NCBI RefSeq assembly: GCF_038002225.1
Contig: NZ_JBBOCA010000001.1
Location: 7,192,001-7,256,000 of the forward strand
Length of the DNA stretch: 64,000 nucleotides
Direction of reading: 5' to 3'
Source: Paenibacillus sp. FSL R7-0204
GTDB lineage: Bacteria > Bacillota > Bacilli > Paenibacillales > Paenibacillaceae
Part shown: in pieces, positions 1-64,000 of the stretch
Position numbering within the stretch: the stretch's first letter is position 1
How the letters are laid out: every line of letters begins with the position of its first letter
Translations under genes and position numbers: made by a program
Notes under the pieces: model-generated
What the model saw: only the letters and a program-made list of their open reading frames with translations
What the model was told of the DNA's origin: nothing
Database searches by the model: none

Positions 1-893
1 GCTGCCCAGTGCTCCAGCTTGTCCAGCACCGGCTGCAGTGTAACCGGAGCAGCCGGGCGCGCGCCAAGCCCTTGCCCGGCTATCCAGGCGGCCAGCGTTA
101 CCAGTACAGCCGCCGATAACGCTCTGGCTCCCCAGCGGGCGTAAGGAAGAACCTGCCTTCCTGTCCGTTCTTGCAGGTGGAGCAGGCCGCTTAAGGCACG
201 CAGCCACAGGATCAGCCCCGCCGTAACCAGTACATCCCCGGAAGTATTAACGGCATAGCCCATATCCAGTACCAGCAGATACACCAGCGTTACACCGGTG
301 AACAGAGCAATACTTCCTCTATACAGCGCGAGCTGCTGGACGGAGGACACCAGCAGTCCCCAGCCCAGCACCAGAATCAGCAGCCTGCTGTCCTCGCTTA
401 ATGCGGAGATCCGGCCGGAGAGCAGCAGTAGGGCATCCTGTCCGCTTTTCTCCATGGCATAGACCTTCAGCCAACCGCCCCCACCTCCCGCAGCAGCACA
501 GAGGCCATACCAGGTCATGAAGATTAGAAGAAGCTGCCCGCTTGCCTGGACAGGCCGGGGCAGCAGCAGACAGCCCCATGCGAGAAGTGCTGCTGCCGAG
601 AGCATCAGGAGCCGCAGGAGCTGTGCATGATCCGCTGCTGCAGTCAATCTGTAGAGCGGCAGCAGCCACAGCCCAAAGACGCCCATAATCGCCAAAGAGA
701 ACAGGCCGCGATAGTACAGGGGGCTGTTCTCTCTTTTACCCGCGTTGCTGTTCTCTGCAAGGTCTGATTCCTGCATCCCTGCCGCTGTAAACATGATGCT
801 TCCGTAGCGGCGCTGCCTGCTGTGGGTTGAGCCTTTCGGACTGGCTCCATACGTGCTGGCACTAGCAGGAGGTGGAGTTATCCGGGAATCCAT
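1..893 (-). CDS. TgpA-type transglutaminase membrane protein, N-terminal part (runs off the window)
   Basis: This is an open frame of about 297 codons read leftward and cut by the window edge. It starts at the ATG at 893, inside the end of the DUF58 gene (32 bp overlap), which implies translational coupling. After about 50 polar residues it is a series of hydrophobic helices (for example GLFSLAIMGVFGLWLLP and LRLLMLLSAAALLAWGC) ending in a soluble stretch, APVTLQPVLDKLEHW. This is the layout of the membrane domain of TgpA/YebA-like proteins, whose transglutaminase-like Cys-His-Asp domain would lie beyond position 1. The DUF58-then-TgpA order is the standard arrangement of this family, usually preceded by a MoxR ATPase that is missing here. 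The catalytic domain is not visible, so the family call rests on hydropathy and neighbour order. Confidence 0.72.
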   Translation of the reverse strand, partial: MDSRITPPPASASTYGASPKGSTHSRQRRYGSIMFTAAGMQESDLAENSNAGKRENSPLYYRGLFSLAIMGVFGLWLLPLYRLTAAADHAQLLRLLMLSAAALLAWGCLLLPRPVQASGQLLLIFMTWYGLCAAAGGGGGWLKVYAMEKSGQDALLLLSGRISALSEDSRLLILVLGWGLLVSSVQQLALYRGSIALFTGVTLVYLLVLDMGYAVNTSGDVLVTAGLILWLRALSGLLHLQERTGRQVLPYARWGARALSAAVLVTLAAWIAGQGLGARPAAPVTLQPVLDKLEHWA

Positions 894-2403
894 CAGGCTC
901 CGCCCCCTTGTACCCTTGTGCAGGAGCAGCATGGCTCAGACAGTGAATTCTCGCGCCAAGCCGCATTAGACTTCCCGCAATCGTATCCGAGGCAGGCGGT
1001 CTGCTGTCCCCGTACACCGCGGGATCATGCCCCGATGTTGCCCAGTCCTCCCGTGCCAGCCTGCTGCTGCGGGATAGCTCTGGCGTTGTACCCGCTGCTC
1101 CGGCGGGACTCCGCACAGGATTACCGGGAGTCCGGCCCCTAGAAGGCTGGTCCCAGACATAATACAGCTCCACTCTGATTCCCTGAACCAGGAAGCGGGC
1201 CAGTGTTCTCGCCGACTCCTCCTCCAGCCGGCCGGTAATGACGGATACCGTCATCCCGGGAATCCAGCTCTGCGACGCGTCCTCCAGCAATCTGCTGAGA
1301 CTCTGTGAGCCGGAGGGGGCAATCTCTGTAAGCAGATCCCGGACCCTCCCGGGAATCTGGCCCACACCCTCATGTCTGGCCATCCCTTCCGGCCAGCCGC
1401 CGCTGAAGAGCTGGATGTAGCTGCCGGAGCGCTCGGCAGAGAGCAGCAGGCCCATAGTAGCCGATACCGCCTGTTCAAAGGCCGGGATCACCGACCTCCG
1501 CTGGCTACGTGGAGCATGCGCGCCGCCGGGAATCTCATAATCCGCCGGACTGCTCGCAAGCACCATGCAGGTCATCTGCCCCGCTTCACGTTCCGGCACT
1601 CTGCTCTGCAAATTGCCTTTACGGGCACTGCTCTTCCAGTGAATCCGGCTGAACGGATCACCCGGCGCATAATCACGGATATCCGCTGCTTGCGGGCTGC
1701 TGTGGGTTCCCCGCCCGGATGCACGTTCTCCGGGCAACAAGCCGGTATCCGGCACTGCTGCGCCCATATATAGAGCTCTTGGCAGCACCTTGAAGCCCGT
1801 CTTGCCGCCCGGCTGGCAGCCTCCTGTGAACAGCCCCGGCAAATCTCCCCAGGTTACACTGCACCCATGAAGCTGATGCACCCCTCTGGGGACAGACAGC
1901 AGCTCATACGAATATTTGAAGGAGCGCCGGAAGCCGGGAAACAGCAGCTCCTGATGGCTGCCACCGCTCCAGTAATCGGTCACAATCATCCAGGGCAGCG
2001 GGATTCTGGCGGCAAAAGAAATCTGAACCTCCACAACAGCATCATCCCCCGCAGACAGACGTACAGGAGTAATCGTGCGCTGGACACTAACTCTCCGGGG
2101 ACCGCAGAGCTGCATCAGCAGGCCGCCGGACATAACCACTCCGCCAGCTGTCAGCAGCAGCAGGAGCGATTCTCCGCCGTGCCACATATATAGCCCTCCG
2201 GTAACCGCCATCAGGAGCAGCATTCGCCCCCACTCCCCGGCTGTGCGGCGGACGCGCTTCCGGGTGAACCCTGCAATCTCTGCATTCCCGTACCTGTTTT
2301 GCTGTGAATATACCTGTGATTTCGGATCTGTCAATGATGATGAGGACAAGGAGGACACCCTTCCATGGTCATAGACTAGCCCCCTGACAGCCCGTGGTTT
2401 CAC
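862..2403 (-). CDS. DUF58 family protein
   Basis: The 513-residue frame opens with GTG at 2403 and has no convincing ribosome site there. The first 50 residues are low-complexity and atypical, so the true start may be downstream, for example the ATG at 2223 (residue 61), preceded by GGGGAG. Two hydrophobic helices follow (about 61-78 and 80-98), then a soluble region. The DUF58 signature RDYAPGDPFSRIHWKSSAR is clear in mid-protein, and the C-terminal half resembles a von Willebrand A-like fold. Family members work with MoxR ATPases and TgpA proteins; their biochemical role is unproven. The tail after about residue 400 is polar and Gly/Pro/Arg-rich. It is coupled to the downstream TgpA gene. 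Confidence 0.82.
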   Translation of the reverse strand: MKPRAVRGLVYDHGRVSSLSSSSLTDPKSQVYSQQNRYGNAEIAGFTRKRVRRTAGEWGRMLLLMAVTGGLYMWHGGESLLLLLTAGGVVMSGGLLMQLCGPRRVSVQRTITPVRLSAGDDAVVEVQISFAARIPLPWMIVTDYWSGGSHQELLFPGFRRSFKYSYELLSVPRGVHQLHGCSVTWGDLPGLFTGGCQPGGKTGFKVLPRALYMGAAVPDTGLLPGERASGRGTHSSPQAADIRDYAPGDPFSRIHWKSSARKGNLQSRVPEREAGQMTCMVLASSPADYEIPGGAHAPRSQRRSVIPAFEQAVSATMGLLLSAERSGSYIQLFSGGWPEGMARHEGVGQIPGRVRDLLTEIAPSGSQSLSRLLEDASQSWIPGMTVSVITGRLEEESARTLARFLVQGIRVELYYVWDQPSRGRTPGNPVRSPAGAAGTTPELSRSSRLAREDWATSGHDPAVYGDSRPPASDTIAGSLMRLGARIHCLSHAAPAQGYKGAEPDGFPDNSTSC

Positions 2404-2559
2404 TGGCTATACCGCTTGCTGAGGCCTGTTGCTATCTATTCTTTCCACGAAAAAGGATGCCCAGACATTCAGCCGCCGCTTTTCCCCGCTAGCTCTCCCT
2501 GTTCTCTGCTCTCCTTGCCATTCCCTCCATCCAGCCCTCCTCCCAACCGGATATCAGCC

Positions 2560-3984
2560 TTAAGCTGCGGTAACCCTGCGCTCCTCTGCATTAACAAAGG
2601 CTTCAGCACCCGGATGACCTGCCGCCTCCAGCAGCATACGCAGGGGTACCCAGAGGGAGGAGCCTTGGAGCTGCACCTGTGCCGCCTTGTACTCTGCTGT
2701 ACCGTCCGGCCAGTGAATGCCCACCTCCTGCTTCTGTGAGTCTAACGTCATGCTGCGGCCGTTCCAGCTTACAGCTGCGCTCCGGGTAACCGCATTCCAG
2801 CCAACCCGTCCGCCCAGCCGTTCCACGGTGGCGCGTAGCGGAACGTAGTACTGCCCGTCCTGGAGACGGTATTCTCCGGGCTTCAGCTTGGCCTCCATCC
2901 CGCCAATCTCAAGTGCAAGCGCCTTGCCTGGTGCAAACAACTCCGCATTTGGGACAATATTAGCCGATATCCAATCCTGTGAAGGTTTGCTCCGATGAAG
3001 GGAGGCTGCCTTGGAGGACACCCTGAACTGTACGGGATCACTCTGCGCATCCAGAACACCGAACTCATAACCGGCTGCTCTGTAGCGTTCAATGATAGCA
3101 GGCAGCGCCTTGGCGCTCTGTTCATGGCCCGATCCGTCATGCAGCAGCAATACCACACCGGAAGAGGTCAAGTCAGCCACAGAAGCCTGTACAATCTCCG
3201 CAGCGGGCACTCCCCGGCGGCGGGAATCCCCGCTGTCCACAGTCCAGTCCATCACCCCGTAGCCCGCCTGCTTCAGCAGATTGAAGTATGTACTGTCGAA
3301 ATGGCCGAACGTGCCGCCCGGCGCACGGACAAGCTGCGGACGGACGCCTGTGATCTCACATACCGTTTCCTCCGTCTGTTTGATTTGTCGCCAGAATTCC
3401 GTGAAGCCGCTATATAAATCATGATAGTTATGATTGTAGGTATGGTTGCCGATAGCATGCCCCTGCTCCCAGATAGCCTTGATCAGCTCGGGACGGCCTG
3501 CGGCCTGATCCCCCAGCACGAAAAAGGTCGCCTTAACCCCCTGCTCCTGCAATATGCTGAGTACCTTGGGAGTAACTGCGCTTGGCCCGTCGTCAAAAGT
3601 CAGATAGACCACCTTCTCCTTGTGGTGTCCGGCTGCTGGAGCAGCTTTTCCCGCAGCAGCGGATACTTGGTGTATAGCGGGAGCAGGACGCTCTGCACCT
3701 GCTTTAGGGGCTGAACCGCCCGAAATATGCGGCTGCCGTAATTCTCCGGTTGTCATTCTGGCCGCTGCCGGACGCAAATCTTGCACCGGGACAGCCGGAG
3801 CATTATTCTTAGAGAGTAGAGGTAACGTTCTGCCTGTCTCTGCCTGTAGGTAGTACTTACTCCGTGAACCGGAAGAATCCCCCTGCCCTCCATAAGCTGA
3901 CACACCCAGACTTAGCACAACAGCAATAACAAGCAACCCGCAGATCATGATGCGGCGGATAGAATTTTCCCGGTTGTCCTTCAT
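2560..3984 (-). CDS. secreted polysaccharide deacetylase with copper-amine-oxidase-like C-terminal domain
   Basis: 474 residues from the ATG at 3984, chosen because GGAGGT sits 7 nt upstream; the frame stays open further upstream. Residues 10-31 form an N-terminal membrane or signal segment, followed by a Pro/Ala-rich linker. The NodB deacetylase domain covers about 125-310: YLTFDDGP (metal Asp132, catalytic Asp131), HTYNH (metal His181 and His185), RAPGG at 220-224 and LLHDG at 280-284. All catalytic motifs are intact. Residues about 375-470 resemble the copper amine oxidase N-terminal domain common on Paenibacillus surface proteins (YVPLRATVERLGG and LWVPLRMLLEAAG). It likely de-N-acetylates peptidoglycan or another surface glycan. 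It is divergent from dedA. Confidence 0.88.
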   Translation of the reverse strand: MKDNRENSIRRIMICGLLVIAVVLSLGVSAYGGQGDSSGSRSKYYLQAETGRTLPLLSKNNAPAVPVQDLRPAAARMTTGELRQPHISGGSAPKAGAERPAPAIHQVSAAAGKAAPAAGHHKEKVVYLTFDDGPSAVTPKVLSILQEQGVKATFFVLGDQAAGRPELIKAIWEQGHAIGNHTYNHNYHDLYSGFTEFWRQIKQTEETVCEITGVRPQLVRAPGGTFGHFDSTYFNLLKQAGYGVMDWTVDSGDSRRRGVPAAEIVQASVADLTSSGVVLLLHDGSGHEQSAKALPAIIERYRAAGYEFGVLDAQSDPVQFRVSSKAASLHRSKPSQDWISANIVPNAELFAPGKALALEIGGMEAKLKPGEYRLQDGQYYVPLRATVERLGGRVGWNAVTRSAAVSWNGRSMTLDSQKQEVGIHWPDGTAEYKAAQVQLQGSSLWVPLRMLLEAAGHPGAEAFVNAEERRVTAA

Positions 3985-4032
3985 CTTCTCTACCTCCAGC
4001 ATTCTATTGGCGCTCCCGCACCATTTGGTAGA

Positions 4033-4061
4033 TTGTATGAAGACAAGCTTCAGAATAGAAT
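4033..4061 (+). promoter_or_regulatory. sigma-A promoter for dedA
   Basis: TTGTAT at 4033-4038 and TAGAAT at 4056-4061 are separated by 17 bp, about 30 bp before the dedA start. The region is shared with the divergent deacetylase gene. Confidence 0.5.
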
Positions 4062-4092
4062 AGGCGCGCAGCCTTTGGAGAGTGAAGAATCT

Positions 4093-4773
4093 ATGGATAT
4101 GCTGAAATGGATACAAGAATTGTTTGCGAGCTATGGTTATAGCGTATTGTTCTTCGGGCTTTTGCTCGAATTTATCGCCCTGCCTTTTCCCGGGGAGACC
4201 ACGATGGCCTTCGCAGGATTTCTCTCTTACACCGGGAGGCTGGATTTCTTCACCCTGGTGATCGTAGCCTTCTTAGGGACTACAATCGGGATGACCATTA
4301 CTTATTTCATTGGACTGAGGGCCGGTCTGCCCTTTATCCAGCGGTACGGCAAATGGTTCATGTTCTCTCCCGCCAAGCTGGAAAAGACACAGCGCTGGTT
4401 CGAGAAATACGGCAGCGTGCTGATCTCCATCGGCTATTTCATCCCCGGCGTCCGCCACTTCACCGGTTATTTTGCCGGGATTATCGCCCTGCCCTTCCGT
4501 AAATTCGCTATGTATGCCTACGGGGGCGCAATATTCTGGGTAGTGTTATTCCTGGGAATCGGCAAAATCTTCGGCCCGCAGTGGATGGGCATCTTCCACC
4601 TGATCGAATCCTACGCCCTCTGGATCGCGGTAGGTGTGCTGGCCATCGCCGCGCTGATTGTCATCTACCGTTACCGGGCCGCCATTTCTCTCCGGCTGCG
4701 CCGGCGCAAGCCGGTGGCTACGATTGAACCCAAGGTCCAAGTGAAGGTCAAAGAAACTTCCAAGACCCGCTAA
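4093..4773 (+). CDS. DedA family membrane protein
   Basis: 226 residues. The ATG at 4093 is preferred because GGAGAG lies about 10 nt upstream; the frame extends upstream without a better start. The protein is hydrophobic, with the SNARE-associated/DedA (VTT) domain across most of its length. It shows the family signature of a re-entrant E-FxxxPGE loop (LLEFIALPFPGETTMAFAG), then FFIPGVRHFTGYFAGI-like sequence (here GYFIPGVRHFTGYFAG). The tail is basic. Family members translocate or scramble lipids such as undecaprenyl phosphate or phosphatidylethanolamine and maintain membrane homeostasis. The WYL regulator starts 39 bp downstream and may be cotranscribed. Confidence 0.88.
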   Translation: MDMLKWIQELFASYGYSVLFFGLLLEFIALPFPGETTMAFAGFLSYTGRLDFFTLVIVAFLGTTIGMTITYFIGLRAGLPFIQRYGKWFMFSPAKLEKTQRWFEKYGSVLISIGYFIPGVRHFTGYFAGIIALPFRKFAMYAYGGAIFWVVLFLGIGKIFGPQWMGIFHLIESYALWIAVGVLAIAALIVIYRYRAAISLRLRRRKPVATIEPKVQVKVKETSKTR

Positions 4774-4811
4774 TCCCTACCTCACCTAACGCCTGAAAGA
4801 AGGTTTTCCTG

Positions 4812-5765
4812 TTGAAAATAGACCGTCTGCTCTCCATCGTCATTCTGCTGCTGAACCGGCCGCTGATTCAGGCCAAGGAGCTGGCCGATATGTTCGAGGT
4901 CTCCGTGCGTACGATTTACCGCGATATAGACAGCATTAACAGCGCAGGCATCCCTGTGGTTACCTATCAGGGCGCAGGGGGCGGCATCGGCCTCATGCAG
5001 GGCTACCGGCTGGACCGCAACGTGTTATCGGAACGCGAGCTGGCCGATATTTTCAATGCGCTGCAAAGCGCCTCTTCCATCGGAGGAGGCGGCCATCAGC
5101 TATTGATGGAGAAAATCAGCAGTATCGTCCCTCCCTCCCAGATCGCCGCCTTCCGCAGTAAAACCACCCGGATGATTGTCGATTTCTCCCCTTGGGAGCT
5201 GACAGGTCCGCTGGAGGAGCGGCTGAACCTCCTTAAAGAAGCCTTGGAGGAAGAGGTCACGGTCACTTTTGAATACATAACGGCCGAAGGCAGGGTAAGT
5301 GTGCGTACAATCGAGCCATATACGCTGGTCCTTAAGGGACAGTTCTGGTACTTATACGGGTTCTGCCAGGACCGTCAGGATTTCCGCCTCTTCAAGCTGC
5401 TGCGGATGAAAGCGCTGGTGAAGGAGAACAGCCACTATATCCGCCAGGATATCCCTCTTACTGAGCTGCCGTGGAGCAGTGCCTGGAAGGAACCGCAGAA
5501 TCTCACGCCGGTCACGCTGCGTTTCACGCCAGAAGGCAAGCATCTAGCCGAGGAATACTTCGACTGTGAGACGCTCCAGCGGGAGGATACCGGCGGATAT
5601 ACCCTCACAGTCAAATACCCTGAGAATGATTGGCTGTACGGCTTCCTGCTAAGCTTCGGGACCGTCCTGGAGGTGCTGGGACCGGAGCATGTCCGCCGCA
5701 GATTAGGCGAGGTGGCCCGCGGCGTCGCGGCGGCATATTCAGCAGATCTGGCGGAGACGCAATAA
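4812..5765 (+). CDS. YafY-like transcriptional regulator (HTH_11 plus WYL domain)
   Basis: 317 residues from a TTG start at 4812 with AGAAGG about 9 nt upstream. Residues 1-60 are a DeoR/HTH_11 winged helix (LIQAKELADMFEVSVRTIYRDIDSI). The middle and C-terminus contain the WYL ligand-sensing domain (about 135-215, TLVLKGQFWYLYGFCQDRQDFR) and a WCX-like C-terminal extension. WYL proteins sense small molecules or nucleic acids; many act on neighbouring genes. It follows dedA by 39 bp, so an effect on dedA is possible but unproven. Confidence 0.85.
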   Translation: MKIDRLLSIVILLLNRPLIQAKELADMFEVSVRTIYRDIDSINSAGIPVVTYQGAGGGIGLMQGYRLDRNVLSERELADIFNALQSASSIGGGGHQLLMEKISSIVPPSQIAAFRSKTTRMIVDFSPWELTGPLEERLNLLKEALEEEVTVTFEYITAEGRVSVRTIEPYTLVLKGQFWYLYGFCQDRQDFRLFKLLRMKALVKENSHYIRQDIPLTELPWSSAWKEPQNLTPVTLRFTPEGKHLAEEYFDCETLQREDTGGYTLTVKYPENDWLYGFLLSFGTVLEVLGPEHVRRRLGEVARGVAAAYSADLAETQ

Positions 5766-5813
5766 CCCCCCGCCCGCATTCAAGCACGTACAATCTTTTT
5801 CCATCCGCATACG

Positions 5814-5922
5814 AACCTGAATCTATGTTGTCAGGTTTGCCAGTTTATACTCCTAAGAGAGAAGCTGGTTATTGACTGGTGGCTGGGGAGGAAGCAGGAC
5901 AGTGGGGTAGTTCTGCTTCCTC
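5814..5922. other. two intergenic stem-loops
   Basis: AACCTGA (5814-5820) pairs with TCAGGTT (5831-5837). GAGGAAGCAG (5888-5897) pairs perfectly with CTGCTTCCTC (5913-5922), and flanking bases extend the stem. They precede the terminator at 5932 in the 329-bp gap between the convergent WYL and MFS genes. No gene is seen in this gap. Confidence 0.5.
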
Positions 5923-5931
5923 TCCAGACGC

Positions 5932-5981
5932 AAAAAGACGATCCGGCAACCGTTAACGGTTATACCGGATCGTCTTTTTTA
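5932..5981. terminator. bidirectional rho-independent terminator
   Basis: AAAAAGACGATCCGG (5932-5946) pairs with CCGGATCGTCTTTTTT (5965-5980). There is an A-run on one flank and a T-run on the other, so it can end both the rightward WYL gene and the leftward MFS gene. Confidence 0.85.
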
Positions 5982-6082
5982 AAATATAAGAATTTATATG
6001 TTTCACACGATAACTTGTCCTTCTATTTCTCGCTGAAACGGTACCGTCCTTTAAAAGGACGGCAAAGCCGTTTCCACTTGTA
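5981..6082 (+). repeat. ~100-bp dispersed hairpin repeat, copy 1
   Basis: It begins ATATAAGAATTTATAT (a short palindrome) and ends CCGTTTCCACTTG. The core is an imperfect hairpin: GAAACGG pairs with CCGTTTC, enclosing CCGTCCTT paired with AAGGACGG around a 3-nt loop. It differs from copy 3 at about 3 of 100 positions. It lies directly after the MFS stop codon (6095, minus strand). Confidence 0.85.
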
Positions 6083-6094
6083 CTGTATACAGGA

Positions 6095-7627
6095 TTATGC
6101 TCTCTGTGATTTCGTCAGGTTCGGCTGCGGCTGTCCGCCTTCCGCTTCTTCCGTCTTCAGGAAGTCGGGCTGCGGAGAGGTCTTGCGGATGAACAGCGCC
6201 AGCACTAGGGCAACAACAGTCACCCAGGTTGCTACAGCGAACGCATGGGTAATCCCGTTAATCGTTGCGTCCTGTGTAAGCTTAAGCATCGCAGCTTTAT
6301 CGGTCTTCGACACCGCACCGCTTACCAGTGCATCTGTAATGTTGCTCTTCGTACGGTTGGTCATCAGGCTGACGAACAGGGCCATCCCCAGTGCGCCGCC
6401 CACGGTACGCAGGGTGTTGGACATGGCTGTACCATGGGAAGCCAGACGCTGCGGCAGCTGGTTCAGACCGGCAGTGACGATAGGCATCATCAGCATTGAC
6501 ATCCCGAACATCCGGGCTGTATACGTTAGGATCAGGTGGGTATAGGTGGTAGTGGTGCTGATCTGGCTGAATTCCCAGGTCGTCACAGTGGTGATAGCAA
6601 GGCCGATAACCGCCAGCCATCTGGCGCCGATTTTATCAAATATAATTCCGGTGATCGGTGACATAACACCCATCAGAACCGCACCCGGGAGCAGCATCAG
6701 TCCGGATTCCATCGGTGTAAAGCCGCGGATGGTCTGCAGATAGATCGGCAGCAGGATCATCCCTGCATACATAGCCATAGTGACGATAATGTTGATCACG
6801 GTAGTTAGTGAGAACATGTTGTATCGGAAAATGCGGAATTCAAGCAGCGGCTTATCCGCGGTCAGCTCACGCCACACGAACAGTCCCAGGGACACGATAC
6901 CCAGGATCAGACAAAGAATAACGGTCGTACTTCCCCAGCCGTCTGTTCCGGCGTCACTGAAGCCGTAGAGCAGCCCGCCGAAGCCCAGGGTCGATAAGAT
7001 CACACCTGGTTTATCCAGCTTCGGAGAAGTCAGCTTACCGACATTCTGCATAGTCTTCATGCCGAGCAGCATCGAGAAGATGGCCAGCGGAAGCACAATG
7101 TAGAACAACACGCGCCAGGAATAGTTCTGCACGACCCAACCGGACAAGGTAGGTCCGACAGCCGGAGCAAAAATCATCGCAACCGCCATCAGTCCCATCG
7201 CCTTGCCCCGTTCTTCAATCGGGAAGATACGCAGGAACACAATGTTCATCAGCGGCATCAGGATTCCGGCACCTACGGCCTGAATGACTCTGCCGACCAT
7301 AATCATCTCAAAGCCTGTTCCTATTGCACAGACTAGAGTACCTATTGAAAATAACATCATTGCTGTCGTAAAGAGCTGGCGGGTCGTAAATTTCTCCACC
7401 AGATAGGCGCTGATCGGCACAAGCACACCGTTAACCAGCATGAATCCTGTCGTCAGCCATTGGGCCGTATTGGCGAGGATATTCAGATCCTCCATCATTT
7501 TGGGCAGCGCCACATTCATCAGTGTCTGATTCAATAACGCCACGAAGGCGCCGATCAGGAGCGCTGCGATAATCGGGCCTCTGCGGACCGTCTTGGACGG
7601 TGCATTACCGGCTGTAATTGTACTCAT
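6095..7627 (-). CDS. MFS drug efflux transporter, DHA2 (EmrB/QacA) family
   Basis: 510 residues with about 14 hydrophobic helices, as in the 14-TMS DHA2 family. Recognisable features are the first helix with LLNQTLMNVALPKMMEDL, the motif-A-like loop LVEKFTTRQLFTTAMM, and motif C-type PAVGPTLSGWVVQNYSWR. Proton-driven export of lipophilic drugs or toxic metabolites is the family role; the substrate cannot be read from sequence. Its start overlaps the marR stop by 4 bp (ATGA), so the pair is translationally coupled and presumably derepressed by the MarR ligand. Confidence 0.92.
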   Translation of the reverse strand: MSTITAGNAPSKTVRRGPIIAALLIGAFVALLNQTLMNVALPKMMEDLNILANTAQWLTTGFMLVNGVLVPISAYLVEKFTTRQLFTTAMMLFSIGTLVCAIGTGFEMIMVGRVIQAVGAGILMPLMNIVFLRIFPIEERGKAMGLMAVAMIFAPAVGPTLSGWVVQNYSWRVLFYIVLPLAIFSMLLGMKTMQNVGKLTSPKLDKPGVILSTLGFGGLLYGFSDAGTDGWGSTTVILCLILGIVSLGLFVWRELTADKPLLEFRIFRYNMFSLTTVINIIVTMAMYAGMILLPIYLQTIRGFTPMESGLMLLPGAVLMGVMSPITGIIFDKIGARWLAVIGLAITTVTTWEFSQISTTTTYTHLILTYTARMFGMSMLMMPIVTAGLNQLPQRLASHGTAMSNTLRTVGGALGMALFVSLMTNRTKSNITDALVSGAVSKTDKAAMLKLTQDATINGITHAFAVATWVTVVALVLALFIRKTSPQPDFLKTEEAEGGQPQPNLTKSQRA

Positions 7628-8076
7628 AGCTTCTTGTTGTCTCTCCCTTGTTCTAGAATTCGGATAATTTCACCATGCAGCCGCAGCAGCTCCTGTACAT
7701 CCTCCGCAGGAATGTCAGCCAAGGGCTGCAAATGTCTTCGGAGTGACTGTCTGCTGAGCAGACGGATCTCCTTGCCTTTCTCAGTCATCGCCAGCTTAAA
7801 TATTCGTCTGTCGCTCTGCGAGCGTTCCCTGGTAATCAGTCCGGCCTTCACCATCCGGTCCACTACACCGCTGGCTGCGCTGTTGCCCAGATGCAGAAGA
7901 TCGGCCAGCTCCGTGATCCCGATATCGGGATGCAAGGATAATTTACGCAATACCATCAGTTGGGTAGATGTGATGTTAAGCTCCTCTGCATCCTTCCACA
8001 GAAGCTGCTGGAAATTATGGGTAATGCAGCGGAAAGAGGACAGAATATCGTCCAGTTGCTTTTCCTTTTCTTCCAA
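7624..8076 (-). CDS. MarR family transcriptional repressor of the efflux operon
   Basis: 150 residues from a TTG start at 8076, with GGAGGG about 10 nt upstream. A winged helix spans about 40-110 (LSLHPDIGITELADLLHLGNSAASGVVDRMVKAGLITRERSQSDRRIF), including the MarR wing DRR motif. Helices at both ends form the dimer interface. It leads the operon with the MFS transporter. A perfect 12-bp palindrome lies just after the promoter, so autorepression of the operon is the simplest model. Confidence 0.93.
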   Translation of the reverse strand: MEEKEKQLDDILSSFRCITHNFQQLLWKDAEELNITSTQLMVLRKLSLHPDIGITELADLLHLGNSAASGVVDRMVKAGLITRERSQSDRRIFKLAMTEKGKEIRLLSRQSLRRHLQPLADIPAEDVQELLRLHGEIIRILEQGRDNKKL

Positions 8077-8112
8077 GCCTTATCCCTCCACAAGCATAAT
8101 GCACAATAATAC

Positions 8113-8155
8113 TTCGCATGCGAACTATTTTACTATTTACCTATTTATCCGTCAA
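8113..8155 (-). promoter_or_regulatory. marR-MFS promoter with overlapping palindromic operator
   Basis: On the minus strand TTGACG (8155-8150), a 17-bp spacer and TAAAAT (8132-8127) form a good sigma-A promoter. The palindrome TTCGCATGCGAA at 8113-8124 falls at the expected transcription start, a typical place for a MarR operator. Confidence 0.75.
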
Positions 8156-8205
8156 TGATTTTCTTGCAGAAATTTTCTGAAAATTACGGAAAGCGAGGAT
8201 TAAAC

Positions 8206-8892
8206 ATGAATTCTGAACAACGCAATCACTGGAACGGGCAGCATAAAATTTTGACGGGAATCATCACCAAGCCAGGGGCGCATACCGAAGCAGTCGCTAT
8301 CGCTCTGGAGCTGCACACTGCTCTCTACGCTTCTGAAGAAAGCAACGGGCAACAGGCAACCTATGAGGATTCCTTATGGGACCAGCTGCTGGAGTCCACC
8401 GTACGCAGCTACCCGGTGCAGACACCCGGCAGCCGTAATTCTATAGTCTGGCATCTCTGGCACAGTGCACGGATTGAGGATATCACCATGAACATCCTGG
8501 GGGCTGACCGTGAGCAGGTGCTTCATACAGAGCGCTTTGCAGATAGGCTTCAGACCCCTTTCCTTCATTCCGGCAACGGGATGAGTGAACGAGATGTCGC
8601 TGCACTCAGCAGAGAGGTCAATCTTGGGGCGCTGGCCGAGTACCGTCGCGCCGTCGCCTGCAGAACGCGTTCCATCCTATCCTCTCTGGAACCGGGACAG
8701 CTCGGGATGAAGGCAACTCCGGCGCAGTTCGAGAGAGTCCGGGAAGAGAAGGCCGTTCTGGACAGCGAGCAGTGGCTAATGGATTACTGGAGCGGCAAGA
8801 CCTTTGCCGGTCAGGTGCTGATGCCGGCCACCCGGCATAACTTCGTCCATCTGAACAAAGCGATGCAGGTGAAACAGAAGCTGCAGAAGTGA
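8206..8892 (+). CDS. DinB/DUF664-like four-helix-bundle protein
   Basis: 228 residues from the ATG at 8206, preceded by AGCGAGGA; an in-frame upstream extension has no ribosome site. The protein is helical. It has a His-rich pair of motifs typical of the DinB (metal-binding helical bundle) superfamily: IVWHLWHSARIED in the middle and TRHNFVHLNKA at the C-terminus. Three His residues at these places usually bind one metal. Family members include thiol transferases such as bacillithiol S-transferase, but the assignment here is only to superfamily level. It is divergent from marR across 129 bp. Confidence 0.65.
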   Translation: MNSEQRNHWNGQHKILTGIITKPGAHTEAVAIALELHTALYASEESNGQQATYEDSLWDQLLESTVRSYPVQTPGSRNSIVWHLWHSARIEDITMNILGADREQVLHTERFADRLQTPFLHSGNGMSERDVAALSREVNLGALAEYRRAVACRTRSILSSLEPGQLGMKATPAQFERVREEKAVLDSEQWLMDYWSGKTFAGQVLMPATRHNFVHLNKAMQVKQKLQK

Positions 8893-8917
8893 AACGGGGG
8901 TATCCGGAGGATTTGAC

Positions 8918-9020
8918 CCATGTGCTCCGCGCCTGCTCCATGTGGTCGGTTTTTCGACTACATTCTCTCCACTTGCCTCCTGCGGGCCCCATGTGTTCGG
9001 TTCTCCGCACACATGGGGGT
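8918..9020. repeat. 51-bp tandem repeat array A (two units plus a partial one)
   Basis: ATGTGGTCGG at 8940 recurs as ATGTGTTCGG at 8991, exactly 51 bp apart; a weaker ATGTGCTCCG is at 8920. Unit 1 can fold ATGTGGTCG with CGACTACAT. Unit 2 can fold CCCATGTG with CACATGGG around a CGG/CCG inner stem. The cores match array B near 28.2 kb. Confidence 0.7.
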
Positions 9021-9036
9021 TGAGCCCTGGAAGGCA

Positions 9037-9072
9037 AACAAGCGGACCGGCGCATTGACCGGTCCGCTTGTT
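9037..9072. terminator. rho-independent terminator between convergent genes
   Basis: AACAAGCGGACCGG (9037-9050) pairs perfectly with CCGGTCCGCTTGTT (9059-9072). It sits between the DinB-like gene and the activase gene. Confidence 0.75.
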
Positions 9073-9084
9073 ATATTCATCATT

Positions 9085-12000
9085 CTACCCCTGACAGCCT
9101 ACACTGCCGGCCATGACTGGCACCAGCTGTGCCAGATCGTCCGGCGACGGCTGGGTACCGGCGGCGAGGCCGCTGGCAATCGACATCATCAGCTTGATCC
9201 GGTTGGCTTGGTTGACCACGCTGACTCCGGCATCATAATCAATGGCGACGATGTTCGCACCAGGATACAGATCCTTGAGCCCCTTAATCATCCCGCGCCC
9301 GGTAATGTGATTCGGCAGGCAGGCAAACGGCTGAATACAGGCAATATTGTTCACACCGTTATCCAATAGATCCATCATCTCCGCCGTCAGGAACCAGCCT
9401 TCACCCATCTGGTTGCCGACCGACACGAGGCGGCTTGCCTTCTCGGCCAGACCGTAGATATTCTCCCGGCCTTTGGATAGTCCCGCCTGCTCCAGTGCTA
9501 CCTTGACCGGCTTGCGGTAGATTTCGAGATAGGAGATCAGCATGGGATTGATATAGCCCAGCCGCTTGCTTTTGCCGAATTGCTCGGCCTTGTAGATCGG
9601 ATTGTAGACACAATAGAAAATGAAGTCCAGGAAATCAGGCATCACGGCCTCCCCGCCCTCGGCCTCGATCATGTCGATGATATGGTTATTCGCATCCGGA
9701 TGGAATTTGATTAGAATTTCCCCGACAATGCCCACCTTGGGCTTATCCGCCGGGATGACCGGCAGCCGCGAGAACCCGGCAACAATCTCACGGGTCAGCC
9801 GCTTATATTCGCGGAACGAGAAGTTTGACAGGCTGCCCTTACAGCGGCCCATTCCTTTGCGGAATAAGGCCTCTGCGCTTCCCGGCACCGCTTCATACGG
9901 TCTGAAGCGGTGCAGCAGACGCATCATCAGATCCCCGTAGCAGGCTGCGGCAATCAGGCGGTTCGCCAGCTTCAGGCTGATGCGGAAGCCCGGCTGGTTC
10001 TCCATCCCGGAGGCATTCAGGGAGATTACCGGGATCTGCCCCAGATCGGCATCCTTCAGCGCCTTGCGCAGCAGGGAGATGTAGTTGGTCGCCCGGCAGC
10101 CGCCGCCGGTCTGCGACATGATGACAGCGGTCCGGTCCGGGTCATAATCGCCGCTCTTCAGTGCCGACAGCATCTGCCCGATCGTTACAATCGCCGGATA
10201 ACAGGCGTCATTGTTGACGTACCGGAGGCCTTCCTCCGTCTCCTGCGGACCGGTCGATTCCAGAATTTTCAGCCGGTAGCCCGCATCCTGGAAGACACGT
10301 TCGAACAGCTCGAAATGAATCGGTGACATCTGCGGGGCAAGGATGGTATAGGTATCCTTCATTTCTTTGGTGAACGGCACATTGACTTGCGGCTTGTAGA
10401 GCAGCTGCGGCTTAACCTGGCCTCTCTCGCGCTCACGCATCGCGGCCTGGAGCGAACGCAGGCGAATCCGCGCGGCTCCAAGATTGCTGATTTCATCGAT
10501 TTTGATAAGCGTATAGACCTTGTTGTGACGCTCCATAATCTCCTGAACCGCATCGCAGGTAATCGCATCAATTCCGCAGCCAAAGGAGGTGAGCTGGACC
10601 AGCTCCAGATCACTTCTTCCCGCAGCCAGCCGGGCTGCACGATACATCCGCGCATGGTAGGTCCACTGGTTCACTACGCCAACATCCCCTTCGCTGCGGT
10701 CCAGATGGCAGATCGAATCCTCGGTCAGTACCGCAAGTCCCATCCCGGTAATCATATCGGCAATCCCGTGATTGATCTCAGGGTCGGCATGATACGGATG
10801 TCCGCAGAGCAGAATTCCCTTCGTGCCTGTCTCTGAGAGGAAGACCAGCGTCTCCTCGCCCTTGGTACGCACATCGTTCTTCGCCTGCTCCGCCTCCACC
10901 AGTCCCGCCTGGACAGCAGCCACAATCTCCTCCTTGGGCACCTCGGCGAAGGTTCGTGCCAGCACCCGGGTCAGCGCCGGAATATCGTCGAAAGTCAGGA
11001 AAGGGCTGACCAGCGGAACCCCCTGCTCCTTCAGGCCGTCCATATTATTGCGGATTACCTCGGGGTAGGAGGCAACCACCGGGCAGTTGAAGTGATTCTG
11101 CGCGGCATCATCCTCCTTCTTCTCATACACCACCGCCGGGTAAAAGATGAAGTCCACGCCCTGGCCGATCAGCTGCTGTACATGCCCGTGAGCCATTTTG
11201 GCCGGATAGCAGATGGATTCCGAAGGAATCGTATCCATTCCGCTCTCATACAGCTTCTTACTCGACTTGGGAGACAACACGGTACGGTAGCGCAGCGAGG
11301 TGAAAAAGGTATGCCAGAACGGGTAATTCTCGAACATATTCATTGTGCGCGGAAGTCCAACCGTCCCCCGGAGCGCTGCCACTTCAGGCAGGCCCTCGTA
11401 GGCGAAGAACCGCTCATATTTATATTGCATCAGATTCGGCAGCGTGTTCTTCTCTTTCTTGCCGCCTGCGCCGCGTTCACAGCGGTTCCCCGTCACATGG
11501 AAGCTTTTATCCGGGAACCGGCTGATAGTCAGCGCACAGTTGTTGGCACAGCGGCTGCAGCGGCCTGGAGCAACAGAATACTGGAAGCTCTCCAGCTCCT
11601 CCGGTCCGAGAATCGTGCTGATTCCTTCCGGGGCAGCCTGTTCTCTGGCAATCAGCGCACAGCCGTAAGCGCCCATCACACCGGCGATATCAGGTCTGAC
11701 TACCGTTCTTCCCGTCAGCAGCTCAAAAGCCCGCAGGACAGCCTCATTATAGAAGGTGCCGCCCTGAACAATGATATTCCGGCCCAGATCCTCGGGATTA
11801 CGGATCTTAATCACCTTTTGCAGCGCATTCTTCACCACGGAATAGGCAAGCCCCGCCGAGAGATCGGCAAGTGTCGCCCCCTCCTTCTGGACCTGCTTCA
11901 CCTTGGAATTCATGAACACGGTACAGCGCGAGCCGAGATTCACCGGCCCCTTCGATTCGAGCGCCGCAGCGGCGAATTCCTCTATCCCAAGCTCCAGTGC

Positions 12001-13383
12001 GGAAGCGAAGCTCTCCAGGAAGGAGCCGCAGCCCGCCGAGCAGGCTTCATTAAGCATCAGGCTGTCGATGGCTCCCCCGCGGATCTTGATGCACTTCATG
12101 TCCTGGCCGCCGATATCGAGGATGAAGTCGACCTCCGGCATGAACCGGGAGGCGGCCTTGTAATGGGCCACCGTCTCTACTTCTCCGCCATCCATCCGCA
12201 GCGCCGCCTTGACCAGACCCTCTCCATAACCGGTTGCGTAAGCTCCTGCAATATAGCAGCCGGAGGGCAGAATCCGGTAGAGATCCTTCAGTGCGTCCGT
12301 AACCGACTGCAGCGGATTGCCTCCATTGCTCCCGTAGAAGGTATGCAGAATCTCATCTGCCGCTCCGGTAACTACCAGCTTGGTCGTGGTAGAGCCGGCA
12401 TCAATGCCGAGATAGACCGGTCCCTGGTAAGCTGCCAGCACGGAGCGCGGTGCTGTAGCCTGACTGTGACGGAGTCTAAACTGCGCCAGATCATCCGGTG
12501 TTCCGAACAGCGGCGCCAGCTCTGCATCCTCCGCGCGGTCCTGCGAGAAGTCTACAGCCATGATCCGGGCAATCCAGCCGCTCAGCGGCAGGAATACGGG
12601 ATCTGACCCGGCAAGCGCCGAACCGATGGCGACGAAGTATTGCGAGTGCTCCGGGAACAGCACCTCCTCCTCCTTCAGTCCAAGCGTCTCCTTGAACCGG
12701 TCCCGCAGAGCGGACAGGAAGGTCAACGGTCCCCCGAGAAAAGCAACACGCCCACGGATCGGACGTCCGCAGGCCAAGCCGCTGATTGTCTGGTTCACGA
12801 TGCTCTGGAAGATCGAGGCCGCCACATCCTCGCGCCGCGCCCCTTCATTCAGCAGCGGCTGCACATCGCTCTTGGCAAATACCCCGCAGCGCGAAGCGAT
12901 GGGATAGATCCTTTCATGCTTCACCGCAAGCTCATTCAGCCCGGCAGGGTCCGTCTGCAGCAGAGAGGCCATCTGATCGATGAATGCCCCTGTACCGCCT
13001 GCACAGGCTGTGTTCATCCGCTGCTCAATGCCGCCGCTGAGATAGATGATTTTGGCATCCTCTCCGCCCAGCTCAATCGCGGTATCACATTCTGGAATCC
13101 GTCCGCTGATCGCCCTCGTGCAGGCAATGACCTCCTGGACAAACGGAATCTCCCCTAGCTTGGACAGGGATAACCCGGAGGAGCCGCTTACGGTGAGCGC
13201 TGCTTCACTGCCTGTGAATCTTTGCTGCACCTCTGACAGTAGGGTAACCGCCGCTTTTTTTATATCACTGAAATGACGCACATAATCCTGATATATAATG
13301 ATATCCCGTTCCATAACCACCAATTTGGCTGTAGTTGATCCGACGTCAAGCCCAATACGCAGTCTCTTCATGCCATCCCCCAT
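9085..13383 (-). CDS. acyl-CoA dehydratase activase, giant fused form (two BadF/BcrA ATPase modules, DUF2229, HgdB-like C-terminus)
   Basis: About 1432 residues. I prefer the ATG at 13383 (GGAG 6 nt upstream); the ATG at 13371 is equally plausible. Two ASKHA-fold ATPase modules of the 2-hydroxyacyl-CoA dehydratase activator type follow each other. The first opens LRIGLDVGSTTAKLVV with ACAGGTGAFIDQ and SRCGVFAKSD. The second has YLGIDAGSTTTKLVV, ACSAGCGSFLES and SRCTVFMNSK. Conserved Cys residues in these motifs would bind a bridging [4Fe-4S] cluster. A DUF2229 region follows (from about GLPRTMNMFENYPFW), then a long C-terminus related to dehydratase subunits. Classical activases drive ATP-dependent electron injection into a dehydratase. 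No separate dehydratase genes are adjacent, so the substrate is unknown. Confidence 0.9.
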   Translation of the reverse strand: MGDGMKRLRIGLDVGSTTAKLVVMERDIIIYQDYVRHFSDIKKAAVTLLSEVQQRFTGSEAALTVSGSSGLSLSKLGEIPFVQEVIACTRAISGRIPECDTAIELGGEDAKIIYLSGGIEQRMNTACAGGTGAFIDQMASLLQTDPAGLNELAVKHERIYPIASRCGVFAKSDVQPLLNEGARREDVAASIFQSIVNQTISGLACGRPIRGRVAFLGGPLTFLSALRDRFKETLGLKEEEVLFPEHSQYFVAIGSALAGSDPVFLPLSGWIARIMAVDFSQDRAEDAELAPLFGTPDDLAQFRLRHSQATAPRSVLAAYQGPVYLGIDAGSTTTKLVVTGAADEILHTFYGSNGGNPLQSVTDALKDLYRILPSGCYIAGAYATGYGEGLVKAALRMDGGEVETVAHYKAASRFMPEVDFILDIGGQDMKCIKIRGGAIDSLMLNEACSAGCGSFLESFASALELGIEEFAAAALESKGPVNLGSRCTVFMNSKVKQVQKEGATLADLSAGLAYSVVKNALQKVIKIRNPEDLGRNIIVQGGTFYNEAVLRAFELLTGRTVVRPDIAGVMGAYGCALIAREQAAPEGISTILGPEELESFQYSVAPGRCSRCANNCALTISRFPDKSFHVTGNRCERGAGGKKEKNTLPNLMQYKYERFFAYEGLPEVAALRGTVGLPRTMNMFENYPFWHTFFTSLRYRTVLSPKSSKKLYESGMDTIPSESICYPAKMAHGHVQQLIGQGVDFIFYPAVVYEKKEDDAAQNHFNCPVVASYPEVIRNNMDGLKEQGVPLVSPFLTFDDIPALTRVLARTFAEVPKEEIVAAVQAGLVEAEQAKNDVRTKGEETLVFLSETGTKGILLCGHPYHADPEINHGIADMITGMGLAVLTEDSICHLDRSEGDVGVVNQWTYHARMYRAARLAAGRSDLELVQLTSFGCGIDAITCDAVQEIMERHNKVYTLIKIDEISNLGAARIRLRSLQAAMRERERGQVKPQLLYKPQVNVPFTKEMKDTYTILAPQMSPIHFELFERVFQDAGYRLKILESTGPQETEEGLRYVNNDACYPAIVTIGQMLSALKSGDYDPDRTAVIMSQTGGGCRATNYISLLRKALKDADLGQIPVISLNASGMENQPGFRISLKLANRLIAAACYGDLMMRLLHRFRPYEAVPGSAEALFRKGMGRCKGSLSNFSFREYKRLTREIVAGFSRLPVIPADKPKVGIVGEILIKFHPDANNHIIDMIEAEGGEAVMPDFLDFIFYCVYNPIYKAEQFGKSKRLGYINPMLISYLEIYRKPVKVALEQAGLSKGRENIYGLAEKASRLVSVGNQMGEGWFLTAEMMDLLDNGVNNIACIQPFACLPNHITGRGMIKGLKDLYPGANIVAIDYDAGVSVVNQANRIKLMMSIASGLAAGTQPSPDDLAQLVPVMAGSVGCQG

Positions 13384-13491
13384 ACCTTGCTCCAAATTTG
13401 AAGTAATATGAGGCAACTATATCACGAGTAAGCCTGACTATAGCTGTTAGAAAAGTAACAGACAAATACAATTAATTACCAGCATACTTAA

Positions 13492-13953
13492 TTATTTCAC
13501 GATTTGTTCTAATGCGGCTTCCACATGGCCCTTCACTCTGACTTTTCGCCACTCCGCTCTCAGAATTCCTTCCTCATCAATCAGAAAAGTAGAGCGCACA
13601 ATCCCCATGAATTCCTTGCCGTAGAGCTTCTTAAGCTGCCATACCCCGAACAATTCGCTCACCCTATGCTCCTCATCGGATAATAACGGAAAGGGCAGGC
13701 TATTCTTCGCAATAAATTTGCTGTGTGAGGCCAGCGGATCGGCACTGATTCCAAGAACAACCGCCCCATTCGCGGCAATCGTATCGTGGGCATCGCGGAA
13801 ATCGCAGGCCTCCTGGGTACAGGCCGGGGTACTGTCCTTAGGATAGAAGTAGAGCAGCACCTTCCTGCCGCGGTAATCATTTAAGCTGATGTTGCCCCCT
13901 GTTGAGGCTGGGAGTGTGAAGTCCGGAACCTTGTCACCTACTGTGATATTCAT
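13492..13953 (-). CDS. bcp: thioredoxin-dependent thiol peroxidase (peroxiredoxin, Bcp/PrxQ)
   Basis: 153 residues, with AGGAG 10 nt before the ATG at 13953. The thioredoxin-like AhpC/TSA fold is clear, with DSTPACTQEACDF carrying peroxidatic Cys45 and resolving Cys50, the CxxxxC spacing of atypical 2-Cys PrxQ enzymes. It reduces hydroperoxides in the cytosol using thioredoxin. In Bacillus subtilis the bcp-like ygaF lies beside gsaB and perR. Here a GsaB-type aminotransferase lies two genes away, so part of that neighbourhood is kept, with an LCP gene inserted. Confidence 0.95.
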   Translation of the reverse strand: MNITVGDKVPDFTLPASTGGNISLNDYRGRKVLLYFYPKDSTPACTQEACDFRDAHDTIAANGAVVLGISADPLASHSKFIAKNSLPFPLLSDEEHRVSELFGVWQLKKLYGKEFMGIVRSTFLIDEEGILRAEWRKVRVKGHVEAALEQIVK

Positions 13954-13994
13954 TTATTATTCACTCCTCTTAATGTGGTTGTTGATTTCTGAAA

Positions 13995-14023
13995 TTGCGT
14001 GTCTTCCCAAAAGAAATTATAAT
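13995..14023 (+). promoter_or_regulatory. sigma-A promoter for the LCP gene
   Basis: TTGCGT at 13995-14000, a 17-bp spacer and a consensus TATAAT at 14018-14023 lie 33 bp before the LCP start. Confidence 0.65.
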
Positions 14024-14055
14024 GTAGAGAATGTGAACTGGAAAGGACGAACGAA

Positions 14056-15114
14056 ATGCCACCAAGAAAGAACCGGCACGCCAAAGCCGGCAAGTCAAAG
14101 AAGAAAACGCTGCTCTGGACTCTGGCAATCATACTCCTTTTAATCATCGGAGGTCTGGTTTACTATTTCACTGCAATTTACAATCAGCTCGATAACCTCC
14201 ACAAGACAGGTGAAGATTCTCCGTTCGCCAATGTTCCCACAGCCTCGGCGGAGGCGGTTAAGCCCCCTGTATGGGAAGGCACAGAGCCGGTCAATATCCT
14301 GCTCATGGGCGTGGATGCGCGCGGGGTGAAGAAGGGCGAGGTGCCGCGTTCCGACACTATGCTGGTCGCCTCACTTGATCCGGTGAAGAAGAAATTCTAT
14401 GTCTTTTCCATTCTTCGTGACACTTATGTTGACATCCCTGACCACGGTTCACAGCGGATCAATGCCGCCATTACCTATGGACCCAACACGGCGATGCAGA
14501 CGGTCAGCGACCTGCTCGGTATCCCGATTCAATATTATGTCTATACCGATTTCCAGGGCTTCATGAAGCTGGTGGATGCTGTAGGCGGTGTGGATTATGA
14601 GGTCGAGAAGGATATGCGTTATACCACCAAGGCGGACGGGCCTGAGTTCGATATCGATCTCAAGAAGGGCTTCCAGCACCTGGATGGCAAAATGGCTCTG
14701 CAGTATGTGCGCTTCCGTCATGACGCGACCTCCGATTTCACCCGGACTGAGCGCCAGCGCGGCTTCCTTAAGGCTGTAGCAGATAAGGTGATCAGCACCA
14801 CCTCCATAATCAAGCTGCCGACCATTCTAGGTGAGGTTACACCTTATATTGACACGAATCTTGATATTAGCGACATGTGGAAGCTCGGCGCTGTAGGCTA
14901 TGACAGCTCTATGGGCGGCAGCGCGCAGATTCCGCCGATGAATCTGATCCGGGAGAAGACCCTCAAGGACGGCTCCCAGGTGATCGGGTTCAGCAGCGAG
15001 CGGGCGCTGAAGCAGTTCGTAGAGGATACGCTCACTGCACCCGAACCATCGCCAACTCCTGGAGCAGAGGCCTCACCGGGCAGCAGCCCTTCCGCATCAC
15101 CGGGAACAAAGTAA
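14056..15114 (+). CDS. LytR-CpsA-Psr (LCP) family cell-wall glycopolymer ligase
   Basis: 352 residues, with GGAAAGGA upstream of the ATG at 14056. It has a short basic cytoplasmic N-terminus, one membrane helix (about 19-40), and then an extracellular LCP domain. The hallmarks are NILLMGVDARG, RSDTMLVASLDP, FSILRDTYVDIP, RINAAITYG and the YVRFRHDATSDFTRTERQR block with its Arg/Asp residues that bind the pyrophosphate of a polyprenyl-linked substrate. The last ~35 residues are Pro/Ser/Ala-rich. Such enzymes attach teichoic acid or other anionic polymers to peptidoglycan. No terminator is obvious before hemL, 105 bp downstream. Confidence 0.95.
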   Translation: MPPRKNRHAKAGKSKKKTLLWTLAIILLLIIGGLVYYFTAIYNQLDNLHKTGEDSPFANVPTASAEAVKPPVWEGTEPVNILLMGVDARGVKKGEVPRSDTMLVASLDPVKKKFYVFSILRDTYVDIPDHGSQRINAAITYGPNTAMQTVSDLLGIPIQYYVYTDFQGFMKLVDAVGGVDYEVEKDMRYTTKADGPEFDIDLKKGFQHLDGKMALQYVRFRHDATSDFTRTERQRGFLKAVADKVISTTSIIKLPTILGEVTPYIDTNLDISDMWKLGAVGYDSSMGGSAQIPPMNLIREKTLKDGSQVIGFSSERALKQFVEDTLTAPEPSPTPGAEASPGSSPSASPGTK

Positions 15115-15219
15115 CATCCAATATAACCATGCTTGGCACACGGGGCGGGCGGACAGCGGGAATCAGACGCGGTTCGCCCTTTCCCATGAGCGCAAGCCAA
15201 GAAGAAAGGAACATTAGCT

Positions 15220-16536
15220 ATGAACCGCAGCACATCAGAACAGTTATACGAGGAAGCTCTCCAGCATATTGTCGGAGGCGTGAACAGCCCCTCCCGCTCC
15301 TTCAAGGCCGTGGGCGGAGGCACCCCTGTCTTCATGAAACGCGCGGGAGGCTCACGCTTTTGGGATGAGGACGGCAATGAATATATTGATTATCTGGCCG
15401 CCTATGGCCCGATCATTACCGGACATGCCCACCCGCATATCACCGCCGCTATTACTGAGGCCGCGCAGAACGGACTGCTCTACGGAACGCCAACCCGGCT
15501 TGAGATCAAGCTGGCTAAGATGCTGAAGGAAGCTATTCCTTCGATGGATAAGGTACGCTTCGTCAACTCCGGTACAGAAGCCGTCATGACGACCATCCGC
15601 GTCGCCCGCGCCTACACCAAGCGCAGCAAAATCATCAAATTCGCCGGCTGCTATCATGGCCACTCTGATCTTGTGCTTGTAGCCGCAGGTTCAGGTCCAT
15701 CGACGCTGGGCATCCCTGACAGCGCAGGCGTTCCGGCCAGTATCGCCCAAGAGGTCATCACCGTTCCCTTCAATGATCTGGATGCCCTGCGTGGAGCATT
15801 AGAGAAATGGGGCCAGGATGTGGCTGCCGTGATGGTCGAGCCGATTGTCGGCAACTTCGGTATGGTTATGCCGGAGCCAGGCTTCCTGGAAGGCTTATGC
15901 AAACTGACGCACGAGAACGGCTCCCTGGTTATCTATGATGAAGTCATTACCGCCTTCCGTTTCCACTATGGCTCCACACAGACCTATGCCGGTCTGGCGA
16001 ATCATGAGGAGATTATTCCCGATCTGACGGCCCTTGGCAAAATCATCGGCGGCGGGCTGCCGATCGGCGCTTACGGCGGCCGCAAGCATGTCATGGAGCA
16101 GGTCGCTCCGCTCGGTCCTGCTTATCAGGCCGGCACGATGGCCGGTAACCCCGCCTCGATCTCGGCAGGGATCGCCTGCCTGGAGGTGCTTAGCGCGGAA
16201 GGCGTCTATGACGAGATGGAGCGGCTGGCAATCCGCCTGACCGAAGGACTTCAGGCATCCGCGGGCCGTCACGGCATTCCGCTGACCATCAACCGGATTC
16301 GCGGCGCCTTCTCCACACATTTTTGCAGCCATCCCATTACGAATTATGAGGAAGCGCAGGATACTGATGGTGAAATGTTCGCCAGCTTCTTCCGGCATAT
16401 GCTGAGCCGGGGCATCAACCTGGCCCCGTCCAAATATGAGGCGTGGTTCCTGACCACAGCCCACACGGATGCCGACATCGACCTCACCCTAGAAGCAGCA
16501 GAGGCTTCGTTCGCGGCTATGGCTACGGAGAAGTAA
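15220..16536 (+). CDS. gsaB: glutamate-1-semialdehyde 2,1-aminomutase, GsaB-type paralogue
   Basis: 438 residues, class-III PLP aminotransferase fold, with GAAAGGA upstream of the [25 protein letters not shown], the cofactor Asp240 in [10 protein letters not shown] and the Schiff-base Lys274 in [15 protein letters not shown] are all present. The reaction converts glutamate-1-semialdehyde to 5-aminolevulinate for tetrapyrroles. It stands alone, away from any hemAXCDB genes, and close to bcp, as B. subtilis gsaB does. I therefore name it as that paralogue; the motif DEVITAFR differs slightly from the DEVMTGFR of canonical HemL. Confidence 0.85.
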
Positions 16537-16554
16537 TCGCCCAACTATAAGAAT

Positions 16555-16605
16555 AGGCTGTCCCAAGAGTCAGATAATGACTTCGTGGGGCAGCCTTTGT
16601 TTTGT
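16555..16605. terminator. rho-independent terminator after gsaB
   Basis: AGGCTGTCCCA (16555-16565) pairs with TGGGGCAGCCT (16586-16596) with one mismatch, followed by TTGTTTTGTTT. Confidence 0.7.
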
Positions 16606-16707
16606 TTACGTAAGATTAAGATCCATGTGAGTACCGTCCATACATGAACAACGCTGCCACCGCGAGCGGGGTCACCAGCCGTACGTCCATCAAATTCATA
16701 TCCGCCG

Positions 16708-17310
16708 TTATCTGCTCTTCTGCTCATACAGGCTGCGGATCTCCACATCCTGCGGAAGCTTGAACGGGTTCTGCGGATTGATCCGGTCATAGAACATCAT
16801 TCCGTCCAGGTGATCCATCTCATGCTGGATGATGATCGCCTGATAGCCCTTGAATTTCTGGGTAATCACCTCGCCGTTCAGATCAAAGCCCCTGACCTTC
16901 ACAGACTCATAACGCGGTACGAATCCGTGCACCGGCCGGTCCACAGACAGGCAGCCCTCGCTCTCCGGCAGATAGACCATTGCCATCGAATGGCTGATAA
17001 TCTTGGGATTCACCCAGGTATATTCCACATTCTTTCCATTGTCATCCTTCAAAAACATGACAAACATCCGCTTCGATAGACCGATCTGGTTAGCGGATAA
17101 GCCTACCCCTGAACGCAGCTTATATTTGGCAGACATCTCGGCATCCTGACTGTTTTTCAGAAACTGCATCATGCTCTGCAGCGCACCGCGATCTTCCGCC
17201 TGCAATGGCAACTGTACAGGCTGCGTTACCGCACGCAGGACAGGGTCACCTTCCCGTATGATATCATCCATCGTGATGATGTAATCAGCATTATACTTTG
17301 TACTAGACAA
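16708..17310 (-). CDS. def: peptide deformylase, YkrB/DefB-like
   Basis: 200 residues from a TTG start at 17310 (GGTGGATG upstream). Relatives begin near residue 11-14, so the N-terminus is uncertain. All three catalytic motifs are intact: GVGLSANQIG (68-77), EGCLS with metal Cys120, and HEMDH with His163, Glu164 and His167. It removes the formyl group from nascent proteins. The internal LKNSQDAEMSAKYKLRSGVGL region matches the longer type found in B. subtilis YkrB rather than the short Def. Confidence 0.93.
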   Translation of the reverse strand: MSSTKYNADYIITMDDIIREGDPVLRAVTQPVQLPLQAEDRGALQSMMQFLKNSQDAEMSAKYKLRSGVGLSANQIGLSKRMFVMFLKDDNGKNVEYTWVNPKIISHSMAMVYLPESEGCLSVDRPVHGFVPRYESVKVRGFDLNGEVITQKFKGYQAIIIQHEMDHLDGMMFYDRINPQNPFKLPQDVEIRSLYEQKSR

Positions 17311-17375
17311 CTGGGTTCATCCACCTTTTCCACTACGGGACTGATTTGATGATGCTATGGTTAGATTATGCGCGA

Positions 17376-18668
17376 TTAAGGATTAATGAAAGCTGTCCGC
17401 AGCTTGCTGCTGTAATTCACATCGAAGCCCAGTCCGGTAGCGAGTGCGGCGAGCGGTAGATAGGTTTTATCCTCTTTGCCAATTTTATGCAAAAAAGCTG
17501 GAGTATCAATCGCTACATCCGCACCGTTCACCTTAATGGTCTTCGATCCGATCGTAATAACCACCGTTCTTCCTCCGTAAATTACAGTCGCACTAGAGGT
17601 TTTGTTATCCCATTTGCCATCCGCACCCACTGCATTCAGAATATCCTTCAGCGCCAGAAAGTTCTGCCCGTTCTTCAGAATGGGCTTATTGGGCGTATTC
17701 AGTTCCTTCCCCTTCACCACGATGGACATCGGCGCTGTCTCCGAAGCCATCGCCGTTACTGCCGGCGTACGGTATTCCCCCCATTGCAATTCAGCGAATA
17801 CAGTGGCAATCCGTTCATATCCAAGCTGCGTAGGATGGAAGTCTGCCGCCCCGGCTCCGATGATATGAGTTAGCGATCCCTCTACCCCGGCGAACTTTGC
17901 GGCTACATGAGCTACCTTAAGCGGAGCGCCTGCCTGGTTCAGGGTAGCCGCGATATTCTCAGCCGCGATGGTGAACTGTGCAGCCGCATTCATCAGCTTG
18001 TCATACGAAGCCCCCAGGGCGATTTTCGGAGCAGGCTGATACTGGTCGGCCAGCAGAATGGTTGCCTGCGGATTCACTTCCCGGATATTCTTCAGCAGCG
18101 CTGTTACATTACTGCTGTATTCCGTCAGACGCTCCGCAAGCTGGGAAGCGAAATCAGCATCGGTCAGCGTCTTGTAATTCAAGAACAAGCTGCTGACATC
18201 ATTACCGCCGATGGTAACGGTAATGAGATCCGCGGCAGCGAGCTCCGTTCTTATCTGCGGGGCCAGCGCAGCAAATTGCAAGGTACGCGGATCAGACAGC
18301 CCCGGCTGAATGGCCTCCGGCGTAATGGCCGCACTGTCCTTAATAGCTCCGGTATATTGAAGCAGTCCCGCTGTCTTAAGGCCCAAGATGCCATAATTCT
18401 TAAGCTCACTTCTACCGTGATACCAGCCCTGCTCCAGTAATCGCTCAGCGTATCCGTACGGCTTCACGCCGGGATCAGTCATCCCCGGCTCATACCCGGC
18501 AGTAATGGAATCTCCAAGTGCTACGATACGAAAGACATCCTGCTCCGTTCCTTGCGCCACGGCTGCTGCAGCGGCATCCGCCGGACCTGCATGCACATTA
18601 ATTAATACGGTGAACAGCAGCAGTCCGCTAGCAGAAGCTGATATTAACCTTCTCCATGTCTTCAGCAT
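17376..18668 (-). CDS. secreted SGNH/GDSL hydrolase with copper-amine-oxidase-like C-terminal domain
   Basis: 430 residues, with AGGAGG before the ATG. The signal peptide covers about 1-33 (cleavage near ADAAA). The SGNH hydrolase domain has block I ALGDSITAG (Ser54), block III TIGGND (152-157) and block V DFHPTQLGY (Asp276, His278). Lipase, esterase or glycan deacetylase activity is possible. Residues about 315-430 resemble the copper amine oxidase N-terminal domain (FLALKDILNAVGADGKWD and TYLPLAALATGLG), the same accessory domain as on the deacetylase at 2560-3984. It is a single gene, 65 bp before the deformylase start. Confidence 0.88.
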   Translation of the reverse strand: MLKTWRRLISASASGLLLFTVLINVHAGPADAAAAAVAQGTEQDVFRIVALGDSITAGYEPGMTDPGVKPYGYAERLLEQGWYHGRSELKNYGILGLKTAGLLQYTGAIKDSAAITPEAIQPGLSDPRTLQFAALAPQIRTELAAADLITVTIGGNDVSSLFLNYKTLTDADFASQLAERLTEYSSNVTALLKNIREVNPQATILLADQYQPAPKIALGASYDKLMNAAAQFTIAAENIAATLNQAGAPLKVAHVAAKFAGVEGSLTHIIGAGAADFHPTQLGYERIATVFAELQWGEYRTPAVTAMASETAPMSIVVKGKELNTPNKPILKNGQNFLALKDILNAVGADGKWDNKTSSATVIYGGRTVVITIGSKTIKVNGADVAIDTPAFLHKIGKEDKTYLPLAALATGLGFDVNYSSKLRTAFINP

Positions 18669-18720
18669 CGTATTCCTCCTAAATTAGTATAATTCTATTC
18701 TAACATCCCGTACGGCTGCA

Positions 18721-18760
18721 CAAAAGAGCGGTCTTCCGATGATTCGGAAAACCGCTCCTG
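18721..18760 (-). terminator. rho-independent terminator after the 18775 gene
   Basis: On the minus strand GGAGCGGTTTTCCG and CGGAAGACCGCTC form the stem, followed by TTTTGTG. Confidence 0.7.
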
Positions 18761-18774
18761 TGGATAACAGCAGC

Positions 18775-19065
18775 CTATTGCTCTACGCTGCCCGATTCTG
18801 GAGATTTCTTCGGTCCGCCAGTGCTTGGCGGACCGCTTGCCTGGTCTGAGCGCTTCACATATTTATCATACCGGTCATCCAGCTCATAGGCAATTTTGCG
18901 GTAACGAAGCGTCTCTTCGACTATAGGGTCAAGTGTAGTCTGTATGCGGATCTCATACTTGGGCGAAATCTGACGAATCTCCTTGGCCTGCCGGTCCGCC
19001 TGTTCCATCTCGCCTTCCTCCAGAAGCTCGCTTAGCCTCCGCTCCAGATCTTCATTCTCATTCAT
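18775..19065 (-). CDS. small charged protein of unknown function
   Basis: 96 residues from the ATG at 19065, chosen for AGGAGGG 11 nt upstream; an upstream in-frame extension would overlap suhB. The sequence starts MNENEDLERRLSELLEEG and is acidic, helical and probably coiled-coil for the first 70 residues. The tail is disordered and Pro/Ser/Gly-rich. There is no signal or membrane segment. It follows the inositol monophosphatase gene by 16 bp and is probably cotranscribed with it. I do not recognise the family. Confidence 0.65.
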   Translation of the reverse strand: MNENEDLERRLSELLEEGEMEQADRQAKEIRQISPKYEIRIQTTLDPIVEETLRYRKIAYELDDRYDKYVKRSDQASGPPSTGGPKKSPESGSVEQ

Positions 19066-19081
19066 AACAGTATAAGCCCTC

Positions 19082-19969
19082 CTACTGCTTCTTGAAGCCT
19101 GTGGCATCTGCAGCCTGCAGGGACGTAACCAGATAATCATGAATTCGTCCATTGCTTGCGACTACATGGCGTGTGCCGATATCGTAGGGATCGCCCAGCG
19201 TATTCGTCACCTTACCGCCGGATTCCAGCACCAGCAGCACCCCGGCCGCACAATCCCAAGGGCTCAGTCCAACCTCCCAATACCCGTCCACTCGTCCGGC
19301 AGCAACATAAGCCAGATGCAGTGCCGCCGATCCTCCCGCACGAATGCCGCGGACCTGCGGCATAATCTGCTGCAGCCCGGCCATATTCGCCGGCTGGGCC
19401 ACCACGCGGTCCGGCGGGAAGCCCATAGCGATCAGGCTGTTACCCGGCAGTGTCTCCGCTGATACCTTCGTAGGAATCCCGTGCATGTATGCGCCCTTCC
19501 CCTTCTCGGCCACGAACATCTCGTCCCGGATCGGATCATAGATCACGCCTACAGTAAGCTCTCCCTTAACCACCAGAGCAATCGATACGCAATAGAACGG
19601 GAAGCCATGCACGAAATTGGTCGTGCCGTCTATCGGATCGACGATCCACAGATACTCATGCTCCCGCGCTTCATCCAGGGCCGCCGTCAGTGCCTCCGCA
19701 CCGGGCTCAACACCCTCCTCGCCAAGGATGGCATGGTCCGGATAATGGGTCAGGATCAGCCGGCGGATCATCTGCTCCACACCCTTATCGACCTCCGTGA
19801 CCAGATCCTGGGCCGATGTCTTACTGCCCAACTCCTTCACCTGGCCTTGTCTGCTCTTGATCCATTCCCCCGCTTTGGCCGCAGCATTGATGGCTGCTGC
19901 CGTATGTCCCTTGCTTGTAACTACATAGGGCTCCCGTTCATTTCGGTTATCAGGACTTACAGGACTCAT
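19082..19969 (-). CDS. suhB: inositol monophosphatase family protein
   Basis: 295 residues from the ATG at 19969 (GGAG upstream). The frame is open for 22 more codons upstream without a better start. The metal-dependent phosphatase motifs are complete: GEEG (84-85 Glu pair), WIVDPIDGTTNFVHG (Asp111, Asp114) and SPWDCAAG (Asp238). It dephosphorylates inositol-1-phosphate or similar sugar phosphates such as 3'-phosphoadenosine phosphates. Which substrate applies cannot be read here. The N-terminal ~25 residues are polar and not part of the fold. Confidence 0.9.
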   Translation of the reverse strand: MSPVSPDNRNEREPYVVTSKGHTAAAINAAAKAGEWIKSRQGQVKELGSKTSAQDLVTEVDKGVEQMIRRLILTHYPDHAILGEEGVEPGAEALTAALDEAREHEYLWIVDPIDGTTNFVHGFPFYCVSIALVVKGELTVGVIYDPIRDEMFVAEKGKGAYMHGIPTKVSAETLPGNSLIAMGFPPDRVVAQPANMAGLQQIMPQVRGIRAGGSAALHLAYVAAGRVDGYWEVGLSPWDCAAGVLLVLESGGKVTNTLGDPYDIGTRHVVASNGRIHDYLVTSLQAADATGFKKQ

Positions 19970-20160
19970 CTCTTCACTCCGCTTTCTTTGAGCATGATTG
20001 TTCTCCCGGGGAACGCTGTTTCCGCAGGATACCATTTCTCTGCCTTAGAACATGATTGCTCAACTTTCTTTCAACGTACCTCATTTCGGCCGGTTTATCA
20101 AGTCATGGCCGGTGCCGCTTACGGGCCTGGCCGGCAAGTTTTTTGCCAGTTATGGTTCAG

Positions 20161-20260
20161 ATATAAGAATGTATAGGTTTCACGCTATACATTATCCTTC
20201 TATTTCTCGCTGAAACGGTACCGTCCTTCAAAAGGACGGCAAAGCCGTTTCCACTTGTAT
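20161..20260 (+). repeat. ~100-bp dispersed hairpin repeat, copy 2 (reaches into uvsE)
   Basis: Same order as copy 1: ATATAAGAATGTATAG, then TATTTCTCGCTGAAACGG, the CCGTCCTT/AAGGACGG stem (here with a CAA loop) and CCGTTTCCACTTG. The loop change keeps the stem. The uvsE stop codon at 20228 lies inside the hairpin, so this copy encodes the last residues of UvsE. Confidence 0.85.
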
Positions 20261-21256
20261 ATTCACGCTGGCTCCGTTTAGTACCATAATTCCATTCCCG
20301 CCCTCTGCCAGTCCCTTCATCTCCTCCATCAGACCAAACAAGGCGCCATCCTTGTGCTTCGCCTCAATCATCACATCAACAGCCGGAGTATCCGCAGCAA
20401 TCCGCTTCAGAAAAGCAACCAGCGGTGCCGGCTCCACCCCATCGGCATGGCTGCGCGGATCAGACGGGCTGCGCGGGCTGGACACATGGATCTTCGGAGG
20501 CAGATGAACGCCAGGCGGCACATCCTTCAGCGCCAGAGGGCTTGTCCATGTCTTCAGGATCTCCGGCCACAGCTCCCAGGGAAGCTCGCCTTCATTGTTG
20601 ACCCACTGGTGATGGATATCCAGCACCATCGGCAGTCCCATTCTGCGGCAAACCTCCAGCGTCTCCACCGCGTTGAACGTCTTGTCGTCGTTCTCCAGCG
20701 TCATCCGCTCTCTAAGCGTAAGCGGCAGCGCGGAGCATTGCACGCAGAAGCGTTCCGCAGACAAAGGCTTGTCCCCGTAGGCGCCGCCGATGTGGATATT
20801 GCTCTTAGCCGTCGCTGGCAGCCCCATCGCGTCCAGCATGTCCGTATGATGCTGCAAATCACGGATCGAGCTTGCAAGCACCTCCGGCCGCGGCGTACTC
20901 AGCACCGTGAAGTGATCCGGGTGGAAACTGACGCGCAGCCCGTGCTTCTTCACATAGCTGCCCACCTCAGCGAATTCCTCCGCAAGAGCAGCCAGCGGAT
21001 TCCAGTCCGCCAGATCAGGATGGGTTGCCAGCGGAATCAGCTTGGAGGTGAGCCTGTAGACCTTAATATCCGAGCCGACATTATGCTTCAGCAGACGGAG
21101 CGTATTGTGCAGATTCATCCGGGCGATGGATTCCAGCTTACGAAGGCCCGCCTCCCGGTCGCCCAGCTTGTTGAAGCTTGCCATAGTCATCGTTTTGGAG
21201 GGAGAACAGTCAGGGATCACCGTAGACATGGCGACATAGCCGAAGCGGACAATCAT
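20228..21256 (-). CDS. uvsE: UV DNA damage endonuclease (UvsE/UVDE)
   Basis: 342 residues, TIM-barrel endonuclease that nicks 5' of UV photoproducts and other lesions. Family features include the N-terminal VRFGYVAMSTVIPDCSPSKTMT, VSFHPDHFTVL, NIHIGGAYGDK, VLDIHHQWVN and DVMIEAKHKD, with the His/Glu/Asp residues that hold the three metals. It starts with an ATGA overlap on the upstream small gene, after AGAGGG. Its C-terminal end, VETALPSF and the stop, is encoded by the dispersed repeat at 20161-20260, suggesting that the original 3' end was replaced or extended. Confidence 0.95.
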   Translation of the reverse strand: MIVRFGYVAMSTVIPDCSPSKTMTMASFNKLGDREAGLRKLESIARMNLHNTLRLLKHNVGSDIKVYRLTSKLIPLATHPDLADWNPLAALAEEFAEVGSYVKKHGLRVSFHPDHFTVLSTPRPEVLASSIRDLQHHTDMLDAMGLPATAKSNIHIGGAYGDKPLSAERFCVQCSALPLTLRERMTLENDDKTFNAVETLEVCRRMGLPMVLDIHHQWVNNEGELPWELWPEILKTWTSPLALKDVPPGVHLPPKIHVSSPRSPSDPRSHADGVEPAPLVAFLKRIAADTPAVDVMIEAKHKDGALFGLMEEMKGLAEGGNGIMVLNGASVNIQVETALPSF

Positions 21257-21570
21257 CCCTCTTCCCCGAAGAACATCTCGAAGGCAAGAGCCGTCTGAAC
21301 GCGCGACTCTTCCTCATTCAGCTTACGGACCAGATCCATTTCCACCGCCGTAACCTCATTGCCCTGAAAATTAATTTCCGCGATCGACGCGGAAATTTTG
21401 ACAATTGCCACCGCAACATTCTGCGGATTATAGGCGATAACCTTCTGGCCGGTCGGATAGACACGGAAGCCCTGCTTCACCATCTTGGTACGTCCGTATT
21501 CCATCAGTTCGTACAGCTCCTGCTCATTCTTGAACTTGCACACCGAATTGAATTCTGATTGAAACCCCAT
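21253..21570 (-). CDS. conserved small protein coupled to uvsE
   Basis: 105 residues, with AAGGAGAG before the ATG at 21570. It is soluble with a mixed alpha/beta pattern (residues 40-60 GYR/YPTGQKVIAYNPQNVAVA-like strands, then an acidic C-terminal helix). It has no Cys pair, signal or membrane helix. The stop overlaps the uvsE start by 4 bp, so the two are translated together. I do not recognise the family. A role linked to UvsE is only a context guess. Confidence 0.75.
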   Translation of the reverse strand: MGFQSEFNSVCKFKNEQELYELMEYGRTKMVKQGFRVYPTGQKVIAYNPQNVAVAIVKISASIAEINFQGNEVTAVEMDLVRKLNEEESRVQTALAFEMFFGEEG

Positions 21571-21617
21571 GCTTCTCTCTCCTTCCCGGCCGGAATGCTC
21601 CCGCCGATCAACGTGGT

Positions 21618-22709
21618 TTATTCATTATCGTACTTCAAGCCCTGTCTGAACCGGTAACGCTCCAGCGCCAGCCCGATCATACGGTCCAGCAGCACTTTAT
21701 AGGACACACCGGTCTCACGCCACAACAAAGGATACATGCTGAACGGGGTGAAGCCGGGCATGGTATTCACTTCATTAATAAGAATCCTGCCGTCAGACTT
21801 CCGCAGGAAGAAGTCGGCCCGGGTAATTCCGCTGCCCTCAATAGCCTTGAAGGCCAGTATCGCCGACTCACGCAGACGGTCCGCTACCTCAGGATCGACA
21901 GGTGCCGGGATCAGCATCTGTGATTTGCCGTCAGTGTATTTGGCCGCATAATCATAATATTCACCGGAAGAGACGATTTCACCCGGAACTGAAGCCTCCG
22001 GCTCCTCATTGCCGAGTACCGCCACCTCCACTTCCCGCGCATCCACGAACTCCTCAATAATCACCTTCGTGTCATAACGGAAGGCATAATCCACAGCCTT
22101 GATCAGACTTTCCTTGTCGATGGCCTTGGAGATTCCTACGCTGGAGCCCAGGTTGGCAGGCTTGACGAAGACCGGATATCCCAGCTTATCCTCCAGATCT
22201 ACAATCAGCTCGTGCTTGCTCTGTCTCCAGTTCACAGCATTGAAGTAGCAATAGTCACACTGCTCCAGCCCTGCCTCGCCGAACAGCTTCTTCATAACGA
22301 CCTTATCCATGCCCGCCGATGAAGCCAGTACCCCTGCACCGATGTACGGGATATTCGCCATCTCGAACAGTCCCTGAATGGTGCCGTCCTCGCCGTTCGT
22401 GCCATGCAGCAGCGGGAACATGACGTCTATGACCTGCTCGCCTCCGCTGAGCCCGCTGAACAAGGCATTCAGGGCCGTGCCCATATCACCAGCCACCCCG
22501 GAGAGCTTAAGCTGCTCAATCGCGGGGAAGGGAGCCTCCAGCACTGCACCTATCTTCCATACCCCCTGTTTGGAGATATAGAACGGAATAATCTCATATT
22601 TATCGTAGTCAAAAGCGTTCATAACCGCATAAGCCGTCTGCAGCGATACCTCATGCTCTCCGGATTTGCCGCCGTACACCAGTCCTACGGTAGTTTTAGC
22701 GTTCCCCAT
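21618..22709 (-). CDS. ddl: D-alanine--D-alanine ligase
   Basis: 363 residues, ATP-grasp fold. Motifs are SGEHEVSLQTA, HGTNGEDGTIQGLFE, KPANLGSSVGISKA (ATP binding), DFFLRKSDGRILINEVNTMPGFT (metal Glu/Asn) and MYPLLW. The central EYYDYAAKYTDGKS carries the Tyr of the Ddl Tyr-Lys-Ser set, which favours D-Ala-D-Ala over D-Ala-D-Lac. It makes the terminal dipeptide of peptidoglycan precursors. No murF or vanH-like genes are adjacent. Confidence 0.96.
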   Translation of the reverse strand: MGNAKTTVGLVYGGKSGEHEVSLQTAYAVMNAFDYDKYEIIPFYISKQGVWKIGAVLEAPFPAIEQLKLSGVAGDMGTALNALFSGLSGGEQVIDVMFPLLHGTNGEDGTIQGLFEMANIPYIGAGVLASSAGMDKVVMKKLFGEAGLEQCDYCYFNAVNWRQSKHELIVDLEDKLGYPVFVKPANLGSSVGISKAIDKESLIKAVDYAFRYDTKVIIEEFVDAREVEVAVLGNEEPEASVPGEIVSSGEYYDYAAKYTDGKSQMLIPAPVDPEVADRLRESAILAFKAIEGSGITRADFFLRKSDGRILINEVNTMPGFTPFSMYPLLWRETGVSYKVLLDRMIGLALERYRFRQGLKYDNE

Positions 22710-22728
22710 GCATTAACCTCTTTCTGAA

Positions 22729-23757
22729 CTATAAATAGTCATTAATATGAAAAAAACGATAAGCCGTCCGGTCCGTCCAGGCGTAGGAATCCTTGTAATC
22801 CCAGAAGCGGTGACGGCTGCTAACCGTCCGCGCATTCACCAGCGGCTGCCCGCCCGCATCAAATGCGGTAACAATCGTGCTGTGCTGATAATGTCCGTTC
22901 CCGTCCCAGTCATACTGAATAATGTCGCCCAGCTGAAGCTGCTCCGGCCGCTCGACAATCTCCGCACGCAGCCCGCTTCCCCGGCTCCCGCTCAGATAAC
23001 GCTTCAGGCTGTCGGAGACCGCCCAGCTGAAGCTCCACCATTCCTGGGCTCCATTATAGCCCTTGTACCACCAGCCCGTTTCTCTTTTACCAGTATAGTT
23101 GATAGGCGCTCCCCCTGCAAAGAGACATTGGGAGACATAATTGGTGCAGTCCACCTCGAAAATCTCGAACTCCGGGTTCCCTTCCTTCCACCAGAGGTCC
23201 GCATAGGCTGCCGCTTCCTCCCGGCGGTATCGCACCTCGCGAACACCACTAGCGCCCTTCAGGACACGGCGGTTCAGCAGCGGCTGGGACGGACGCGGAT
23301 CAGGCAGAGCCTCCCCCCACTCCGAGAGCCTCAGAGCCGGATCTTTCTCCACCACCTTGCGCACCCCATTCCGCTCAGGCACACGGCGCTCCACGTTCAC
23401 AATCTCCCAGCCGCCCTTTTCACGTATAAAGGTCAGGCGCTCCGACTCCACCACATCCTCACGGTGCGTCATCCCGCCCTTCTCATAATAGAAGGCACTG
23501 TGCAGCGCCACATCGGCGACCACCTCGGCTGGATTCTGCCGCACGGTCCGCAGCGTCCGCACCCCCGTCTCCCCTCGCAGCGGAGTAATGCCCCGGCGGG
23601 TATACCACTGGGCGATCCGGCGGGAACGCGTGCGCTGTTCGTCCAGGAACCGGGGGTCCCTGATCGTGGTATGGCGCGGCTCGGCGCCAGGTGCAACCCG
23701 CCCCTTGTTCAGCTGGTCCACATAGACATAGAGACTTTTCTTCCACTGCTGCTCCAT
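22729..23757 (-). CDS. amidase-domain protein (putative NlpC/P60-like Amidase_6)
   Basis: 342 residues, with GGCGGAG before the ATG. The N-terminal ~170 residues are a basic region of mixed strands (VADVALHSAFYYEKGGMTHRE, ERLTFIREKGGWEIVNVERR) like other Paenibacillus and Clostridium members. The C-terminal half is the amidase domain: catalytic-type Cys in FEVDCTNYVSQCLFAGG, GWWYKG, GDIIQYDWDGNGHYQHSTIV with a His, and a final YAWTDRTAYRFFHI. There is no clear signal peptide, which is unusual for a wall-active enzyme, so cytosolic or spore-related use is possible. It ends 20 bp before the ddl start. Confidence 0.8.
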   Translation of the reverse strand: MEQQWKKSLYVYVDQLNKGRVAPGAEPRHTTIRDPRFLDEQRTRSRRIAQWYTRRGITPLRGETGVRTLRTVRQNPAEVVADVALHSAFYYEKGGMTHREDVVESERLTFIREKGGWEIVNVERRVPERNGVRKVVEKDPALRLSEWGEALPDPRPSQPLLNRRVLKGASGVREVRYRREEAAAYADLWWKEGNPEFEIFEVDCTNYVSQCLFAGGAPINYTGKRETGWWYKGYNGAQEWWSFSWAVSDSLKRYLSGSRGSGLRAEIVERPEQLQLGDIIQYDWDGNGHYQHSTIVTAFDAGGQPLVNARTVSSRHRFWDYKDSYAWTDRTAYRFFHINDYL

Positions 23758-23783
23758 TCATACTCCGCCCTTTCGTTCAAAGA

Positions 23784-23835
23784 TAAGAATGTATATGATG
23801 TAAGCTAAGAATATTCCTTCACGGTTTCACCGCCA
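23784..23835 (+). repeat. decayed copy of the ~100-bp dispersed repeat
   Basis: AGATAAGAATGTATATG is followed by ATTCCTTC and CGGTTTCACCG, the same order as the left part of copies 1-3, with many changes and no intact long hairpin. The rest of the 309-bp gap before acnA holds a small hairpin (AGGGTTC with GAACCCT near 23925-23950) and the acnA promoter. Confidence 0.35.
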
Positions 23836-23981
23836 TAATGGCTGCTGTCCTATGTATATGAAGGATTGCTTGCACCTATACGGAAGCGGGAGCGATTTAA
23901 CTGCAAGGAAGTCAGGGGGCTGAGGGTTCTATGCATCTGTGTGAACCCTGAATATACCTTACATCAAAGAGCAAAAAAAAC

Positions 23982-24010
23982 TTTACTCCCCCCATTGTAA
24001 ACGTTATACT
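23982..24010 (+). promoter_or_regulatory. acnA promoter with a cre-like site between -35 and -10
   Basis: TTTACT (23982-23987) and TATACT (24005-24010) are 17 bp apart. TGTAAACGTTATAC (23996-24009) matches the CcpA cre pattern TGWAANCGNTNWCA at about 12 of 14 positions and overlaps the -10, a position suited to catabolite repression. Confidence 0.5.
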
Positions 24011-24066
24011 TAAAGTATAGGAATTATGAAATGTAGTTTCACCAGATGAAACGAGGAGGCGCATAT

Positions 24067-26811
24067 ATGCCAAGCAAGGACCATTTTTCATTGGCCAAGA
24101 ACCTGAACTCAGGTGGCAAAACTTATCGCTACTATCATTTGAACGCTCTGGAGGAGCAAGGTGCAGGCGACATTTCCTCTCTGCCATTCTCCATTAAGGT
24201 ATTACTCGAAGCGGCTGTCCGCCAATATGACGGACGGGCGATTACTGAAGAACATGTCAAGCAGCTGGCCAACTGGTCAGGCGGCATTGACCGCAATAAG
24301 GAAATCCCGTTCATTCCTGCCCGGATTGTCCTGCAGGATTTCACCGGCGTACCTGTAGTTGTCGATCTCGCGGCTATGCGCGATACCGTCAAGAAGGCGG
24401 GCGGCGACCCGAAGAAGATCAACCCGCTTGTACCGGTTGACCTTGTTATTGACCATTCGGTTATGGTTGATGCATTCGGAACGGCCGATGCCCTTGAATA
24501 TAATATGAACGTAGAATTCGAGCGTAATGAGGAGCGCTACCGCTTCCTGCGCTGGGCACAGACCGCCTTCAATAATTTCCGTGCGGTTCCTCCGGCAACC
24601 GGAATTGTGCATCAGGTGAACCTGGAGTACCTGGCTTCTGTAGCGGCCACTAAGACCATTGACGGAGAGACCGTTGTCTACCCGGATTCCCTGGTCGGCA
24701 CGGATTCCCATACTACAATGATCAACGGCCTTGGCGTAGTGGGCTGGGGCGTCGGCGGAATTGAGGCTGAAGCAGGAATGCTTGGACAGCCGCTGTATTT
24801 CGTTACCCCGGATGTCGTCGGCTTCAAGCTGACCGGCAGTCTGATGGAAGGCGCTACAGCTACCGATCTGGCCCTTACCGTTACCCAAATGCTGCGCAAA
24901 AAAGGCGTAGTCGGCAAGTTCGTCGAATTCTACGGTCCGGGTCTGGCGAATATCAGTCTGGCAGACCGTGCGACAGTAGCCAACATGGCTCCTGAATACG
25001 GCGCTACGATCGGCTTCTTCCCTGTAGATGAGGAGACGCTGGCCTATCTGCGCAGCACTGGACGCCCGGATGAGCTGGTAGAGCTGGTGGGGGATTATTA
25101 TAAGGCGCAGGGTATGTTCCGCACTTCAGAGACACCGGACCCGGCATTCAGCGATGTCATTGAGCTGGATCTGGCTTCTGTGGTTCCCAGTCTGGCAGGA
25201 CCGAAGCGTCCGCAGGACCGGGTAGAGCTTACCCATATGAAGGAGAATTTCGAAGGTATTATCCGTACACCTGTCGACAAGGGCGGCTATGGCCTCAGCG
25301 ACGAGAAGATTGCCGAAGAAGTTGAGATTCAGCATAAGAACGGAAGCACTAGCAAGCTCACCACAGGAGCGGTTGTCATTGCTGCCATCACGAGCTGTAC
25401 GAACACCTCCAACCCGAGCGTAATGCTGGGCGCAGGACTGCTTGCCAAGAAGGCAGTAGAACGCGGTCTCACCAAACCGGGCTATGTCAAAAGCAGCCTG
25501 ACTCCCGGATCGCTGGTCGTTACGGAATACCTGCAGAAGGCAGATCTGCTGAAGCCGCTGGAAGCGCTCGGCTTCTACCTGGCCGGCTACGGCTGCGCCA
25601 CTTGTATCGGTAACTCCGGCCCGCTGCCGGATGAAGTCAGCGAAGCCATTACAGAGCATGATATGACGGTTGCCGCAGTCATCTCCGGGAACCGTAACTT
25701 CGAGGGCCGCGTGCATGCCCAGGTCAAAGCCAACTATCTGGCTTCCCCGCCGCTGGTTGTCGCCTACGCCCTGGCCGGCACGGTGAATATTGACCTGAAG
25801 ACCGAGCCGCTAGGCTATGATCCGCAGGGTGAGCCTGTCTTCCTGGCCGATATCTGGCCGACTACAGCCGAGATCCGCGAAGCCGTAGCGCTCTCGCTCA
25901 GTCCGGAAATGTTCCGCAGCAAATATGAGAATGTATTCACGGCCAATGAACGCTGGAATAACATTCCGGTACCGGAAGGCGAGCTGTATGAATGGGATAA
26001 CAACTCCACTTACATTCAGAATCCGCCATTCTTCGAGCATCTGGCAGACGGTGCCTCTGACATCCAGGATATCAAGAGCTCACGTGTGCTTGCGCTGCTT
26101 GGCGATTCCGTCACTACCGACCATATCTCGCCAGCCGGGAATATCTCCACTTCCGGTCCGGCCGGAGAATATCTGCGCGGCCATGGCGTAGAACGCGCTG
26201 ACTTCAACTCTTACGGCTCGCGCCGCGGGAATCATGAGGTGATGATGCGCGGTACCTTCGCCAACATCCGTATCCGCAACGCAGTGGCTCCTGGAACAGA
26301 AGGCGGCGTAACCACCTTCCTGCCGAGTGATGAGGTCATGTCGATCTATGACGCCTCCATGCTGTACCAGTCTGCCGGACAGAACCTGATCGTTATCGCC
26401 GGTAAAGAATACGGCACAGGCAGCTCCCGCGACTGGGCTGCCAAGGGAACACTCCTCCTCGGAGTCAAAGCCGTCATCGCTGAGAGCTTCGAGCGGATTC
26501 ACCGCAGCAATCTCGTCGGCATGGGTGTGCTGCCGCTGCAGTTCCAGGAAGGTCATGGCTGGAGCAGCATGGGGCTGACCGGACGCGAGACCTTCGACAT
26601 TACCGGTCTTGACAACCATGTCCTTCCCGGACAGGAGCTGACAGTCACTGCTACCCGTGAAGACGGCACCCAGTTCGACTTCCCGGTCATTGCCCGTCTC
26701 GACAGCAGCGTAGATATCGACTACTACCGCAATGGCGGTATTCTGCAGACGGTACTCCGCCAGATGCTGGCAGATGCTACAGCTTCGGAAGCGGCTCAAC
26801 CGGTAGAATAA
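24067..26811 (+). CDS. acnA: aconitate hydratase A
   Basis: 914 residues from the ATG at 24067 (GAGGAGG 7 nt upstream). It is the monomeric AcnA/IRP-type aconitase, interconverting citrate and isocitrate in the TCA cycle; relatives also bind RNA when the cluster is lost. The [4Fe-4S] ligands are visible in [14 protein letters not shown] and [13 protein letters not shown]. Substrate-loop motifs are [18 protein letters not shown] and the C-terminal swivel domain [40 protein letters not shown]. Length is normal for the family. It is a single gene with its own terminator. Confidence 0.98.
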
Positions 26812-26840
26812 GTCTGCTCCATAAGGCTAGATCATTATAC

Positions 26841-26886
26841 AAGCTGCGCCGGTATCAGATTTCAGTCTGATACCGGCGCAGCTTTT
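26841..26886. terminator. strong bidirectional terminator after acnA
   Basis: GCTGCGCCGGTATCAGA pairs perfectly (17 bp) with TCTGATACCGGCGCAGC, followed by TTTTT. It lies between acnA and the convergent siderophore-binding gene. Confidence 0.92.
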
Positions 26887-26907
26887 TCTGTCATATCCAC
26901 GTAAGCC

Positions 26908-27927
26908 CTATTTGACTGACAGCAGGCTGGTCGTAATGAAATCCAGCTGCTTCTCCAGGGAGATCGGATCATTGTACGTATCGGCAGCAGGGTTCAACTG
27001 GAATACATTCCCTGCCTTGACCGCCGGAAGCCCCTTCCACAGCGGATTGTCATAGACAATCTTCGGGTCTGTAGTATCCCCTGACCACGGGCAAGTGAAG
27101 ATAATGTCTCCGGCAAAGTCCGGCAGCTTCTCCAGGGAGATGGAAGCCCAGCCAGTTCCGCTGTCGATGGCCTCCTTCTGCGCTTCTGCGGGAGCCTTCA
27201 GCCCGAACTCCCCATACAGAATCTCACCGCCACGGCCATAGTTATGTCCGAATACAAACAGCCCCTTGGCATATGGGTTCAGGATAGATACCGTCTTATT
27301 ACCAACAGCAGCCTGCACCTGCGGCTTCAGCTCAGCAATCCGGGCCTCCCACTGAGCGATCCAGGCCTTCGCCTCATCATTCTTGTTCACCAGCTTGCCG
27401 TAGTCGAGCATCTGATCCTTATAATTCTTGGCGCCATATTTAATCTGTACCACAGGCGCGATTTCCTTCAGCTTATCGATGCCTTCTGTGCCGGTATACA
27501 CAATAATCAGGTCAGGGTCCAGAGACAGGATATTCTCCGGGGTGACATCATCACCAAGCCCTTCTGCACCTTCAAGCATGTCTGCAAGATATGGACTATC
27601 CTTGGCTCCTTGCATGACCCCTACCGGCTTCACACCCAGTGCCAAAAGATATCCTGTATAAAAAGCTGTAGTATCCACGATTCGCTGCGGATTCTTAGGC
27701 ACTTGAACCTCACCGGCGCTATCCTGGAAGGTAACCATCTCTGCTTCAGTGGAAGGCTCGCCAGCAGCCGGAGCAGCAGTAGGTGCTTCAGAAGCTGCGG
27801 GTGCAGGTGCATTCGCTGCCGTCCCGGAGCCAGAGCCGGAATTACCCGATGAACCGCAGGCTGCCAGCAGGACAGCCATGACGAGAGTATAGACAATCAG
27901 GACAAGACTTTGTTTAGAGTAGCGCAA
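26908..27927 (-). CDS. iron-siderophore ABC transporter substrate-binding lipoprotein
   Basis: 339 residues from a TTG start (AGGGGG 7 nt upstream). The lipoprotein signal ends VLLAAC with Cys24, then a Ser/Gly/Ala/Pro-rich linker. The periplasmic-binding fold of type III (FhuD/BtuF) follows: VQVPKNPQRIVDT, LGVKPVGVMQGAK, ILSLDPDLIIVYTG and a long central helix. It would capture ferri-siderophores on the cell surface. No permease or ATPase genes are adjacent, so it works with components encoded elsewhere. A near-perfect Fur box lies just upstream. Confidence 0.93.
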   Translation of the reverse strand: MRYSKQSLVLIVYTLVMAVLLAACGSSGNSGSGSGTAANAPAPAASEAPTAAPAAGEPSTEAEMVTFQDSAGEVQVPKNPQRIVDTTAFYTGYLLALGVKPVGVMQGAKDSPYLADMLEGAEGLGDDVTPENILSLDPDLIIVYTGTEGIDKLKEIAPVVQIKYGAKNYKDQMLDYGKLVNKNDEAKAWIAQWEARIAELKPQVQAAVGNKTVSILNPYAKGLFVFGHNYGRGGEILYGEFGLKAPAEAQKEAIDSGTGWASISLEKLPDFAGDIIFTCPWSGDTTDPKIVYDNPLWKGLPAVKAGNVFQLNPAADTYNDPISLEKQLDFITTSLLSVK

Positions 27928-27939
27928 GGATAATCCCCC

Positions 27940-27985
27940 TATGTATATATGATATTGATAATCATTATCATCAGTAATATATCAT
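27940..27985 (-). promoter_or_regulatory. Fur box and promoter of the siderophore-binding gene
   Basis: GATATTGATAATCATTATC at 27951-27969 matches the 19-bp Fur consensus at 18 positions. On the minus strand TTACTG and TATCAT, 17 bp apart, flank it, so Fur bound here would block RNA polymerase when iron is plentiful. Confidence 0.88.
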
Positions 27986-28039
27986 AGAGTTAGCCGGCTG
28001 ACAACACTCCCGGAACTTTCCGCAGGAACAAATACCTGC

Positions 28040-28390
28040 AGCATCCCCATTGTGATCGGTTTTCCGACCAATTCCCGCCCCCGCACCTCCGCCGCACTGA
28101 ATGTAGTCGGTTTTCCGACCTTATCCGGCCCGCACGTCCCTGCCTCTCCGAATGTAGTCGGTTTTTCGACCTTATCCGGCCCACACGCCTCTGCCACACC
28201 GAATGTGGTCGGTTTTCCGACCTTATCCGGCCCGCACGTCCCTGCCTCACCGAATGTAGTCGGTTTTCTGACCTTATCCGGCCCGCACGTCCCTGCCTCA
28301 CCGAATGTAGTCGGTTTTCTGACCTTATCCGGCCCGCACTCCCCCGCCGCACCGAATGTAGTCGGTTTTTCGACCTTATCCGGCCCAGAT
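28040..28390. repeat. 51-bp tandem repeat array B (seven units)
   Basis: The core GTAGTCGG-type motif begins at 28052, 28103, 28154, 28205, 28256, 28307 and 28358, exactly 51 bp apart. Each unit has a GTCGG-TTTT-CCGAC hairpin; variants TTCGAC and CTGAC keep pairing by shift or G-U wobble. Between cores is CTTATCCGGCCCGCACG followed by a more variable segment. The outer units are the most divergent. A 17-residue peptide repeat is open in one minus-strand frame, but I see no ribosome site or family for it. Confidence 0.95.
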
Positions 28391-28494
28391 GACCACGCGC
28401 TGTCCATGGGTTCGGTGAAATGAACGAAGTCATTCCTATTACTGAATAAGAATATAGTCATCCCGCCGATGCTCCAAGACACTTTTCCCCAACT

Positions 28495-28514
28495 TTATGC
28501 ACAACTTATACACA
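28495..28514 (+). promoter_or_regulatory. pair of perfect DnaA boxes
   Basis: TTATGCACA (28495-28503) and TTATACACA (28506-28514), both exact matches to TTATNCACA, lie in the same orientation 11 bp apart. They are in the gap between array B and the LuxR gene terminator. No dnaA or dnaN gene is nearby, so this is not oriC as seen here. Confidence 0.6.
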
Positions 28515-28543
28515 TCGGACGAAAATCATAATTTCCTAATCAA

Positions 28544-28576
28544 CAAAAAATCCCCTTTCGCTGGAAAGGGGATTTC
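28544..28576. terminator. rho-independent terminator after the LuxR-type gene
   Basis: AAATCCCCTTTC (28548-28559) pairs with GAAAGGGGATTT (28564-28575) around GCTG. T-rich sequence lies on the minus-strand exit. Confidence 0.85.
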
Positions 28577-28623
28577 ATTTCTCTGAAATAAGCGAATTAA
28601 TTATCGCAGCCTCAGGAGGGCTT

Positions 28624-30843
28624 TCAGGACATCTCGATACGTTCGGAATCGAATATTCTTTTGTAGACCAGAGCTATGATCTGTGAACGGTCCGTTACGT
28701 CCATTTTATTAAAAATGCGGCTTAGATGATTCTTGACGGTATGCTCGCTGATAAACAAGGCGCTGGCAATCTCCTTATTCGTCTTGCCCAGAATAATCAG
28801 CTCCAGCACTTCCTCCTCGCGCGGTGAGATTCCCCATTCCTCCTTGGGCGTCTTTAGCGCTGTACTGTTCAGCAGCTTCCCTGCCGACACACCTCTTTTG
28901 GCGGGCATCGCTTCCGAGCGGCTGCGCAAAAAGGATTGGAAGGTATTACGCGGCTCACTGTATAGCTCCCCAACCACATGGTCATCCAGATAGAAGCGCG
29001 AGGGGTTCAGCCACTCCAGATCCGTGTCCGCCAGCAGCTCCTTGTCCGCGCCTTTGCCTGCATGATGAAGCACCAGCACGAGCAGTTGGGCAGTGACAGA
29101 GACCGAAGGCTTATTGATCTCAAAATAGAACGAAGCAAACTGGTCCACCTGCTTCAGCAAAGAAAGCTCCTCCGGGTAGAATCCGTACCCATGCAGGAAT
29201 TCCAGCCTGAACGGAGCCAGCAGCGCAGCCGTTCTCATCTGTTCTGACTCCCGCTCCGGCAGCCCTGTATAACGGGCAAGCTCATACGCCATAGCAGAAG
29301 CCTCTGCCGACAGGCGGTGCAGCTCGGGATTATTGAGCTGGAGATAATGAAGCGTCTGAGCGGTGAAGACCCCTGCCTGCTTCATATGTCTGGCTTCTTT
29401 CTCGAACAGACGGATCGAAGTACTCGCCAGACTGGCGAGACAGCCGGTTAAGGACAGCCACTCCTCAGCTTCGCTGCGGCGTCTGAAGCCAACAGACAGA
29501 ATGCCCTTGAATACCTTCTCGGCAATCAGCGGACATTCGAGCAAGACCTGCCCCTCCACCTCCCCGTTGATGACCGCAGAAGAGAGAAATGCCTGCGAGG
29601 AGTACCTGGACTGGAGGTCCTGGACATACGGCGCAATCTCCTCCGGCCTCCACCCCTTGGCGTAATGGGTATCCGCGGTCTGCTCCTCGAAGAATACGAG
29701 TACCGATGACGGGAAGAACGGCATGCCCATAATCATATCCAGCAGACCGGTGCCCAGCTCCTGGGTGGATGCGGCCTGCGGCAGCAGGCGGGCAGCTTCC
29801 TTCAAACGCAGGGTGGCCTCCCTGCGCAGGGCTTCACGCTGCACCAGCTGTTCTCCCCGTCCGGATAAGCCCAGGAGCGCAGTAACATTCTGCTCATACT
29901 GGGCATAGTCCTGTATCAGGCGGCTCTTCCCAAAGCCCACAGCGAGCAGCAATGCTCTCTTCCCGCTGTGAATTCTCACCGGATAGCATGATAAATATTC
30001 CGGCTGCGTCATCCCGCGCTGGGTGAAGAATAACGATCTTGAATCTTGGGCAACGCTCTGCCAGTGCCTGGGCTCCATGCCCAGAACTGCCTGTCCCAGA
30101 AAACCGTCTCCTTGCTGGAACCCGGCATTCATGAGGAGTCCTGCTTCTTTGCCGGCAGAATATTTCACCTTGAACTGGCCGGCCTCCTCCTCTTGGGCAA
30201 AGGCATACAGCTCTGCAGCAGATAACGTACCGGCCATCTGCTGCAGCACAACCTCTATCTTCAGGAACTCACTCTCCAGATTGGATAACAGCTGAGAAAT
30301 CAGCAGCCCCCGTCTCTGTTCCAGCGGCTTCACTGCGCACCCCGCCAGCAATTTGGAGAGCACATTCCCGAGCACACTCAATTTCCCCCTGATGCTGGCG
30401 ATGCCTTCCCTGCTAAGCTCAGGCATGACGGCCAGTACATCCTTCAGCATCTCATAGTCGGGGTGATTCCGCATCTTGGCCTCGAACGCCTGCAGCACAA
30501 GCCCGCGGGTGCCTTCTTCCATATATAAGCCGGACCATAAATAGTACGTCTGTCCATAGTCAGGAACCAGCGGACTGACCACATACTTCAGCCCCGGGAC
30601 CCACTCCTCAAGTACGGCAGGATATGATAAGGGGCCCAATCTAAGCAATGCAGGCTCGAAGGGCCGCTCTATGACCTGTAAAGATTTAAACATCTTCTGA
30701 TAGAATATTCCGGACAGCGTTGGGCGGGTAACCACATTCCCGGCCTGATCCGTAAGCACAAGCGCCTGACCCGTAGCAGAGCCGAACGTATCCTGGAGCT
30801 CTTGAATTTCTCCCATCAGTGAATCGGGTATAACTACTTTCAT
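28624..30843 (-). CDS. LuxR-type transcriptional regulator with large sensory N-terminus
   Basis: 739 residues, with AGGTGATGGG before the ATG. The C-terminal LuxR/FixJ helix-turn-helix is textbook (about 675-735: ISPREEEVLELIILGKTNKEIASALFISEHTVKNHLSRIFNKM). The N-terminal ~160 residues (IQELQDTFGSATGQALVLTDQAGNVVTRP) look like a PocR-type small-molecule sensor. The middle contains a GAF-like region. There is no transmembrane helix, receiver domain or MalT-type ATPase. The ligand is unknown. It reads alone, with a terminator behind it and the IclR gene 165 bp ahead. Confidence 0.83.
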   Translation of the reverse strand: MKVVIPDSLMGEIQELQDTFGSATGQALVLTDQAGNVVTRPTLSGIFYQKMFKSLQVIERPFEPALLRLGPLSYPAVLEEWVPGLKYVVSPLVPDYGQTYYLWSGLYMEEGTRGLVLQAFEAKMRNHPDYEMLKDVLAVMPELSREGIASIRGKLSVLGNVLSKLLAGCAVKPLEQRRGLLISQLLSNLESEFLKIEVVLQQMAGTLSAAELYAFAQEEEAGQFKVKYSAGKEAGLLMNAGFQQGDGFLGQAVLGMEPRHWQSVAQDSRSLFFTQRGMTQPEYLSCYPVRIHSGKRALLLAVGFGKSRLIQDYAQYEQNVTALLGLSGRGEQLVQREALRREATLRLKEAARLLPQAASTQELGTGLLDMIMGMPFFPSSVLVFFEEQTADTHYAKGWRPEEIAPYVQDLQSRYSSQAFLSSAVINGEVEGQVLLECPLIAEKVFKGILSVGFRRRSEAEEWLSLTGCLASLASTSIRLFEKEARHMKQAGVFTAQTLHYLQLNNPELHRLSAEASAMAYELARYTGLPERESEQMRTAALLAPFRLEFLHGYGFYPEELSLLKQVDQFASFYFEINKPSVSVTAQLLVLVLHHAGKGADKELLADTDLEWLNPSRFYLDDHVVGELYSEPRNTFQSFLRSRSEAMPAKRGVSAGKLLNSTALKTPKEEWGISPREEEVLELIILGKTNKEIASALFISEHTVKNHLSRIFNKMDVTDRSQIIALVYKRIFDSERIEMS

Positions 30844-31008
30844 CCCATCACCTCGTGCACTGGATTCCTCTTATTTCTTCAATCTCAATTTAGCTAATCA
30901 TTACTAATGATAGTTCATTTTAACTAGATATACAATGAAAGTCGAAGGCTGAATAGCCTGTATTTCCTAAAGTTTTCCTGCACGAATCTGCTGCCGGAGG
31001 CCTCCAGC

Positions 31009-31761
31009 TCAGCCCATCATTAGGCCCATTTCAGCAGCGGCCTCAGCCAGAATGACAGCATATTCCTCCAGAGTCTCAAGCGACAGACGGCTGACCGGGC
31101 CGGACAGCGAGAGCGCTGCTACCACACCCCCGGCCCGGCCGGCGATGGGCACAGCTACGGCTGCCGCTCCCGGCTCCCGTTCCTCGAAGCTGGTTGCATA
31201 GCCGCAGCGGGTAATCTCCTTCAGCTGCTCCAGATACTGGCTGCGGTCTACGCTGTCCGGCCATGCGGGGTCGGCCAGCAGCCGGACCTGCACTTCCGGC
31301 GGCGCGTAAGCAGCCAGCACCTTGCTGGATGCGCCTACCGAGAGCGGCAGCCTTGCGCCGATCTGTGCTACCCGGCGGATAGCCTGGCGGCTCTGCACCG
31401 CCTGAATGCGCACACGCTCCAGATTGTCGCGCAGATACAGGCTGACCGTCTCGCCCAGGCGGTCGCGCAGCCGCTCCATGGCGGGCAGCAGAAGCACCGC
31501 AGGCTCGTTCAGCGTCGGAAGATGTGTCGACAGCTCCCAGATGCGGATACCCAGGCGGTATTTGTCCGTCCCCTCGTCCCGCTGCAGGAAGCCCTTCTCC
31601 TCCAGTGTAGTCAACAGACGGTGCACTGTGCTTTTATGCAGGCCAATCTTCGCAGAGATCTCCGTCAGACTAAGGTCGTAATCATCATTATCCTGAGTAA
31701 AGCACAGTAATATATCCAGCGCACGTTCTACGGCGCGTACAGTCAGCTTCCGGTCTTCCAC
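31009..31761 (-). CDS. IclR family transcriptional regulator
   Basis: 250 residues from a GTG start with GGGGAG upstream. N-terminal winged helix: AVERALDILLCFTQ, LSLTEISAKIGLHKSTVHRLLTTLEEKGFL. The C-terminal GAF-like effector domain (about 80-245) ends in the usual SLSGPVSRLSLETLEEYAVIL region. IclR proteins control catabolic genes for aromatic or organic acids. No catabolic operon is beside it, so its target is unknown. The intergenic stretch to the LuxR gene (30844-31008) has AT-rich promoter-like sequence but no clear terminator. Confidence 0.92.
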   Translation of the reverse strand: MEDRKLTVRAVERALDILLCFTQDNDDYDLSLTEISAKIGLHKSTVHRLLTTLEEKGFLQRDEGTDKYRLGIRIWELSTHLPTLNEPAVLLLPAMERLRDRLGETVSLYLRDNLERVRIQAVQSRQAIRRVAQIGARLPLSVGASSKVLAAYAPPEVQVRLLADPAWPDSVDRSQYLEQLKEITRCGYATSFEEREPGAAAVAVPIAGRAGGVVAALSLSGPVSRLSLETLEEYAVILAEAAAEMGLMMG

Positions 31762-31920
31762 CCCGATCTCCCCTTCACATGTTTCACCTATTGAAACCCG
31801 GTTACATAATTATTAAGATATCCCTATCTTAGTGCAAAAGCCTAAATAAAGTCCAGCAGATTCCGTATCCATAATCAGCCGTCCGCAGTTTACAGTTACA
31901 TTACAAAAGAACCATTTCCA

Positions 31921-31949
31921 TTGACTTTGTAAGGGCATAAATTTACGAT
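31921..31949 (+). promoter_or_regulatory. sigma-A promoter for the alpha/beta hydrolase gene
   Basis: TTGACT (31921-31926) and TACGAT (31944-31949) are 17 bp apart, about 55 bp before the start codon. Confidence 0.5.
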
Positions 31950-32004
31950 TAAATATATGAACTATTCATGCTCTGAATCTTGAAATTTTTCAGGAGGGGA
32001 CCTT

Positions 32005-33045
32005 ATGAATCTGGCAACTAGTCATCCCGGCGCGCCGGTCTCCCGTATCCCTAACGAGGATAAGTCCGCTTCGTCAACCTTAATTCCGATTCGGATGATA
32101 CGCGTCAAGCACGTCATTGTGGCATTGCTGTTATCCGTATTCTTCTTCTTTGTATTCTGCTTCATCGCCCTGCATGCCTATATCGCCTGGGTACTCTCGA
32201 ACCCTACCGTAGCCCCACTCTACTCCAATCCTTATCAGGCCAAGGGGCTAGCCTACGAGGATATCAGCTTCCCTGCCAAGGACGGCAGCCGGATGATGGA
32301 GGGATGGTATATTCCTTCCAAGGGAGCTACCAAAACCATTATTTTTAGTCACGGCTACGGCGCGAACCGCGAAGAGAGCTGGGTTCCCATGTATGATCTG
32401 GCCCACTATGCGCACAGCCTGAGATTCAATGTCGTCATGTTCGACTACGGCTTCGCCTCCAAGACCGACAGGGATATCGCAACTGGCGGCAAAAAGGAAT
32501 CCCAGCAGCTGCTCGGAGCCATTGAGTTCGCCAAGGAGCAGGGGGCAGACCAGATTGTGGTCTGGGGCTTCTCGATGGGCGCAGGTACCGCCCTGCAGGC
32601 AGGACTTGTAACCAAAGATGTGGATGCTATGATTCTCGACAGCACCTTCCTGCTGGAGCCGGACACCCTGTACCATAATATTAAGCAGAACATCAATCTT
32701 CCCCGCCAGCCTTCGCTGGAGATTATGGAGATGCTCTTCCCGGTGCTGAACGGCACAGGACTGAATCAGATTCCTTATTCCAAGGTCAAATCGGAGGATT
32801 ATCCGTTCCCGGTGCTGTTCATGCACGGCACTAAGGACGATAAGGCACCTTATCCGATTGCCGAGGAACTGGCGGCGAACCAGAGCAATCCGTATTCGGA
32901 TTCATGGATCGTGGAGAACAGCCATCATGAGCTGCTGTTCCGCGAGCATCCGCGTGAGTATCTGCGGCGGGTATCCGCTTTTCTCGGGAATGTACAGCTG
33001 GCCCAGATCAGCGGGAGCCACAGCAATCCAACCGCAAGCAAATAA
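32005..33045 (+). CDS. membrane-anchored alpha/beta hydrolase
   Basis: 346 residues, with AGGAGGGG before the ATG. A polar N-terminus is followed by one membrane helix (about 36-62), so the catalytic domain is probably extracellular. The hydrolase core has FSHGYGANREES (oxyanion region), the nucleophile elbow GFSMGAGTA with Ser190, an acidic HGTKDDKAPYP and the catalytic His in ENSHHELLF. It resembles YqkD/bem46-type proteins of Gram-positive bacteria. Substrate unknown; an ester or peptide bond is likely. It is monocistronic. Confidence 0.86.
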   Translation: MNLATSHPGAPVSRIPNEDKSASSTLIPIRMIRVKHVIVALLLSVFFFFVFCFIALHAYIAWVLSNPTVAPLYSNPYQAKGLAYEDISFPAKDGSRMMEGWYIPSKGATKTIIFSHGYGANREESWVPMYDLAHYAHSLRFNVVMFDYGFASKTDRDIATGGKKESQQLLGAIEFAKEQGADQIVVWGFSMGAGTALQAGLVTKDVDAMILDSTFLLEPDTLYHNIKQNINLPRQPSLEIMEMLFPVLNGTGLNQIPYSKVKSEDYPFPVLFMHGTKDDKAPYPIAEELAANQSNPYSDSWIVENSHHELLFREHPREYLRRVSAFLGNVQLAQISGSHSNPTASK

Positions 33046-33063
33046 GCTTCTTATCGTTACCCT

Positions 33064-33113
33064 AAGGCATGTGCAGATGTATCTTGTGATACATTCTGTG
33101 CATGCCTTTTTAC
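33064..33113. terminator. rho-independent terminator after the alpha/beta hydrolase gene
   Basis: AAGGCATGTGCAGA and TCTGTGCATGCCTTTTT form a long imperfect stem enclosing TGTATC/GATACA, followed by T residues. Confidence 0.85.
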
Positions 33114-33232
33114 TGTGCGTGGCGCTAGGACCTTCAGTCCACCGCATTTCCCCGCACAGGCTAGTCTCATAAGCTGTTCCTCTCCCGCATATAATGGACC
33201 GATGAAACTTTAGGACGGGAGGACTACATGTC

Positions 33233-34420
33233 ATGCCATATGTATTCGTTGCACCGCCGCCAGTACAGATTCTAGGGGAAATCGCCTTCTGGAAAAAACA
33301 GGAGAAGGAGCATGCCGAGGTTCTAATCCAGATCATCCCACGCCTGGAGGAGCCTTATGTGAAGCTGCTGGAGGACTGGGCCATTGTATTCCTGGCTACA
33401 GAACAGGCAGCCCAGCATCTGCTTTCCACTCCGCAGGCACCGAACACTGGCGGTCCCGGGAGTCCATCCGCCGAAGCCGGGCGGCTGCTGCACACCGCCT
33501 GCGACCAATCCGCCGAATTCATCAGGCACCTGAAGGCCATGAAGGAGGCCAGCGCCGCCGTCAATGCCTTCCCCCTGGCGGGAATCACGCTGCTGCACTT
33601 CATCCGGGAGTCTGAATACTTCCTCGCTGTGCTGGCCGCCCTGACCCCTGCGGACTACGGGCCCGGGATGCTGCGGATGAATCCGCCGGAGCAGGCTGAA
33701 GCCGCGCCTTCACCCGATCCGGCTGCAAGCGGAGAAAGTCTTCAGGGAACAGGAAGCTTCGCAGTTCCGTTATGGGAAGCCCGCGAGGCAGGCCCGGTTC
33801 CCATTGGCGGGCATACGCTTCCCCCTCTGCCTTATGCTTATAATGCACTGGAGCCGTATATTGACGAGAAGACGATGATCATCCATCACGACAAGCATCA
33901 CCAAAGCTATGTAGACGGCCTGAACAAGGCGGAGAACAAGCTGGCGGAAGCGCGCCTGAGTGGCGACTTCGATCTGGTGAAGCATTGGGAGCGGGAGCTT
34001 GCTTTCAATGGGGCCGGACACTATCTGCATACTATCTTCTGGAAGGTCATGTCCCCGCAAGGAGGCGGCCGGCCCTCCGGCGCCCTGCTGGACGCCATAG
34101 AACGCAGCTTCGGAAGCTATGAAGCCTTCAAGGCCCAGTTCACTGAGGCCGCGGGTAAAGTCGAGGGCGGCGGATGGGCCCTCTTGGTCTGGAGCCCGCG
34201 CAGCCGCAGACTGGAGATTCTGACGGCTGAGAAGCATCAGAACCTGTCCCAATGGGATGTCGTTCCGCTGCTGGCACTCGATGTATGGGAGCATGCTTAC
34301 TACCTTAAGCATCAGAACAACCGCGCCGATTACATCCAGGACTGGTGGAGAGTCGTGAACTGGCCTTATGTCGCCGAGCGCTACGGTGCCGCCCGCAAGC
34401 TCGTCTGGGAGCCTTTCTAA
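33233..34420 (+). CDS. sodF: superoxide dismutase SodF-like with helical N-terminal domain
   Basis: 395 residues, with GGGAGGA 9 nt before the ATG at 33233. Residues about 190-395 are a complete Fe/Mn superoxide dismutase with metal ligands His218, His266, Asp350 and His354 ([24 protein letters not shown]). Wording such as LPPLPYAYNALEPYI and LEILTAEKHQNLSQWDV matches B. subtilis SodF rather than SodA. Residues about 10-140 are helical and resemble a DUF2935-like bundle (ILGEIAFWKKQEKEHAEVL), followed by a Pro/Ala-rich linker. This N-terminus is longer than that of B. subtilis SodF. A sodA gene lies 4 kb away. Confidence 0.87.
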   Translation: MPYVFVAPPPVQILGEIAFWKKQEKEHAEVLIQIIPRLEEPYVKLLEDWAIVFLATEQAAQHLLSTPQAPNTGGPGSPSAEAGRLLHTACDQSAEFIRHLKAMKEASAAVNAFPLAGITLLHFIRESEYFLAVLAALTPADYGPGMLRMNPPEQAEAAPSPDPAASGESLQGTGSFAVPLWEAREAGPVPIGGHTLPPLPYAYNALEPYIDEKTMIIHHDKHHQSYVDGLNKAENKLAEARLSGDFDLVKHWERELAFNGAGHYLHTIFWKVMSPQGGGRPSGALLDAIERSFGSYEAFKAQFTEAAGKVEGGGWALLVWSPRSRRLEILTAEKHQNLSQWDVVPLLALDVWEHAYYLKHQNNRADYIQDWWRVVNWPYVAERYGAARKLVWEPF

Positions 34421-34425
34421 GGCTC

Positions 34426-34770
34426 TACGGTGTCTTCGGTTTTTCGCACATTCTGATGGATTTGTCCCTTTCATAGCGGCTTTCTGTGTATCTATATCTA
34501 TGGTCAATTCTGAGGGTATTCACTCTCACTAACCGCTTGTTTGAAGCAGCATTGTTGCACTTTTTGCAGGATTTTTCTAGAAATATGACTGGTTGCGGTG
34601 TATTGTTGCATCATTTGCAGGAATTTAGGTGCTTATAGCAAGTTAGCGCTGCATTTGTTGCATTTCGTGCAGGATTTCCGCATAGGGCGCTTCTGTCGGG
34701 CGGCATTGTTGCACTTCTTGCAGGATTTTTCTAAATTTATTAGAAGCTGTGGCGTGTTGCCCCACGCATC
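34426..34770. repeat. 51-bp period array C (four to five units) plus a solitary core
   Basis: GTTGCA cores start at 34554, 34605, 34657 and 34708 (steps of 51, 52, 51), with a weak fifth near 34756. Each of the four conserves TGCA-N5-TGCAGG with different loops: CTTTT, TCATT, TTTCG, CTTCT. The sequence between cores is largely dissimilar. Near 34430 a lone CTTCGGTTTTTCGCACATT resembles the core of arrays A and B. This 400-bp gap holds no gene. Confidence 0.75.
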
Positions 34771-34781
34771 CCCCGCGCAAA

Positions 34782-34820
34782 TAAGCCCGCCGCCACTGTC
34801 GAAGTGGCAGGCGGGCTTTT
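34782..34820. terminator. terminator after folE
   Basis: AAGCCCGCCGCCACT pairs perfectly with AGTGGC-AGGCGGGCTT (one bulge) and is followed by TTTT. It serves the leftward folE gene and possibly sodF. Confidence 0.85.
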
Positions 34821-34826
34821 CCGTTC

Positions 34827-35420
34827 CTATTCCTTGATCAAGGCCAGGAATTCGGCCCTTGCCGCAGCGTCCTCACGGAACGAGCCGCGGGTGGCCATCG
34901 TAACCGTCTTACTGCCCGGCTTCTTCACGCCCCGGGCACACATGCACAAATGCTCCCCTTCGACTACCACCATGACACCGTGCGGATTCAGCACCTCGGT
35001 CATGATGTCGGCGATCTGGGCCGTGATACGCTCCTGCACCTGTAACCGGCGGCTGACCGCTTCTACAAGCCGGGCCAGCTTGCTGAGTCCGGCAATACGG
35101 CCGCTTGGCACATAGCCGATATGCACCTTGCCGAAGAATGGAGCCATGTGATGCTCGCATTGGCTATAATAGACAATATCCTTCACAATAACCAGTTCCT
35201 CATGAGACTCGTCGAAGGTTACGCCCAGCGCTTCGCGCGGATCAATGGAATAACCGCCGAAGATCTCTTCATACATCCGGGTCACTCTGGCCGGTGTTTC
35301 GAGCAAGCCTTCGCGGCTGGTATCCTCACCGATTAATTCCAGAATCTTCTCTACATGATACTCAATCTGCTCCCGGTTTACAGAAACCTTCCCGTTCTTG
35401 TACTCCTTGATGCCCCCCAT
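34827..35420 (-). CDS. folE: GTP cyclohydrolase I
   Basis: 197 residues from the ATG at 35420 (GGGGGAG 5 nt upstream). It is the zinc-dependent type IA enzyme: Zn ligands Cys88 and His91 in [19 protein letters not shown] and a Cys at 159/161 in [29 protein letters not shown] and [11 protein letters not shown] are also conserved. It makes 7,8-dihydroneopterin triphosphate, the first step of folate (and possibly queuosine) synthesis. A queuosine enzyme, queG, lies three genes upstream, but the genes between suggest coincidence rather than an operon. Confidence 0.97.
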
Positions 35421-35484
35421 GAAAACTCCCCCTTCCACACCTGCAGCTGACTCTTATCTATTTCATACAATCATCATTATTACA

Positions 35485-35730
35485 TTACTTCTTGCGGGAA
35501 TTTCCTTTGCCCGCAGCAGGACGCCCCGGCGGGTTACCGTTCTTCATCATCTGCTGGGCACGCTGCATTTGCTTCCCGTTCAGGTTATACCCCATTTGCT
35601 TGGCAACCTTCTGCAGCATTTCAGGATCATTCTGCATCGTTGTCATCTGTCTGCGCAGATAATACACACCGATGAAGAAACCGCCGATCAGACCTACCAC
35701 AAGCGTAATAATAGGCAATGCAATATTCAT
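35485..35730 (-). CDS. YneF family (UPF0154) membrane protein
   Basis: 81 residues from the ATG at 35730 (AAGGTGGA about 6 nt upstream). One N-terminal membrane helix (about 3-24) is followed by the family signature YYLRRQMTTMQNDPEMLQKVAKQMGYN and a basic, disordered tail. The function of YneF proteins is unknown. It stands 113 bp from queG and 64 bp from folE. Confidence 0.87.
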   Translation of the reverse strand: MNIALPIITLVVGLIGGFFIGVYYLRRQMTTMQNDPEMLQKVAKQMGYNLNGKQMQRAQQMMKNGNPPGRPAAGKGNSRKK

Positions 35731-35843
35731 CTGTAATCCACCTTTGTACTCTATTGTCTGGCGATAACCCTGTTCAGGCACGCGAATCTATCATAGCATT
35801 TCAACAACTGGACAGCAATTGGCAAATCCCGCTGCCAGCCGGT

Positions 35844-37040
35844 TCATTTCCCGTCGGCTGCTCCCTGCTCACGCAGCTTGCCCGCGGCCTGCTCCAGCAT
35901 GTCGCGCACTGTACTGTCCTCTTCGCTCTCCAGCGCCTGCTCAACAGCCGCAAGCGCTTCTTCACCGCCGATGCGGCTGAGCGCCCAAGCTGAGGTTCCG
36001 CGCATTTCCGGCCGGGGCTCCTTCAGCAGCAGCTCCGTCAGCTTCGGCACCGCCGAAGCCTCCTTGAAATTGCCCAGCGCAATGACCGCATTACGCTGCA
36101 TCGGCTTCTTGCCGCGCCAAGCCGCCGAGCTGCTGCCGAACTTCTCCTTGAACTCCCGGTTGCTGAGGTCCAGAATCGGCAGCAGCAGCGGCTTGACCAC
36201 CTCAGGATCAGGCAGAAGCTGCGGGCGGTGGTTCCAGTTCTTGCCCCGGTTATGCGGACAGACAATCTGGCAGGTGTCACAGCCATACAGCCGGTTGCCG
36301 ATCTTGGTCATATAGTGATCGCTCAGGAAGCCCTTCGTCTGGGTCAGAAAGGAGATACAGGCCTGGGCATTAAGCTGGCCCGGTCCTACCAGCGCGCCGG
36401 TAGGACAGGCGTCGATGCATTTGGTGCAGTCACCGCAGCCTTCCTGCACAGGCTGGTCGGGAGGCAGCGGGAGATTCGTCACCATCTCCCCCAGATAGAT
36501 CCATGATCCCCACTTGGGGGAGATGATCGAGCAGTTCTTCCCGCTGAAGCCGATCCCCGCCCGCTCTGCCACAGCCCGGTCTACAAGCGCCCCGGTATCC
36601 ACCATGCTCTCCAGCACAGCATCCGGGACACGCTCACGGATGAATCCCTCCAGCTTCGCCAGCGCTTCACGGAGCACATGATGGTAATCCTGGCCCCAGG
36701 AGGCGCGGGCCAGAATACCTCTGCGCGCACCCGGCTCGGATTTGGGCGGGTTCTCCATTTTGGAGGGATAGGCCACCGCAATGGCAATGATGGAGAGCGG
36801 CTGCTCCCCGGACTGCAGGGCCGGAACCGTCCGCTTGTCCAGATCAGGCTCCTCGAACCCGGATTCATATCCGTTGTCCCGATGCTCCTGGAGAATGTTC
36901 TTCAAATATAAAAACGGCTCCGCAGTGGTGAACCCGATATCATCGATACCGAGCGCCGCTGCGGCCGCCTTAATCTCAGCCTTAAGTTCCTCCCATTTGG
37001 AAGGAGGCGGAGCGTAACCTTTCTGGATGTTGAGGTGCAT
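35844..37040 (-). CDS. queG: epoxyqueuosine reductase
   Basis: 398 residues, with AGGAGAGG before the ATG. It is a cobalamin- and Fe-S-dependent reductase that converts epoxyqueuosine to queuosine in tRNA. Two [4Fe-4S] sites are visible: CGDCTKCIDACPTGAL plus the later CISF Cys, and CDTCQIVCP. DUF1730 motifs occupy the N-terminal part (IAVAYPSKME, GRDYH-like QDYHHVLREAL, DTGALVDRAVAERAG). The last ~110 residues are HEAT-like repeats that contact tRNA (NAVIALGNFKEASAVPKL, GTSAWALSRIGGEEAL). lepB ends 35 bp upstream, so cotranscription is likely. Confidence 0.96.
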   Translation of the reverse strand: MHLNIQKGYAPPPSKWEELKAEIKAAAAALGIDDIGFTTAEPFLYLKNILQEHRDNGYESGFEEPDLDKRTVPALQSGEQPLSIIAIAVAYPSKMENPPKSEPGARRGILARASWGQDYHHVLREALAKLEGFIRERVPDAVLESMVDTGALVDRAVAERAGIGFSGKNCSIISPKWGSWIYLGEMVTNLPLPPDQPVQEGCGDCTKCIDACPTGALVGPGQLNAQACISFLTQTKGFLSDHYMTKIGNRLYGCDTCQIVCPHNRGKNWNHRPQLLPDPEVVKPLLLPILDLSNREFKEKFGSSSAAWRGKKPMQRNAVIALGNFKEASAVPKLTELLLKEPRPEMRGTSAWALSRIGGEEALAAVEQALESEEDSTVRDMLEQAAGKLREQGAADGK

Positions 37041-37075
37041 ATCCGCCTCTCCTTTATAGAATGAATAAGGTAACT

Positions 37076-37693
37076 CTACAGGGCCTTCATCTTAGAGAAA
37101 GGCCACCAGATCAGGGACACCTTACCCACGATACTCTCCCCTGCGACAGCGCCGAAATAACGGCTGTCCTTGCTGGCTCCGGCATGCCGGTTATCCCCCA
37201 TGACGAAGTAGGTCCCCGCCTGCACGGTCAGGCTGCTGAAATCAGGATCTTCTATAGACGTATCAATATAAGGCTCATTCAGCAGTTTGCCGTTGAGGTA
37301 GAGCTGCTGGTTCCGTACTTCAATGATATCGCCGGGAATGCCGATTACCCGCTTGACCAGATATTCCTTGCGGCTGGGTCCCGTACTGGGATCATGAAGG
37401 ACGACAACCTCCCCGCGGCCCGGATTCCCGAAGCTGAGGGCGATTTTATTAATAATCAGCTTCTCTCCCTGATACAGGGTAGGCTGCATGGATTGGCCGA
37501 TTACAGTAGACACATTGAACACATAGATATTAAGCAGCGACATCACTGCGAACACAATCCCCGCTGTAATGATCCACTCCCGCATATCCTTGATCCACGT
37601 TCTTCCGGACTTCTGTCTGGACTTGTTATGCGTCACTGATCTGTATCTTTGTCTGCGGCTCCGCATGAAATCTTCTTCAAGCTCCCGGTTCAT
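37076..37693 (-). CDS. lepB: type I signal peptidase
   Basis: 205 residues. A basic cytoplasmic N-terminus (1-36) is followed by a single membrane helix (about 38-60) and an external catalytic domain. Boxes are intact: B (GQSMQPTL, nucleophile Ser68), D (YLVKRVIGIPGD, general base Lys114) and E (GDNRHAGASKDSR). The GDNR box and single-helix topology match Bacillus SipS-type enzymes. It removes signal peptides from exported proteins, many of which are encoded in this window. It is likely cotranscribed with queG. Confidence 0.95.
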   Translation of the reverse strand: MNRELEEDFMRSRRQRYRSVTHNKSRQKSGRTWIKDMREWIITAGIVFAVMSLLNIYVFNVSTVIGQSMQPTLYQGEKLIINKIALSFGNPGRGEVVVLHDPSTGPSRKEYLVKRVIGIPGDIIEVRNQQLYLNGKLLNEPYIDTSIEDPDFSSLTVQAGTYFVMGDNRHAGASKDSRYFGAVAGESIVGKVSLIWWPFSKMKAL

Positions 37694-37740
37694 AGGCCAC
37701 CTACTTGCTTCGATTGGGTTATCCGTTCCTTAACAATAGA

Positions 37741-37789
37741 AAAGCATATCTCCCGCCCATTTGCAATGGACATAGGGAAGATATGCTTT
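37741..37789 (-). terminator. stem-loop between the GNAT gene and lepB
   Basis: AAAGCATATCTCCC pairs with GGGAAGATATGCTTT with one mismatch around a 20-nt loop. The T-tract is weak, so it may be a terminator for the GNAT gene or a leader hairpin before lepB. Confidence 0.5.
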
Positions 37790-37899
37790 AGTATAATGAA
37801 ACAGACTATGCAGGAATACCCAAATGCTTGAAGTACCCGCCCTGCAACAGTTCTCTACTCTGACAATTGATTCCGCTTACAGCAGCGGTTCAGCAGCGG

Positions 37900-38319
37900 T
37901 TACCCGACAATGCTCAGCTTACGCACGGATTTGAAGATGTGGTTCTCGTCATAACCCATGGCTTCATAGAGAGGCATTGCAAAAGAATTGTGTTCATCGA
38001 CGGCAACATAAATGCCGCTGACCTTCCGCGCCTGAAATCTGCTCTCCATAGCCGTTACAAGACTCTTGCCGACTCCTCTGCGGCGGTAATCAGGATGGAC
38101 GGCAATGCGGAAATAACAGCCGTGATTCTTCTCAATCGTACCAATCAGCGCACCGATGATTTCTCCTTCATCCTCAGCAACTACAATGAGATCAGAATCC
38201 CATGACAATTGCCTGGAGAAAGGCTCGATCGTGCTCTCGAAACATTCTTCCGATAATGCGGTCTGCAGCAATTCAGTCACTGGAGTAACATCGCTTAATT
38301 GAAAGGAACGAACGTGCAT
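37900..38319 (-). CDS. GNAT family N-acetyltransferase
   Basis: 139 residues from the ATG at 38319 (AGGGAG upstream); the frame extends upstream without a ribosome site. The acetyl-CoA site is clear: CYFRIAVHPDYRRRGVGKSL (motif A, RRRGVG), then IYVAVDEHNSFAMPLYEAMGY (motif B). It belongs to the broad ribosomal-protein or small-molecule acetyltransferase group; the substrate is unknown. It is monocistronic. Confidence 0.9.
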   Translation of the reverse strand: MHVRSFQLSDVTPVTELLQTALSEECFESTIEPFSRQLSWDSDLIVVAEDEGEIIGALIGTIEKNHGCYFRIAVHPDYRRRGVGKSLVTAMESRFQARKVSGIYVAVDEHNSFAMPLYEAMGYDENHIFKSVRKLSIVG

Positions 38320-38481
38320 ACTTAAAAGTCTCCCTTTTCTATGGCTTATGATTTTACAAAAAGAAGGGGTTTCCATAACAGTATAAAGTGGAAAAAAGCA
38401 TCAAAAACCGAGGAATACCTGCTTTTGTCTCTATTAAAGCACACTTTTCTCGCGTTATCATCATTTTTCTTTTGAAAGCGC

Positions 38482-38511
38482 TTGATATGAAGCGTTTACA
38501 TGCAATATAGT
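38482..38511 (+). promoter_or_regulatory. probable sodA promoter, with cre-like sequence
   Basis: TTGATA (38482-38487), an 18-bp spacer and TATAGT (38506-38511). TTGAAAGCGCTTGA overlaps the -35 and resembles half of a CcpA cre site. This implies an untranslated leader of about 220 nt before sodA. No riboswitch fold is evident in it and no gene lies between 38320 and 38735. Confidence 0.45.
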
Positions 38512-38735
38512 TTCATATTTAACATGTATTAGGAGATTACGTAGTCAAAACGTCCCAGTTACTAAGCCTTAATAGTTTAACATAGGCTTAACACTTTCTG
38601 TGTACGGAGGATAAGAAAATACTTTTTAAACATTTTTGTTTATTTAATGTTGCATTATTGTTCCAGATGCGTTTTAATAATAGTATCTCAACGGATATAT
38701 ACCAAAACCAACATATAATCAGGAGGGATTTTTCC

Positions 38736-39344
38736 ATGGCTTTTCAATTACCGGCACTTCCGTACCCGAACAACGCACTTGAACCACACATCGACGCATT
38801 GACGATGGAGATTCATCATGACAGGCACCATAACACTTATGTGACGAACCTGAACGCCGCACTGGAAAAGGCACCCGAACTGCAAAACAAGAGCATCGAT
38901 GAGCTTCTGACCGACCTGAACGCTGTACCTGAAGCGATCCGCACAGCGGTCCGCAATAACGGCGGTGGACATGCCAACCACACCCTATTCTGGGAAGTGA
39001 TTGGACCGAACGGCGGCGGCGCACCTGCGGGCGCACTGGCTGCTGCCATTGACAGCGAGCTGGGCGGCTTCGATAAATTCAAGGAAGACTTCGCTACTGC
39101 GGCTACTACACGCTTCGGCAGCGGCTGGGCTTGGCTCGTTGTGAAAGACGGCAAGCTTGCTGTAACCAGCACACCGAACCAGGACAACCCGATCAGCGAA
39201 GGCGCAACTCCAATCCTCGGCCTCGATGTATGGGAGCATGCCTACTACCTGAACTACCAGAACAAACGTCCTGACTACATCAAAGCGTTCTGGAACGTAG
39301 TGAACTGGGAAGAAGTCGGCAAGCGTTACGAAAGCGCGAAATAA
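38736..39344 (+). CDS. sodA: superoxide dismutase (Mn type)
   Basis: 202 residues from the ATG at 38736, with AGGAGGGA upstream. Metal ligands occupy the same positions as in B. subtilis SodA: His27, His82, Asp164 and His168 ([26 protein letters not shown]). GGGHANH and the QDNP segment favour manganese. It removes cytosolic superoxide. Together with sodF at 33233 it gives this organism at least two Fe/Mn-family dismutases. Confidence 0.97.
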
Positions 39345-39373
39345 GCATCTGCTTTCAGCATGATGCTCTAAGC

Positions 39374-39419
39374 AAACAGGTTCACCTCTGCCGTAATGGC
39401 AAGGGTGAACCTGTTTTTA
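39374..39419. terminator. terminator after sodA
   Basis: AACAGGTTCACC pairs perfectly with GGTGAACCTGTT with inner pairing of CTTGCC-like bases, followed by TTTT. An A-run at the other side makes it usable for the convergent GH30-GH43 gene. Confidence 0.88.
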
Positions 39420-39422
39420 TTT

Positions 39423-39523
39423 AAAATATAAGAATTTATATGTTCCACACGATAACTTATCCTTCTATTTCTCGCTGAAACGGTACCGTCCTTTAAAAGG
39501 ACGGCAATGCCGTTTCCACTTGC
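39423..39523 (+). repeat. ~100-bp dispersed hairpin repeat, copy 3
   Basis: It differs from copy 1 at three visible positions (TTCCACAC for TTTCACAC, CTTATCC for CTTGTCC, GGCAATG for GGCAAAG). Both stems of the hairpin are intact. It lies directly after the GH30-GH43 stop codon, in the same orientation relative to the gene as copy 1. Confidence 0.87.
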
Positions 39524-39544
39524 CACGCTAAGCCAGGCCTGAGA

Positions 39545-42199
39545 TCATTGCATGAACTTGGCGTTCAGAGCGTCGTACTCACGCCGGGTGACCGGAATTA
39601 CCGTTCCATGACGGGGGCTGGCCGGCAGCTCATAATTAGAGGATACCGTCCACTTGCCGGAATCCAGATCTTCCGTCTCCAGCGGGATGTACCCTCTCCC
39701 TCCGAATTCATCCACAAACAGATACCACTTCTTCTCCGTATTGGATTTGAACAGGGTTGGCCCTTCAATGCCCTTCAGTCCGCCGACACTCCCGCTTAGC
39801 AGCTTCACCGCAGGGGCGAATACCGAATCCAGGGACTCCTGGAACACCATTTTGCCAAAAGGGGATTCCGGGCCTTGCTCGCGCTCATCCTTAGTAAATC
39901 TGTAGATCTTCCCGTTATACGCCGCCATAGTGGTATCAATGATCGAATGCCCATAGTCCATATAGACCTGCGGCTCTGTGAACGCGCGGAAATCGCGAGT
40001 CTTGCTGTACATGATTGTCTGGTAGGCGTCCCCGGTGTGAGTGGTATCGGCGTACATCCGCGAGGCCCAGAATACGATATATTCCCTGCTCTCCTGGTCA
40101 TAGATCACCTCAGGTGCCCAGGTATTCCCCGCTTCCTCAGGTGATACCCGGGCTTCCCAAGGCTCCGACCAGTCCACGAGATTATCTGACTCCCACACGA
40201 TAATCGCCCGGCTGCCCTGTGTCTGGGCTGCGCCCCAATCCCAGTTGCCGTTGATCTTCAGATCGGTGGCGATGAGATAGAACCGGTCCCCTTCAGGTGA
40301 ACGGATGATGAACGGGTCCCTGACCCCCTTGTTGCCCAAGCTGGACCTAAGCACAGGCTTCCCGCCATTCAGCTCCTTCCAATGCAGCGGGTCGTTACCT
40401 TCGCTGAGGGCGAAGTATACCTGCTCGCCATCTTCGGCCCCTTCGCCTGTGAAATAGCTGAACAGATAGCCCGCATAGTCTCCCGCAGCCGGAGCTTCCT
40501 GTGCAGCCTGAGTCTGGGCAACTTCACCCGGCAAACCAGCCTCCTCCTCTAGCTCCGGCCCGCCTGCCACCAGGGTCACCACCGACTTGGCCGGGATAAC
40601 GGCCTGGAATACCTGCTCCCCATCTGCTGTCCCATCAGCAGCTGCATCAACGGCCACATCCTCGCCGCGCGCCAGATCCAGCTGCGCATTGGTTACATAG
40701 GAACGCAAGGCAGATGGCTTAAGTCCCAGTCCGCTCAGGGTGAGCTGCACCCGCTTCTCCTCCAGGCTGTCATTTACCAGCACCGCCGTCATGCTCTGCT
40801 CCTCCTCGTGCACGTAAGCCGAGCCGAGCAGCTCGCTTCCGGCTTCCTGGCTCAGACCGGAGAGTGCAATCCGCACCGCTCCGGGGCGGATGAACTTGCT
40901 GTAGTTGCCGAGCGACCACAGGATCTTCGAGGTCAGTATGTTCTGCTCATCCCCAGGCTGAGTGTAATCGGTGTACACCAAGCCGTCCTTGTAATCTACC
41001 TTGGACACTGCGGTCCACCACTGCCATGCGGCTGCACCCGCCTCGGTCAGATCAAAGTGGATGGTGCGCGCCACCTGTAACGCCGGCTCCATTCCCAGAT
41101 CCCGCCCCGGGCCATAATCGCCCATAATGCAGTATTCGGTAACCCAGTACTTGGCCTCAGGATCATATTGCTTCAGATTACCGTCCAGCAGCTGTCTTAG
41201 CTTAACCAGGCGGTCATCGCCGGAATGGCTGTAATCGGACCAGTAGGAATGCGAGGCGATCTTATTGCCTACCGCTTCCTTGAGCACAGGATCACCCAGC
41301 AGGTCCTTAATATATTCTCGGTATTTTCCCAGCCCCAGGCTGTTAGCCCCGCTGGAATAGACGCCGCTGCCCGTGAATTCCCGGTAGTGCTCATCATCCA
41401 GCAGAGAGGTAATCTCTACCCCGTCCGGGGCGCTGATCTGCGCTTCCAGCCCGCTGGCGCGGAGCTGGGCATGCAGCTCCAGAATCACCCGCTTCAGGTC
41501 GTCATTATTGTACCGGCCGGCTTCCTGCTGCGCATGATTCCAGTCCCAGGTCGGCTCGTTAACGGGGCTGATGTAATCGAACTCCAGCCCTTCCTGCTTG
41601 AAATGCTCCAGCACATCAATCAGGAAGGAGGCGAAGGCAGCTTCAGAACCTTCCTTCAAATTACTGGACCCTACCTCTGGATCAGGCTGGGCATGACCGT
41701 TCCTGGTCATCCAGACCGGCGGGCTGTTGACGAAGGCAATCAGGGATTCGACTCCGCGCTCCTTAGCCGCCCGCAGGAACCACTGCTGGCCTGCCTGCCT
41801 GCTCCAGTCGTACGGCGCTTCCTCCGTTATTTTGAAGGCTTCCGTTCTTCGCCACGGATCTGGAATGATCGCCTGATCGGTCTCTACCGAGCCTGCGCCT
41901 ATATTGAAGCGCCAGGCCGACAGCCCGATTCCTTCGGTACGTGAGAACAGCAAATCTGCCACCTTGTTCTTATTCTCTTCGGTCCACTCCTTCCCCAGGG
42001 GGTCCATGGACCAGGCGTCGGATGCGCCAAAGTTATCGATAGTCTGATAGCGGACATTGCCGTCTATCGTCACTGCCGCATCCGGCGGTTTCTGGTGCTG
42101 CACAGGGGTTTCCTCCTCTTTCCTATTACTGAACAGAATTACAACAACAACACACACTAGAACAACGCCGATAACCGCCGTAACTGCCAGCCGCTTCAT
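39545..42199 (-). CDS. membrane-anchored GH30-GH43 bimodular glycoside hydrolase
   Basis: 884 residues. The N-terminal helix (about 4-24) has no lipobox, so it is probably an uncleaved anchor. Residues about 40-480 are a GH30-type (beta/alpha)8 enzyme: YQTIDNFGASDAW, WRFNIGAGS, acid/base Glu215 in SPVNEPTWDW and nucleophile Glu355 in YWVTEYCIMGDYG. A beta-sandwich segment and a Gly/Glu/Ala linker (about 560-585) lead to a five-bladed GH43-like propeller (about 590-880): VRDPFIIRSPEGDRFYLIATD, WAPEVIYDQ, GIEGPTLFK and a final SPRHGTVI. Such pairing suits side-chain-bearing galactan, arabinogalactan or arabinoxylan. It is the last gene of the operon. Substrate is inferred only. Confidence 0.83.
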   Translation of the reverse strand: MKRLAVTAVIGVVLVCVVVVILFSNRKEEETPVQHQKPPDAAVTIDGNVRYQTIDNFGASDAWSMDPLGKEWTEENKNKVADLLFSRTEGIGLSAWRFNIGAGSVETDQAIIPDPWRRTEAFKITEEAPYDWSRQAGQQWFLRAAKERGVESLIAFVNSPPVWMTRNGHAQPDPEVGSSNLKEGSEAAFASFLIDVLEHFKQEGLEFDYISPVNEPTWDWNHAQQEAGRYNNDDLKRVILELHAQLRASGLEAQISAPDGVEITSLLDDEHYREFTGSGVYSSGANSLGLGKYREYIKDLLGDPVLKEAVGNKIASHSYWSDYSHSGDDRLVKLRQLLDGNLKQYDPEAKYWVTEYCIMGDYGPGRDLGMEPALQVARTIHFDLTEAGAAAWQWWTAVSKVDYKDGLVYTDYTQPGDEQNILTSKILWSLGNYSKFIRPGAVRIALSGLSQEAGSELLGSAYVHEEEQSMTAVLVNDSLEEKRVQLTLSGLGLKPSALRSYVTNAQLDLARGEDVAVDAAADGTADGEQVFQAVIPAKSVVTLVAGGPELEEEAGLPGEVAQTQAAQEAPAAGDYAGYLFSYFTGEGAEDGEQVYFALSEGNDPLHWKELNGGKPVLRSSLGNKGVRDPFIIRSPEGDRFYLIATDLKINGNWDWGAAQTQGSRAIIVWESDNLVDWSEPWEARVSPEEAGNTWAPEVIYDQESREYIVFWASRMYADTTHTGDAYQTIMYSKTRDFRAFTEPQVYMDYGHSIIDTTMAAYNGKIYRFTKDEREQGPESPFGKMVFQESLDSVFAPAVKLLSGSVGGLKGIEGPTLFKSNTEKKWYLFVDEFGGRGYIPLETEDLDSGKWTVSSNYELPASPRHGTVIPVTRREYDALNAKFMQ

Positions 42200-42214
42200 G
42201 CTCCTATCCTCCTC

Positions 42215-43228
42215 CTAACCAACCAGACCGGACCGCTCCACACTCTCAACGAAATGCCGCTGAACGAATACATAGAGAATAATTAGCGGCAGAATCGCCA
42301 TCAGCACACTCGTATTCATCATCATGGACATGAAGAACGGGTCCTGAACCAGCGAATTCGCCGCCTGGCCGCCGCCGGTCATATAGGTAGCAATGCCGTA
42401 GCCCGCCGATGACATCATCGATGACATGACCTTCGGTTCGTTCAGATACATATTGGTGAAGAATGAATCATTCCACTGCCACACGAAGGAGAACAGCATC
42501 ACCGTTACCATCGACGGAATGGCATTGGGCAGAATCACCCGCGCGAAGGTGGTGAAATAGCCTGCTCCGTCCACATAGGCCGCTTCCTCAATCTCCCGTG
42601 GAATGCCCTTGAAGAATTGGCGGAAAATATAGACATACAGCCCTGTCTTAACACCCATCCCGAGCATCGAAGAAATAATAAACGGCCAATACGTATTGAT
42701 CAGATTCGCCGGTTTTCCCGTGAACAGCTCAATCAGTCCAAACAGGTCAAAGTTCTTGAAATGCAGGTACAGCGGGATCATGATCGTCTGGGACGGGACA
42801 AGAATCGTAAAGATTACTGCGGCGAACAGCAGCCCGCTCCCCTTGAACTTAATCCGGGCAAAGCCGTAACCGGCCAGCACACAGATGATCGTCTGAAGCA
42901 CCATGACCGCTGAGGACAACAGCAGGGTGTTCCGCAGAACTGCCGGATAGTTCATCGCGGTGAAGACCAGCCTGAAGTTCTCCAGGGTGAAGGCCTGCGG
43001 GACCCAGATCACGGTGGAATCATACAAATCGTCCATACTCTTGAACGCAATCGACAGCTTCAGCAGGATCGGGTACAGGATGACGAACGAGATACCGAAG
43101 ACCAGCACAAAGCGGGCGATTACCCACAACCATTTTTTCAAAAATTCCACCCAATAGGCGGCCGAGGCCAGCCTGTGCAGCTGCTCTTTCCTGGATCGGT
43201 GCGGCATTGCTGCGGTCTCTGTCTTCAT
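42215..43228 (-). CDS. carbohydrate ABC transporter permease, MalG-like (second pair)
   Basis: 337 residues with about six membrane helices and the EAA loop EIEEAAYVDGAGYFTTFARVILPNAIPS that docks the ATPase. N-terminal extension of about 35 residues before the first helix. It pairs with the MalF-like protein just upstream (22-bp gap). The first helix ends with the typical YPILLKLSIAFKS. CUT1-type sugar importers need a pair of such permeases; the ATPase is not encoded here. Confidence 0.93.
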   Translation of the reverse strand: MKTETAAMPHRSRKEQLHRLASAAYWVEFLKKWLWVIARFVLVFGISFVILYPILLKLSIAFKSMDDLYDSTVIWVPQAFTLENFRLVFTAMNYPAVLRNTLLLSSAVMVLQTIICVLAGYGFARIKFKGSGLLFAAVIFTILVPSQTIMIPLYLHFKNFDLFGLIELFTGKPANLINTYWPFIISSMLGMGVKTGLYVYIFRQFFKGIPREIEEAAYVDGAGYFTTFARVILPNAIPSMVTVMLFSFVWQWNDSFFTNMYLNEPKVMSSMMSSAGYGIATYMTGGGQAANSLVQDPFFMSMMMNTSVLMAILPLIILYVFVQRHFVESVERSGLVG

Positions 43229-43250
43229 GAATGCTCCTCCTTCCTAACCG

Positions 43251-44150
43251 CTAGTCTTGATAAAAGACCTTACGTGAGATCAGCGCCGTCGTTATCCACA
43301 ACAGCAGTGCAATGATAGCAAAATACATCCAGGACATGGCTGCGCTCAGCCCGAAATTGAAGCTCTTGAACGCTGTATCCACCACCATGCGGCTGGTTTG
43401 GTCGCTGATGAAGCTGTCGATGATGGTGTAGACCAGATTGGTCAGAATCAGCGGGCCGATCATCGGAAACGTAATTTTCCAGAACGCCTCATAGCCTGTG
43501 GAGCCTTCAATCTTCGCCGCCTCATACAGGGAAGGTGAGATCGATTGCAGCCCCGCTAAAAAGATCAGGATCTGCACGCCCGATTGGCTGACAATCTCAT
43601 AGATCCGGCTCACCGCTCCAGTCAGATACTGCACCACGGTAGGGCTGAGGCCGGATTCGATCAGCAGCGTGGTCAGCTCCAGATTCTTGATCACCGACAG
43701 GCCTCCGCCCGTGGAATCACTGGCGCTGCGCACCACAGACTGCATCAGGTCCCCGTTCTCAATACTGGCTATAATGCCCGAGGCCAGAATGACCGGCAGG
43801 AAGAAGATGGCCCGGGCCAGCACTCTGCCATGGAATTTCTGATTGAGCAGCACGGCGAAAAACAGGCTGAAAATCAGAATAAGCGGGGTGTTCAGCACGA
43901 TATTCATCACGGATTCCGTTAATGTCCGGACGTAGGATTCATGGGAGAACAGCGCCTCCCTGAAGTTCGCGAGTCCGATATACTTCAGCGTGAAGCCCTC
44001 ATCATTGACCTGCAGGTTACTAAGGCTGAACCGCAGGGAAGAGAGCAGCGGCGTCAGGAACAGGAAGCAGAAGCCCGCGAACCAGGGAAGAATGAAGTAC
44101 AGGCCGTAATATCTGTTTTTTTGCTCCAGGGACAGCTTCTTAAGCTTCAT
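43251..44150 (-). CDS. carbohydrate ABC transporter permease, MalF-like (second pair)
   Basis: 299 residues, six predicted membrane helices and the EAA motif SPSLYEAAKIEGSTGYEAFWKITFPMIGPL. The start codon overlaps the DUF5696 stop (TAATG), so translation is coupled. The first helix is LYFILPWFAGFCFLFLTPL, with the typical LSNLQVNDEG-like loop after it. It forms the second importer pair with the downstream MalG-like gene. Confidence 0.93.
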   Translation of the reverse strand: MKLKKLSLEQKNRYYGLYFILPWFAGFCFLFLTPLLSSLRFSLSNLQVNDEGFTLKYIGLANFREALFSHESYVRTLTESVMNIVLNTPLILIFSLFFAVLLNQKFHGRVLARAIFFLPVILASGIIASIENGDLMQSVVRSASDSTGGGLSVIKNLELTTLLIESGLSPTVVQYLTGAVSRIYEIVSQSGVQILIFLAGLQSISPSLYEAAKIEGSTGYEAFWKITFPMIGPLILTNLVYTIIDSFISDQTSRMVVDTAFKSFNFGLSAAMSWMYFAIIALLLWITTALISRKVFYQD

Positions 44151-46720
44151 TATTGCTGCTCACCTCCTACCCGGTAATTCCGTCCGTCTATGGTTACTCC
44201 GCCCACACTCACCGGCACACGGTTATAATTCACTGTAATCGTGGTTCCTGCTTCATAAGTCGTCTGATAGACACCTTCCGCCAGCTTCTTATGCTCTCTG
44301 ATCGTCTGGGACTGAACACTCTTCAGCACTTGGCTCAAAGCCTGATACTGCCCGGCTGCCTGGTCAATCCAACTGCGGTAATCGGCGGAGTAGAGGCTGC
44401 CAAAGCCGGTCATTTTAATCGCGGAAGGATCAGCATAGAACCAGGTGTAATACGGGGCGCTCCCGGTCTCCAGCGCCTTGAGCAGACTGAGCGATGCATC
44501 CTGATCGTCAGCCATATTCCAGGCGGTTCCGGCATACTGCAGATAACCGTGGTACACCATCTGGAAGAAGGGGATGCTCTCATCCGTAATATTGAACCCG
44601 CTGCTCTGCATGGGCGCAGCCACGATATGACGGGCGAAGGGAGCCGCGTACGCATTGCCGCCTTCCACCATCAGGCGGGGCACCGAGCTGCTCATACGCT
44701 CCAGCTGCTCCTTGACGATTCCTTCGGCCCGCTGGCGGTCCACCAGCTCCTCCGCATTGAAATCGGAATTCAGCCCGCTGCCGAGATCCCGCAGGGACAA
44801 GCCGTCCACTCCAAGCTCTGCATAATCCCCGAGGAAGCCGTCTACCACACCCGGCAGTACCCGGGGGCTGACGACATAACCGGAGGGCTCCTTCACATCC
44901 AGCTTCAGCATGGAGAAATCGAAGGGATACGTATGCGCCAGCTTGCCCGTAATCAGCCGGGAGGCCTGTGATTTGCGTAAGCCCTTGGCTTCCGGGAAGG
45001 TCTGCAGGAACGAAGCATCGGGATACAGTGTAACCCCCTTATCCTGTGCGTAGGCCTGCAGCTCCTTGAGCCCTCCGGTCCCGCCAAGCTTGCTGTCCAC
45101 AGATACGCCCTTCGGGTAATTATGGTTGATGCCGCCGTTGAACCATCCGGTATACCGCAGTTGAATATCCCCGATCCCCTTCTCCTGCATCTGCTCCAGG
45201 ATGATCTTGGCCTCCTTGAAGGAGGTAAGCGGCTCATAAGCGCTGTAAGGAATGCCCAGGAAGAATTTCTTCTTCGGAATGCCGCCGATCAATTCCAGGT
45301 AAAAGGGAACGTCCTCTGTCCCGTCCAGCCTTGCCATCCCGGTATGTTCAATTAAGTACTCCCGGTAATGCGCGGCCATACCTGAATAGCTGGCTTCCTC
45401 CTGATCAAGGAAGCTGTACGCTACAGTGATATCCCCAGAGAAGATACCCGCCTGAAATTGCTTCACCGTACTGGAACGCCAGCCGTTGGTCAGCGTAACT
45501 TCCTCCAGACTGCCCAGCGTATAGCTGGAGAAGACATTGTTATACTGATTCAGCCGTCCGCTGACGTCTGCCTCCACGGCTGCAACCGCATCTCCGCTCT
45601 CGATCACCGCCAGGAAGCCGCGGTCCCGATACTTCATCCCGAATACAGGCAGCCGTGCGGTCTCCTCCTTCTGCACTTGCCCCAGCTGGGTCAGCGCAGC
45701 ATCCGGCCCGTACATCGCGGTACGGTAAGGGGTAGCATAGAGCTTGTTATTATTGAAGTGTATCAGTGACCCGGAGCCGTCCGGCACCAGGCTGTAGCCT
45801 TCATCCTTTGTCCCGCTCGCTCCAAAAAACGGAAGCAGCGACAACGTCTGAATGTGCATATTGTCCGGATACCGGACCTTATCGCCCGGGATGCTTACCC
45901 GCAGCTGCTTCCCGTCCAGCCGGTATTCCAGGGGAAGCGTCACCAGGGCGGCTCCGTCCTCCTCTTCACCATAGGCCGCCTTATCGATGGCAATTTGTTC
46001 CTCATCATAGCCGATCTGCCCGAACAGGGAGGTTACCTTTTTCAGCCCCACTCCCTTGAAGGAGGTATCTCTTCGTTCATACCGCTTGCTCGATTCATCG
46101 TACCTGAACCGCTTCTCAATCTCCTTCTTGTCGCTGTCCTTCTCAAGGCGGCCGATAATCAGGGTACGGAAGCGTTCTTCACTGATGTATTTGGGAATTC
46201 CGTCGATATTGCTCTTGACCTCCCCCAGCGTGTACACGATATTCAGGCTGTCGCCCGATTCCTCGATAGTGAACTGGCTACTCTGCACACTGTGGGTGTA
46301 GTTATCGTAGTTCATCAGATTGCCCTTGCTGTCATAATAGGTCAGCTCTACCTGCACATTCAGCTTGGATTTGTTATATCCGGTGGCGACAGCATCCTGT
46401 TCGCGGTCCTGCGGATTCGAATACCAGAGCGCTCCGCTCTGCTTATCCTTAACGGCAATCTCCGTAGTCGTCTGATTCAGATACAGGGTCAAATACTCGT
46501 TGTCCAGGGCCGCCTTCATATCTGCGGATAGCTCCGGCGATTTCGGGGTGTCCTGCACGCTCTGCGCTGAGGATTGTACCGCTTCTTCGGATGGTATTGC
46601 TGCTTCAGACTGAACCGCCGATTCCGCTTCAGGTGCAGATTCCGCAAAGTCCGCGTACGGTAGGACGGCCGCACCGCTGAGCATAAGCACAATAGCAATG
46701 ATGGTTAGCTTCTTCTTCAA
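44150..46720 (-). CDS. DUF5696 family secreted protein, candidate glycoside hydrolase
   Basis: 856 residues. The signal peptide covers about 1-28, then a Glu/Ser/Ala-rich spacer. Residues about 70-490 are beta-rich (YSNPQDREQDAVATGYNKSKLNVQVELTYYD and many later strands), resembling a mutarotase-like sandwich. From about 490 (FYLELIGGIPKKKFFLG) the pattern is alternating strands and helices of a TIM barrel: IGDIQLRYTGWFNGGINHNY, LKELQAYAQDKGVTLYPDASF, GVDGLSLRDLGSGLNSDF, RLMVEGGNAYAAPFA, FQMVYHGYLQYAG. That sandwich-plus-barrel order is seen in clan GH-D/GH101-like enzymes. Asp in LRDLG and Glu in MVEGG are possible catalytic residues. DUF5696 has no assigned activity that I know of. It is embedded in the glycan operon. 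Confidence 0.78.
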   Translation of the reverse strand: MKKKLTIIAIVLMLSGAAVLPYADFAESAPEAESAVQSEAAIPSEEAVQSSAQSVQDTPKSPELSADMKAALDNEYLTLYLNQTTTEIAVKDKQSGALWYSNPQDREQDAVATGYNKSKLNVQVELTYYDSKGNLMNYDNYTHSVQSSQFTIEESGDSLNIVYTLGEVKSNIDGIPKYISEERFRTLIIGRLEKDSDKKEIEKRFRYDESSKRYERRDTSFKGVGLKKVTSLFGQIGYDEEQIAIDKAAYGEEEDGAALVTLPLEYRLDGKQLRVSIPGDKVRYPDNMHIQTLSLLPFFGASGTKDEGYSLVPDGSGSLIHFNNNKLYATPYRTAMYGPDAALTQLGQVQKEETARLPVFGMKYRDRGFLAVIESGDAVAAVEADVSGRLNQYNNVFSSYTLGSLEEVTLTNGWRSSTVKQFQAGIFSGDITVAYSFLDQEEASYSGMAAHYREYLIEHTGMARLDGTEDVPFYLELIGGIPKKKFFLGIPYSAYEPLTSFKEAKIILEQMQEKGIGDIQLRYTGWFNGGINHNYPKGVSVDSKLGGTGGLKELQAYAQDKGVTLYPDASFLQTFPEAKGLRKSQASRLITGKLAHTYPFDFSMLKLDVKEPSGYVVSPRVLPGVVDGFLGDYAELGVDGLSLRDLGSGLNSDFNAEELVDRQRAEGIVKEQLERMSSSVPRLMVEGGNAYAAPFARHIVAAPMQSSGFNITDESIPFFQMVYHGYLQYAGTAWNMADDQDASLSLLKALETGSAPYYTWFYADPSAIKMTGFGSLYSADYRSWIDQAAGQYQALSQVLKSVQSQTIREHKKLAEGVYQTTYEAGTTITVNYNRVPVSVGGVTIDGRNYRVGGEQQ

Positions 46721-46738
46721 AACCTGGCTCCTCCTTTC

Positions 46739-47362
46739 TTATCCGCGAAGTGAAAGCTCCTGGTAGACGGTGTAGACAAAACTGACAATTTGCTGGATCA
46801 GATTGAAGAACAGCAGGCCCAGGAAGATGATGATGCCCACCACGGCCAGCGTCAGCAGCATGGTTGTAATTGTTTTAAGCACCGTGTATTGATGAACCGT
46901 CATGGTTCCGATGAACAAGAGCCAGACGAACCAGAGCGTGGCCAGGGCATCCAGCAAATGATAGAAGGAAGCCTCCCGCAGTGTAATCACGTTGCTGAGC
47001 AGGATATTGGGAATGTTGATCAGAATCAGCGGAAGCAGGGCGTAGCCTGTCGTAATGACGATCTCCGTGAACTTTCCTTCCCCGTCCATCAGCGTCGTAA
47101 GGGACCAGTTCGCCAGGCACCAGAGCAGGAACGGGAAAATAATATACTTGAGCTCATTGATGCTGTTCAGTGCAAGCGGGTGATTATAGTTGACCACATA
47201 GCCTACATATTGGCGCTTCACAATCATGGTCAGGGTAAGGAATATAAGAATGCCCAGTGCCATGCGCAGCTTGCCCTTATTCTCGTATTTCAGATCCCAG
47301 AATCCGTCGAAGGGGTGCAGAGCTACATGCAGTGAATATTTAATGTCCTTAAGAAACGGCAT
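46739..47362 (-). CDS. YIP1 family membrane protein
   Basis: 207 residues with five predicted membrane helices, for example MALGILIFLTLTMIV, IIFPFLLWCLANWSL and VGIIIFLGLLFFNLI. It starts with a short soluble region (LHVALHPFDGFWDLKYENKG), a signature shared by Firmicute YIP1 members in these loci. It overlaps the NHL gene by 14 bp and precedes DUF5696 by 18 bp. Its role is unknown; I suspect a scaffold or assembly partner for the importer or the NHL protein. Confidence 0.8.
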   Translation of the reverse strand: MPFLKDIKYSLHVALHPFDGFWDLKYENKGKLRMALGILIFLTLTMIVKRQYVGYVVNYNHPLALNSINELKYIIFPFLLWCLANWSLTTLMDGEGKFTEIVITTGYALLPLILINIPNILLSNVITLREASFYHLLDALATLWFVWLLFIGTMTVHQYTVLKTITTMLLTLAVVGIIIFLGLLFFNLIQQIVSFVYTVYQELSLRG

Positions 47363-48806
47363 CCTGAACCCTCCCTTCCTTTCTCGGCCGCTTCACCAGG
47401 CGGACGATTACGTAGCCTCCCAGCAGCACGGCTATCATTCCGGTCATATAAATGCTGAAGTGATCGCGCATATACTCCCTGCGGTATTTCCCCAGTGCCT
47501 TGGAGTAATATTCGCGGTCATTGCCCAGCTTCAGATAGGTCATAGCCTGCTTGTATTCGCCTTGGCGGAGCAGCGATTTGCCGATACCGACATACGCCAT
47601 CTCATAGTTGGCATCCAACTTCAGCACCTCCCGCCACAGCTTCGCGGCTTCATCATGCTTGCCGGAGCTGTACAGGGTGTTTGCTTCATTGACCATGCTG
47701 CCAAACTGAGTCACTGTGAACTCGGTAATTCTCCCCAGATCACGGTCCAGCACATAGAGCACATTCTCATAGCTCTCTACCGCCGCCGGATTCTTGAATG
47801 TGCCGAGCTGGCTACCCAATTGGCCGATAACATACAGCAGCTTGCCGTCCTCATTGTAGGTGAACACCCGCCCGCGCGTGGCGTCCAGTGCCCGGTAGAC
47901 CCCGTTTCCGGTCACATCAATGTCAATGAACGCGGAGCGGTCCCGGCTCAGATCGCCGATGGGCGGGATCTCTTTGCTGACCCGCAGGACATCGATGCCG
48001 GAAGGATTCAGTCTTTTCACCGGAGAAAAGGTCTTCTTATCCACCGTAGTGGTATAGATGAAGCCGTCCTCATCGACATCCACATTATTGAATTCCAGCG
48101 GAATGAACTGCACCATCTTCTCGCGCTGCTCCTTGGTCGATACCGACTTCCAGAACAGATCTACAGGATCAAACTGCACCTTGTTCGTGCCCATGAAGCC
48201 TGTGAACTGCCCGTCGCTGTCGAACTCGATCAGCCCTTCATAGACCCCTCTGCCAACCACATAGATGCGGCCTGCCTTATCAACAATCACTTTTCGCGGA
48301 AAATACTCAAAACCCGCTCCAATGATATCCGCCTTCGGCGCTCCGATCTCCCGCACGAAGGTCCCTGTGCCGTCCAGCTCGACCAGCCGTCTGTTCTCCG
48401 TATCCGCCACGTAGATCCGGCCGGCGTCCGTCACGAAGAGTCCTTCCGGGTTATTGAAGCTGTCCTTCTTCTCCCCGTTCCGGAAGCCTTCGATGACACG
48501 GAGTGTGTTCCACTCCTTATCCAGCACCACAATCCGCCCGTTCCCGGAATCGAGCACATAGAGCAGCCCCTCCGCCGAGACGAACAGGTCCCCCGGAGCA
48601 TTCCAGGCTCCCGTCCCTGCCTCTAGCCCGCTAATGGCCCGCGAAGGAAGATAAGCAATCGGCGACTGAACCGCCTCGCCCCAGTAGGAGTAGGTATACC
48701 CTTCATACGGCGCTGCCCCGGCCGGCCTAGGACACAGGCTCACAAGCAGCAGCACGGATACAAGCACCAGTATCGATGACTTTATTCTCAACCCTAACGC
48801 CTCCAT
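47349..48806 (-). CDS. NHL beta-propeller and TPR membrane protein
   Basis: 485 residues. The signal peptide covers about 1-30. Six NHL-type blades lie at about 55-345 (GDLFVSAEGLLYVLDSGNGRIVVLD, EGLFVTDAGRIYVADTENRRLVELD, RKVIVDKAGRIYVVGRGVYEGLIEFD). A tetratricopeptide segment follows at about 365-430 (NTLYSSGKHDEAAKLWREVL, YVGIGKSLLRQGEYKQAMTYLK). Near the C-terminus is one membrane helix (TGMIAVLLGGYVIVRLV) and a basic tail. The propeller is therefore outside the cell. It sits between importer pair 1 and DUF5696. Known relatives have no assigned function; binding of protein or glycan partners is likely. Confidence 0.85.
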   Translation of the reverse strand: MEALGLRIKSSILVLVSVLLLVSLCPRPAGAAPYEGYTYSYWGEAVQSPIAYLPSRAISGLEAGTGAWNAPGDLFVSAEGLLYVLDSGNGRIVVLDKEWNTLRVIEGFRNGEKKDSFNNPEGLFVTDAGRIYVADTENRRLVELDGTGTFVREIGAPKADIIGAGFEYFPRKVIVDKAGRIYVVGRGVYEGLIEFDSDGQFTGFMGTNKVQFDPVDLFWKSVSTKEQREKMVQFIPLEFNNVDVDEDGFIYTTTVDKKTFSPVKRLNPSGIDVLRVSKEIPPIGDLSRDRSAFIDIDVTGNGVYRALDATRGRVFTYNEDGKLLYVIGQLGSQLGTFKNPAAVESYENVLYVLDRDLGRITEFTVTQFGSMVNEANTLYSSGKHDEAAKLWREVLKLDANYEMAYVGIGKSLLRQGEYKQAMTYLKLGNDREYYSKALGKYRREYMRDHFSIYMTGMIAVLLGGYVIVRLVKRPRKEGRVQDAVS

Positions 48807-48810
48807 CGCT

Positions 48811-49674
48811 TCAGTCCTTCATGCCGGACGAAGCCATCGTCTGAATCACATTGCTCTGTGACAGAATGAACGTCACAATCGGCACGGTCATCATAATCAC
48901 CGCTACCGCGGCCCCGACTCCTGCTCGGGCGATCCCGCCCTGAATAATCTGGCCCATCGCATAATGCAGCGTTTTGAGCTGCTCACTATAGATGAAGCTG
49001 CCGCCGTCCGTGCCCCATAGCATCTGCATCATCAAGATGAGCAGCGTCAGCCAGGCCGGCTTCACCAGCGGCATGACGACCTGCCAGAAGATGCGGTATT
49101 CACTTGCCCCATCAATCTTCGCCGCCTCCAGCAGCGCATCCGGGATCTGCTCCATGAACTGCTTCATTAGATAGAGTCCCAGCGGATAGGCAAAGGCAGG
49201 AACGATAACCGCCTGGTAGGTGTCCATCCAGCCCAGAGCGGACATTATCATATAGTTCGGTATCGCGGTAACATGCGGCGAGAACATCAGCGACAGGACA
49301 ACCACGGTGAACAGCACCTTAGAGCCGCGGAATTTATGCTTTGCCAGCGGGTAAGCCGCCGCCGAAGCCAGCAGGATATGCCCGGCTGTACCGGCGGCGG
49401 TAATGAATACGGTGTTAAATATATATCTGGAGAACGGCACCCAGGAATTCTTCATCACCTGAAACAGATTGGCAAAGTTCTCCAGCGTTGCATTGCGTAC
49501 AAACAGCGTAGGCGGGAAAATAAACAGCTCATCCAGGGGCTTGAACGCATTGTTAATGACATAAATTAACGGAATCGCCATGAATGATCCGAATCCGGCC
49601 AGGGCCAGGAACAGCAGGGCGTCGACCTGCCAGGAACGGTTTACTTTTTTGTTCAGACGTATCGCCAGCTTCAT
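48811..49674 (-). CDS. carbohydrate ABC transporter permease, MalG-like (first pair)
   Basis: 287 residues, six predicted membrane helices, EAA loop DALLEAAKIDGASEYRIFWQVVMPLVKPA. The N-terminus has LFLALAGFGSFMAIPLIYVINNAFKP. It pairs with the upstream MalF-like gene (5-bp gap) and precedes the NHL gene by 4 bp, so the operon is tight here. Confidence 0.94.
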   Translation of the reverse strand: MKLAIRLNKKVNRSWQVDALLFLALAGFGSFMAIPLIYVINNAFKPLDELFIFPPTLFVRNATLENFANLFQVMKNSWVPFSRYIFNTVFITAAGTAGHILLASAAAYPLAKHKFRGSKVLFTVVVLSLMFSPHVTAIPNYMIMSALGWMDTYQAVIVPAFAYPLGLYLMKQFMEQIPDALLEAAKIDGASEYRIFWQVVMPLVKPAWLTLLILMMQMLWGTDGGSFIYSEQLKTLHYAMGQIIQGGIARAGVGAAVAVIMMTVPIVTFILSQSNVIQTMASSGMKD

Positions 49675-49679
49675 CCCGC

Positions 49680-50645
49680 TTATTCACCTACCCTCTTCAG
49701 CAGCTTTTGGACAATCAGATTGCTGCCCAGCATCATCACGAACAGCACGGTGGCAATCGCCGAGGCATAGCCCATCTCGAAGCGGATCGTACCGTAATCC
49801 ACCAGGTGGGTTACGATTGTATGCGCCCCGTACTGCACACTCGGGAAGCCAGCCAGCGCCATAGCCACATCGGCAACTGCCAGCGACGCAGTGATCTGAA
49901 TGACCGCGCCGAACATCAGCTGCGGGCGCATGGAAGGCAGCGTAATGAACCACAGCTCCTGCCAGCGGTTTTTGACACCATCCACCGCCCCTGCTTCATA
50001 CAGCGTCTTGTCAACGGTCTGCAGTCCGGCGATGAAGGCCAGGAAGCTGGTCCCCAGACTTAGCCAGAGCTGTACCAGCATGATGATCCCCAGCATATAC
50101 TTGGGGTCCTGCAGCCATTGGATCGGCTCATAAATTACGCCAAGCTGCATGAGAAGTCCGTTGATGATCCCGTAGGAGTCACTGGAGAAGATAATCTGCC
50201 AGATGAAGAATACATTCCCCGAGATGGACGGCGCAAAAAAGATCAGGGTCATAAACGCCCGCAGCTTGGGATTCAGCTCATTGATCAGCCAGGCAAACAG
50301 AAAACAGGCGATATAGCTGACCGGTCCCGTAACCACTGAGAAAATCAGCGTATTTTTGACCCCGATCAGGAATACATCATCGTTCCAGAGCAGCTTGGAA
50401 TAATTCTCCCAGCCGATCCAGCGCGGCATCTCCAGCATGTTGAAGTGCGTGAAGCTGAAGATGATCGAAATCACTACCGGTAGTACGGTAAACAACAGAA
50501 ACAGCACCATGTATGGCGCCAGCAGTATATACAGGTGCTTATCCCGCCGCACATCCTTGCCGAACAATGCCCAGTAATTACGCAGCCCGGAAGGGGACAG
50601 CCGGGGCTGAATCAAGGGTTCGGCCGTATTTTTCACTTTCTGCAC
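49680..50645 (-). CDS. carbohydrate ABC transporter permease, MalF-like (first pair)
   Basis: 321 residues, six predicted membrane helices, EAA loop DKTLYEAGAVDGVKNRWQELWFITLPSMRPQ. The first helix (LYILLAPYMVLFLLFTVLPVVISIIFSF) is typical of CUT1 permeases. It is separated from the large binding protein by 12 bp. Confidence 0.94.
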   Translation of the reverse strand: MQKVKNTAEPLIQPRLSPSGLRNYWALFGKDVRRDKHLYILLAPYMVLFLLFTVLPVVISIIFSFTHFNMLEMPRWIGWENYSKLLWNDDVFLIGVKNTLIFSVVTGPVSYIACFLFAWLINELNPKLRAFMTLIFFAPSISGNVFFIWQIIFSSDSYGIINGLLMQLGVIYEPIQWLQDPKYMLGIIMLVQLWLSLGTSFLAFIAGLQTVDKTLYEAGAVDGVKNRWQELWFITLPSMRPQLMFGAVIQITASLAVADVAMALAGFPSVQYGAHTIVTHLVDYGTIRFEMGYASAIATVLFVMMLGSNLIVQKLLKRVGE

Positions 50646-50657
50646 AAGAGTCCCTCC

Positions 50658-53567
50658 CTATTCCCTTCGTTTCAAATCGAACTCTGCTCTCTTCTGATCA
50701 ATCTCATAGTCGATCTCCTGCACATAATCGTACAGAGCATCGGCGGTGTTCGTTCCATTGTTGATGACCTCACGCAGAGCATTGTCCAGATGGCGGCCTG
50801 TGAAGTAACCGCCCGGCACCTCAGGCACACCCTGCACCCATTGCCACTGCTCCTCCAGATGGCGGTAATCGCTTGTCGGCCACGGCAGCTCCTTAAGCGC
50901 TTCAACGTTGGCGGTCGGATACCGCGCAGCCGCGCCCATGAGGCCCTCCATCTCCCGGCCGAAGCGGACCTGCGAATCCTTGTCTACCCACCACTTCATG
51001 AATTCCCAGGCGGCATCCTTGTTCTTAGCCTGCTTCAGCATCAGTGCGGCGGTGCCCCCGCTGGCAACATCCCTGCGGATACTCCCGTCCGGCTGCTTCG
51101 TCCCCGGAACCGGAATGAATTCCCATAGCCCCTTAATCTCCGGCGCAGATACGCTCAGATAGTTATAGAAGGTATAGTCCTGAATGCCGACCGGCATCTC
51201 GCCGGTGCGGAACCGCATCGGGAAGTCGAAGATCAGCGGCAGCTTGTAGCTGGTATAGAAATTGGTCCAGTTTTTGAAGGCAGCCAGCCCGGTCTCTGTA
51301 TCGAGTCCGCTCTTCGCTCCGTTATTCAGATAAAATGATCCGCCCATCTGATAGAGCAGCATGGCATAGGCGCGGTTGACCTCCAGCACCGGCACACCTG
51401 TCGTCTGCGCGAGCGGCAGCGCCATATCCATCCGGTGCTTCTGCAGCACCGGAATCATTGCATATACCTCATCCCACGTCTGCGGCGGCTCAAGATTCAG
51501 CTCCTGCAGAATATCCTTGCGGTAGAAGAGCATGTTGAAGATCTGCTGCTCCGGCAGGGCAAAGACCTGATTCTCGAACCGGTACGGCACGAGCGCACTG
51601 TCTCTGAACTGCTTCACCACTTCCTCATAGCCGGGGTACTTCGACAGATCCTCTGCCGCTTTGCGCATCCCGAAGTTCACCGGCATATCATTGCCGACCT
51701 GCATCGCCACATCCGGGCCTTCCCCGGCCAGCGAGGCGCGCAGCAGCACATTCGGACTCACCAGCTTCAGATTGACAGAGGTGCCGGTGAGCGGGGTAAA
51801 TGTATCATCAATCATTGCCTTCAGCACCTGCGCCTGGTCGCGGCCGGTTCCGATCCATACATCAATGGTCTCGCCGTTCTCCGTGGTATTGCCAATCGTG
51901 TTGTAATCCTCGAAGAACGAATGGGTGAAGGACGACACCTCATGCACAAGCTTCCTGAACCCGGAAGCATTCGCCTTCGGCAGCTTCACATCCGGCGAAG
52001 ACAGCAGCAGATAATCAATCTCCAGCGGCTGCTCCCGTACCTCCAGAATCCAGGAGCCTACGCTGCCGACATTGATTTTGAACTGCGACAGCCGCTTCTG
52101 CACCGTTTCCGGCTTGTCGGCCATGTCCGCCAGCTGATAGGCAGTTTTATTCAAGGTTGCGGTTTTATCACTCTTTTCCCCTGTAAGCCGGACCAGCTCT
52201 TCCGATACGCCATATAGAATCTGGCTCTGCTCACGGAAGACCGCCGTCATATCCGGGATTTGCTCCTCCAGCCTGTAATCGCGGTACGGATCTGGCACAT
52301 TGCCTGTAATCATCAGGATTTTCCGGTACATCGCATTAATGTCCAGCACACTGGCCTCCACCTGGCGCAAGAGCGGTGCAATGGCCCCGAGGCTGACCTC
52401 CAGCTGCAATTCGTGTTTTCCTTTGCTTAAATAGAATAAATAAGGCTCCTCATCGTTCCCCAGCCGGTTCATCTGCCAATCCGAATCATAGTAGAACGGA
52501 ATCTGCAGCATTTCCCGGAACGGAATCTCTCCGTCAATCCGCAGGGAGCGTGTGGAATATATCCCTCTTAACAGCTCCTGCCGGCCTTTGATGGTGATGT
52601 TGTACAGACCGTCATCCGGCGCTTCTACTTCCCAGGTGATCCATTGTCCCGGTACCCGCCAGTTGTTGCCGCCAATCGTGTTCATTCTGATCTTGGACAC
52701 ATCATACGGCTCTGTTGAAGGGCTTGAGCGGTCTGTGATCGGATACAAGGTCGGGGAGGATTTGTAAACAGCGTCTTCCCCCTGCACCTTAACCGTGTGG
52801 CCGCTGGTGGGTTTGTACCCCTTAGCTTCGTAGCTCTGCTTCACCTCTGCGTAGGCAGCGGGTGCATCGTAGCTGTGCAGCTTAATATAGTCGATGACCA
52901 TCGGCTCTCTGCTGGACACCATCGTCAAGGTGTGCGTTCCGGCCGACAGATAGAATTGGTACGGCTCCTCATAGTAGCCTTCCGTATCTCTCAGCAGGGT
53001 CTCCTGCCAGGCCGGGGCCTCAATCTGGCGCGGCCGGAGATCATTGTCCCGGTTATCCTGCTGGATCTCCGGATTCTCATTGACCCAGATCCGCCCGAAG
53101 GACAGATTGCGGGCGCTGGTGAACGGCAGCTTGCCGTCGATCAGCAGCTCACGTTCAATCGCCGAGCTTTTGCCCTTCACCGGATAATACCGGACAGAGA
53201 TGTGGTATAGCCCGGACTTCGGCACATCCAGCTGCCACCCGATGGAGCCGCTCTCCTCCGTTCTGACGTATCTTCCCGTCTCCCCGCCAAGCTCCGTTAG
53301 CACCTCCGGACTCATCCCCTCGGCCCCGGTATAATCGGCCCCCTTCAGCATAATTTCTTCGCGGGGCTGCTCCTCGCCCTCGTATTGCTGCAGATAATGC
53401 TCATAGCTGCCCTCAGGCAGCAGCTGCACCTCCTGCCCGTTTCCCGTCACACCTTGGGCCTGGGCAGCAGGCAGCTCTGCACTTGCCGCAGGCAGCGCCA
53501 TCATGGAGATCAGCATGACGGTTACAAGTGTCCGGTTCATCTTCCGCCGGGATAATGATCTTCTCAC
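50658..53567 (-). CDS. large extracellular solute-binding protein with carbohydrate-binding-like N-terminal modules
   Basis: 969 residues from a GTG start (GAGGAGGG upstream). The signal peptide covers about 10-35 (RTLVTVMLISMMALPAASA). Two beta-sandwich modules of the CBM35-like type appear at about 65-240 (ETGRYVRTEESGSIGWQLDVPKSGLYHISVRYYP, AGTHTLTMVSSREPMVIDYIKL) and 250-400 (VPGQWITWEVEAPDDGLYNITIKG). A helical linker follows. The last ~400 residues are a type-I solute-binding fold (TIDVWIGTGRDQAQVLKAMIDDTF, ASLAGEGPDVAMQVGNDMP, WDEVYAMIPVLQKHRMDMALP, DAAWEFMKWWVDKD). No lipobox Cys. Binding a long or branched glycan and handing it to importer pair 1 is the likely role. Confidence 0.85.
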   Translation of the reverse strand: MRRSLSRRKMNRTLVTVMLISMMALPAASAELPAAQAQGVTGNGQEVQLLPEGSYEHYLQQYEGEEQPREEIMLKGADYTGAEGMSPEVLTELGGETGRYVRTEESGSIGWQLDVPKSGLYHISVRYYPVKGKSSAIERELLIDGKLPFTSARNLSFGRIWVNENPEIQQDNRDNDLRPRQIEAPAWQETLLRDTEGYYEEPYQFYLSAGTHTLTMVSSREPMVIDYIKLHSYDAPAAYAEVKQSYEAKGYKPTSGHTVKVQGEDAVYKSSPTLYPITDRSSPSTEPYDVSKIRMNTIGGNNWRVPGQWITWEVEAPDDGLYNITIKGRQELLRGIYSTRSLRIDGEIPFREMLQIPFYYDSDWQMNRLGNDEEPYLFYLSKGKHELQLEVSLGAIAPLLRQVEASVLDINAMYRKILMITGNVPDPYRDYRLEEQIPDMTAVFREQSQILYGVSEELVRLTGEKSDKTATLNKTAYQLADMADKPETVQKRLSQFKINVGSVGSWILEVREQPLEIDYLLLSSPDVKLPKANASGFRKLVHEVSSFTHSFFEDYNTIGNTTENGETIDVWIGTGRDQAQVLKAMIDDTFTPLTGTSVNLKLVSPNVLLRASLAGEGPDVAMQVGNDMPVNFGMRKAAEDLSKYPGYEEVVKQFRDSALVPYRFENQVFALPEQQIFNMLFYRKDILQELNLEPPQTWDEVYAMIPVLQKHRMDMALPLAQTTGVPVLEVNRAYAMLLYQMGGSFYLNNGAKSGLDTETGLAAFKNWTNFYTSYKLPLIFDFPMRFRTGEMPVGIQDYTFYNYLSVSAPEIKGLWEFIPVPGTKQPDGSIRRDVASGGTAALMLKQAKNKDAAWEFMKWWVDKDSQVRFGREMEGLMGAAARYPTANVEALKELPWPTSDYRHLEEQWQWVQGVPEVPGGYFTGRHLDNALREVINNGTNTADALYDYVQEIDYEIDQKRAEFDLKRRE

Positions 53568-53626
53568 TCGGGTTCCCTCCTCTAGCAGACTTGCATATTA
53601 AGAGTGATACAGCTGCACACGACTAT

Positions 53627-53706
53627 GCCGCCCTATAAGGGCGGCTGCCGATTCTGCGGACTAACACAGCAGGTATTGCGCAGAACAAGCATGAATTACG
53701 CTTGTT
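53627..53706 (-). other. two intercistronic stem-loops between the binding-protein genes
   Basis: GCCGCCC (53627-53633) pairs with GGGCGGC (53639-53645), and AACAAGC (53684-53690) pairs with GCTTGTT (53700-53706). They lie after the SBP stop codon with no T-tract. Such hairpins often protect the first cistron's mRNA, allowing more binding protein than permease. Confidence 0.6.
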
Positions 53707-53723
53707 ATGAGCTGTTTTGTTAC

Positions 53724-55139
53724 CTATTTCTTCTCTTTATCCTGCTCACCGCTCAGTACCTTTTTGGCTGCGGCCTGCGCCGTTCCAATCACTTGGGCCA
53801 CCCCGGTGGACGGTGTAATCTCGCCCTTCAGGAATTTCTCAGTCACCTTATCCAGCTGATCCTTGACGCCAAGACCGCCGTAACGTCCGCCGAAGACCCG
53901 CTCCACTTTACCTTCATCATTCATCGCATTGGCGATAGAGGCTTCATCCGGCAAAATATTCTCCATCGACAATCTGCGGTTCTCCTGCCAGCTGTCGAAC
54001 GGCTGCAGATCCTCCCAGATCTTCACGATGGTATCCGCATCCTTGACCCCTTTGGGAATGGCATAGGCTGCTGTCTGTCCCAGCGGATCGTAGTACTTAT
54101 CGGCCTGCGGGCCTTTTGGAATATAGACATATCCCCATTCATCCTTCATCTTGCCGAGAATACGCCCTTCAATTTCCCAGAGACCGCCCGGATACATAGC
54201 GACAGTTCCTTCTCCAAAATACTTAGCCGGGTCTTCCCAGTCATTGCCCTCGTTAGGCTTGAACACCTTATCCTGGGTGTAGAGCTTATGAAGGAAATTA
54301 AGCGCTTCCATTGATGCCGGTGAATCAAAGACCGCCTTCTGAGTAGCTTCGTCGTAGATTTTGCCGCCGTTGCTGGCGATCAGCAGCTCCGAGATCACAT
54401 AATGGGCTCCGGCCAGACCGTACTGGTCCATCTTCCCGTCCCCGTTCTTATCAATCGTCAGCTTCTTCGCCGCATCAAGCATCGTATTCCAGTTCCAGTT
54501 ATCTTCATCCATCAGCTGCTGAGGGTCCTTCAGGCCCGCTTCCTTGAAAATACGTTTGTTGTAGAACACGCCGCTGTCGTTCGGGCTGTACCAGCTCTCC
54601 AAGCCATAGACCTTGTCGCCGCCGAAGCGCATGGAATCAATCACGCTCTGATCGATGAGTGAATCCTTCAGATAATCATCAAGCGGTGTAAGGAAGCCGC
54701 CATGCATCAGCCCCCAGATGAAGCCATCCGGCAGCCGGACAATCTCGGCAAACGGATCGCTTGCCATAACGGAAGAGGACAGCTTCTCGGCGGTGGACCA
54801 ATACTCTGTATTCAGGTATTTAATCTTGACGTTGTATTTCTCTTCCACCGCTTTGATCCGCTCGCGGGCAAGCTCATCTGCCTCTGAATCCCCGACAGGA
54901 GTGGCATCCCACCAATGAGAGATGCGGATCTCCCGCCCGTTCAGATTAGCAACCGGCTCCTTCGGCGCTTCCGTTGCCGCTGCTGGCGTTTCACTGGCTG
55001 CCGGAGCCTGAGTCGCCTCCGCCGCCGGTGTTGTTGCCGGTGCAGACGCGTTATTCCCTCCGCTGCAACCGGTTACAAGTGTAACTACGGCTGTCAGCAG
55101 CATGAACCACGCCGAGCTTTTCTTCTTCAACTGTTTCAC
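53724..55139 (-). CDS. extracellular solute-binding lipoprotein, CUT1 sugar importer
   Basis: 471 residues from a GTG start at 55139 (GGGGAG about 11 nt upstream). The lipoprotein signal ends LVTGC (Cys25) and is followed by an Ala/Thr/Pro-rich linker. A family 1 binding fold is plain: NLNGREIRISHWWDATPVGDSEADEL, ASDPFAEIVRLPD, YTVFNKR-like GVFYNKRIFKEAGLKDPQ, TMLDAAKKLTIDKNGDGKMDQYGLAG, and FGEGTVAMYPGGLWE. First structural gene of the operon. It could serve either permease pair. Confidence 0.94.
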   Translation of the reverse strand: MKQLKKKSSAWFMLLTAVVTLVTGCSGGNNASAPATTPAAEATQAPAASETPAAATEAPKEPVANLNGREIRISHWWDATPVGDSEADELARERIKAVEEKYNVKIKYLNTEYWSTAEKLSSSVMASDPFAEIVRLPDGFIWGLMHGGFLTPLDDYLKDSLIDQSVIDSMRFGGDKVYGLESWYSPNDSGVFYNKRIFKEAGLKDPQQLMDEDNWNWNTMLDAAKKLTIDKNGDGKMDQYGLAGAHYVISELLIASNGGKIYDEATQKAVFDSPASMEALNFLHKLYTQDKVFKPNEGNDWEDPAKYFGEGTVAMYPGGLWEIEGRILGKMKDEWGYVYIPKGPQADKYYDPLGQTAAYAIPKGVKDADTIVKIWEDLQPFDSWQENRRLSMENILPDEASIANAMNDEGKVERVFGGRYGGLGVKDQLDKVTEKFLKGEITPSTGVAQVIGTAQAAAKKVLSGEQDKEKK

Positions 55140-55170
55140 TGTTCGCCACGCTCCCCTAATTTCAGTGATG

Positions 55171-55512
55171 TTAAACTAATCCAAGCCTGTATGCGTCCGT
55201 ACACCGCTCCTTCCCAATGTCATATTTATATAGTGGCGTATGCCAGCATATAAGCCCTTTAGATAAGCCTGGAAATGATAAAAAGAAACTTGGAAATAAA
55301 CGAGCTTGGATACGGGCGGTGCCGTTCTCGCGAGAAGGATAAGGATTATTGTACGGCCCTTGCCGTCCCGTTAAGAGCGATACCGCTTCAGTGGGCGCAT
55401 CAGGAGCAACTGTGAACGGTGCCTCTCCCAAGGGAAGTATCCGGATGACTGGTGGGTTTCGGGTGCGAATTCTTGTACTTTTCAAATTATCAGTAAATTC
55501 ACAAAACCACAT
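55171..55512 (-). other. operon leader with palindrome and a short open frame
   Basis: The ~425 nt between the operator and the first binding-protein gene contain an open frame of 113 codons from the ATG at 55512, whose product I do not recognise and whose ribosome site is poor. They also contain the perfect palindrome TTCTCGCGAGAA (55325-55336) and a decayed copy of the dispersed repeat in inverted orientation (55311-55355: GGTGCCGTTCTCGCGAGAA, then GGATAAGGATTATTGT). No tested riboswitch pattern is recognisable. Confidence 0.35.
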
Positions 55513-55562
55513 TGCCCCATATGTACCGCCAGAGTAACCGCTTACTCAAATCCAAAAAAATA

Positions 55563-55619
55563 ATGAAATGGGTTTCATGAAATCCATTTCATTATAACTT
55601 CTGTTTATCCTCTGGTCAA
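55563..55619 (-). promoter_or_regulatory. operon promoter with two overlapping LacI-type operators
   Basis: On the minus strand TTGACC (55619-55614), a 17-bp spacer and consensus TATAAT (55596-55591). Immediately downstream lie two 16-bp palindromes of the form ATGAAA-N4-TTTCAT: ATGAAATCCATTTCAT (55577-55592) and ATGAAATGGGTTTCAT (55563-55578), overlapping by 2 bp. This is where the LacI protein encoded 220 bp upstream would bind and block initiation. Confidence 0.88.
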
Positions 55620-55808
55620 TCCTGCTTTACACATATTTCATGCTTCAATCCAAAACCTTTCCAGAATACAGGCCCCCTCGTGCTGACGCACTCCACATAC
55701 GCCTGGAAAGTTCTTGACCGCCCCTGGATGAACATGCTTGAAGACGCGCGTGGCAGACTGGTCTGGTAAGCAGCTTCCGGCGAGTGTTGTTGGGAGCTAT
55801 TGTGTGAG

Positions 55809-56846
55809 CTATTCTGTGAGATTTCTCGGGCGGCCCGTGCTGTCCCGTACCACCAGCTTGGGCTGGAGCACCGTCCGTTTTTTGGGATTTCTGCCGCTGA
55901 TCAGCTCATGAAGCATCTCTACAGACAGCTCCCCCAGCTGGTTGGTGTTCTGCGACACCGTGGTCAGCTCCGGAATAACCGCTCTGGACAAGGGCGAATC
56001 ATCGAACCCGACGATCGATAGATCCTCCGGTATCTTCAGACCATGCTGGGTGGCAGACTTCAACGCCCCGATGGCTGTAAAATCATTCACACACAGTACT
56101 GCTGTCGGCCGGTCCTCCTGCTCCAGCATCCGGTCCATCAGTGCCCGCCCGCCTTCGATCGAGAAGTCGTGGAACATGACCCAATCCTTGCGCAGCGTAA
56201 GCCCCTGTTCTTTCAGCTTCATCCTCACAGACTTCAGCTTCACTTGGGTTGTGGACGTCTCCTCCATCCCCCCGAGGAACCCGATTCTCCGGTGCCCCAG
56301 GTCCAGCAGATGCTGGGTGGCCAGTGCGGCCCCTTCCTCTTCATCGGTATAAATGCGGTGCAGGCCGCTTCGGGGCAGATTGCCGTTGACCAGCACGATC
56401 GGCACATGCTTCGACAGCTCCACGACCTCCTGGGACAACGCCGGCGGACAATGATTCATGTTAATTCTGCCGCCCAGGAAAATTATCCCATCCACTCTTT
56501 TCTCCCGAAGAATGCTAAGGTACTCCGACTCACGGCTATGCTCCCCCGCCGTATCGCAGAGGAAGAACGTATAATGCTTCTCTCTGGCCACATTCTCGGC
56601 TCCCCAGAAGACCTCCGGGAAAAAGGGGTTGGTGATGTCAGGCAAAATCATGGCGATAGTGCCAGTCTCCTTCTTGAGCAGACTGCGGGCAAGCGCGTTC
56701 GGCTGAAACTGGTGCTTCTCAATTACAGCCATGATGATCTCCCGGGTGCTCTCCTTGACCGGAGCAGTATTGTTGAGGACACGGGAGACTGTGGCTACGG
56801 ACACCTGGGCCTCCTTGGCGATATCATATATGGTAATCGTCTTCAT
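55809..56846 (-). CDS. LacI family transcriptional repressor of the glycan operon
   Basis: 345 residues, with AAGGAGGT before the ATG. N-terminal HTH TIYDIAKEAQVSVATVSRVLNNTAPVKESTR with the hinge helix NALARSLLKKET. The C-terminal sugar-binding core (60-335) has IAMILPDITNPFFPEVFWGAE, VDGIIFLGGR, TDEEEGAALATQHLLDLGHRRIGFLGG, AVLCVNDFTAIGALKSA and VGFDDSPLSRAVIPELTTV. It is placed just upstream of the operator and operon, so it most likely responds to a sugar released by the encoded enzymes. No terminator separates it clearly from the operon. Confidence 0.95.
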   Translation of the reverse strand: MKTITIYDIAKEAQVSVATVSRVLNNTAPVKESTREIIMAVIEKHQFQPNALARSLLKKETGTIAMILPDITNPFFPEVFWGAENVAREKHYTFFLCDTAGEHSRESEYLSILREKRVDGIIFLGGRINMNHCPPALSQEVVELSKHVPIVLVNGNLPRSGLHRIYTDEEEGAALATQHLLDLGHRRIGFLGGMEETSTTQVKLKSVRMKLKEQGLTLRKDWVMFHDFSIEGGRALMDRMLEQEDRPTAVLCVNDFTAIGALKSATQHGLKIPEDLSIVGFDDSPLSRAVIPELTTVSQNTNQLGELSVEMLHELISGRNPKKRTVLQPKLVVRDSTGRPRNLTE

Positions 56847-56998
56847 CCTTTACCTCCTTGGTCTAGCGTTCGTGGCTTATGACAACTTACATCCGGGGCG
56901 GATGGGTGCGGGGGTGGGGATTGGGGTAGAGCGGGAGTTGTGGCAGAGGGCAGAGCGCGGTTAGGGTTGGAGGGACGCGAGGAGATGGGCTGTTATTT

Positions 56999-57300
56999 AG
57001 TGGCCTTTTATTCGTACCAGTTGCTAACTGCTACTCATTTCGCCCAGCCGCCCGCTTTTAGCTAATTCAGGGGTAGTTATGCTCCTCATTTCGCTTAACC
57101 GCTCTCTTCCGGCACATTCAAAGGGATTCATCCCTTTAATTTCACCAGGCGGGCCCACTTCCGGCATATTTAATGGGATTTATCCCTCTGATTTCACCGG
57201 GCGGCTCACTTTCGGCACATTTAATGGGATTTATCCCTCTGATTTCACCGGGCGGCCCACTTCCGGTACTTTTAATGGGTTTTTGCAGCCTAATTCCGGC
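56999..57300. repeat. 51-bp period array D (five to six units)
   Basis: Anchors GGG start at 57071, 57123, 57175, 57226 and 57277 (steps 52, 52, 51, 51); an earlier unit is seen by GCTACTCATTTCGC at 57030 versus GCTCCTCATTTCGC at 57081. Units share GGGATTTATCCC (a palindrome), GATTTCACCGGGCGG, and CACTTCCGGC...TTTAAT. A 17-residue peptide repeat is open in one plus-strand frame, with no gene-like start. The remaining part of this 743-bp gap (57300-57590) has two weakly similar blocks near 57405 and 57508. Confidence 0.85.
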
Positions 57301-57404
57301 GCGGTCAGTGGCGCACATATACTATACTTTCGGCTGTTGAGGTCAGGTAATACATAATTCCAGTTTGTCCACTACCGAAGCCCCTACATTTGCTCATACA
57401 GCAT

Positions 57405-57450
57405 ACGGAAGCGGTGGTACTCTCTTTAGAAGGACGACAGCCGTTGCAGC
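57405..57450 (+). repeat. decayed copy of the ~100-bp dispersed repeat
   Basis: GAAGCGGTGGTACTCTC, TTTAGAAGGACGACA and GCCGTT follow the order of the hairpin core of copies 1-3 with indels. The stem is largely lost. Confidence 0.35.
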
Positions 57451-57590
57451 GTTGGTGAGAACACGAGAGAAGAGCCCCCGTCTAGCACCAAACATACTAA
57501 TCTTTACACTGCAATCGGCAGCAGTGGTGCTTGTCCCTTGATGGACTGTATAACTCAGCAGGGATTAGCATCGCGGCAGCAGCTTGGAGC

Positions 57591-58937
57591 CTACGTCCCT
57601 TGCTCATCGAAATAGCTGTTCAGCAGCTTGAGGAACACATTCGGAAAAGCGTAATTCTTCATGTCCTCGCGGCTGATCCAGCGCTGTGCTCCGCTGTCTG
57701 CCGCATCGGCTGCGGCATCCCCGCTGTCGAACAGCGCCAGCGGTGCATCTTCCGCTGGCTGTACCCCCAGCGCCGCAGCCAGCAGGCTGTCGCCGCGCTC
57801 CGCACGTGCCGCTCCAGCATCCGCCCCCAGCACGCCATCCGCGCCATCCGCGCGCTCCGCTTGCGCCGCCCCGTACACCGCGCGGCTCTCCGCTGCCAGC
57901 GGCAGCGCCGCCTCTTCCCTGCAGCGGTACACCTGCAGGGTCCACACAATATGGCTGAATGTATGCTCCGCAGCCATCCAGTGCTCCTCAGGCCGGGCGT
58001 GAATCCCGGCCTGGCTCATGGACCGGCGCAGCCGGTCCAGCGCTGCCGCTTCGGGCAGCAGCGCACCGCGCGCGCCGCCAGCCTCAGCAGGCGGCGCAGG
58101 CCAGTGCGGCAGCTCCCACATGCGGGCCAAAAGCCCGCTAGCCGGCCGCTGCCGGATCAGTACCCGGCCCGCGTGCTCGCCGCGGCCCTCCACCAGGGCA
58201 GCCAGCCGCTCCTCCGGACGCGGCGGCTTCGCCTTGGTCTTGACGGGCAGCGAAGCCTCGCAGCCCGCCAGCCGCGCGGCGCAATGCTCCATCACCGGGC
58301 ACGGAAGGCAGCGCGGTGATTTCGGCGTGCAGATGAGCGCGCCAAGCTCCATCAGCGCCTGATTGAAGCTGCCCGCCTCCCCTTCGGGGATGAGCTCGGC
58401 GGCGAGCTTTTCCATTTTCACACGGGTCGGGCCTTTGGCAATGTCATCCTCAATCCGGAAATACCGGGATAAGACGCGCATCACATTGCCATCCACCGCC
58501 GGCTCCGGCCGGTTGAACGCGATGCTCAGAATAGCACCGGCTGTATACGGGCCTACGCCCTTGAGGCCGAATACGGCATCGCGGTCATCCGGTACCTGCC
58601 CTCCGTACAGCTCCTTGACCTGCTTCGCGGCATGCTGTAGATTCCGGGCACGTGAGTAATAGCCAAGTCCCTCCCAGCACTTCAGCACCTCTTCCTCCGG
58701 TGCATCAGCGAGCGCCTCTACGGTCGGGAACTGCTCAATGAAACGGTTGAAATAAGGAATTACCGTATCTACCCGGGTCTGCTGCAGCATAATCTCTGAG
58801 ATCCAGATGTAATACGGATTGCGGTGGCGCCGCCACGGCAGATCCCGCTTCTGGAGGTGATACCATTCCAGCAGGAACCGGCTGAAGAATAACTTGGCTT
58901 CCTGCTGTATCTCTATGTGCTTCTCATCTGTGGTCAT
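57591..58937 (-). CDS. mutY: A/G-specific adenine glycosylase with Ala-rich insertion
   Basis: 448 residues, longer than the usual ~350-370. The N-terminal catalytic domain is intact: Glu48 in SEIMLQQT, helix-hairpin-helix LKGVGPYTAGAI (125-136), Asp149 in AVDGN, and [4Fe-4S] ligands Cys203, 210, 213 and 219 (C-x6-C-x2-C-x5-C). The NUDIX-like C-terminal domain keeps the 8-oxoG-sensing FSH (327-329). Between about 340 and 417 there is an Ala/Gly/Asp-rich, probably disordered insertion before the last domain motif QRWISREDMKNYAFPNVF. It removes adenine opposite 8-oxoguanine. Confidence 0.94.
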   Translation of the reverse strand: MTTDEKHIEIQQEAKLFFSRFLLEWYHLQKRDLPWRRHRNPYYIWISEIMLQQTRVDTVIPYFNRFIEQFPTVEALADAPEEEVLKCWEGLGYYSRARNLQHAAKQVKELYGGQVPDDRDAVFGLKGVGPYTAGAILSIAFNRPEPAVDGNVMRVLSRYFRIEDDIAKGPTRVKMEKLAAELIPEGEAGSFNQALMELGALICTPKSPRCLPCPVMEHCAARLAGCEASLPVKTKAKPPRPEERLAALVEGRGEHAGRVLIRQRPASGLLARMWELPHWPAPPAEAGGARGALLPEAAALDRLRRSMSQAGIHARPEEHWMAAEHTFSHIVWTLQVYRCREEAALPLAAESRAVYGAAQAERADGADGVLGADAGAARAERGDSLLAAALGVQPAEDAPLALFDSGDAAADAADSGAQRWISREDMKNYAFPNVFLKLLNSYFDEQGT

Positions 58938-58968
58938 CGTTATTCTCCTTGCCGTTCATATTATATAA

Positions 58969-59373
58969 TTACAGGCGGTAACCGGATGTCCGTTCCACCA
59001 CCGCGAAGGCCGAGGCCAGCCCGCGGCTATGCGTAATGGTGAGATGAATGACACACTCCTGCTCCGGCAGCCCCAGACGGGACCAGGCCTCCGCCGACAG
59101 AATGGCTACTGGCTTGCCCAGTGCATCCGGCAGAATCTCAATGTCCTGAAAACCCACCATCTGACCGATTCCGCAGCCGAGCGCCTTCACAACCGCTTCT
59201 TTGGCCGAGAATCTCCCGGCGATGAATTCTGCTGTCTTCGCGCCTTTGCCTGCGGCCAGCTCCAGCTCCTGCCGGGTCAGAATTCTCCGGGAAAAGCGGC
59301 TACCCAGGCTGCCCTCCGTAATCCCGGCAACCCTGCCGATCTCCAGCACATCATGCCCGATTCCGTAAATCAC
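58969..59373 (-). CDS. acpS: holo-[acyl-carrier-protein] synthase
   Basis: 134 residues from the GTG at 59373, where AGGAGAGG lies 9 nt upstream. The first residues are then (V/M)IYGIGHDVLEIGRV, with metal Asp8 in GHDVLEI. RFSAKEAVVKALG carries the second metal Glu. SRGLASAFAVVER ends the fold. It transfers 4'-phosphopantetheine from CoA to acyl carrier protein. It precedes mutY by 31 bp and may share a transcript. Confidence 0.95.
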   Translation of the reverse strand: MIYGIGHDVLEIGRVAGITEGSLGSRFSRRILTRQELELAAGKGAKTAEFIAGRFSAKEAVVKALGCGIGQMVGFQDIEILPDALGKPVAILSAEAWSRLGLPEQECVIHLTITHSRGLASAFAVVERTSGYRL

Positions 59374-59512
59374 ACTCCCACACCTCTCCTGGCTTTGCAT
59401 TCCTTAACCCTCTTATATTACCTTCTATCCTTACCCTGCGTCTAATGATATGATCTTGCTAGGACTCCACAGATCTCATGTAACAGTGAAGCCTGTCAGC
59501 TTCTTGACCAAG

Positions 59513-59526
59513 TATTATTAATAATA
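59513..59526. promoter_or_regulatory. AT-rich 14-bp palindrome upstream of the alpha/beta hydrolase gene
   Basis: TATTATTAATAATA is a perfect palindrome, immediately after TTGACC (59505-59510), in the 281-bp gap upstream of the 59655 gene. It could be an operator; its protein is unknown. Confidence 0.4.
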
Positions 59527-59654
59527 GTCTTAGCGTCAGCTTTCTGCTATCTTAAAAGAAAAAAAACTGAAAGTCTATCACGCACAAATCAGGTATATCT
59601 GGTAAAGAAGTACAACCGCCAGTTCCAAGATATTAAGGAAAGGAAGAATACCTT

Positions 59655-60473
59655 ATGTCCCGTAATTTTGATTTACCCGCAGGAGAAGATGCGGTGCTTC
59701 GCTGTTCCCATTTTCCCGCCCAGGGAGAGGCCCGCAGTGTGATAGTCATCGCTCACGGCTACAAAGGCTTCAAGGATTGGGGGATGTTCCCGTATACGGC
59801 GCAGGCGCTCAGCGACCAGCATGAAGTGATCACCTTCAACTTCTCCCATGCCGGCATCGGCGAGGATCTGCAGAATTTCACCGAGCTGGACAAGTTCGCC
59901 CGCAACACCTACCAGCGTGAGCTCAAGGATATGGAGATCCTGCTCTCTTATCTGAGCCAGCACCACAGGTTCGGCAGCCTCCCGCTCTTCCTGCTAGGGC
60001 ATAGCCGCGGCGGGGGCGACTCGCTCCTCTACGCACTGGATCATCCGGCAGAAATCGCCGGGGTCATCTCCTGGAACGGGATCACTAACCTGGATCTGTT
60101 CACAGAGCAGCAGAAGAGTGAGATGCGGGAAAAGGGCCGGACCCATGTGCTCAACGGAAGGACCGGACAGCAAATGCCCCTGGATGCCATTATTATAGAG
60201 GATCTGGAGCAGCAGGCGGAGCGTTACCAGATTATAGAGCGGATGAAGCAAGCCAGCTTTCCCGTTGCCTTGATTCAAGGCAGTGAGGACGGCGAGCATC
60301 TGCGGCGCGGCTCCGAGCAATTGATCCGGCTGCGCCCGGATATTGAATGGGTGCAGATTCCCGGCGGCAATCATACCTTTGGCACCGTTCATCCTTTTGC
60401 CGGAACTACCCCCCAGTTAGAACAGGCGATATCCGCTACCAGAGAGTTCATCAACCGAGTGCTGGCGAAGTAG
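59655..60473 (+). CDS. alpha/beta hydrolase
   Basis: 272 residues, with AAGGAAAGGA before the ATG. Cytosolic: no signal or membrane segment. The fold is of the BAAT/dienelactone-hydrolase type: IAHGYKGFKDWGMFPYTAQ, nucleophile elbow LLGHSRGGGDSLL (Ser117), acidic GSEDGEHL near Asp212, and the catalytic His240 in IPGGNHTFG. The motif HGYKGFKDWG is common to a group of esterases in Bacilli and Bacteroidetes of unknown substrate. It is convergent with nadE. Confidence 0.88.
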   Translation: MSRNFDLPAGEDAVLRCSHFPAQGEARSVIVIAHGYKGFKDWGMFPYTAQALSDQHEVITFNFSHAGIGEDLQNFTELDKFARNTYQRELKDMEILLSYLSQHHRFGSLPLFLLGHSRGGGDSLLYALDHPAEIAGVISWNGITNLDLFTEQQKSEMREKGRTHVLNGRTGQQMPLDAIIIEDLEQQAERYQIIERMKQASFPVALIQGSEDGEHLRRGSEQLIRLRPDIEWVQIPGGNHTFGTVHPFAGTTPQLEQAISATREFINRVLAK

Positions 60474-60487
60474 ATTCTTACTCTTAC

Positions 60488-60535
60488 CAAAAAACCGCCG
60501 GAGCGTCTGCATCAAGCACAGCGCCCCGGCGGCTC
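60488..60535. terminator. terminator between the hydrolase and nadE
   Basis: CCGCCGGAGCG (60495-60505) pairs with CGCCCCGGCGG (60522-60532) with one mismatch; on the minus strand a TTTTTT run follows, so it serves nadE. Confidence 0.85.
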
Positions 60536-60548
60536 CGGCATAACCTGT

Positions 60549-61358
60549 CTAGATCCCCGGAATACTATCGCGCTTATGCGCCGTTCTCCGGAAGAAGCGC
60601 TCCAGCTTCTCAGCCGCTTCAGGGCTGACAGTCTTCCCCTCCAGATAATCGCTGTTCTCCTCATAGGTGATTCCAAGCTCAGTCTCATCCGTCTGGCCCG
60701 GCCAGAGTCCGGCTGTCGGCGCTTTGGTCACGATATCCGCCGGCACGCCAAGCGCCGCAGCCAGCTGCCGCACCTGACGTTTGTTCAGAGAGGACAGCGG
60801 TGTAATATCGACGGCGCCATCGCCCCACTTCGTATAGAATCCGGTAATGGCCTCTGAAGCATGATCGGTACCCACCACCAGCAGATTGTTCTCAAAAGCA
60901 AGCGCATACTGCATCACCATCCGCGTTCTCGCTTTTACATTCCCCTTACCCTGATGGGTAATATGCTTGTGCTGTCCCAGGGCCTTCAGGCTATGCTCGA
61001 CCTCCAGGGCGATCTCGTTCACCGCTTCTTCGATATTGGTCTCCACCGTATGGGTCAGCTCAAAAGCCCGGGCCACCGCATAGCTGTGCTCAATATCCTC
61101 CTGCTCCCCGTAAGGCTGGAACACCCCGAGTGTCATATACTCTTTGCCTTCCTCCGCCGTCAGCTCGTCCGTAGCCCGCTTGCACAGACCCGCAGCCACC
61201 GCACTGTCCACACCTCCGCTAATCGCAATCAGCAGACCTCTGGCCCCCGCCTGGAGCGCATAAGCTTTCAGGAAATCTACACGCTTACGTATCTCCGCAT
61301 CCGTATCAATCACCGGCTTAACTCCCAGCGTAGCAATAATCTCTTCCTGCAGACTCAC
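60549..61358 (-). CDS. nadE: ammonia-dependent NAD+ synthetase
   Basis: 269 residues from the GTG at 61358 (GGGGTGG upstream); this start matches B. subtilis NadE better than the longer frame. The PP-loop SGGVDSAVA, KGNVKARTRMVMQYALA, VVGTDHASEAITGFYTKWGDGAVDITPL and DETELGITYEENSDYLEGK are all conserved. It amidates nicotinate adenine dinucleotide with ammonia. No glutaminase domain, so ammonia is the nitrogen source. Confidence 0.96.
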   Translation of the reverse strand: MSLQEEIIATLGVKPVIDTDAEIRKRVDFLKAYALQAGARGLLIAISGGVDSAVAAGLCKRATDELTAEEGKEYMTLGVFQPYGEQEDIEHSYAVARAFELTHTVETNIEEAVNEIALEVEHSLKALGQHKHITHQGKGNVKARTRMVMQYALAFENNLLVVGTDHASEAITGFYTKWGDGAVDITPLSSLNKRQVRQLAAALGVPADIVTKAPTAGLWPGQTDETELGITYEENSDYLEGKTVSPEAAEKLERFFRRTAHKRDSIPGI

Positions 61359-61408
61359 AGGACCACCCCGTTTCTTAGAATTGTAATCCCTTTCCCTAAA
61401 CACAAGTA

Positions 61409-61462
61409 GAAAAAAATCCCGCATGAGCCAAGCCCCCGGCTGACGGCTGGCTGATGCGGGAT
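61409..61462 (-). terminator. terminator after the bacilliredoxin gene
   Basis: ATCCCGCATCAGCCA and TGGCTCATGCGGGAT form the stem on the minus strand, with TTTTTTT following. Confidence 0.88.
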
Positions 61463-61504
61463 CATTACTTATTCATGCTGCTGCCCTCAGGCTGCAGGAC
61501 ATTA

Positions 61505-61939
61505 TTACTGGCACACGCGGTCAAAAACTTCCTTCAGCTCCGCAGCAATCTCGGCGGCCGAACGGTCTTCCACACCGTGACGTTCGATGAAGTGAACCAG
61601 CTCGCCGTCCTTCATCAGCGCGATGGAAGGGGACGATGGCGGATACGGTGCGAAAAATTCACGCGCCTTGGCGGTAGCTTCCTTCTCCTGACCGGCAAAT
61701 ACGGTGAACAGGTGATCCGGCAGAATCTCGTTCTGCAGCGCCTGGGCTACCCCTGGGCGGCACTGTCCGGCGGCACAGCCGCATACGGAGTTCACAACAA
61801 CCAGCGAAGTTCCCTTGGCTGCCGGAAGGGCTGCTTCCACATCCTCCGGGGTCAATAGCTCCTGAAATCCGATGCTTGTCAGATCGTCGCGCATAGGTTG
61901 GATAGAATCTCTCATATATTGATTAAAAGACATGGACAT
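61505..61939 (-). CDS. bacilliredoxin (BrxA/BrxB, YphP/YqiW family)
   Basis: 144 residues, with AGGAGAG before the ATG. Thioredoxin-like fold with the family CGC motif (Cys53 and Cys55) in NSVCGCAAGQCRPG. It removes bacillithiol from S-bacillithiolated proteins after oxidative stress, as shown for BrxA/BrxB in Bacillus. The exact paralogue (A or B) is not resolved from sequence alone. Monocistronic with its own terminator. Confidence 0.93.
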   Translation of the reverse strand: MSMSFNQYMRDSIQPMRDDLTSIGFQELLTPEDVEAALPAAKGTSLVVVNSVCGCAAGQCRPGVAQALQNEILPDHLFTVFAGQEKEATAKAREFFAPYPPSSPSIALMKDGELVHFIERHGVEDRSAAEIAAELKEVFDRVCQ

Positions 61940-62082
61940 TTCTCTGCACTCTCCTTCATCACTTGAATTGAGATAAGGTCAGAACCCGGATAACGTTACC
62001 GCGTTCCAGCACTACTTGCTAACTTTATTATACATACATACTCTGCGAAAGCAAGAGACGCAGCCTGCCGCTGCAAGCCCCG

Positions 62083-62107
62083 AAACGGTGCCGTCCCCGT
62101 GAAATCC
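62083..62107 (+). repeat. possible fragment of the ~100-bp dispersed repeat
   Basis: CGAAACGGTGCCGTCCCC resembles the start of the repeat hairpin (GAAACGGTACCGTCC) and lies just after the kinase stop codon, the same location as in copies 1-3. The other half is absent. Confidence 0.3.
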
Positions 62108-62108
62108 G

Positions 62109-63830
62109 CTACATATATACAGGGCTCTGGACCGCTCCCTCTCTGGACTCCACCGGAAAAGTAACGATGACCGAGGTCCCGGACCCTACCTCCGATTCCA
62201 CCCGGATCGTTCCGTTATGCCGCTCCGCAATACTGAGACAGAGCGGCAGGCCAAGACCTGTCCCCTGGCTCTTGGTGGTGAAGAACGGAGTGAACAATTG
62301 ATTCAGCTGGCTCTGGGGCATGCCTTCTCCGGTATCCGTAATAATCAGCAGCACGGTATCCTCATGCTCACAGGCAGCCAGCGTCAGTACGCCCTTGGCC
62401 TCCATCGCCTCCATGGCGTTGCGGGCCAGATTCAGAATCAGCTGCTTGATCTCCCGGACATTCAGCTGCAGCAGCGGCATCGTCGGGCTGATTTTCAGCT
62501 CCACACTCTGGCCGCGGAGATTGGCATCCGCCCAGATCAGCGGCGTAAGCTCCTCCAGAATGTGCTGGAGCCCGGCCGGCTCCTTGTCCGATACACGGGT
62601 CTGTGCCAGCGACAGAAAGTCATTGATGATGCTGTTGGCCCGGTCCAGCTCCTCCATGACAATATGATAATAGGAGTGGAGATCCTCCGGGCTTTTCTCC
62701 CGCATCAACTGCAGGAAGCCCCGAACTACCGCCATCGGGTTGCGGATCTCATGCGTAATGCCCGCAGCCATCTGTCCGACCAGCGACAGGCGCTCGACAT
62801 TGTCAAGCTCACTGCGCATTTTCTCCTCTTCCGTCAAATCCTGAATAATCATGACGATGCCGCCCGGCAGCCCCGATTCATGCTGGAGCGGCGCGGTAAA
62901 AATATGATAGGTCATCGAATCGACCCTGATCTTGGTATTGGAGCGCTGTCTGCTCCGCAGAACCGCCTGTAACCGGTCCAGGGTAGCCTGATCCATGCTT
63001 TGGCCGAAGATATCACTAGCCGACCTGGACAAAATAAACTCTCTGGTTAACAGGGGGCAATGACGCTGCATCAGGCTCAGCATATATTCATTCACCTTTG
63101 TCACATACCCGTTGTCATCGAACTCCATAATATTCAGCGGAACCACATTAGTAATCTGCTGCAGCTTCTCCGATTCCCACTGGAATTTCTCGGAGATTCC
63201 CTGCATTTGGACCCTGACCTGCAGCTTGTCCCACGCCTTATCGATATAGGTGATGAACAAGGCACCCAGAATGAGGGCCGTTAATCCGTATAGTCCGGCG
63301 AGAGCCGCTTCGCTAGGAGGTATATCCATGACGTTCCTGCCCTGTATATTCGGTACAATGACTATGAATAACATGCTCGGGAAAAGTGCGCCCCACAGGA
63401 TGAAGATTTTGCCGGGTATCGCAGATTTCTTGAACATCCCGGACATACCGAAGAGCAGCGGATACAGCAGGACCCCTGTATTCAGGAAGAGATGCTCCAG
63501 ACCTGAGGGCACCGAGAACAATGCAGTACAGAAGAAGAAATACAGCGCCAGATAGATGCTGGAGCGCAGATTACCATATAAAACTCCTATATATGCTGGG
63601 AGAATCGCCAGGTTCAAATAGACCACCCCGAACATCGTAGATGATAGTGCCATGCACAACGTAATGCCCAGCGCGCAGCAAATCATCAGAAAGGTCTGAT
63701 CATCGGGAAACCTGATGCTCCGGCGTAAGGGATCGCCTCGGTCCAGCCTCCACTGAAAGAGAAACAGAAAAATGCAGGCAGCCGATATTTGCAATAAAAT
63801 ATCCTTTACCGCATAAATAATTGCAATCAC
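62109..63830 (-). CDS. membrane sensor histidine kinase with PAS domain
   Basis: 573 residues if it starts with GTG at 63830, where GAGGA directly abuts the codon. A TTG at 63794 with AAAGGAT 7 nt upstream is a plausible alternative. Six or so helices (about 12-200) resemble the 5TM-5TMR_LYT type sensor. A PAS-like domain (about 225-335: LNIMEFDDNGYVTKVNEYML) is followed by HisKA with His360 in THEIRNPMAVVRGFL and HATPase_c: N471 box, DTGEGM and GTGLGL. The pattern matches Spo0A-pathway kinases of the KinB group. No response regulator is adjacent, so it is an orphan in this window. Confidence 0.88.
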   Translation of the reverse strand: MIAIIYAVKDILLQISAACIFLFLFQWRLDRGDPLRRSIRFPDDQTFLMICCALGITLCMALSSTMFGVVYLNLAILPAYIGVLYGNLRSSIYLALYFFFCTALFSVPSGLEHLFLNTGVLLYPLLFGMSGMFKKSAIPGKIFILWGALFPSMLFIVIVPNIQGRNVMDIPPSEAALAGLYGLTALILGALFITYIDKAWDKLQVRVQMQGISEKFQWESEKLQQITNVVPLNIMEFDDNGYVTKVNEYMLSLMQRHCPLLTREFILSRSASDIFGQSMDQATLDRLQAVLRSRQRSNTKIRVDSMTYHIFTAPLQHESGLPGGIVMIIQDLTEEEKMRSELDNVERLSLVGQMAAGITHEIRNPMAVVRGFLQLMREKSPEDLHSYYHIVMEELDRANSIINDFLSLAQTRVSDKEPAGLQHILEELTPLIWADANLRGQSVELKISPTMPLLQLNVREIKQLILNLARNAMEAMEAKGVLTLAACEHEDTVLLIITDTGEGMPQSQLNQLFTPFFTTKSQGTGLGLPLCLSIAERHNGTIRVESEVGSGTSVIVTFPVESREGAVQSPVYM

Positions 63831-63991
63831 TCCTCAAATTGGTTAAAATTCCTTTTCCCCTTAGATTAAAGCATAACCCCGCATTCCTGACAACGATAAT
63901 CAGGTTTCGACACTCTGGATCTGGCTACACTCCGCCCGGAATGGTATGATGCCGTTAATAGAGTGTCGCAATAAGCAAAAGGAGCAAATGA

Positions 63992-64000
63992 ATGAGTAAC
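63992..64000 (+). CDS. start of an unknown rightward gene, cut by the window end
   Basis: AAGGAGC lies 8 nt before ATG AGT AAC at 63992. The first ATG at 63988 is followed by an immediate stop, so it is not the start. Only three codons are visible and the product cannot be identified. Confidence 0.3.

Follow-up and report, generated by a model that had tools for sequence, protein, structure and literature searches.

What sets the distance of 51 bp at which palindromes recur in several intergenic arrays of Paenibacillus sp. FSL R7-0204? The question is raised by a stretch of 64 000 nucleotides (GCF_038002225.1, NZ_JBBOCA010000001.1, 7.192–7.256 Mb of a 7.7 Mb genome; hereafter the window), in which an initial annotation had reported 51 bp arrays of four mostly unrelated kinds and had inferred from their common length rule a shared amplification machinery or a chromosome-organizing protein. 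Tandem repeats are usually similar in sequence. We followed the arrays through this genome (G000) and through G-numbered genomes of Paenibacillus relatives. All counts across genomes and loci treat relatives as independent, without phylogenetic weighting, and distinct loci are counted without duplicates (L117 is part of the window and L298 is the same as L267).

The arrays are indeed present at all four sites, on the plus strand, but the one near 8.95 kb amounts to just two palindromes. The first, of family F1 (8940–8963, centre 8951.5), was recognized by pattern match and palindrome register; the second, diverged but of F1 type (8989–9016, centre 9002.5), lies 51.0 bp away. Since the array near 28 kb is likewise an F1 array, three kinds of array, and not four, are represented in the window. 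It is preceded by a 5′ module (GAACAAAT and a small hairpin; 28026–28047) and contains seven units of 51 bp (28048–28381), as judged from TRF, unit alignment and palindrome register (the TRF call itself is 28056–28386, period 51 bp, 6.5 copies), and a degenerate last unit in register, 52 bp further on (28406–28433). Two DnaA-box-like 9-mers, TTATGCACA and TTATACACA, 11 bp apart (28495–28514; assigned from the sequence and a family-wide count), are followed by a 3′ terminal module, AAATCATAATTTCCTAATCA (28523–28542), the sole copy in the window, and by the intrinsic terminator of a 739-residue gene on the minus strand (28545–28573); the outer edge of the terminator T-tract is where the element stops. 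The F2 array (34551–34735) has palindromes at 34553, 34604, 34656 and 34707, with spacings of 51, 52 and 51 bp and unrelated linkers; its palindrome reads TTGCA-N5-TGCAGG, where the initial annotation had given TGCA-N5-TGCA. A terminator-like hairpin of the opposing gene (folE, as read by eye) follows on the minus strand (34783–34820). Finally, an F4-type palindrome placed by register (57064–57091) opens an F4-to-F3 array, in which the F3 part (57106–57283; 3.5 copies by TRF, supported by comparison with relatives) is made of 51 bp units. As annotated, every array lies 3′ of at least one gene in the ORF list. A search for the 3′ module pattern gave no recognizable copy in the 8.95, 34.6 and 57 kb arrays.

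Chance is excluded as the origin of these recurring arrays. In a 1.6 Mb sample of the genome, non-coding TRF loci with periods of 25–200 bp repeat at 51 bp nine times and at 52 bp once, and at 27, 40, 45 and 60 bp once each; the genome-wide excess on which the initial annotation had made its reading depend is thus present in this sample. The exact F1 and F2 patterns occur at 39 and 48 genome sites, respectively, compared with 0 for the reversed patterns used as controls, and the relaxed F1 pattern gives 253 matches compared with 0. The relatives mostly keep to 51 or 52 bp, and not to differing periods, the exceptions being 49 and 50 bp in G031 and 55 and 42 bp in G070 (hand count). G031, a congener without F1, has the same period with different palindromes, and the period is common to at least three superfamilies of units (several superfamilies, in two species).

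In F2, it is mainly distance that is preserved, a sign, open to test, that a physical ruler acts on bacterial DNA. The spacing is 51 or 52 bp in 60 of 63 intervals from 27 distinct arrays (the remaining three are 34, 53 and 74 bp), these intervals not being independent since the majority of the arrays form one homologous four-unit set; the five arrays outside this set (L039, L043, L047, L049 and L150, with at least three units each, counted on one strand) give 51 or 52 bp in 13 of 14 spacings. Successive linkers are less than 45% identical in 35 of 36 pairs, and oppositely oriented palindromes stand 51–52 bp apart in seven of eight pairs (104 bp in the other). As far as can be read from the sequences, these counts demonstrate that the F2 spacing is constant despite differing linkers and palindrome orientation, and slippage alone is therefore insufficient to explain it. 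Together with the genome excess and the periods in relatives, the F2 spacing makes the length rule common to unrelated sequences real. The single amplification machinery proposed alongside it is no more than a possibility, the idea of 17 codons is superfluous (F2 intervals are often 52 bp), and a chromosome-organizing protein would fit a spacing indifferent to linker sequence and palindrome orientation.

Homologous linkers of the main F2 set have the modal length in 11 of 14, 14 of 15 (one doubtful L043 match being left out of this second set) and 15 of 17 distinct copies, while differing on average at 7–8 positions per 27–28 nt; five of the off-length linkers deviate by one base and one carries a duplication. 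Linker length is thus not frozen, and selection on it is therefore only moderately supported. The pairwise indel-to-substitution ratio is not lower in F2 arrays (0.168 over 210 pairs, some of them non-homologous) than in the flanks (0.113 and 0.099). The main-set linkers recur in the same order across loci and species and are hence not locus-specific spacers of the CRISPR type. The window F2 array had no match in a phage collection, and a phage source was rejected.

Some of the F1, F2 and F5 arrays lie inside one modular element, in which a 5′ hairpin is followed by a variable number of units (from zero to n) and then by a 3′ module. The 21 copies of the 3′ module in this genome (the reversed pattern gives 0 matches) belong to elements with F1, F2 or F5 units and to elements without any unit. 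DnaA-box-like 9-mers, on one strand in every case, occur within the 75 nt preceding the module at 25 of 50 distinct loci, compared with 0 of 51 for a control stretch. A terminator is found at the module under a strict rule in 12 of the 21 own copies and at 25 of the 50 distinct loci, compared with 57 of 20 000 random positions; the element end abuts the terminator, and the flank is conserved on that side only. A plasmid source for the window F1 element was searched for and rejected.

All 21 modules of the genome are oriented with replication, as are 29 of 30 sampled clusters, including all 16 between convergent genes, and 25 of 31 F2 exact-pattern loci. Two relaxed-F1 loci, at 1.085 and 1.827 Mb, oppose replication, and the polarity of the elements switches together with the GC skew. 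Orientation is governed mostly by the replication fork and not by the neighbouring genes; with such strong polarity, the elements are usable as natural markers of fork direction. It should be noted that the modular element, its terminator adjacency and this polarity are absent from the initial annotation.

In close relatives, the orthologous sites either are empty or carry a different family. At 28 kb the element of G000 is missing in G114 and G101, and G088 and G087 carry F2 arrays; no target duplication of at least 4 bp was seen at this one filled/empty site (G000 versus G101 and G114). At 57 kb, orthologous F3 arrays vary in copy number among six close relatives. Pneumococcal BOX elements (PMC3049150) are intergenic, with a boxA–n × boxB–boxC layout, hairpins, terminal inverted repeats and target duplications; they are patchy between relatives, overrepresented between convergent genes and on the leading strand in 60.8% of cases. 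The present elements are likewise modular and intergenic, with a variable number of inner units, hairpins, convergent-gene gaps and a patchy presence in relatives, and those with a 3′ module have the A–Bn–C layout. They differ from BOX by the lack of a duplication at the one tested site, ends that by inspection are not inverted repeats, a far stronger orientation, a terminator-adjoining end and an interchangeable inner unit at fixed spacing.

We regard the present elements as BOX-like and probably mobile, with a spacing under selection, perhaps for a DNA–protein lattice. Small intergenic elements, probably mobile once, would have spread through Paenibacillus, their pitch held by selection and their orientation set by the fork, a reading that we consider evenly balanced between right and wrong. 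A distance of 51 bp is about five helical turns of DNA. Selection would keep this spacing between interchangeable palindrome families placed 51–52 bp centre to centre, the palindromes being putative sites for one or more dimeric DNA-binding proteins that would form a lattice on one DNA face, and the lattice may serve the maintenance of the element itself or its fork-coupled movement. The spreading step would occur at the replication fork through a putative enzyme, and later changes in unit number would come from unequal exchange or from repeat slippage of the ordinary kind. Against this reading count the unlike palindromes of the different families, the lack in F2 of spacings of 41 or 62 bp, which would be permissible under simple helical phasing, the F2 and relaxed-F1 loci that do not follow replication, the window arrays with no recognizable 3′ module and the genomes that have the 3′ module pattern but no Y1 match. 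A chromosome-wide, replication-oriented lattice with a 51–52 bp pitch and DnaA-box-like sites, organizing or timing fork passage, seems to us unlikely; the palindromes would then be recognized through their shape, or else by several related proteins of one family, and pitch and polarity would be retained even though individual loci came and went freely. DnaA box clusters are known at datA and in B. subtilis. They share with our elements the intergenic 9-mers 11–12 bp apart; here, the sites ride on a dispersed element and DnaA binding is a prediction.

Could the ruler instead be the fixed cutting distance of a hairpin-recognizing Y1 (HUH) transposase? The elements would then be non-autonomous ssDNA elements of the IS200/IS605 (PATE) or REP kind, which we hold to be a serious but rather doubtful possibility, and insertion into the lagging-strand template would fix their orientation. 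The orientation found is the one so expected, though less uniformly at the F2 exact-pattern loci, and the lack of duplication at the single filled/empty comparison and the conserved flank restricted to the terminator side also speak for it. The genome has ten Y1 matches, some of them fragments of one gene. IS200/IS605-derived PATEs are described as short, with hairpins near their ends and oriented by replication (PMC5371812, PMC7290912), the orientation of the IS200/IS605 family mirroring replication (PMC5371812), and our elements share these traits. However, a search of the ten 3 kb Y1 loci for the ends of our elements, allowing up to five mismatches, gave nothing beyond the F1 element beside the L061 IS605 and a single weak 5′ match in L068, and the ends of the inspected IS elements look unrelated. 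Of the 23 genomes in which the 3′ module pattern occurs, six, including the single-contig G112 and the 90-contig draft G117, have no Y1 match (PF01797 matches in 17 of these 23 and in 39 of 77 without the pattern, some single pattern matches being perhaps due to chance and some genomes being drafts). Moreover, a polar insertion ruler leaves the opposite palindromes at 51–52 bp unexplained, and spacing-ruler arrays do not appear in the passages cited here on PATEs. REP/RAYT or a neighbouring IS605 was rejected as a source, the L061 IS605 looking coincidental. A group IIC intron was also rejected, no maturase being found: the lone RVT_1 match lies in a 505-residue ORF that by eye is a defence-type RT.

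VNTR and MIRU minisatellites resemble our arrays in that units of about 50 bp stand in tandem and vary in copy number. Ordinary minisatellites arising by independent slippage duplication, the 51 bp length going back to a single ancestral unit, would account for the near-identical neighbouring units within F1 and F3 arrays, for a copy number that varies freely between species and for the merging of F3, F4, F7 and F8 on single-linkage clustering. The same clustering keeps F1, F2 and F3 apart, and F2 repeats its spacing and not its linker sequence, neighbours within an array being unrelated; slippage is thus contradicted for F2, in F1 and F3 it may underlie changes in copy number, and as a general account it is quite unlikely. 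We give still less credit, judging it very unlikely, to transcribed hairpin arrays working as RNA (a sponge, a processing aid or a termination aid). The stems of 56 F1 units show 94 G·T compared with 26 A·C and the 8.95 kb pair folds strongly (z −6.2), but the wobble excess is weak over 41 arrays (169 compared with 120, array consensuses), and unit-pair folds compared with shuffles give z values of −1.4 at 28 kb (slightly better than shuffles, 17 of 200 being as good), −0.25 at 34.6 kb and −0.06 at 57 kb. In addition, the element is situated past the terminator, and searches against Rfam gave no match, either in the window or at the arrays of six other loci.

A limited search of the open-access PMC literature found no description of these repeats. 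Identifying the putative protein that binds the arrays would add a new factor to those of the nucleoid or of transposition. Finally, open frames cross 51 bp arrays because 51 is divisible by three; several real arrays in the 1.6 Mb sample are classed as coding because of such frames, and such arrays may be mis-annotated as genes.

As proposed in the initial annotation, the arrays at 28.0, 34.6 and 57.1 kb of the window are real; at 8.95 kb the proposed spacing of 51.0 bp holds, but merely two palindromes are found there. The arrays have a common period. A profile search of 80 systematic 20-kb stretches (1.6 Mb) of the source genome (7.71 Mb, three contigs) and the window (C1:7,192,001–7,256,000), leaving out the overlapping stretch L117, gave same-strand spacings of 51 bp (n = 67), 52 bp (n = 9), 50 bp (n = 1) and other values (n = 12, partly skipped units and offsets between family models). 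Outside coding frames, tandem repeat finding (periods 25–200) returned 51 bp at nine loci, 52 bp at one and 27, 40, 45 and 60 bp at one each. The period was 51 bp in 32, 52 bp in seven, 50 bp in one and 49 bp in one of 41 arrays drawn from the source-genome sample and window, a sample of the relative G031 and 20 loci from ten relatives, a set in which solely periods of 49–53 bp were retained.

The units fall into families. The F1 unit, AATGTRRTCGGTTTTTCGAYTACATT followed by a linker of about 25 nt, has 39 sites in the genome by exact pattern and 253 by relaxed pattern, with none for the reversed control. Open frames cross the F1 array of the window (28052–28423 and 27990–28433), which probably arise merely from 51 being a multiple of three. 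In named records the 20-base F1 pattern matched 23 stretches, 21 of them from Paenibacillus silagei, P. piscarius or P. tepidiphilus; the remaining two lie in unrelated MAGs, one in each. F5 (ATGTATGCTGTTTTTCACATACAT) is by eye a relative of F1, F2 is TTGCA-N5-TGCAGG, and F3 (AGAGGGATTTATCCCTCT) and F4 (GGTGCACTATTGCACC) have a common linker, F4 turning into F3 in register within one array. About 30 GTAG tetranucleotides run directly ahead of an F4/F3 array at L113:14940–15060 (about C1:5,734,950), and the same stretch holds a cobalamin riboswitch (Rfam RF00174; L113:13660–13853). No exact F1 site was found in G031; its palindromes AATCAAAGGTATTTTTACCTTTGATT and AACAACGGCATTTCTGCCGTTGTT are likewise spaced 51 bp, and their arrays group with F3/F4 on clustering by circular identity (26 arrays in eight clusters at a 62% cut-off; null 99.9th percentile, 55%). 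One 50-bp and one 49-bp array are also present in G031. F6 (AAGTGGAAAAAGGGTAACTAATTT) occurs in relatives at L285, L286, L289, L291, L306 and L307, with pairs 51 bp apart in L286 (hand count) and both orientations inside one element.

The spacing of F2 is kept regardless of the linker. The source genome and relatives yield 27 distinct arrays (L117 and L149 were excluded beforehand), with 51 or 52 bp in 60 of 63 spacings; most of these arrays are members of one set and hence not independent: homologous four-unit arrays with linkers in the same order at different loci and species. In the five arrays of at least three units outside this set (one strand each), 13 of 14 spacings are 51 or 52 bp and the remaining one is 53 bp. 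Neighbouring linkers are less than 45% identical in 35 of 36 successive pairs; for 31 of these dissimilar pairs the two linkers each measure 27 or 28 nt. Same-orientation neighbours within 160 bp lie 51 or 52 bp apart in 62 of 71 pairs (the others at 34, 53, 74, 103, 104, 105, 155 (twice) and 160 bp); opposite-orientation neighbours do so in seven of eight, the last at 104 bp, orientation being a soft call for near-symmetric cores. The three linkers of the four-unit set have 14, 15 and 17 distinct sequences (one doubtful L043 match omitted), of which 11, 14 and 15 show the modal length (27, 28 and 27 nt); those of equal length show a mean of 7.3 differences per 27 nt, 8.1 per 28 nt and 7.8 per 27 nt. 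Five of the non-modal linkers are off by one base and one is lengthened to 50 nt by a duplication, so that length changes happen, but seldom and small. Selection is likely to act on this length. Counting against such a constraint, pairwise alignment gave 0.168 indels per substitution in F2 arrays, a set including non-homologous arrays, versus 0.113 and 0.099 in the flanks.

Between close species the arrays turn over, although the period stays. The 28-kb site, which carries an F1 element in the source genome, is empty in G114 and G101 and holds F2 arrays in G088 and G087 and, in G113, a longer insert that includes an F1 array; no array was found there in G112, G086 or G095 (G092 was not anchorable). 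Across relatives the 34.6-kb site has F2, F5, F1 or nothing. F3/F4 arrays of differing lengths occupy the 57-kb site in seven genomes, with no array in G112 or G086 (G095 and G092 were not anchorable). At the 28-kb site G115 has a short hairpin, a separate dispersed repeat (GGAAACGG..CCGTCC TTTTAA GGACGG..CCGTTTC) also seen at L280 and L019:1335–1480; this repeat lies near terminators and array elements.

Some of the arrays belong to a common element with a 5′ hairpin module, a variable number of units and a 3′ module. The 20-base 3′ module (at most three mismatches) has 21 copies in the genome, in the window at the 28-kb array only; by eye, it terminates eight F1-array elements, four with F2 units and two with F5 units, the others ending elements with no units or remnants. 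Across 100 genomes of the genus, a 21-base form (at most two mismatches) is present in 23; the reversed control gave one match, and certain single matches may be chance. In G070 (L284, L305) the module comes after a different repeat, whose spacings of 55 and 42 bp in L284 (hand count) are an exception to 51 bp. DnaA-box-like 9-mers lie at most 75 nt before the module in 25 of 50 distinct loci (11 of 21 in the source genome; control stretch, 0 of 51), at least two in ten loci and three in six, 11 or 12 bp apart in 15 of 16 spacings. An inverted repeat immediately follows all 21 of the genome's own copies by eye (at L280 it is part of another dispersed repeat), and an A-run of at least four follows 17; under a strict terminator rule both are present in 12 of 21 own copies and 25 of 50 distinct loci, versus 57 of 20 000 random positions.

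These elements mostly follow replication. The 3′ module is on the minus strand in 11/11 copies left of 3.6 Mb and on the plus strand in 10/10 right of 5.1 Mb; array polarity switches where the GC skew of the stretches does, in the intervals 0.12–0.21 Mb and 3.72–3.82 Mb. Array clusters are oriented with the replichore in 29 of 30 cases, and the 3′ neighbouring gene faces the cluster in 26 of 30. In convergent-gene gaps, where genes cannot decide orientation, 16 of 16 clusters follow replication. So do 19/19 exact F1 loci, 94 of the first 100 of the 253 relaxed F1 sites (six, at 1.085 and 1.827 Mb, run against) and 25 of 31 exact F2 loci, counting as following one at 3.795 Mb inside the skew-flip interval. 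The 3′ modules listed for G070, G031, G028 and G034 show what looks like a similar strand switch.

A spacing of 51–52 bp is about five helical turns of DNA. As RNA, the F2 pair of the window folds no better than shuffles. Since the spacing also ignores linker and palindrome orientation, we favour a dimeric protein that would bind the palindromes as double-stranded DNA and assemble a lattice. The elements themselves appear to be mobile. An IS200/IS605-like route is attractive from what part of the literature on that family describes, but a match to its Y1 transposase (HUH type, PF01797) is absent from six of the 23 genomes carrying the 3′ module pattern, and we therefore do not claim it. Polarity together with the terminator edge suggests that the elements may insert at the replication fork.

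The 505-aa ORF with the sole RVT_1 match of the genome (C1:276549–276977, L312) resembles a defence-type reverse transcriptase. A 66-bp repeat at L115:8790–8954 (about C1:6,488,800) resembles what we take to be a candidate CRISPR array, and a degenerate octanucleotide repeat of the GGACGAAT type lies at L127:19090–19240 (about C1:3,649,100).
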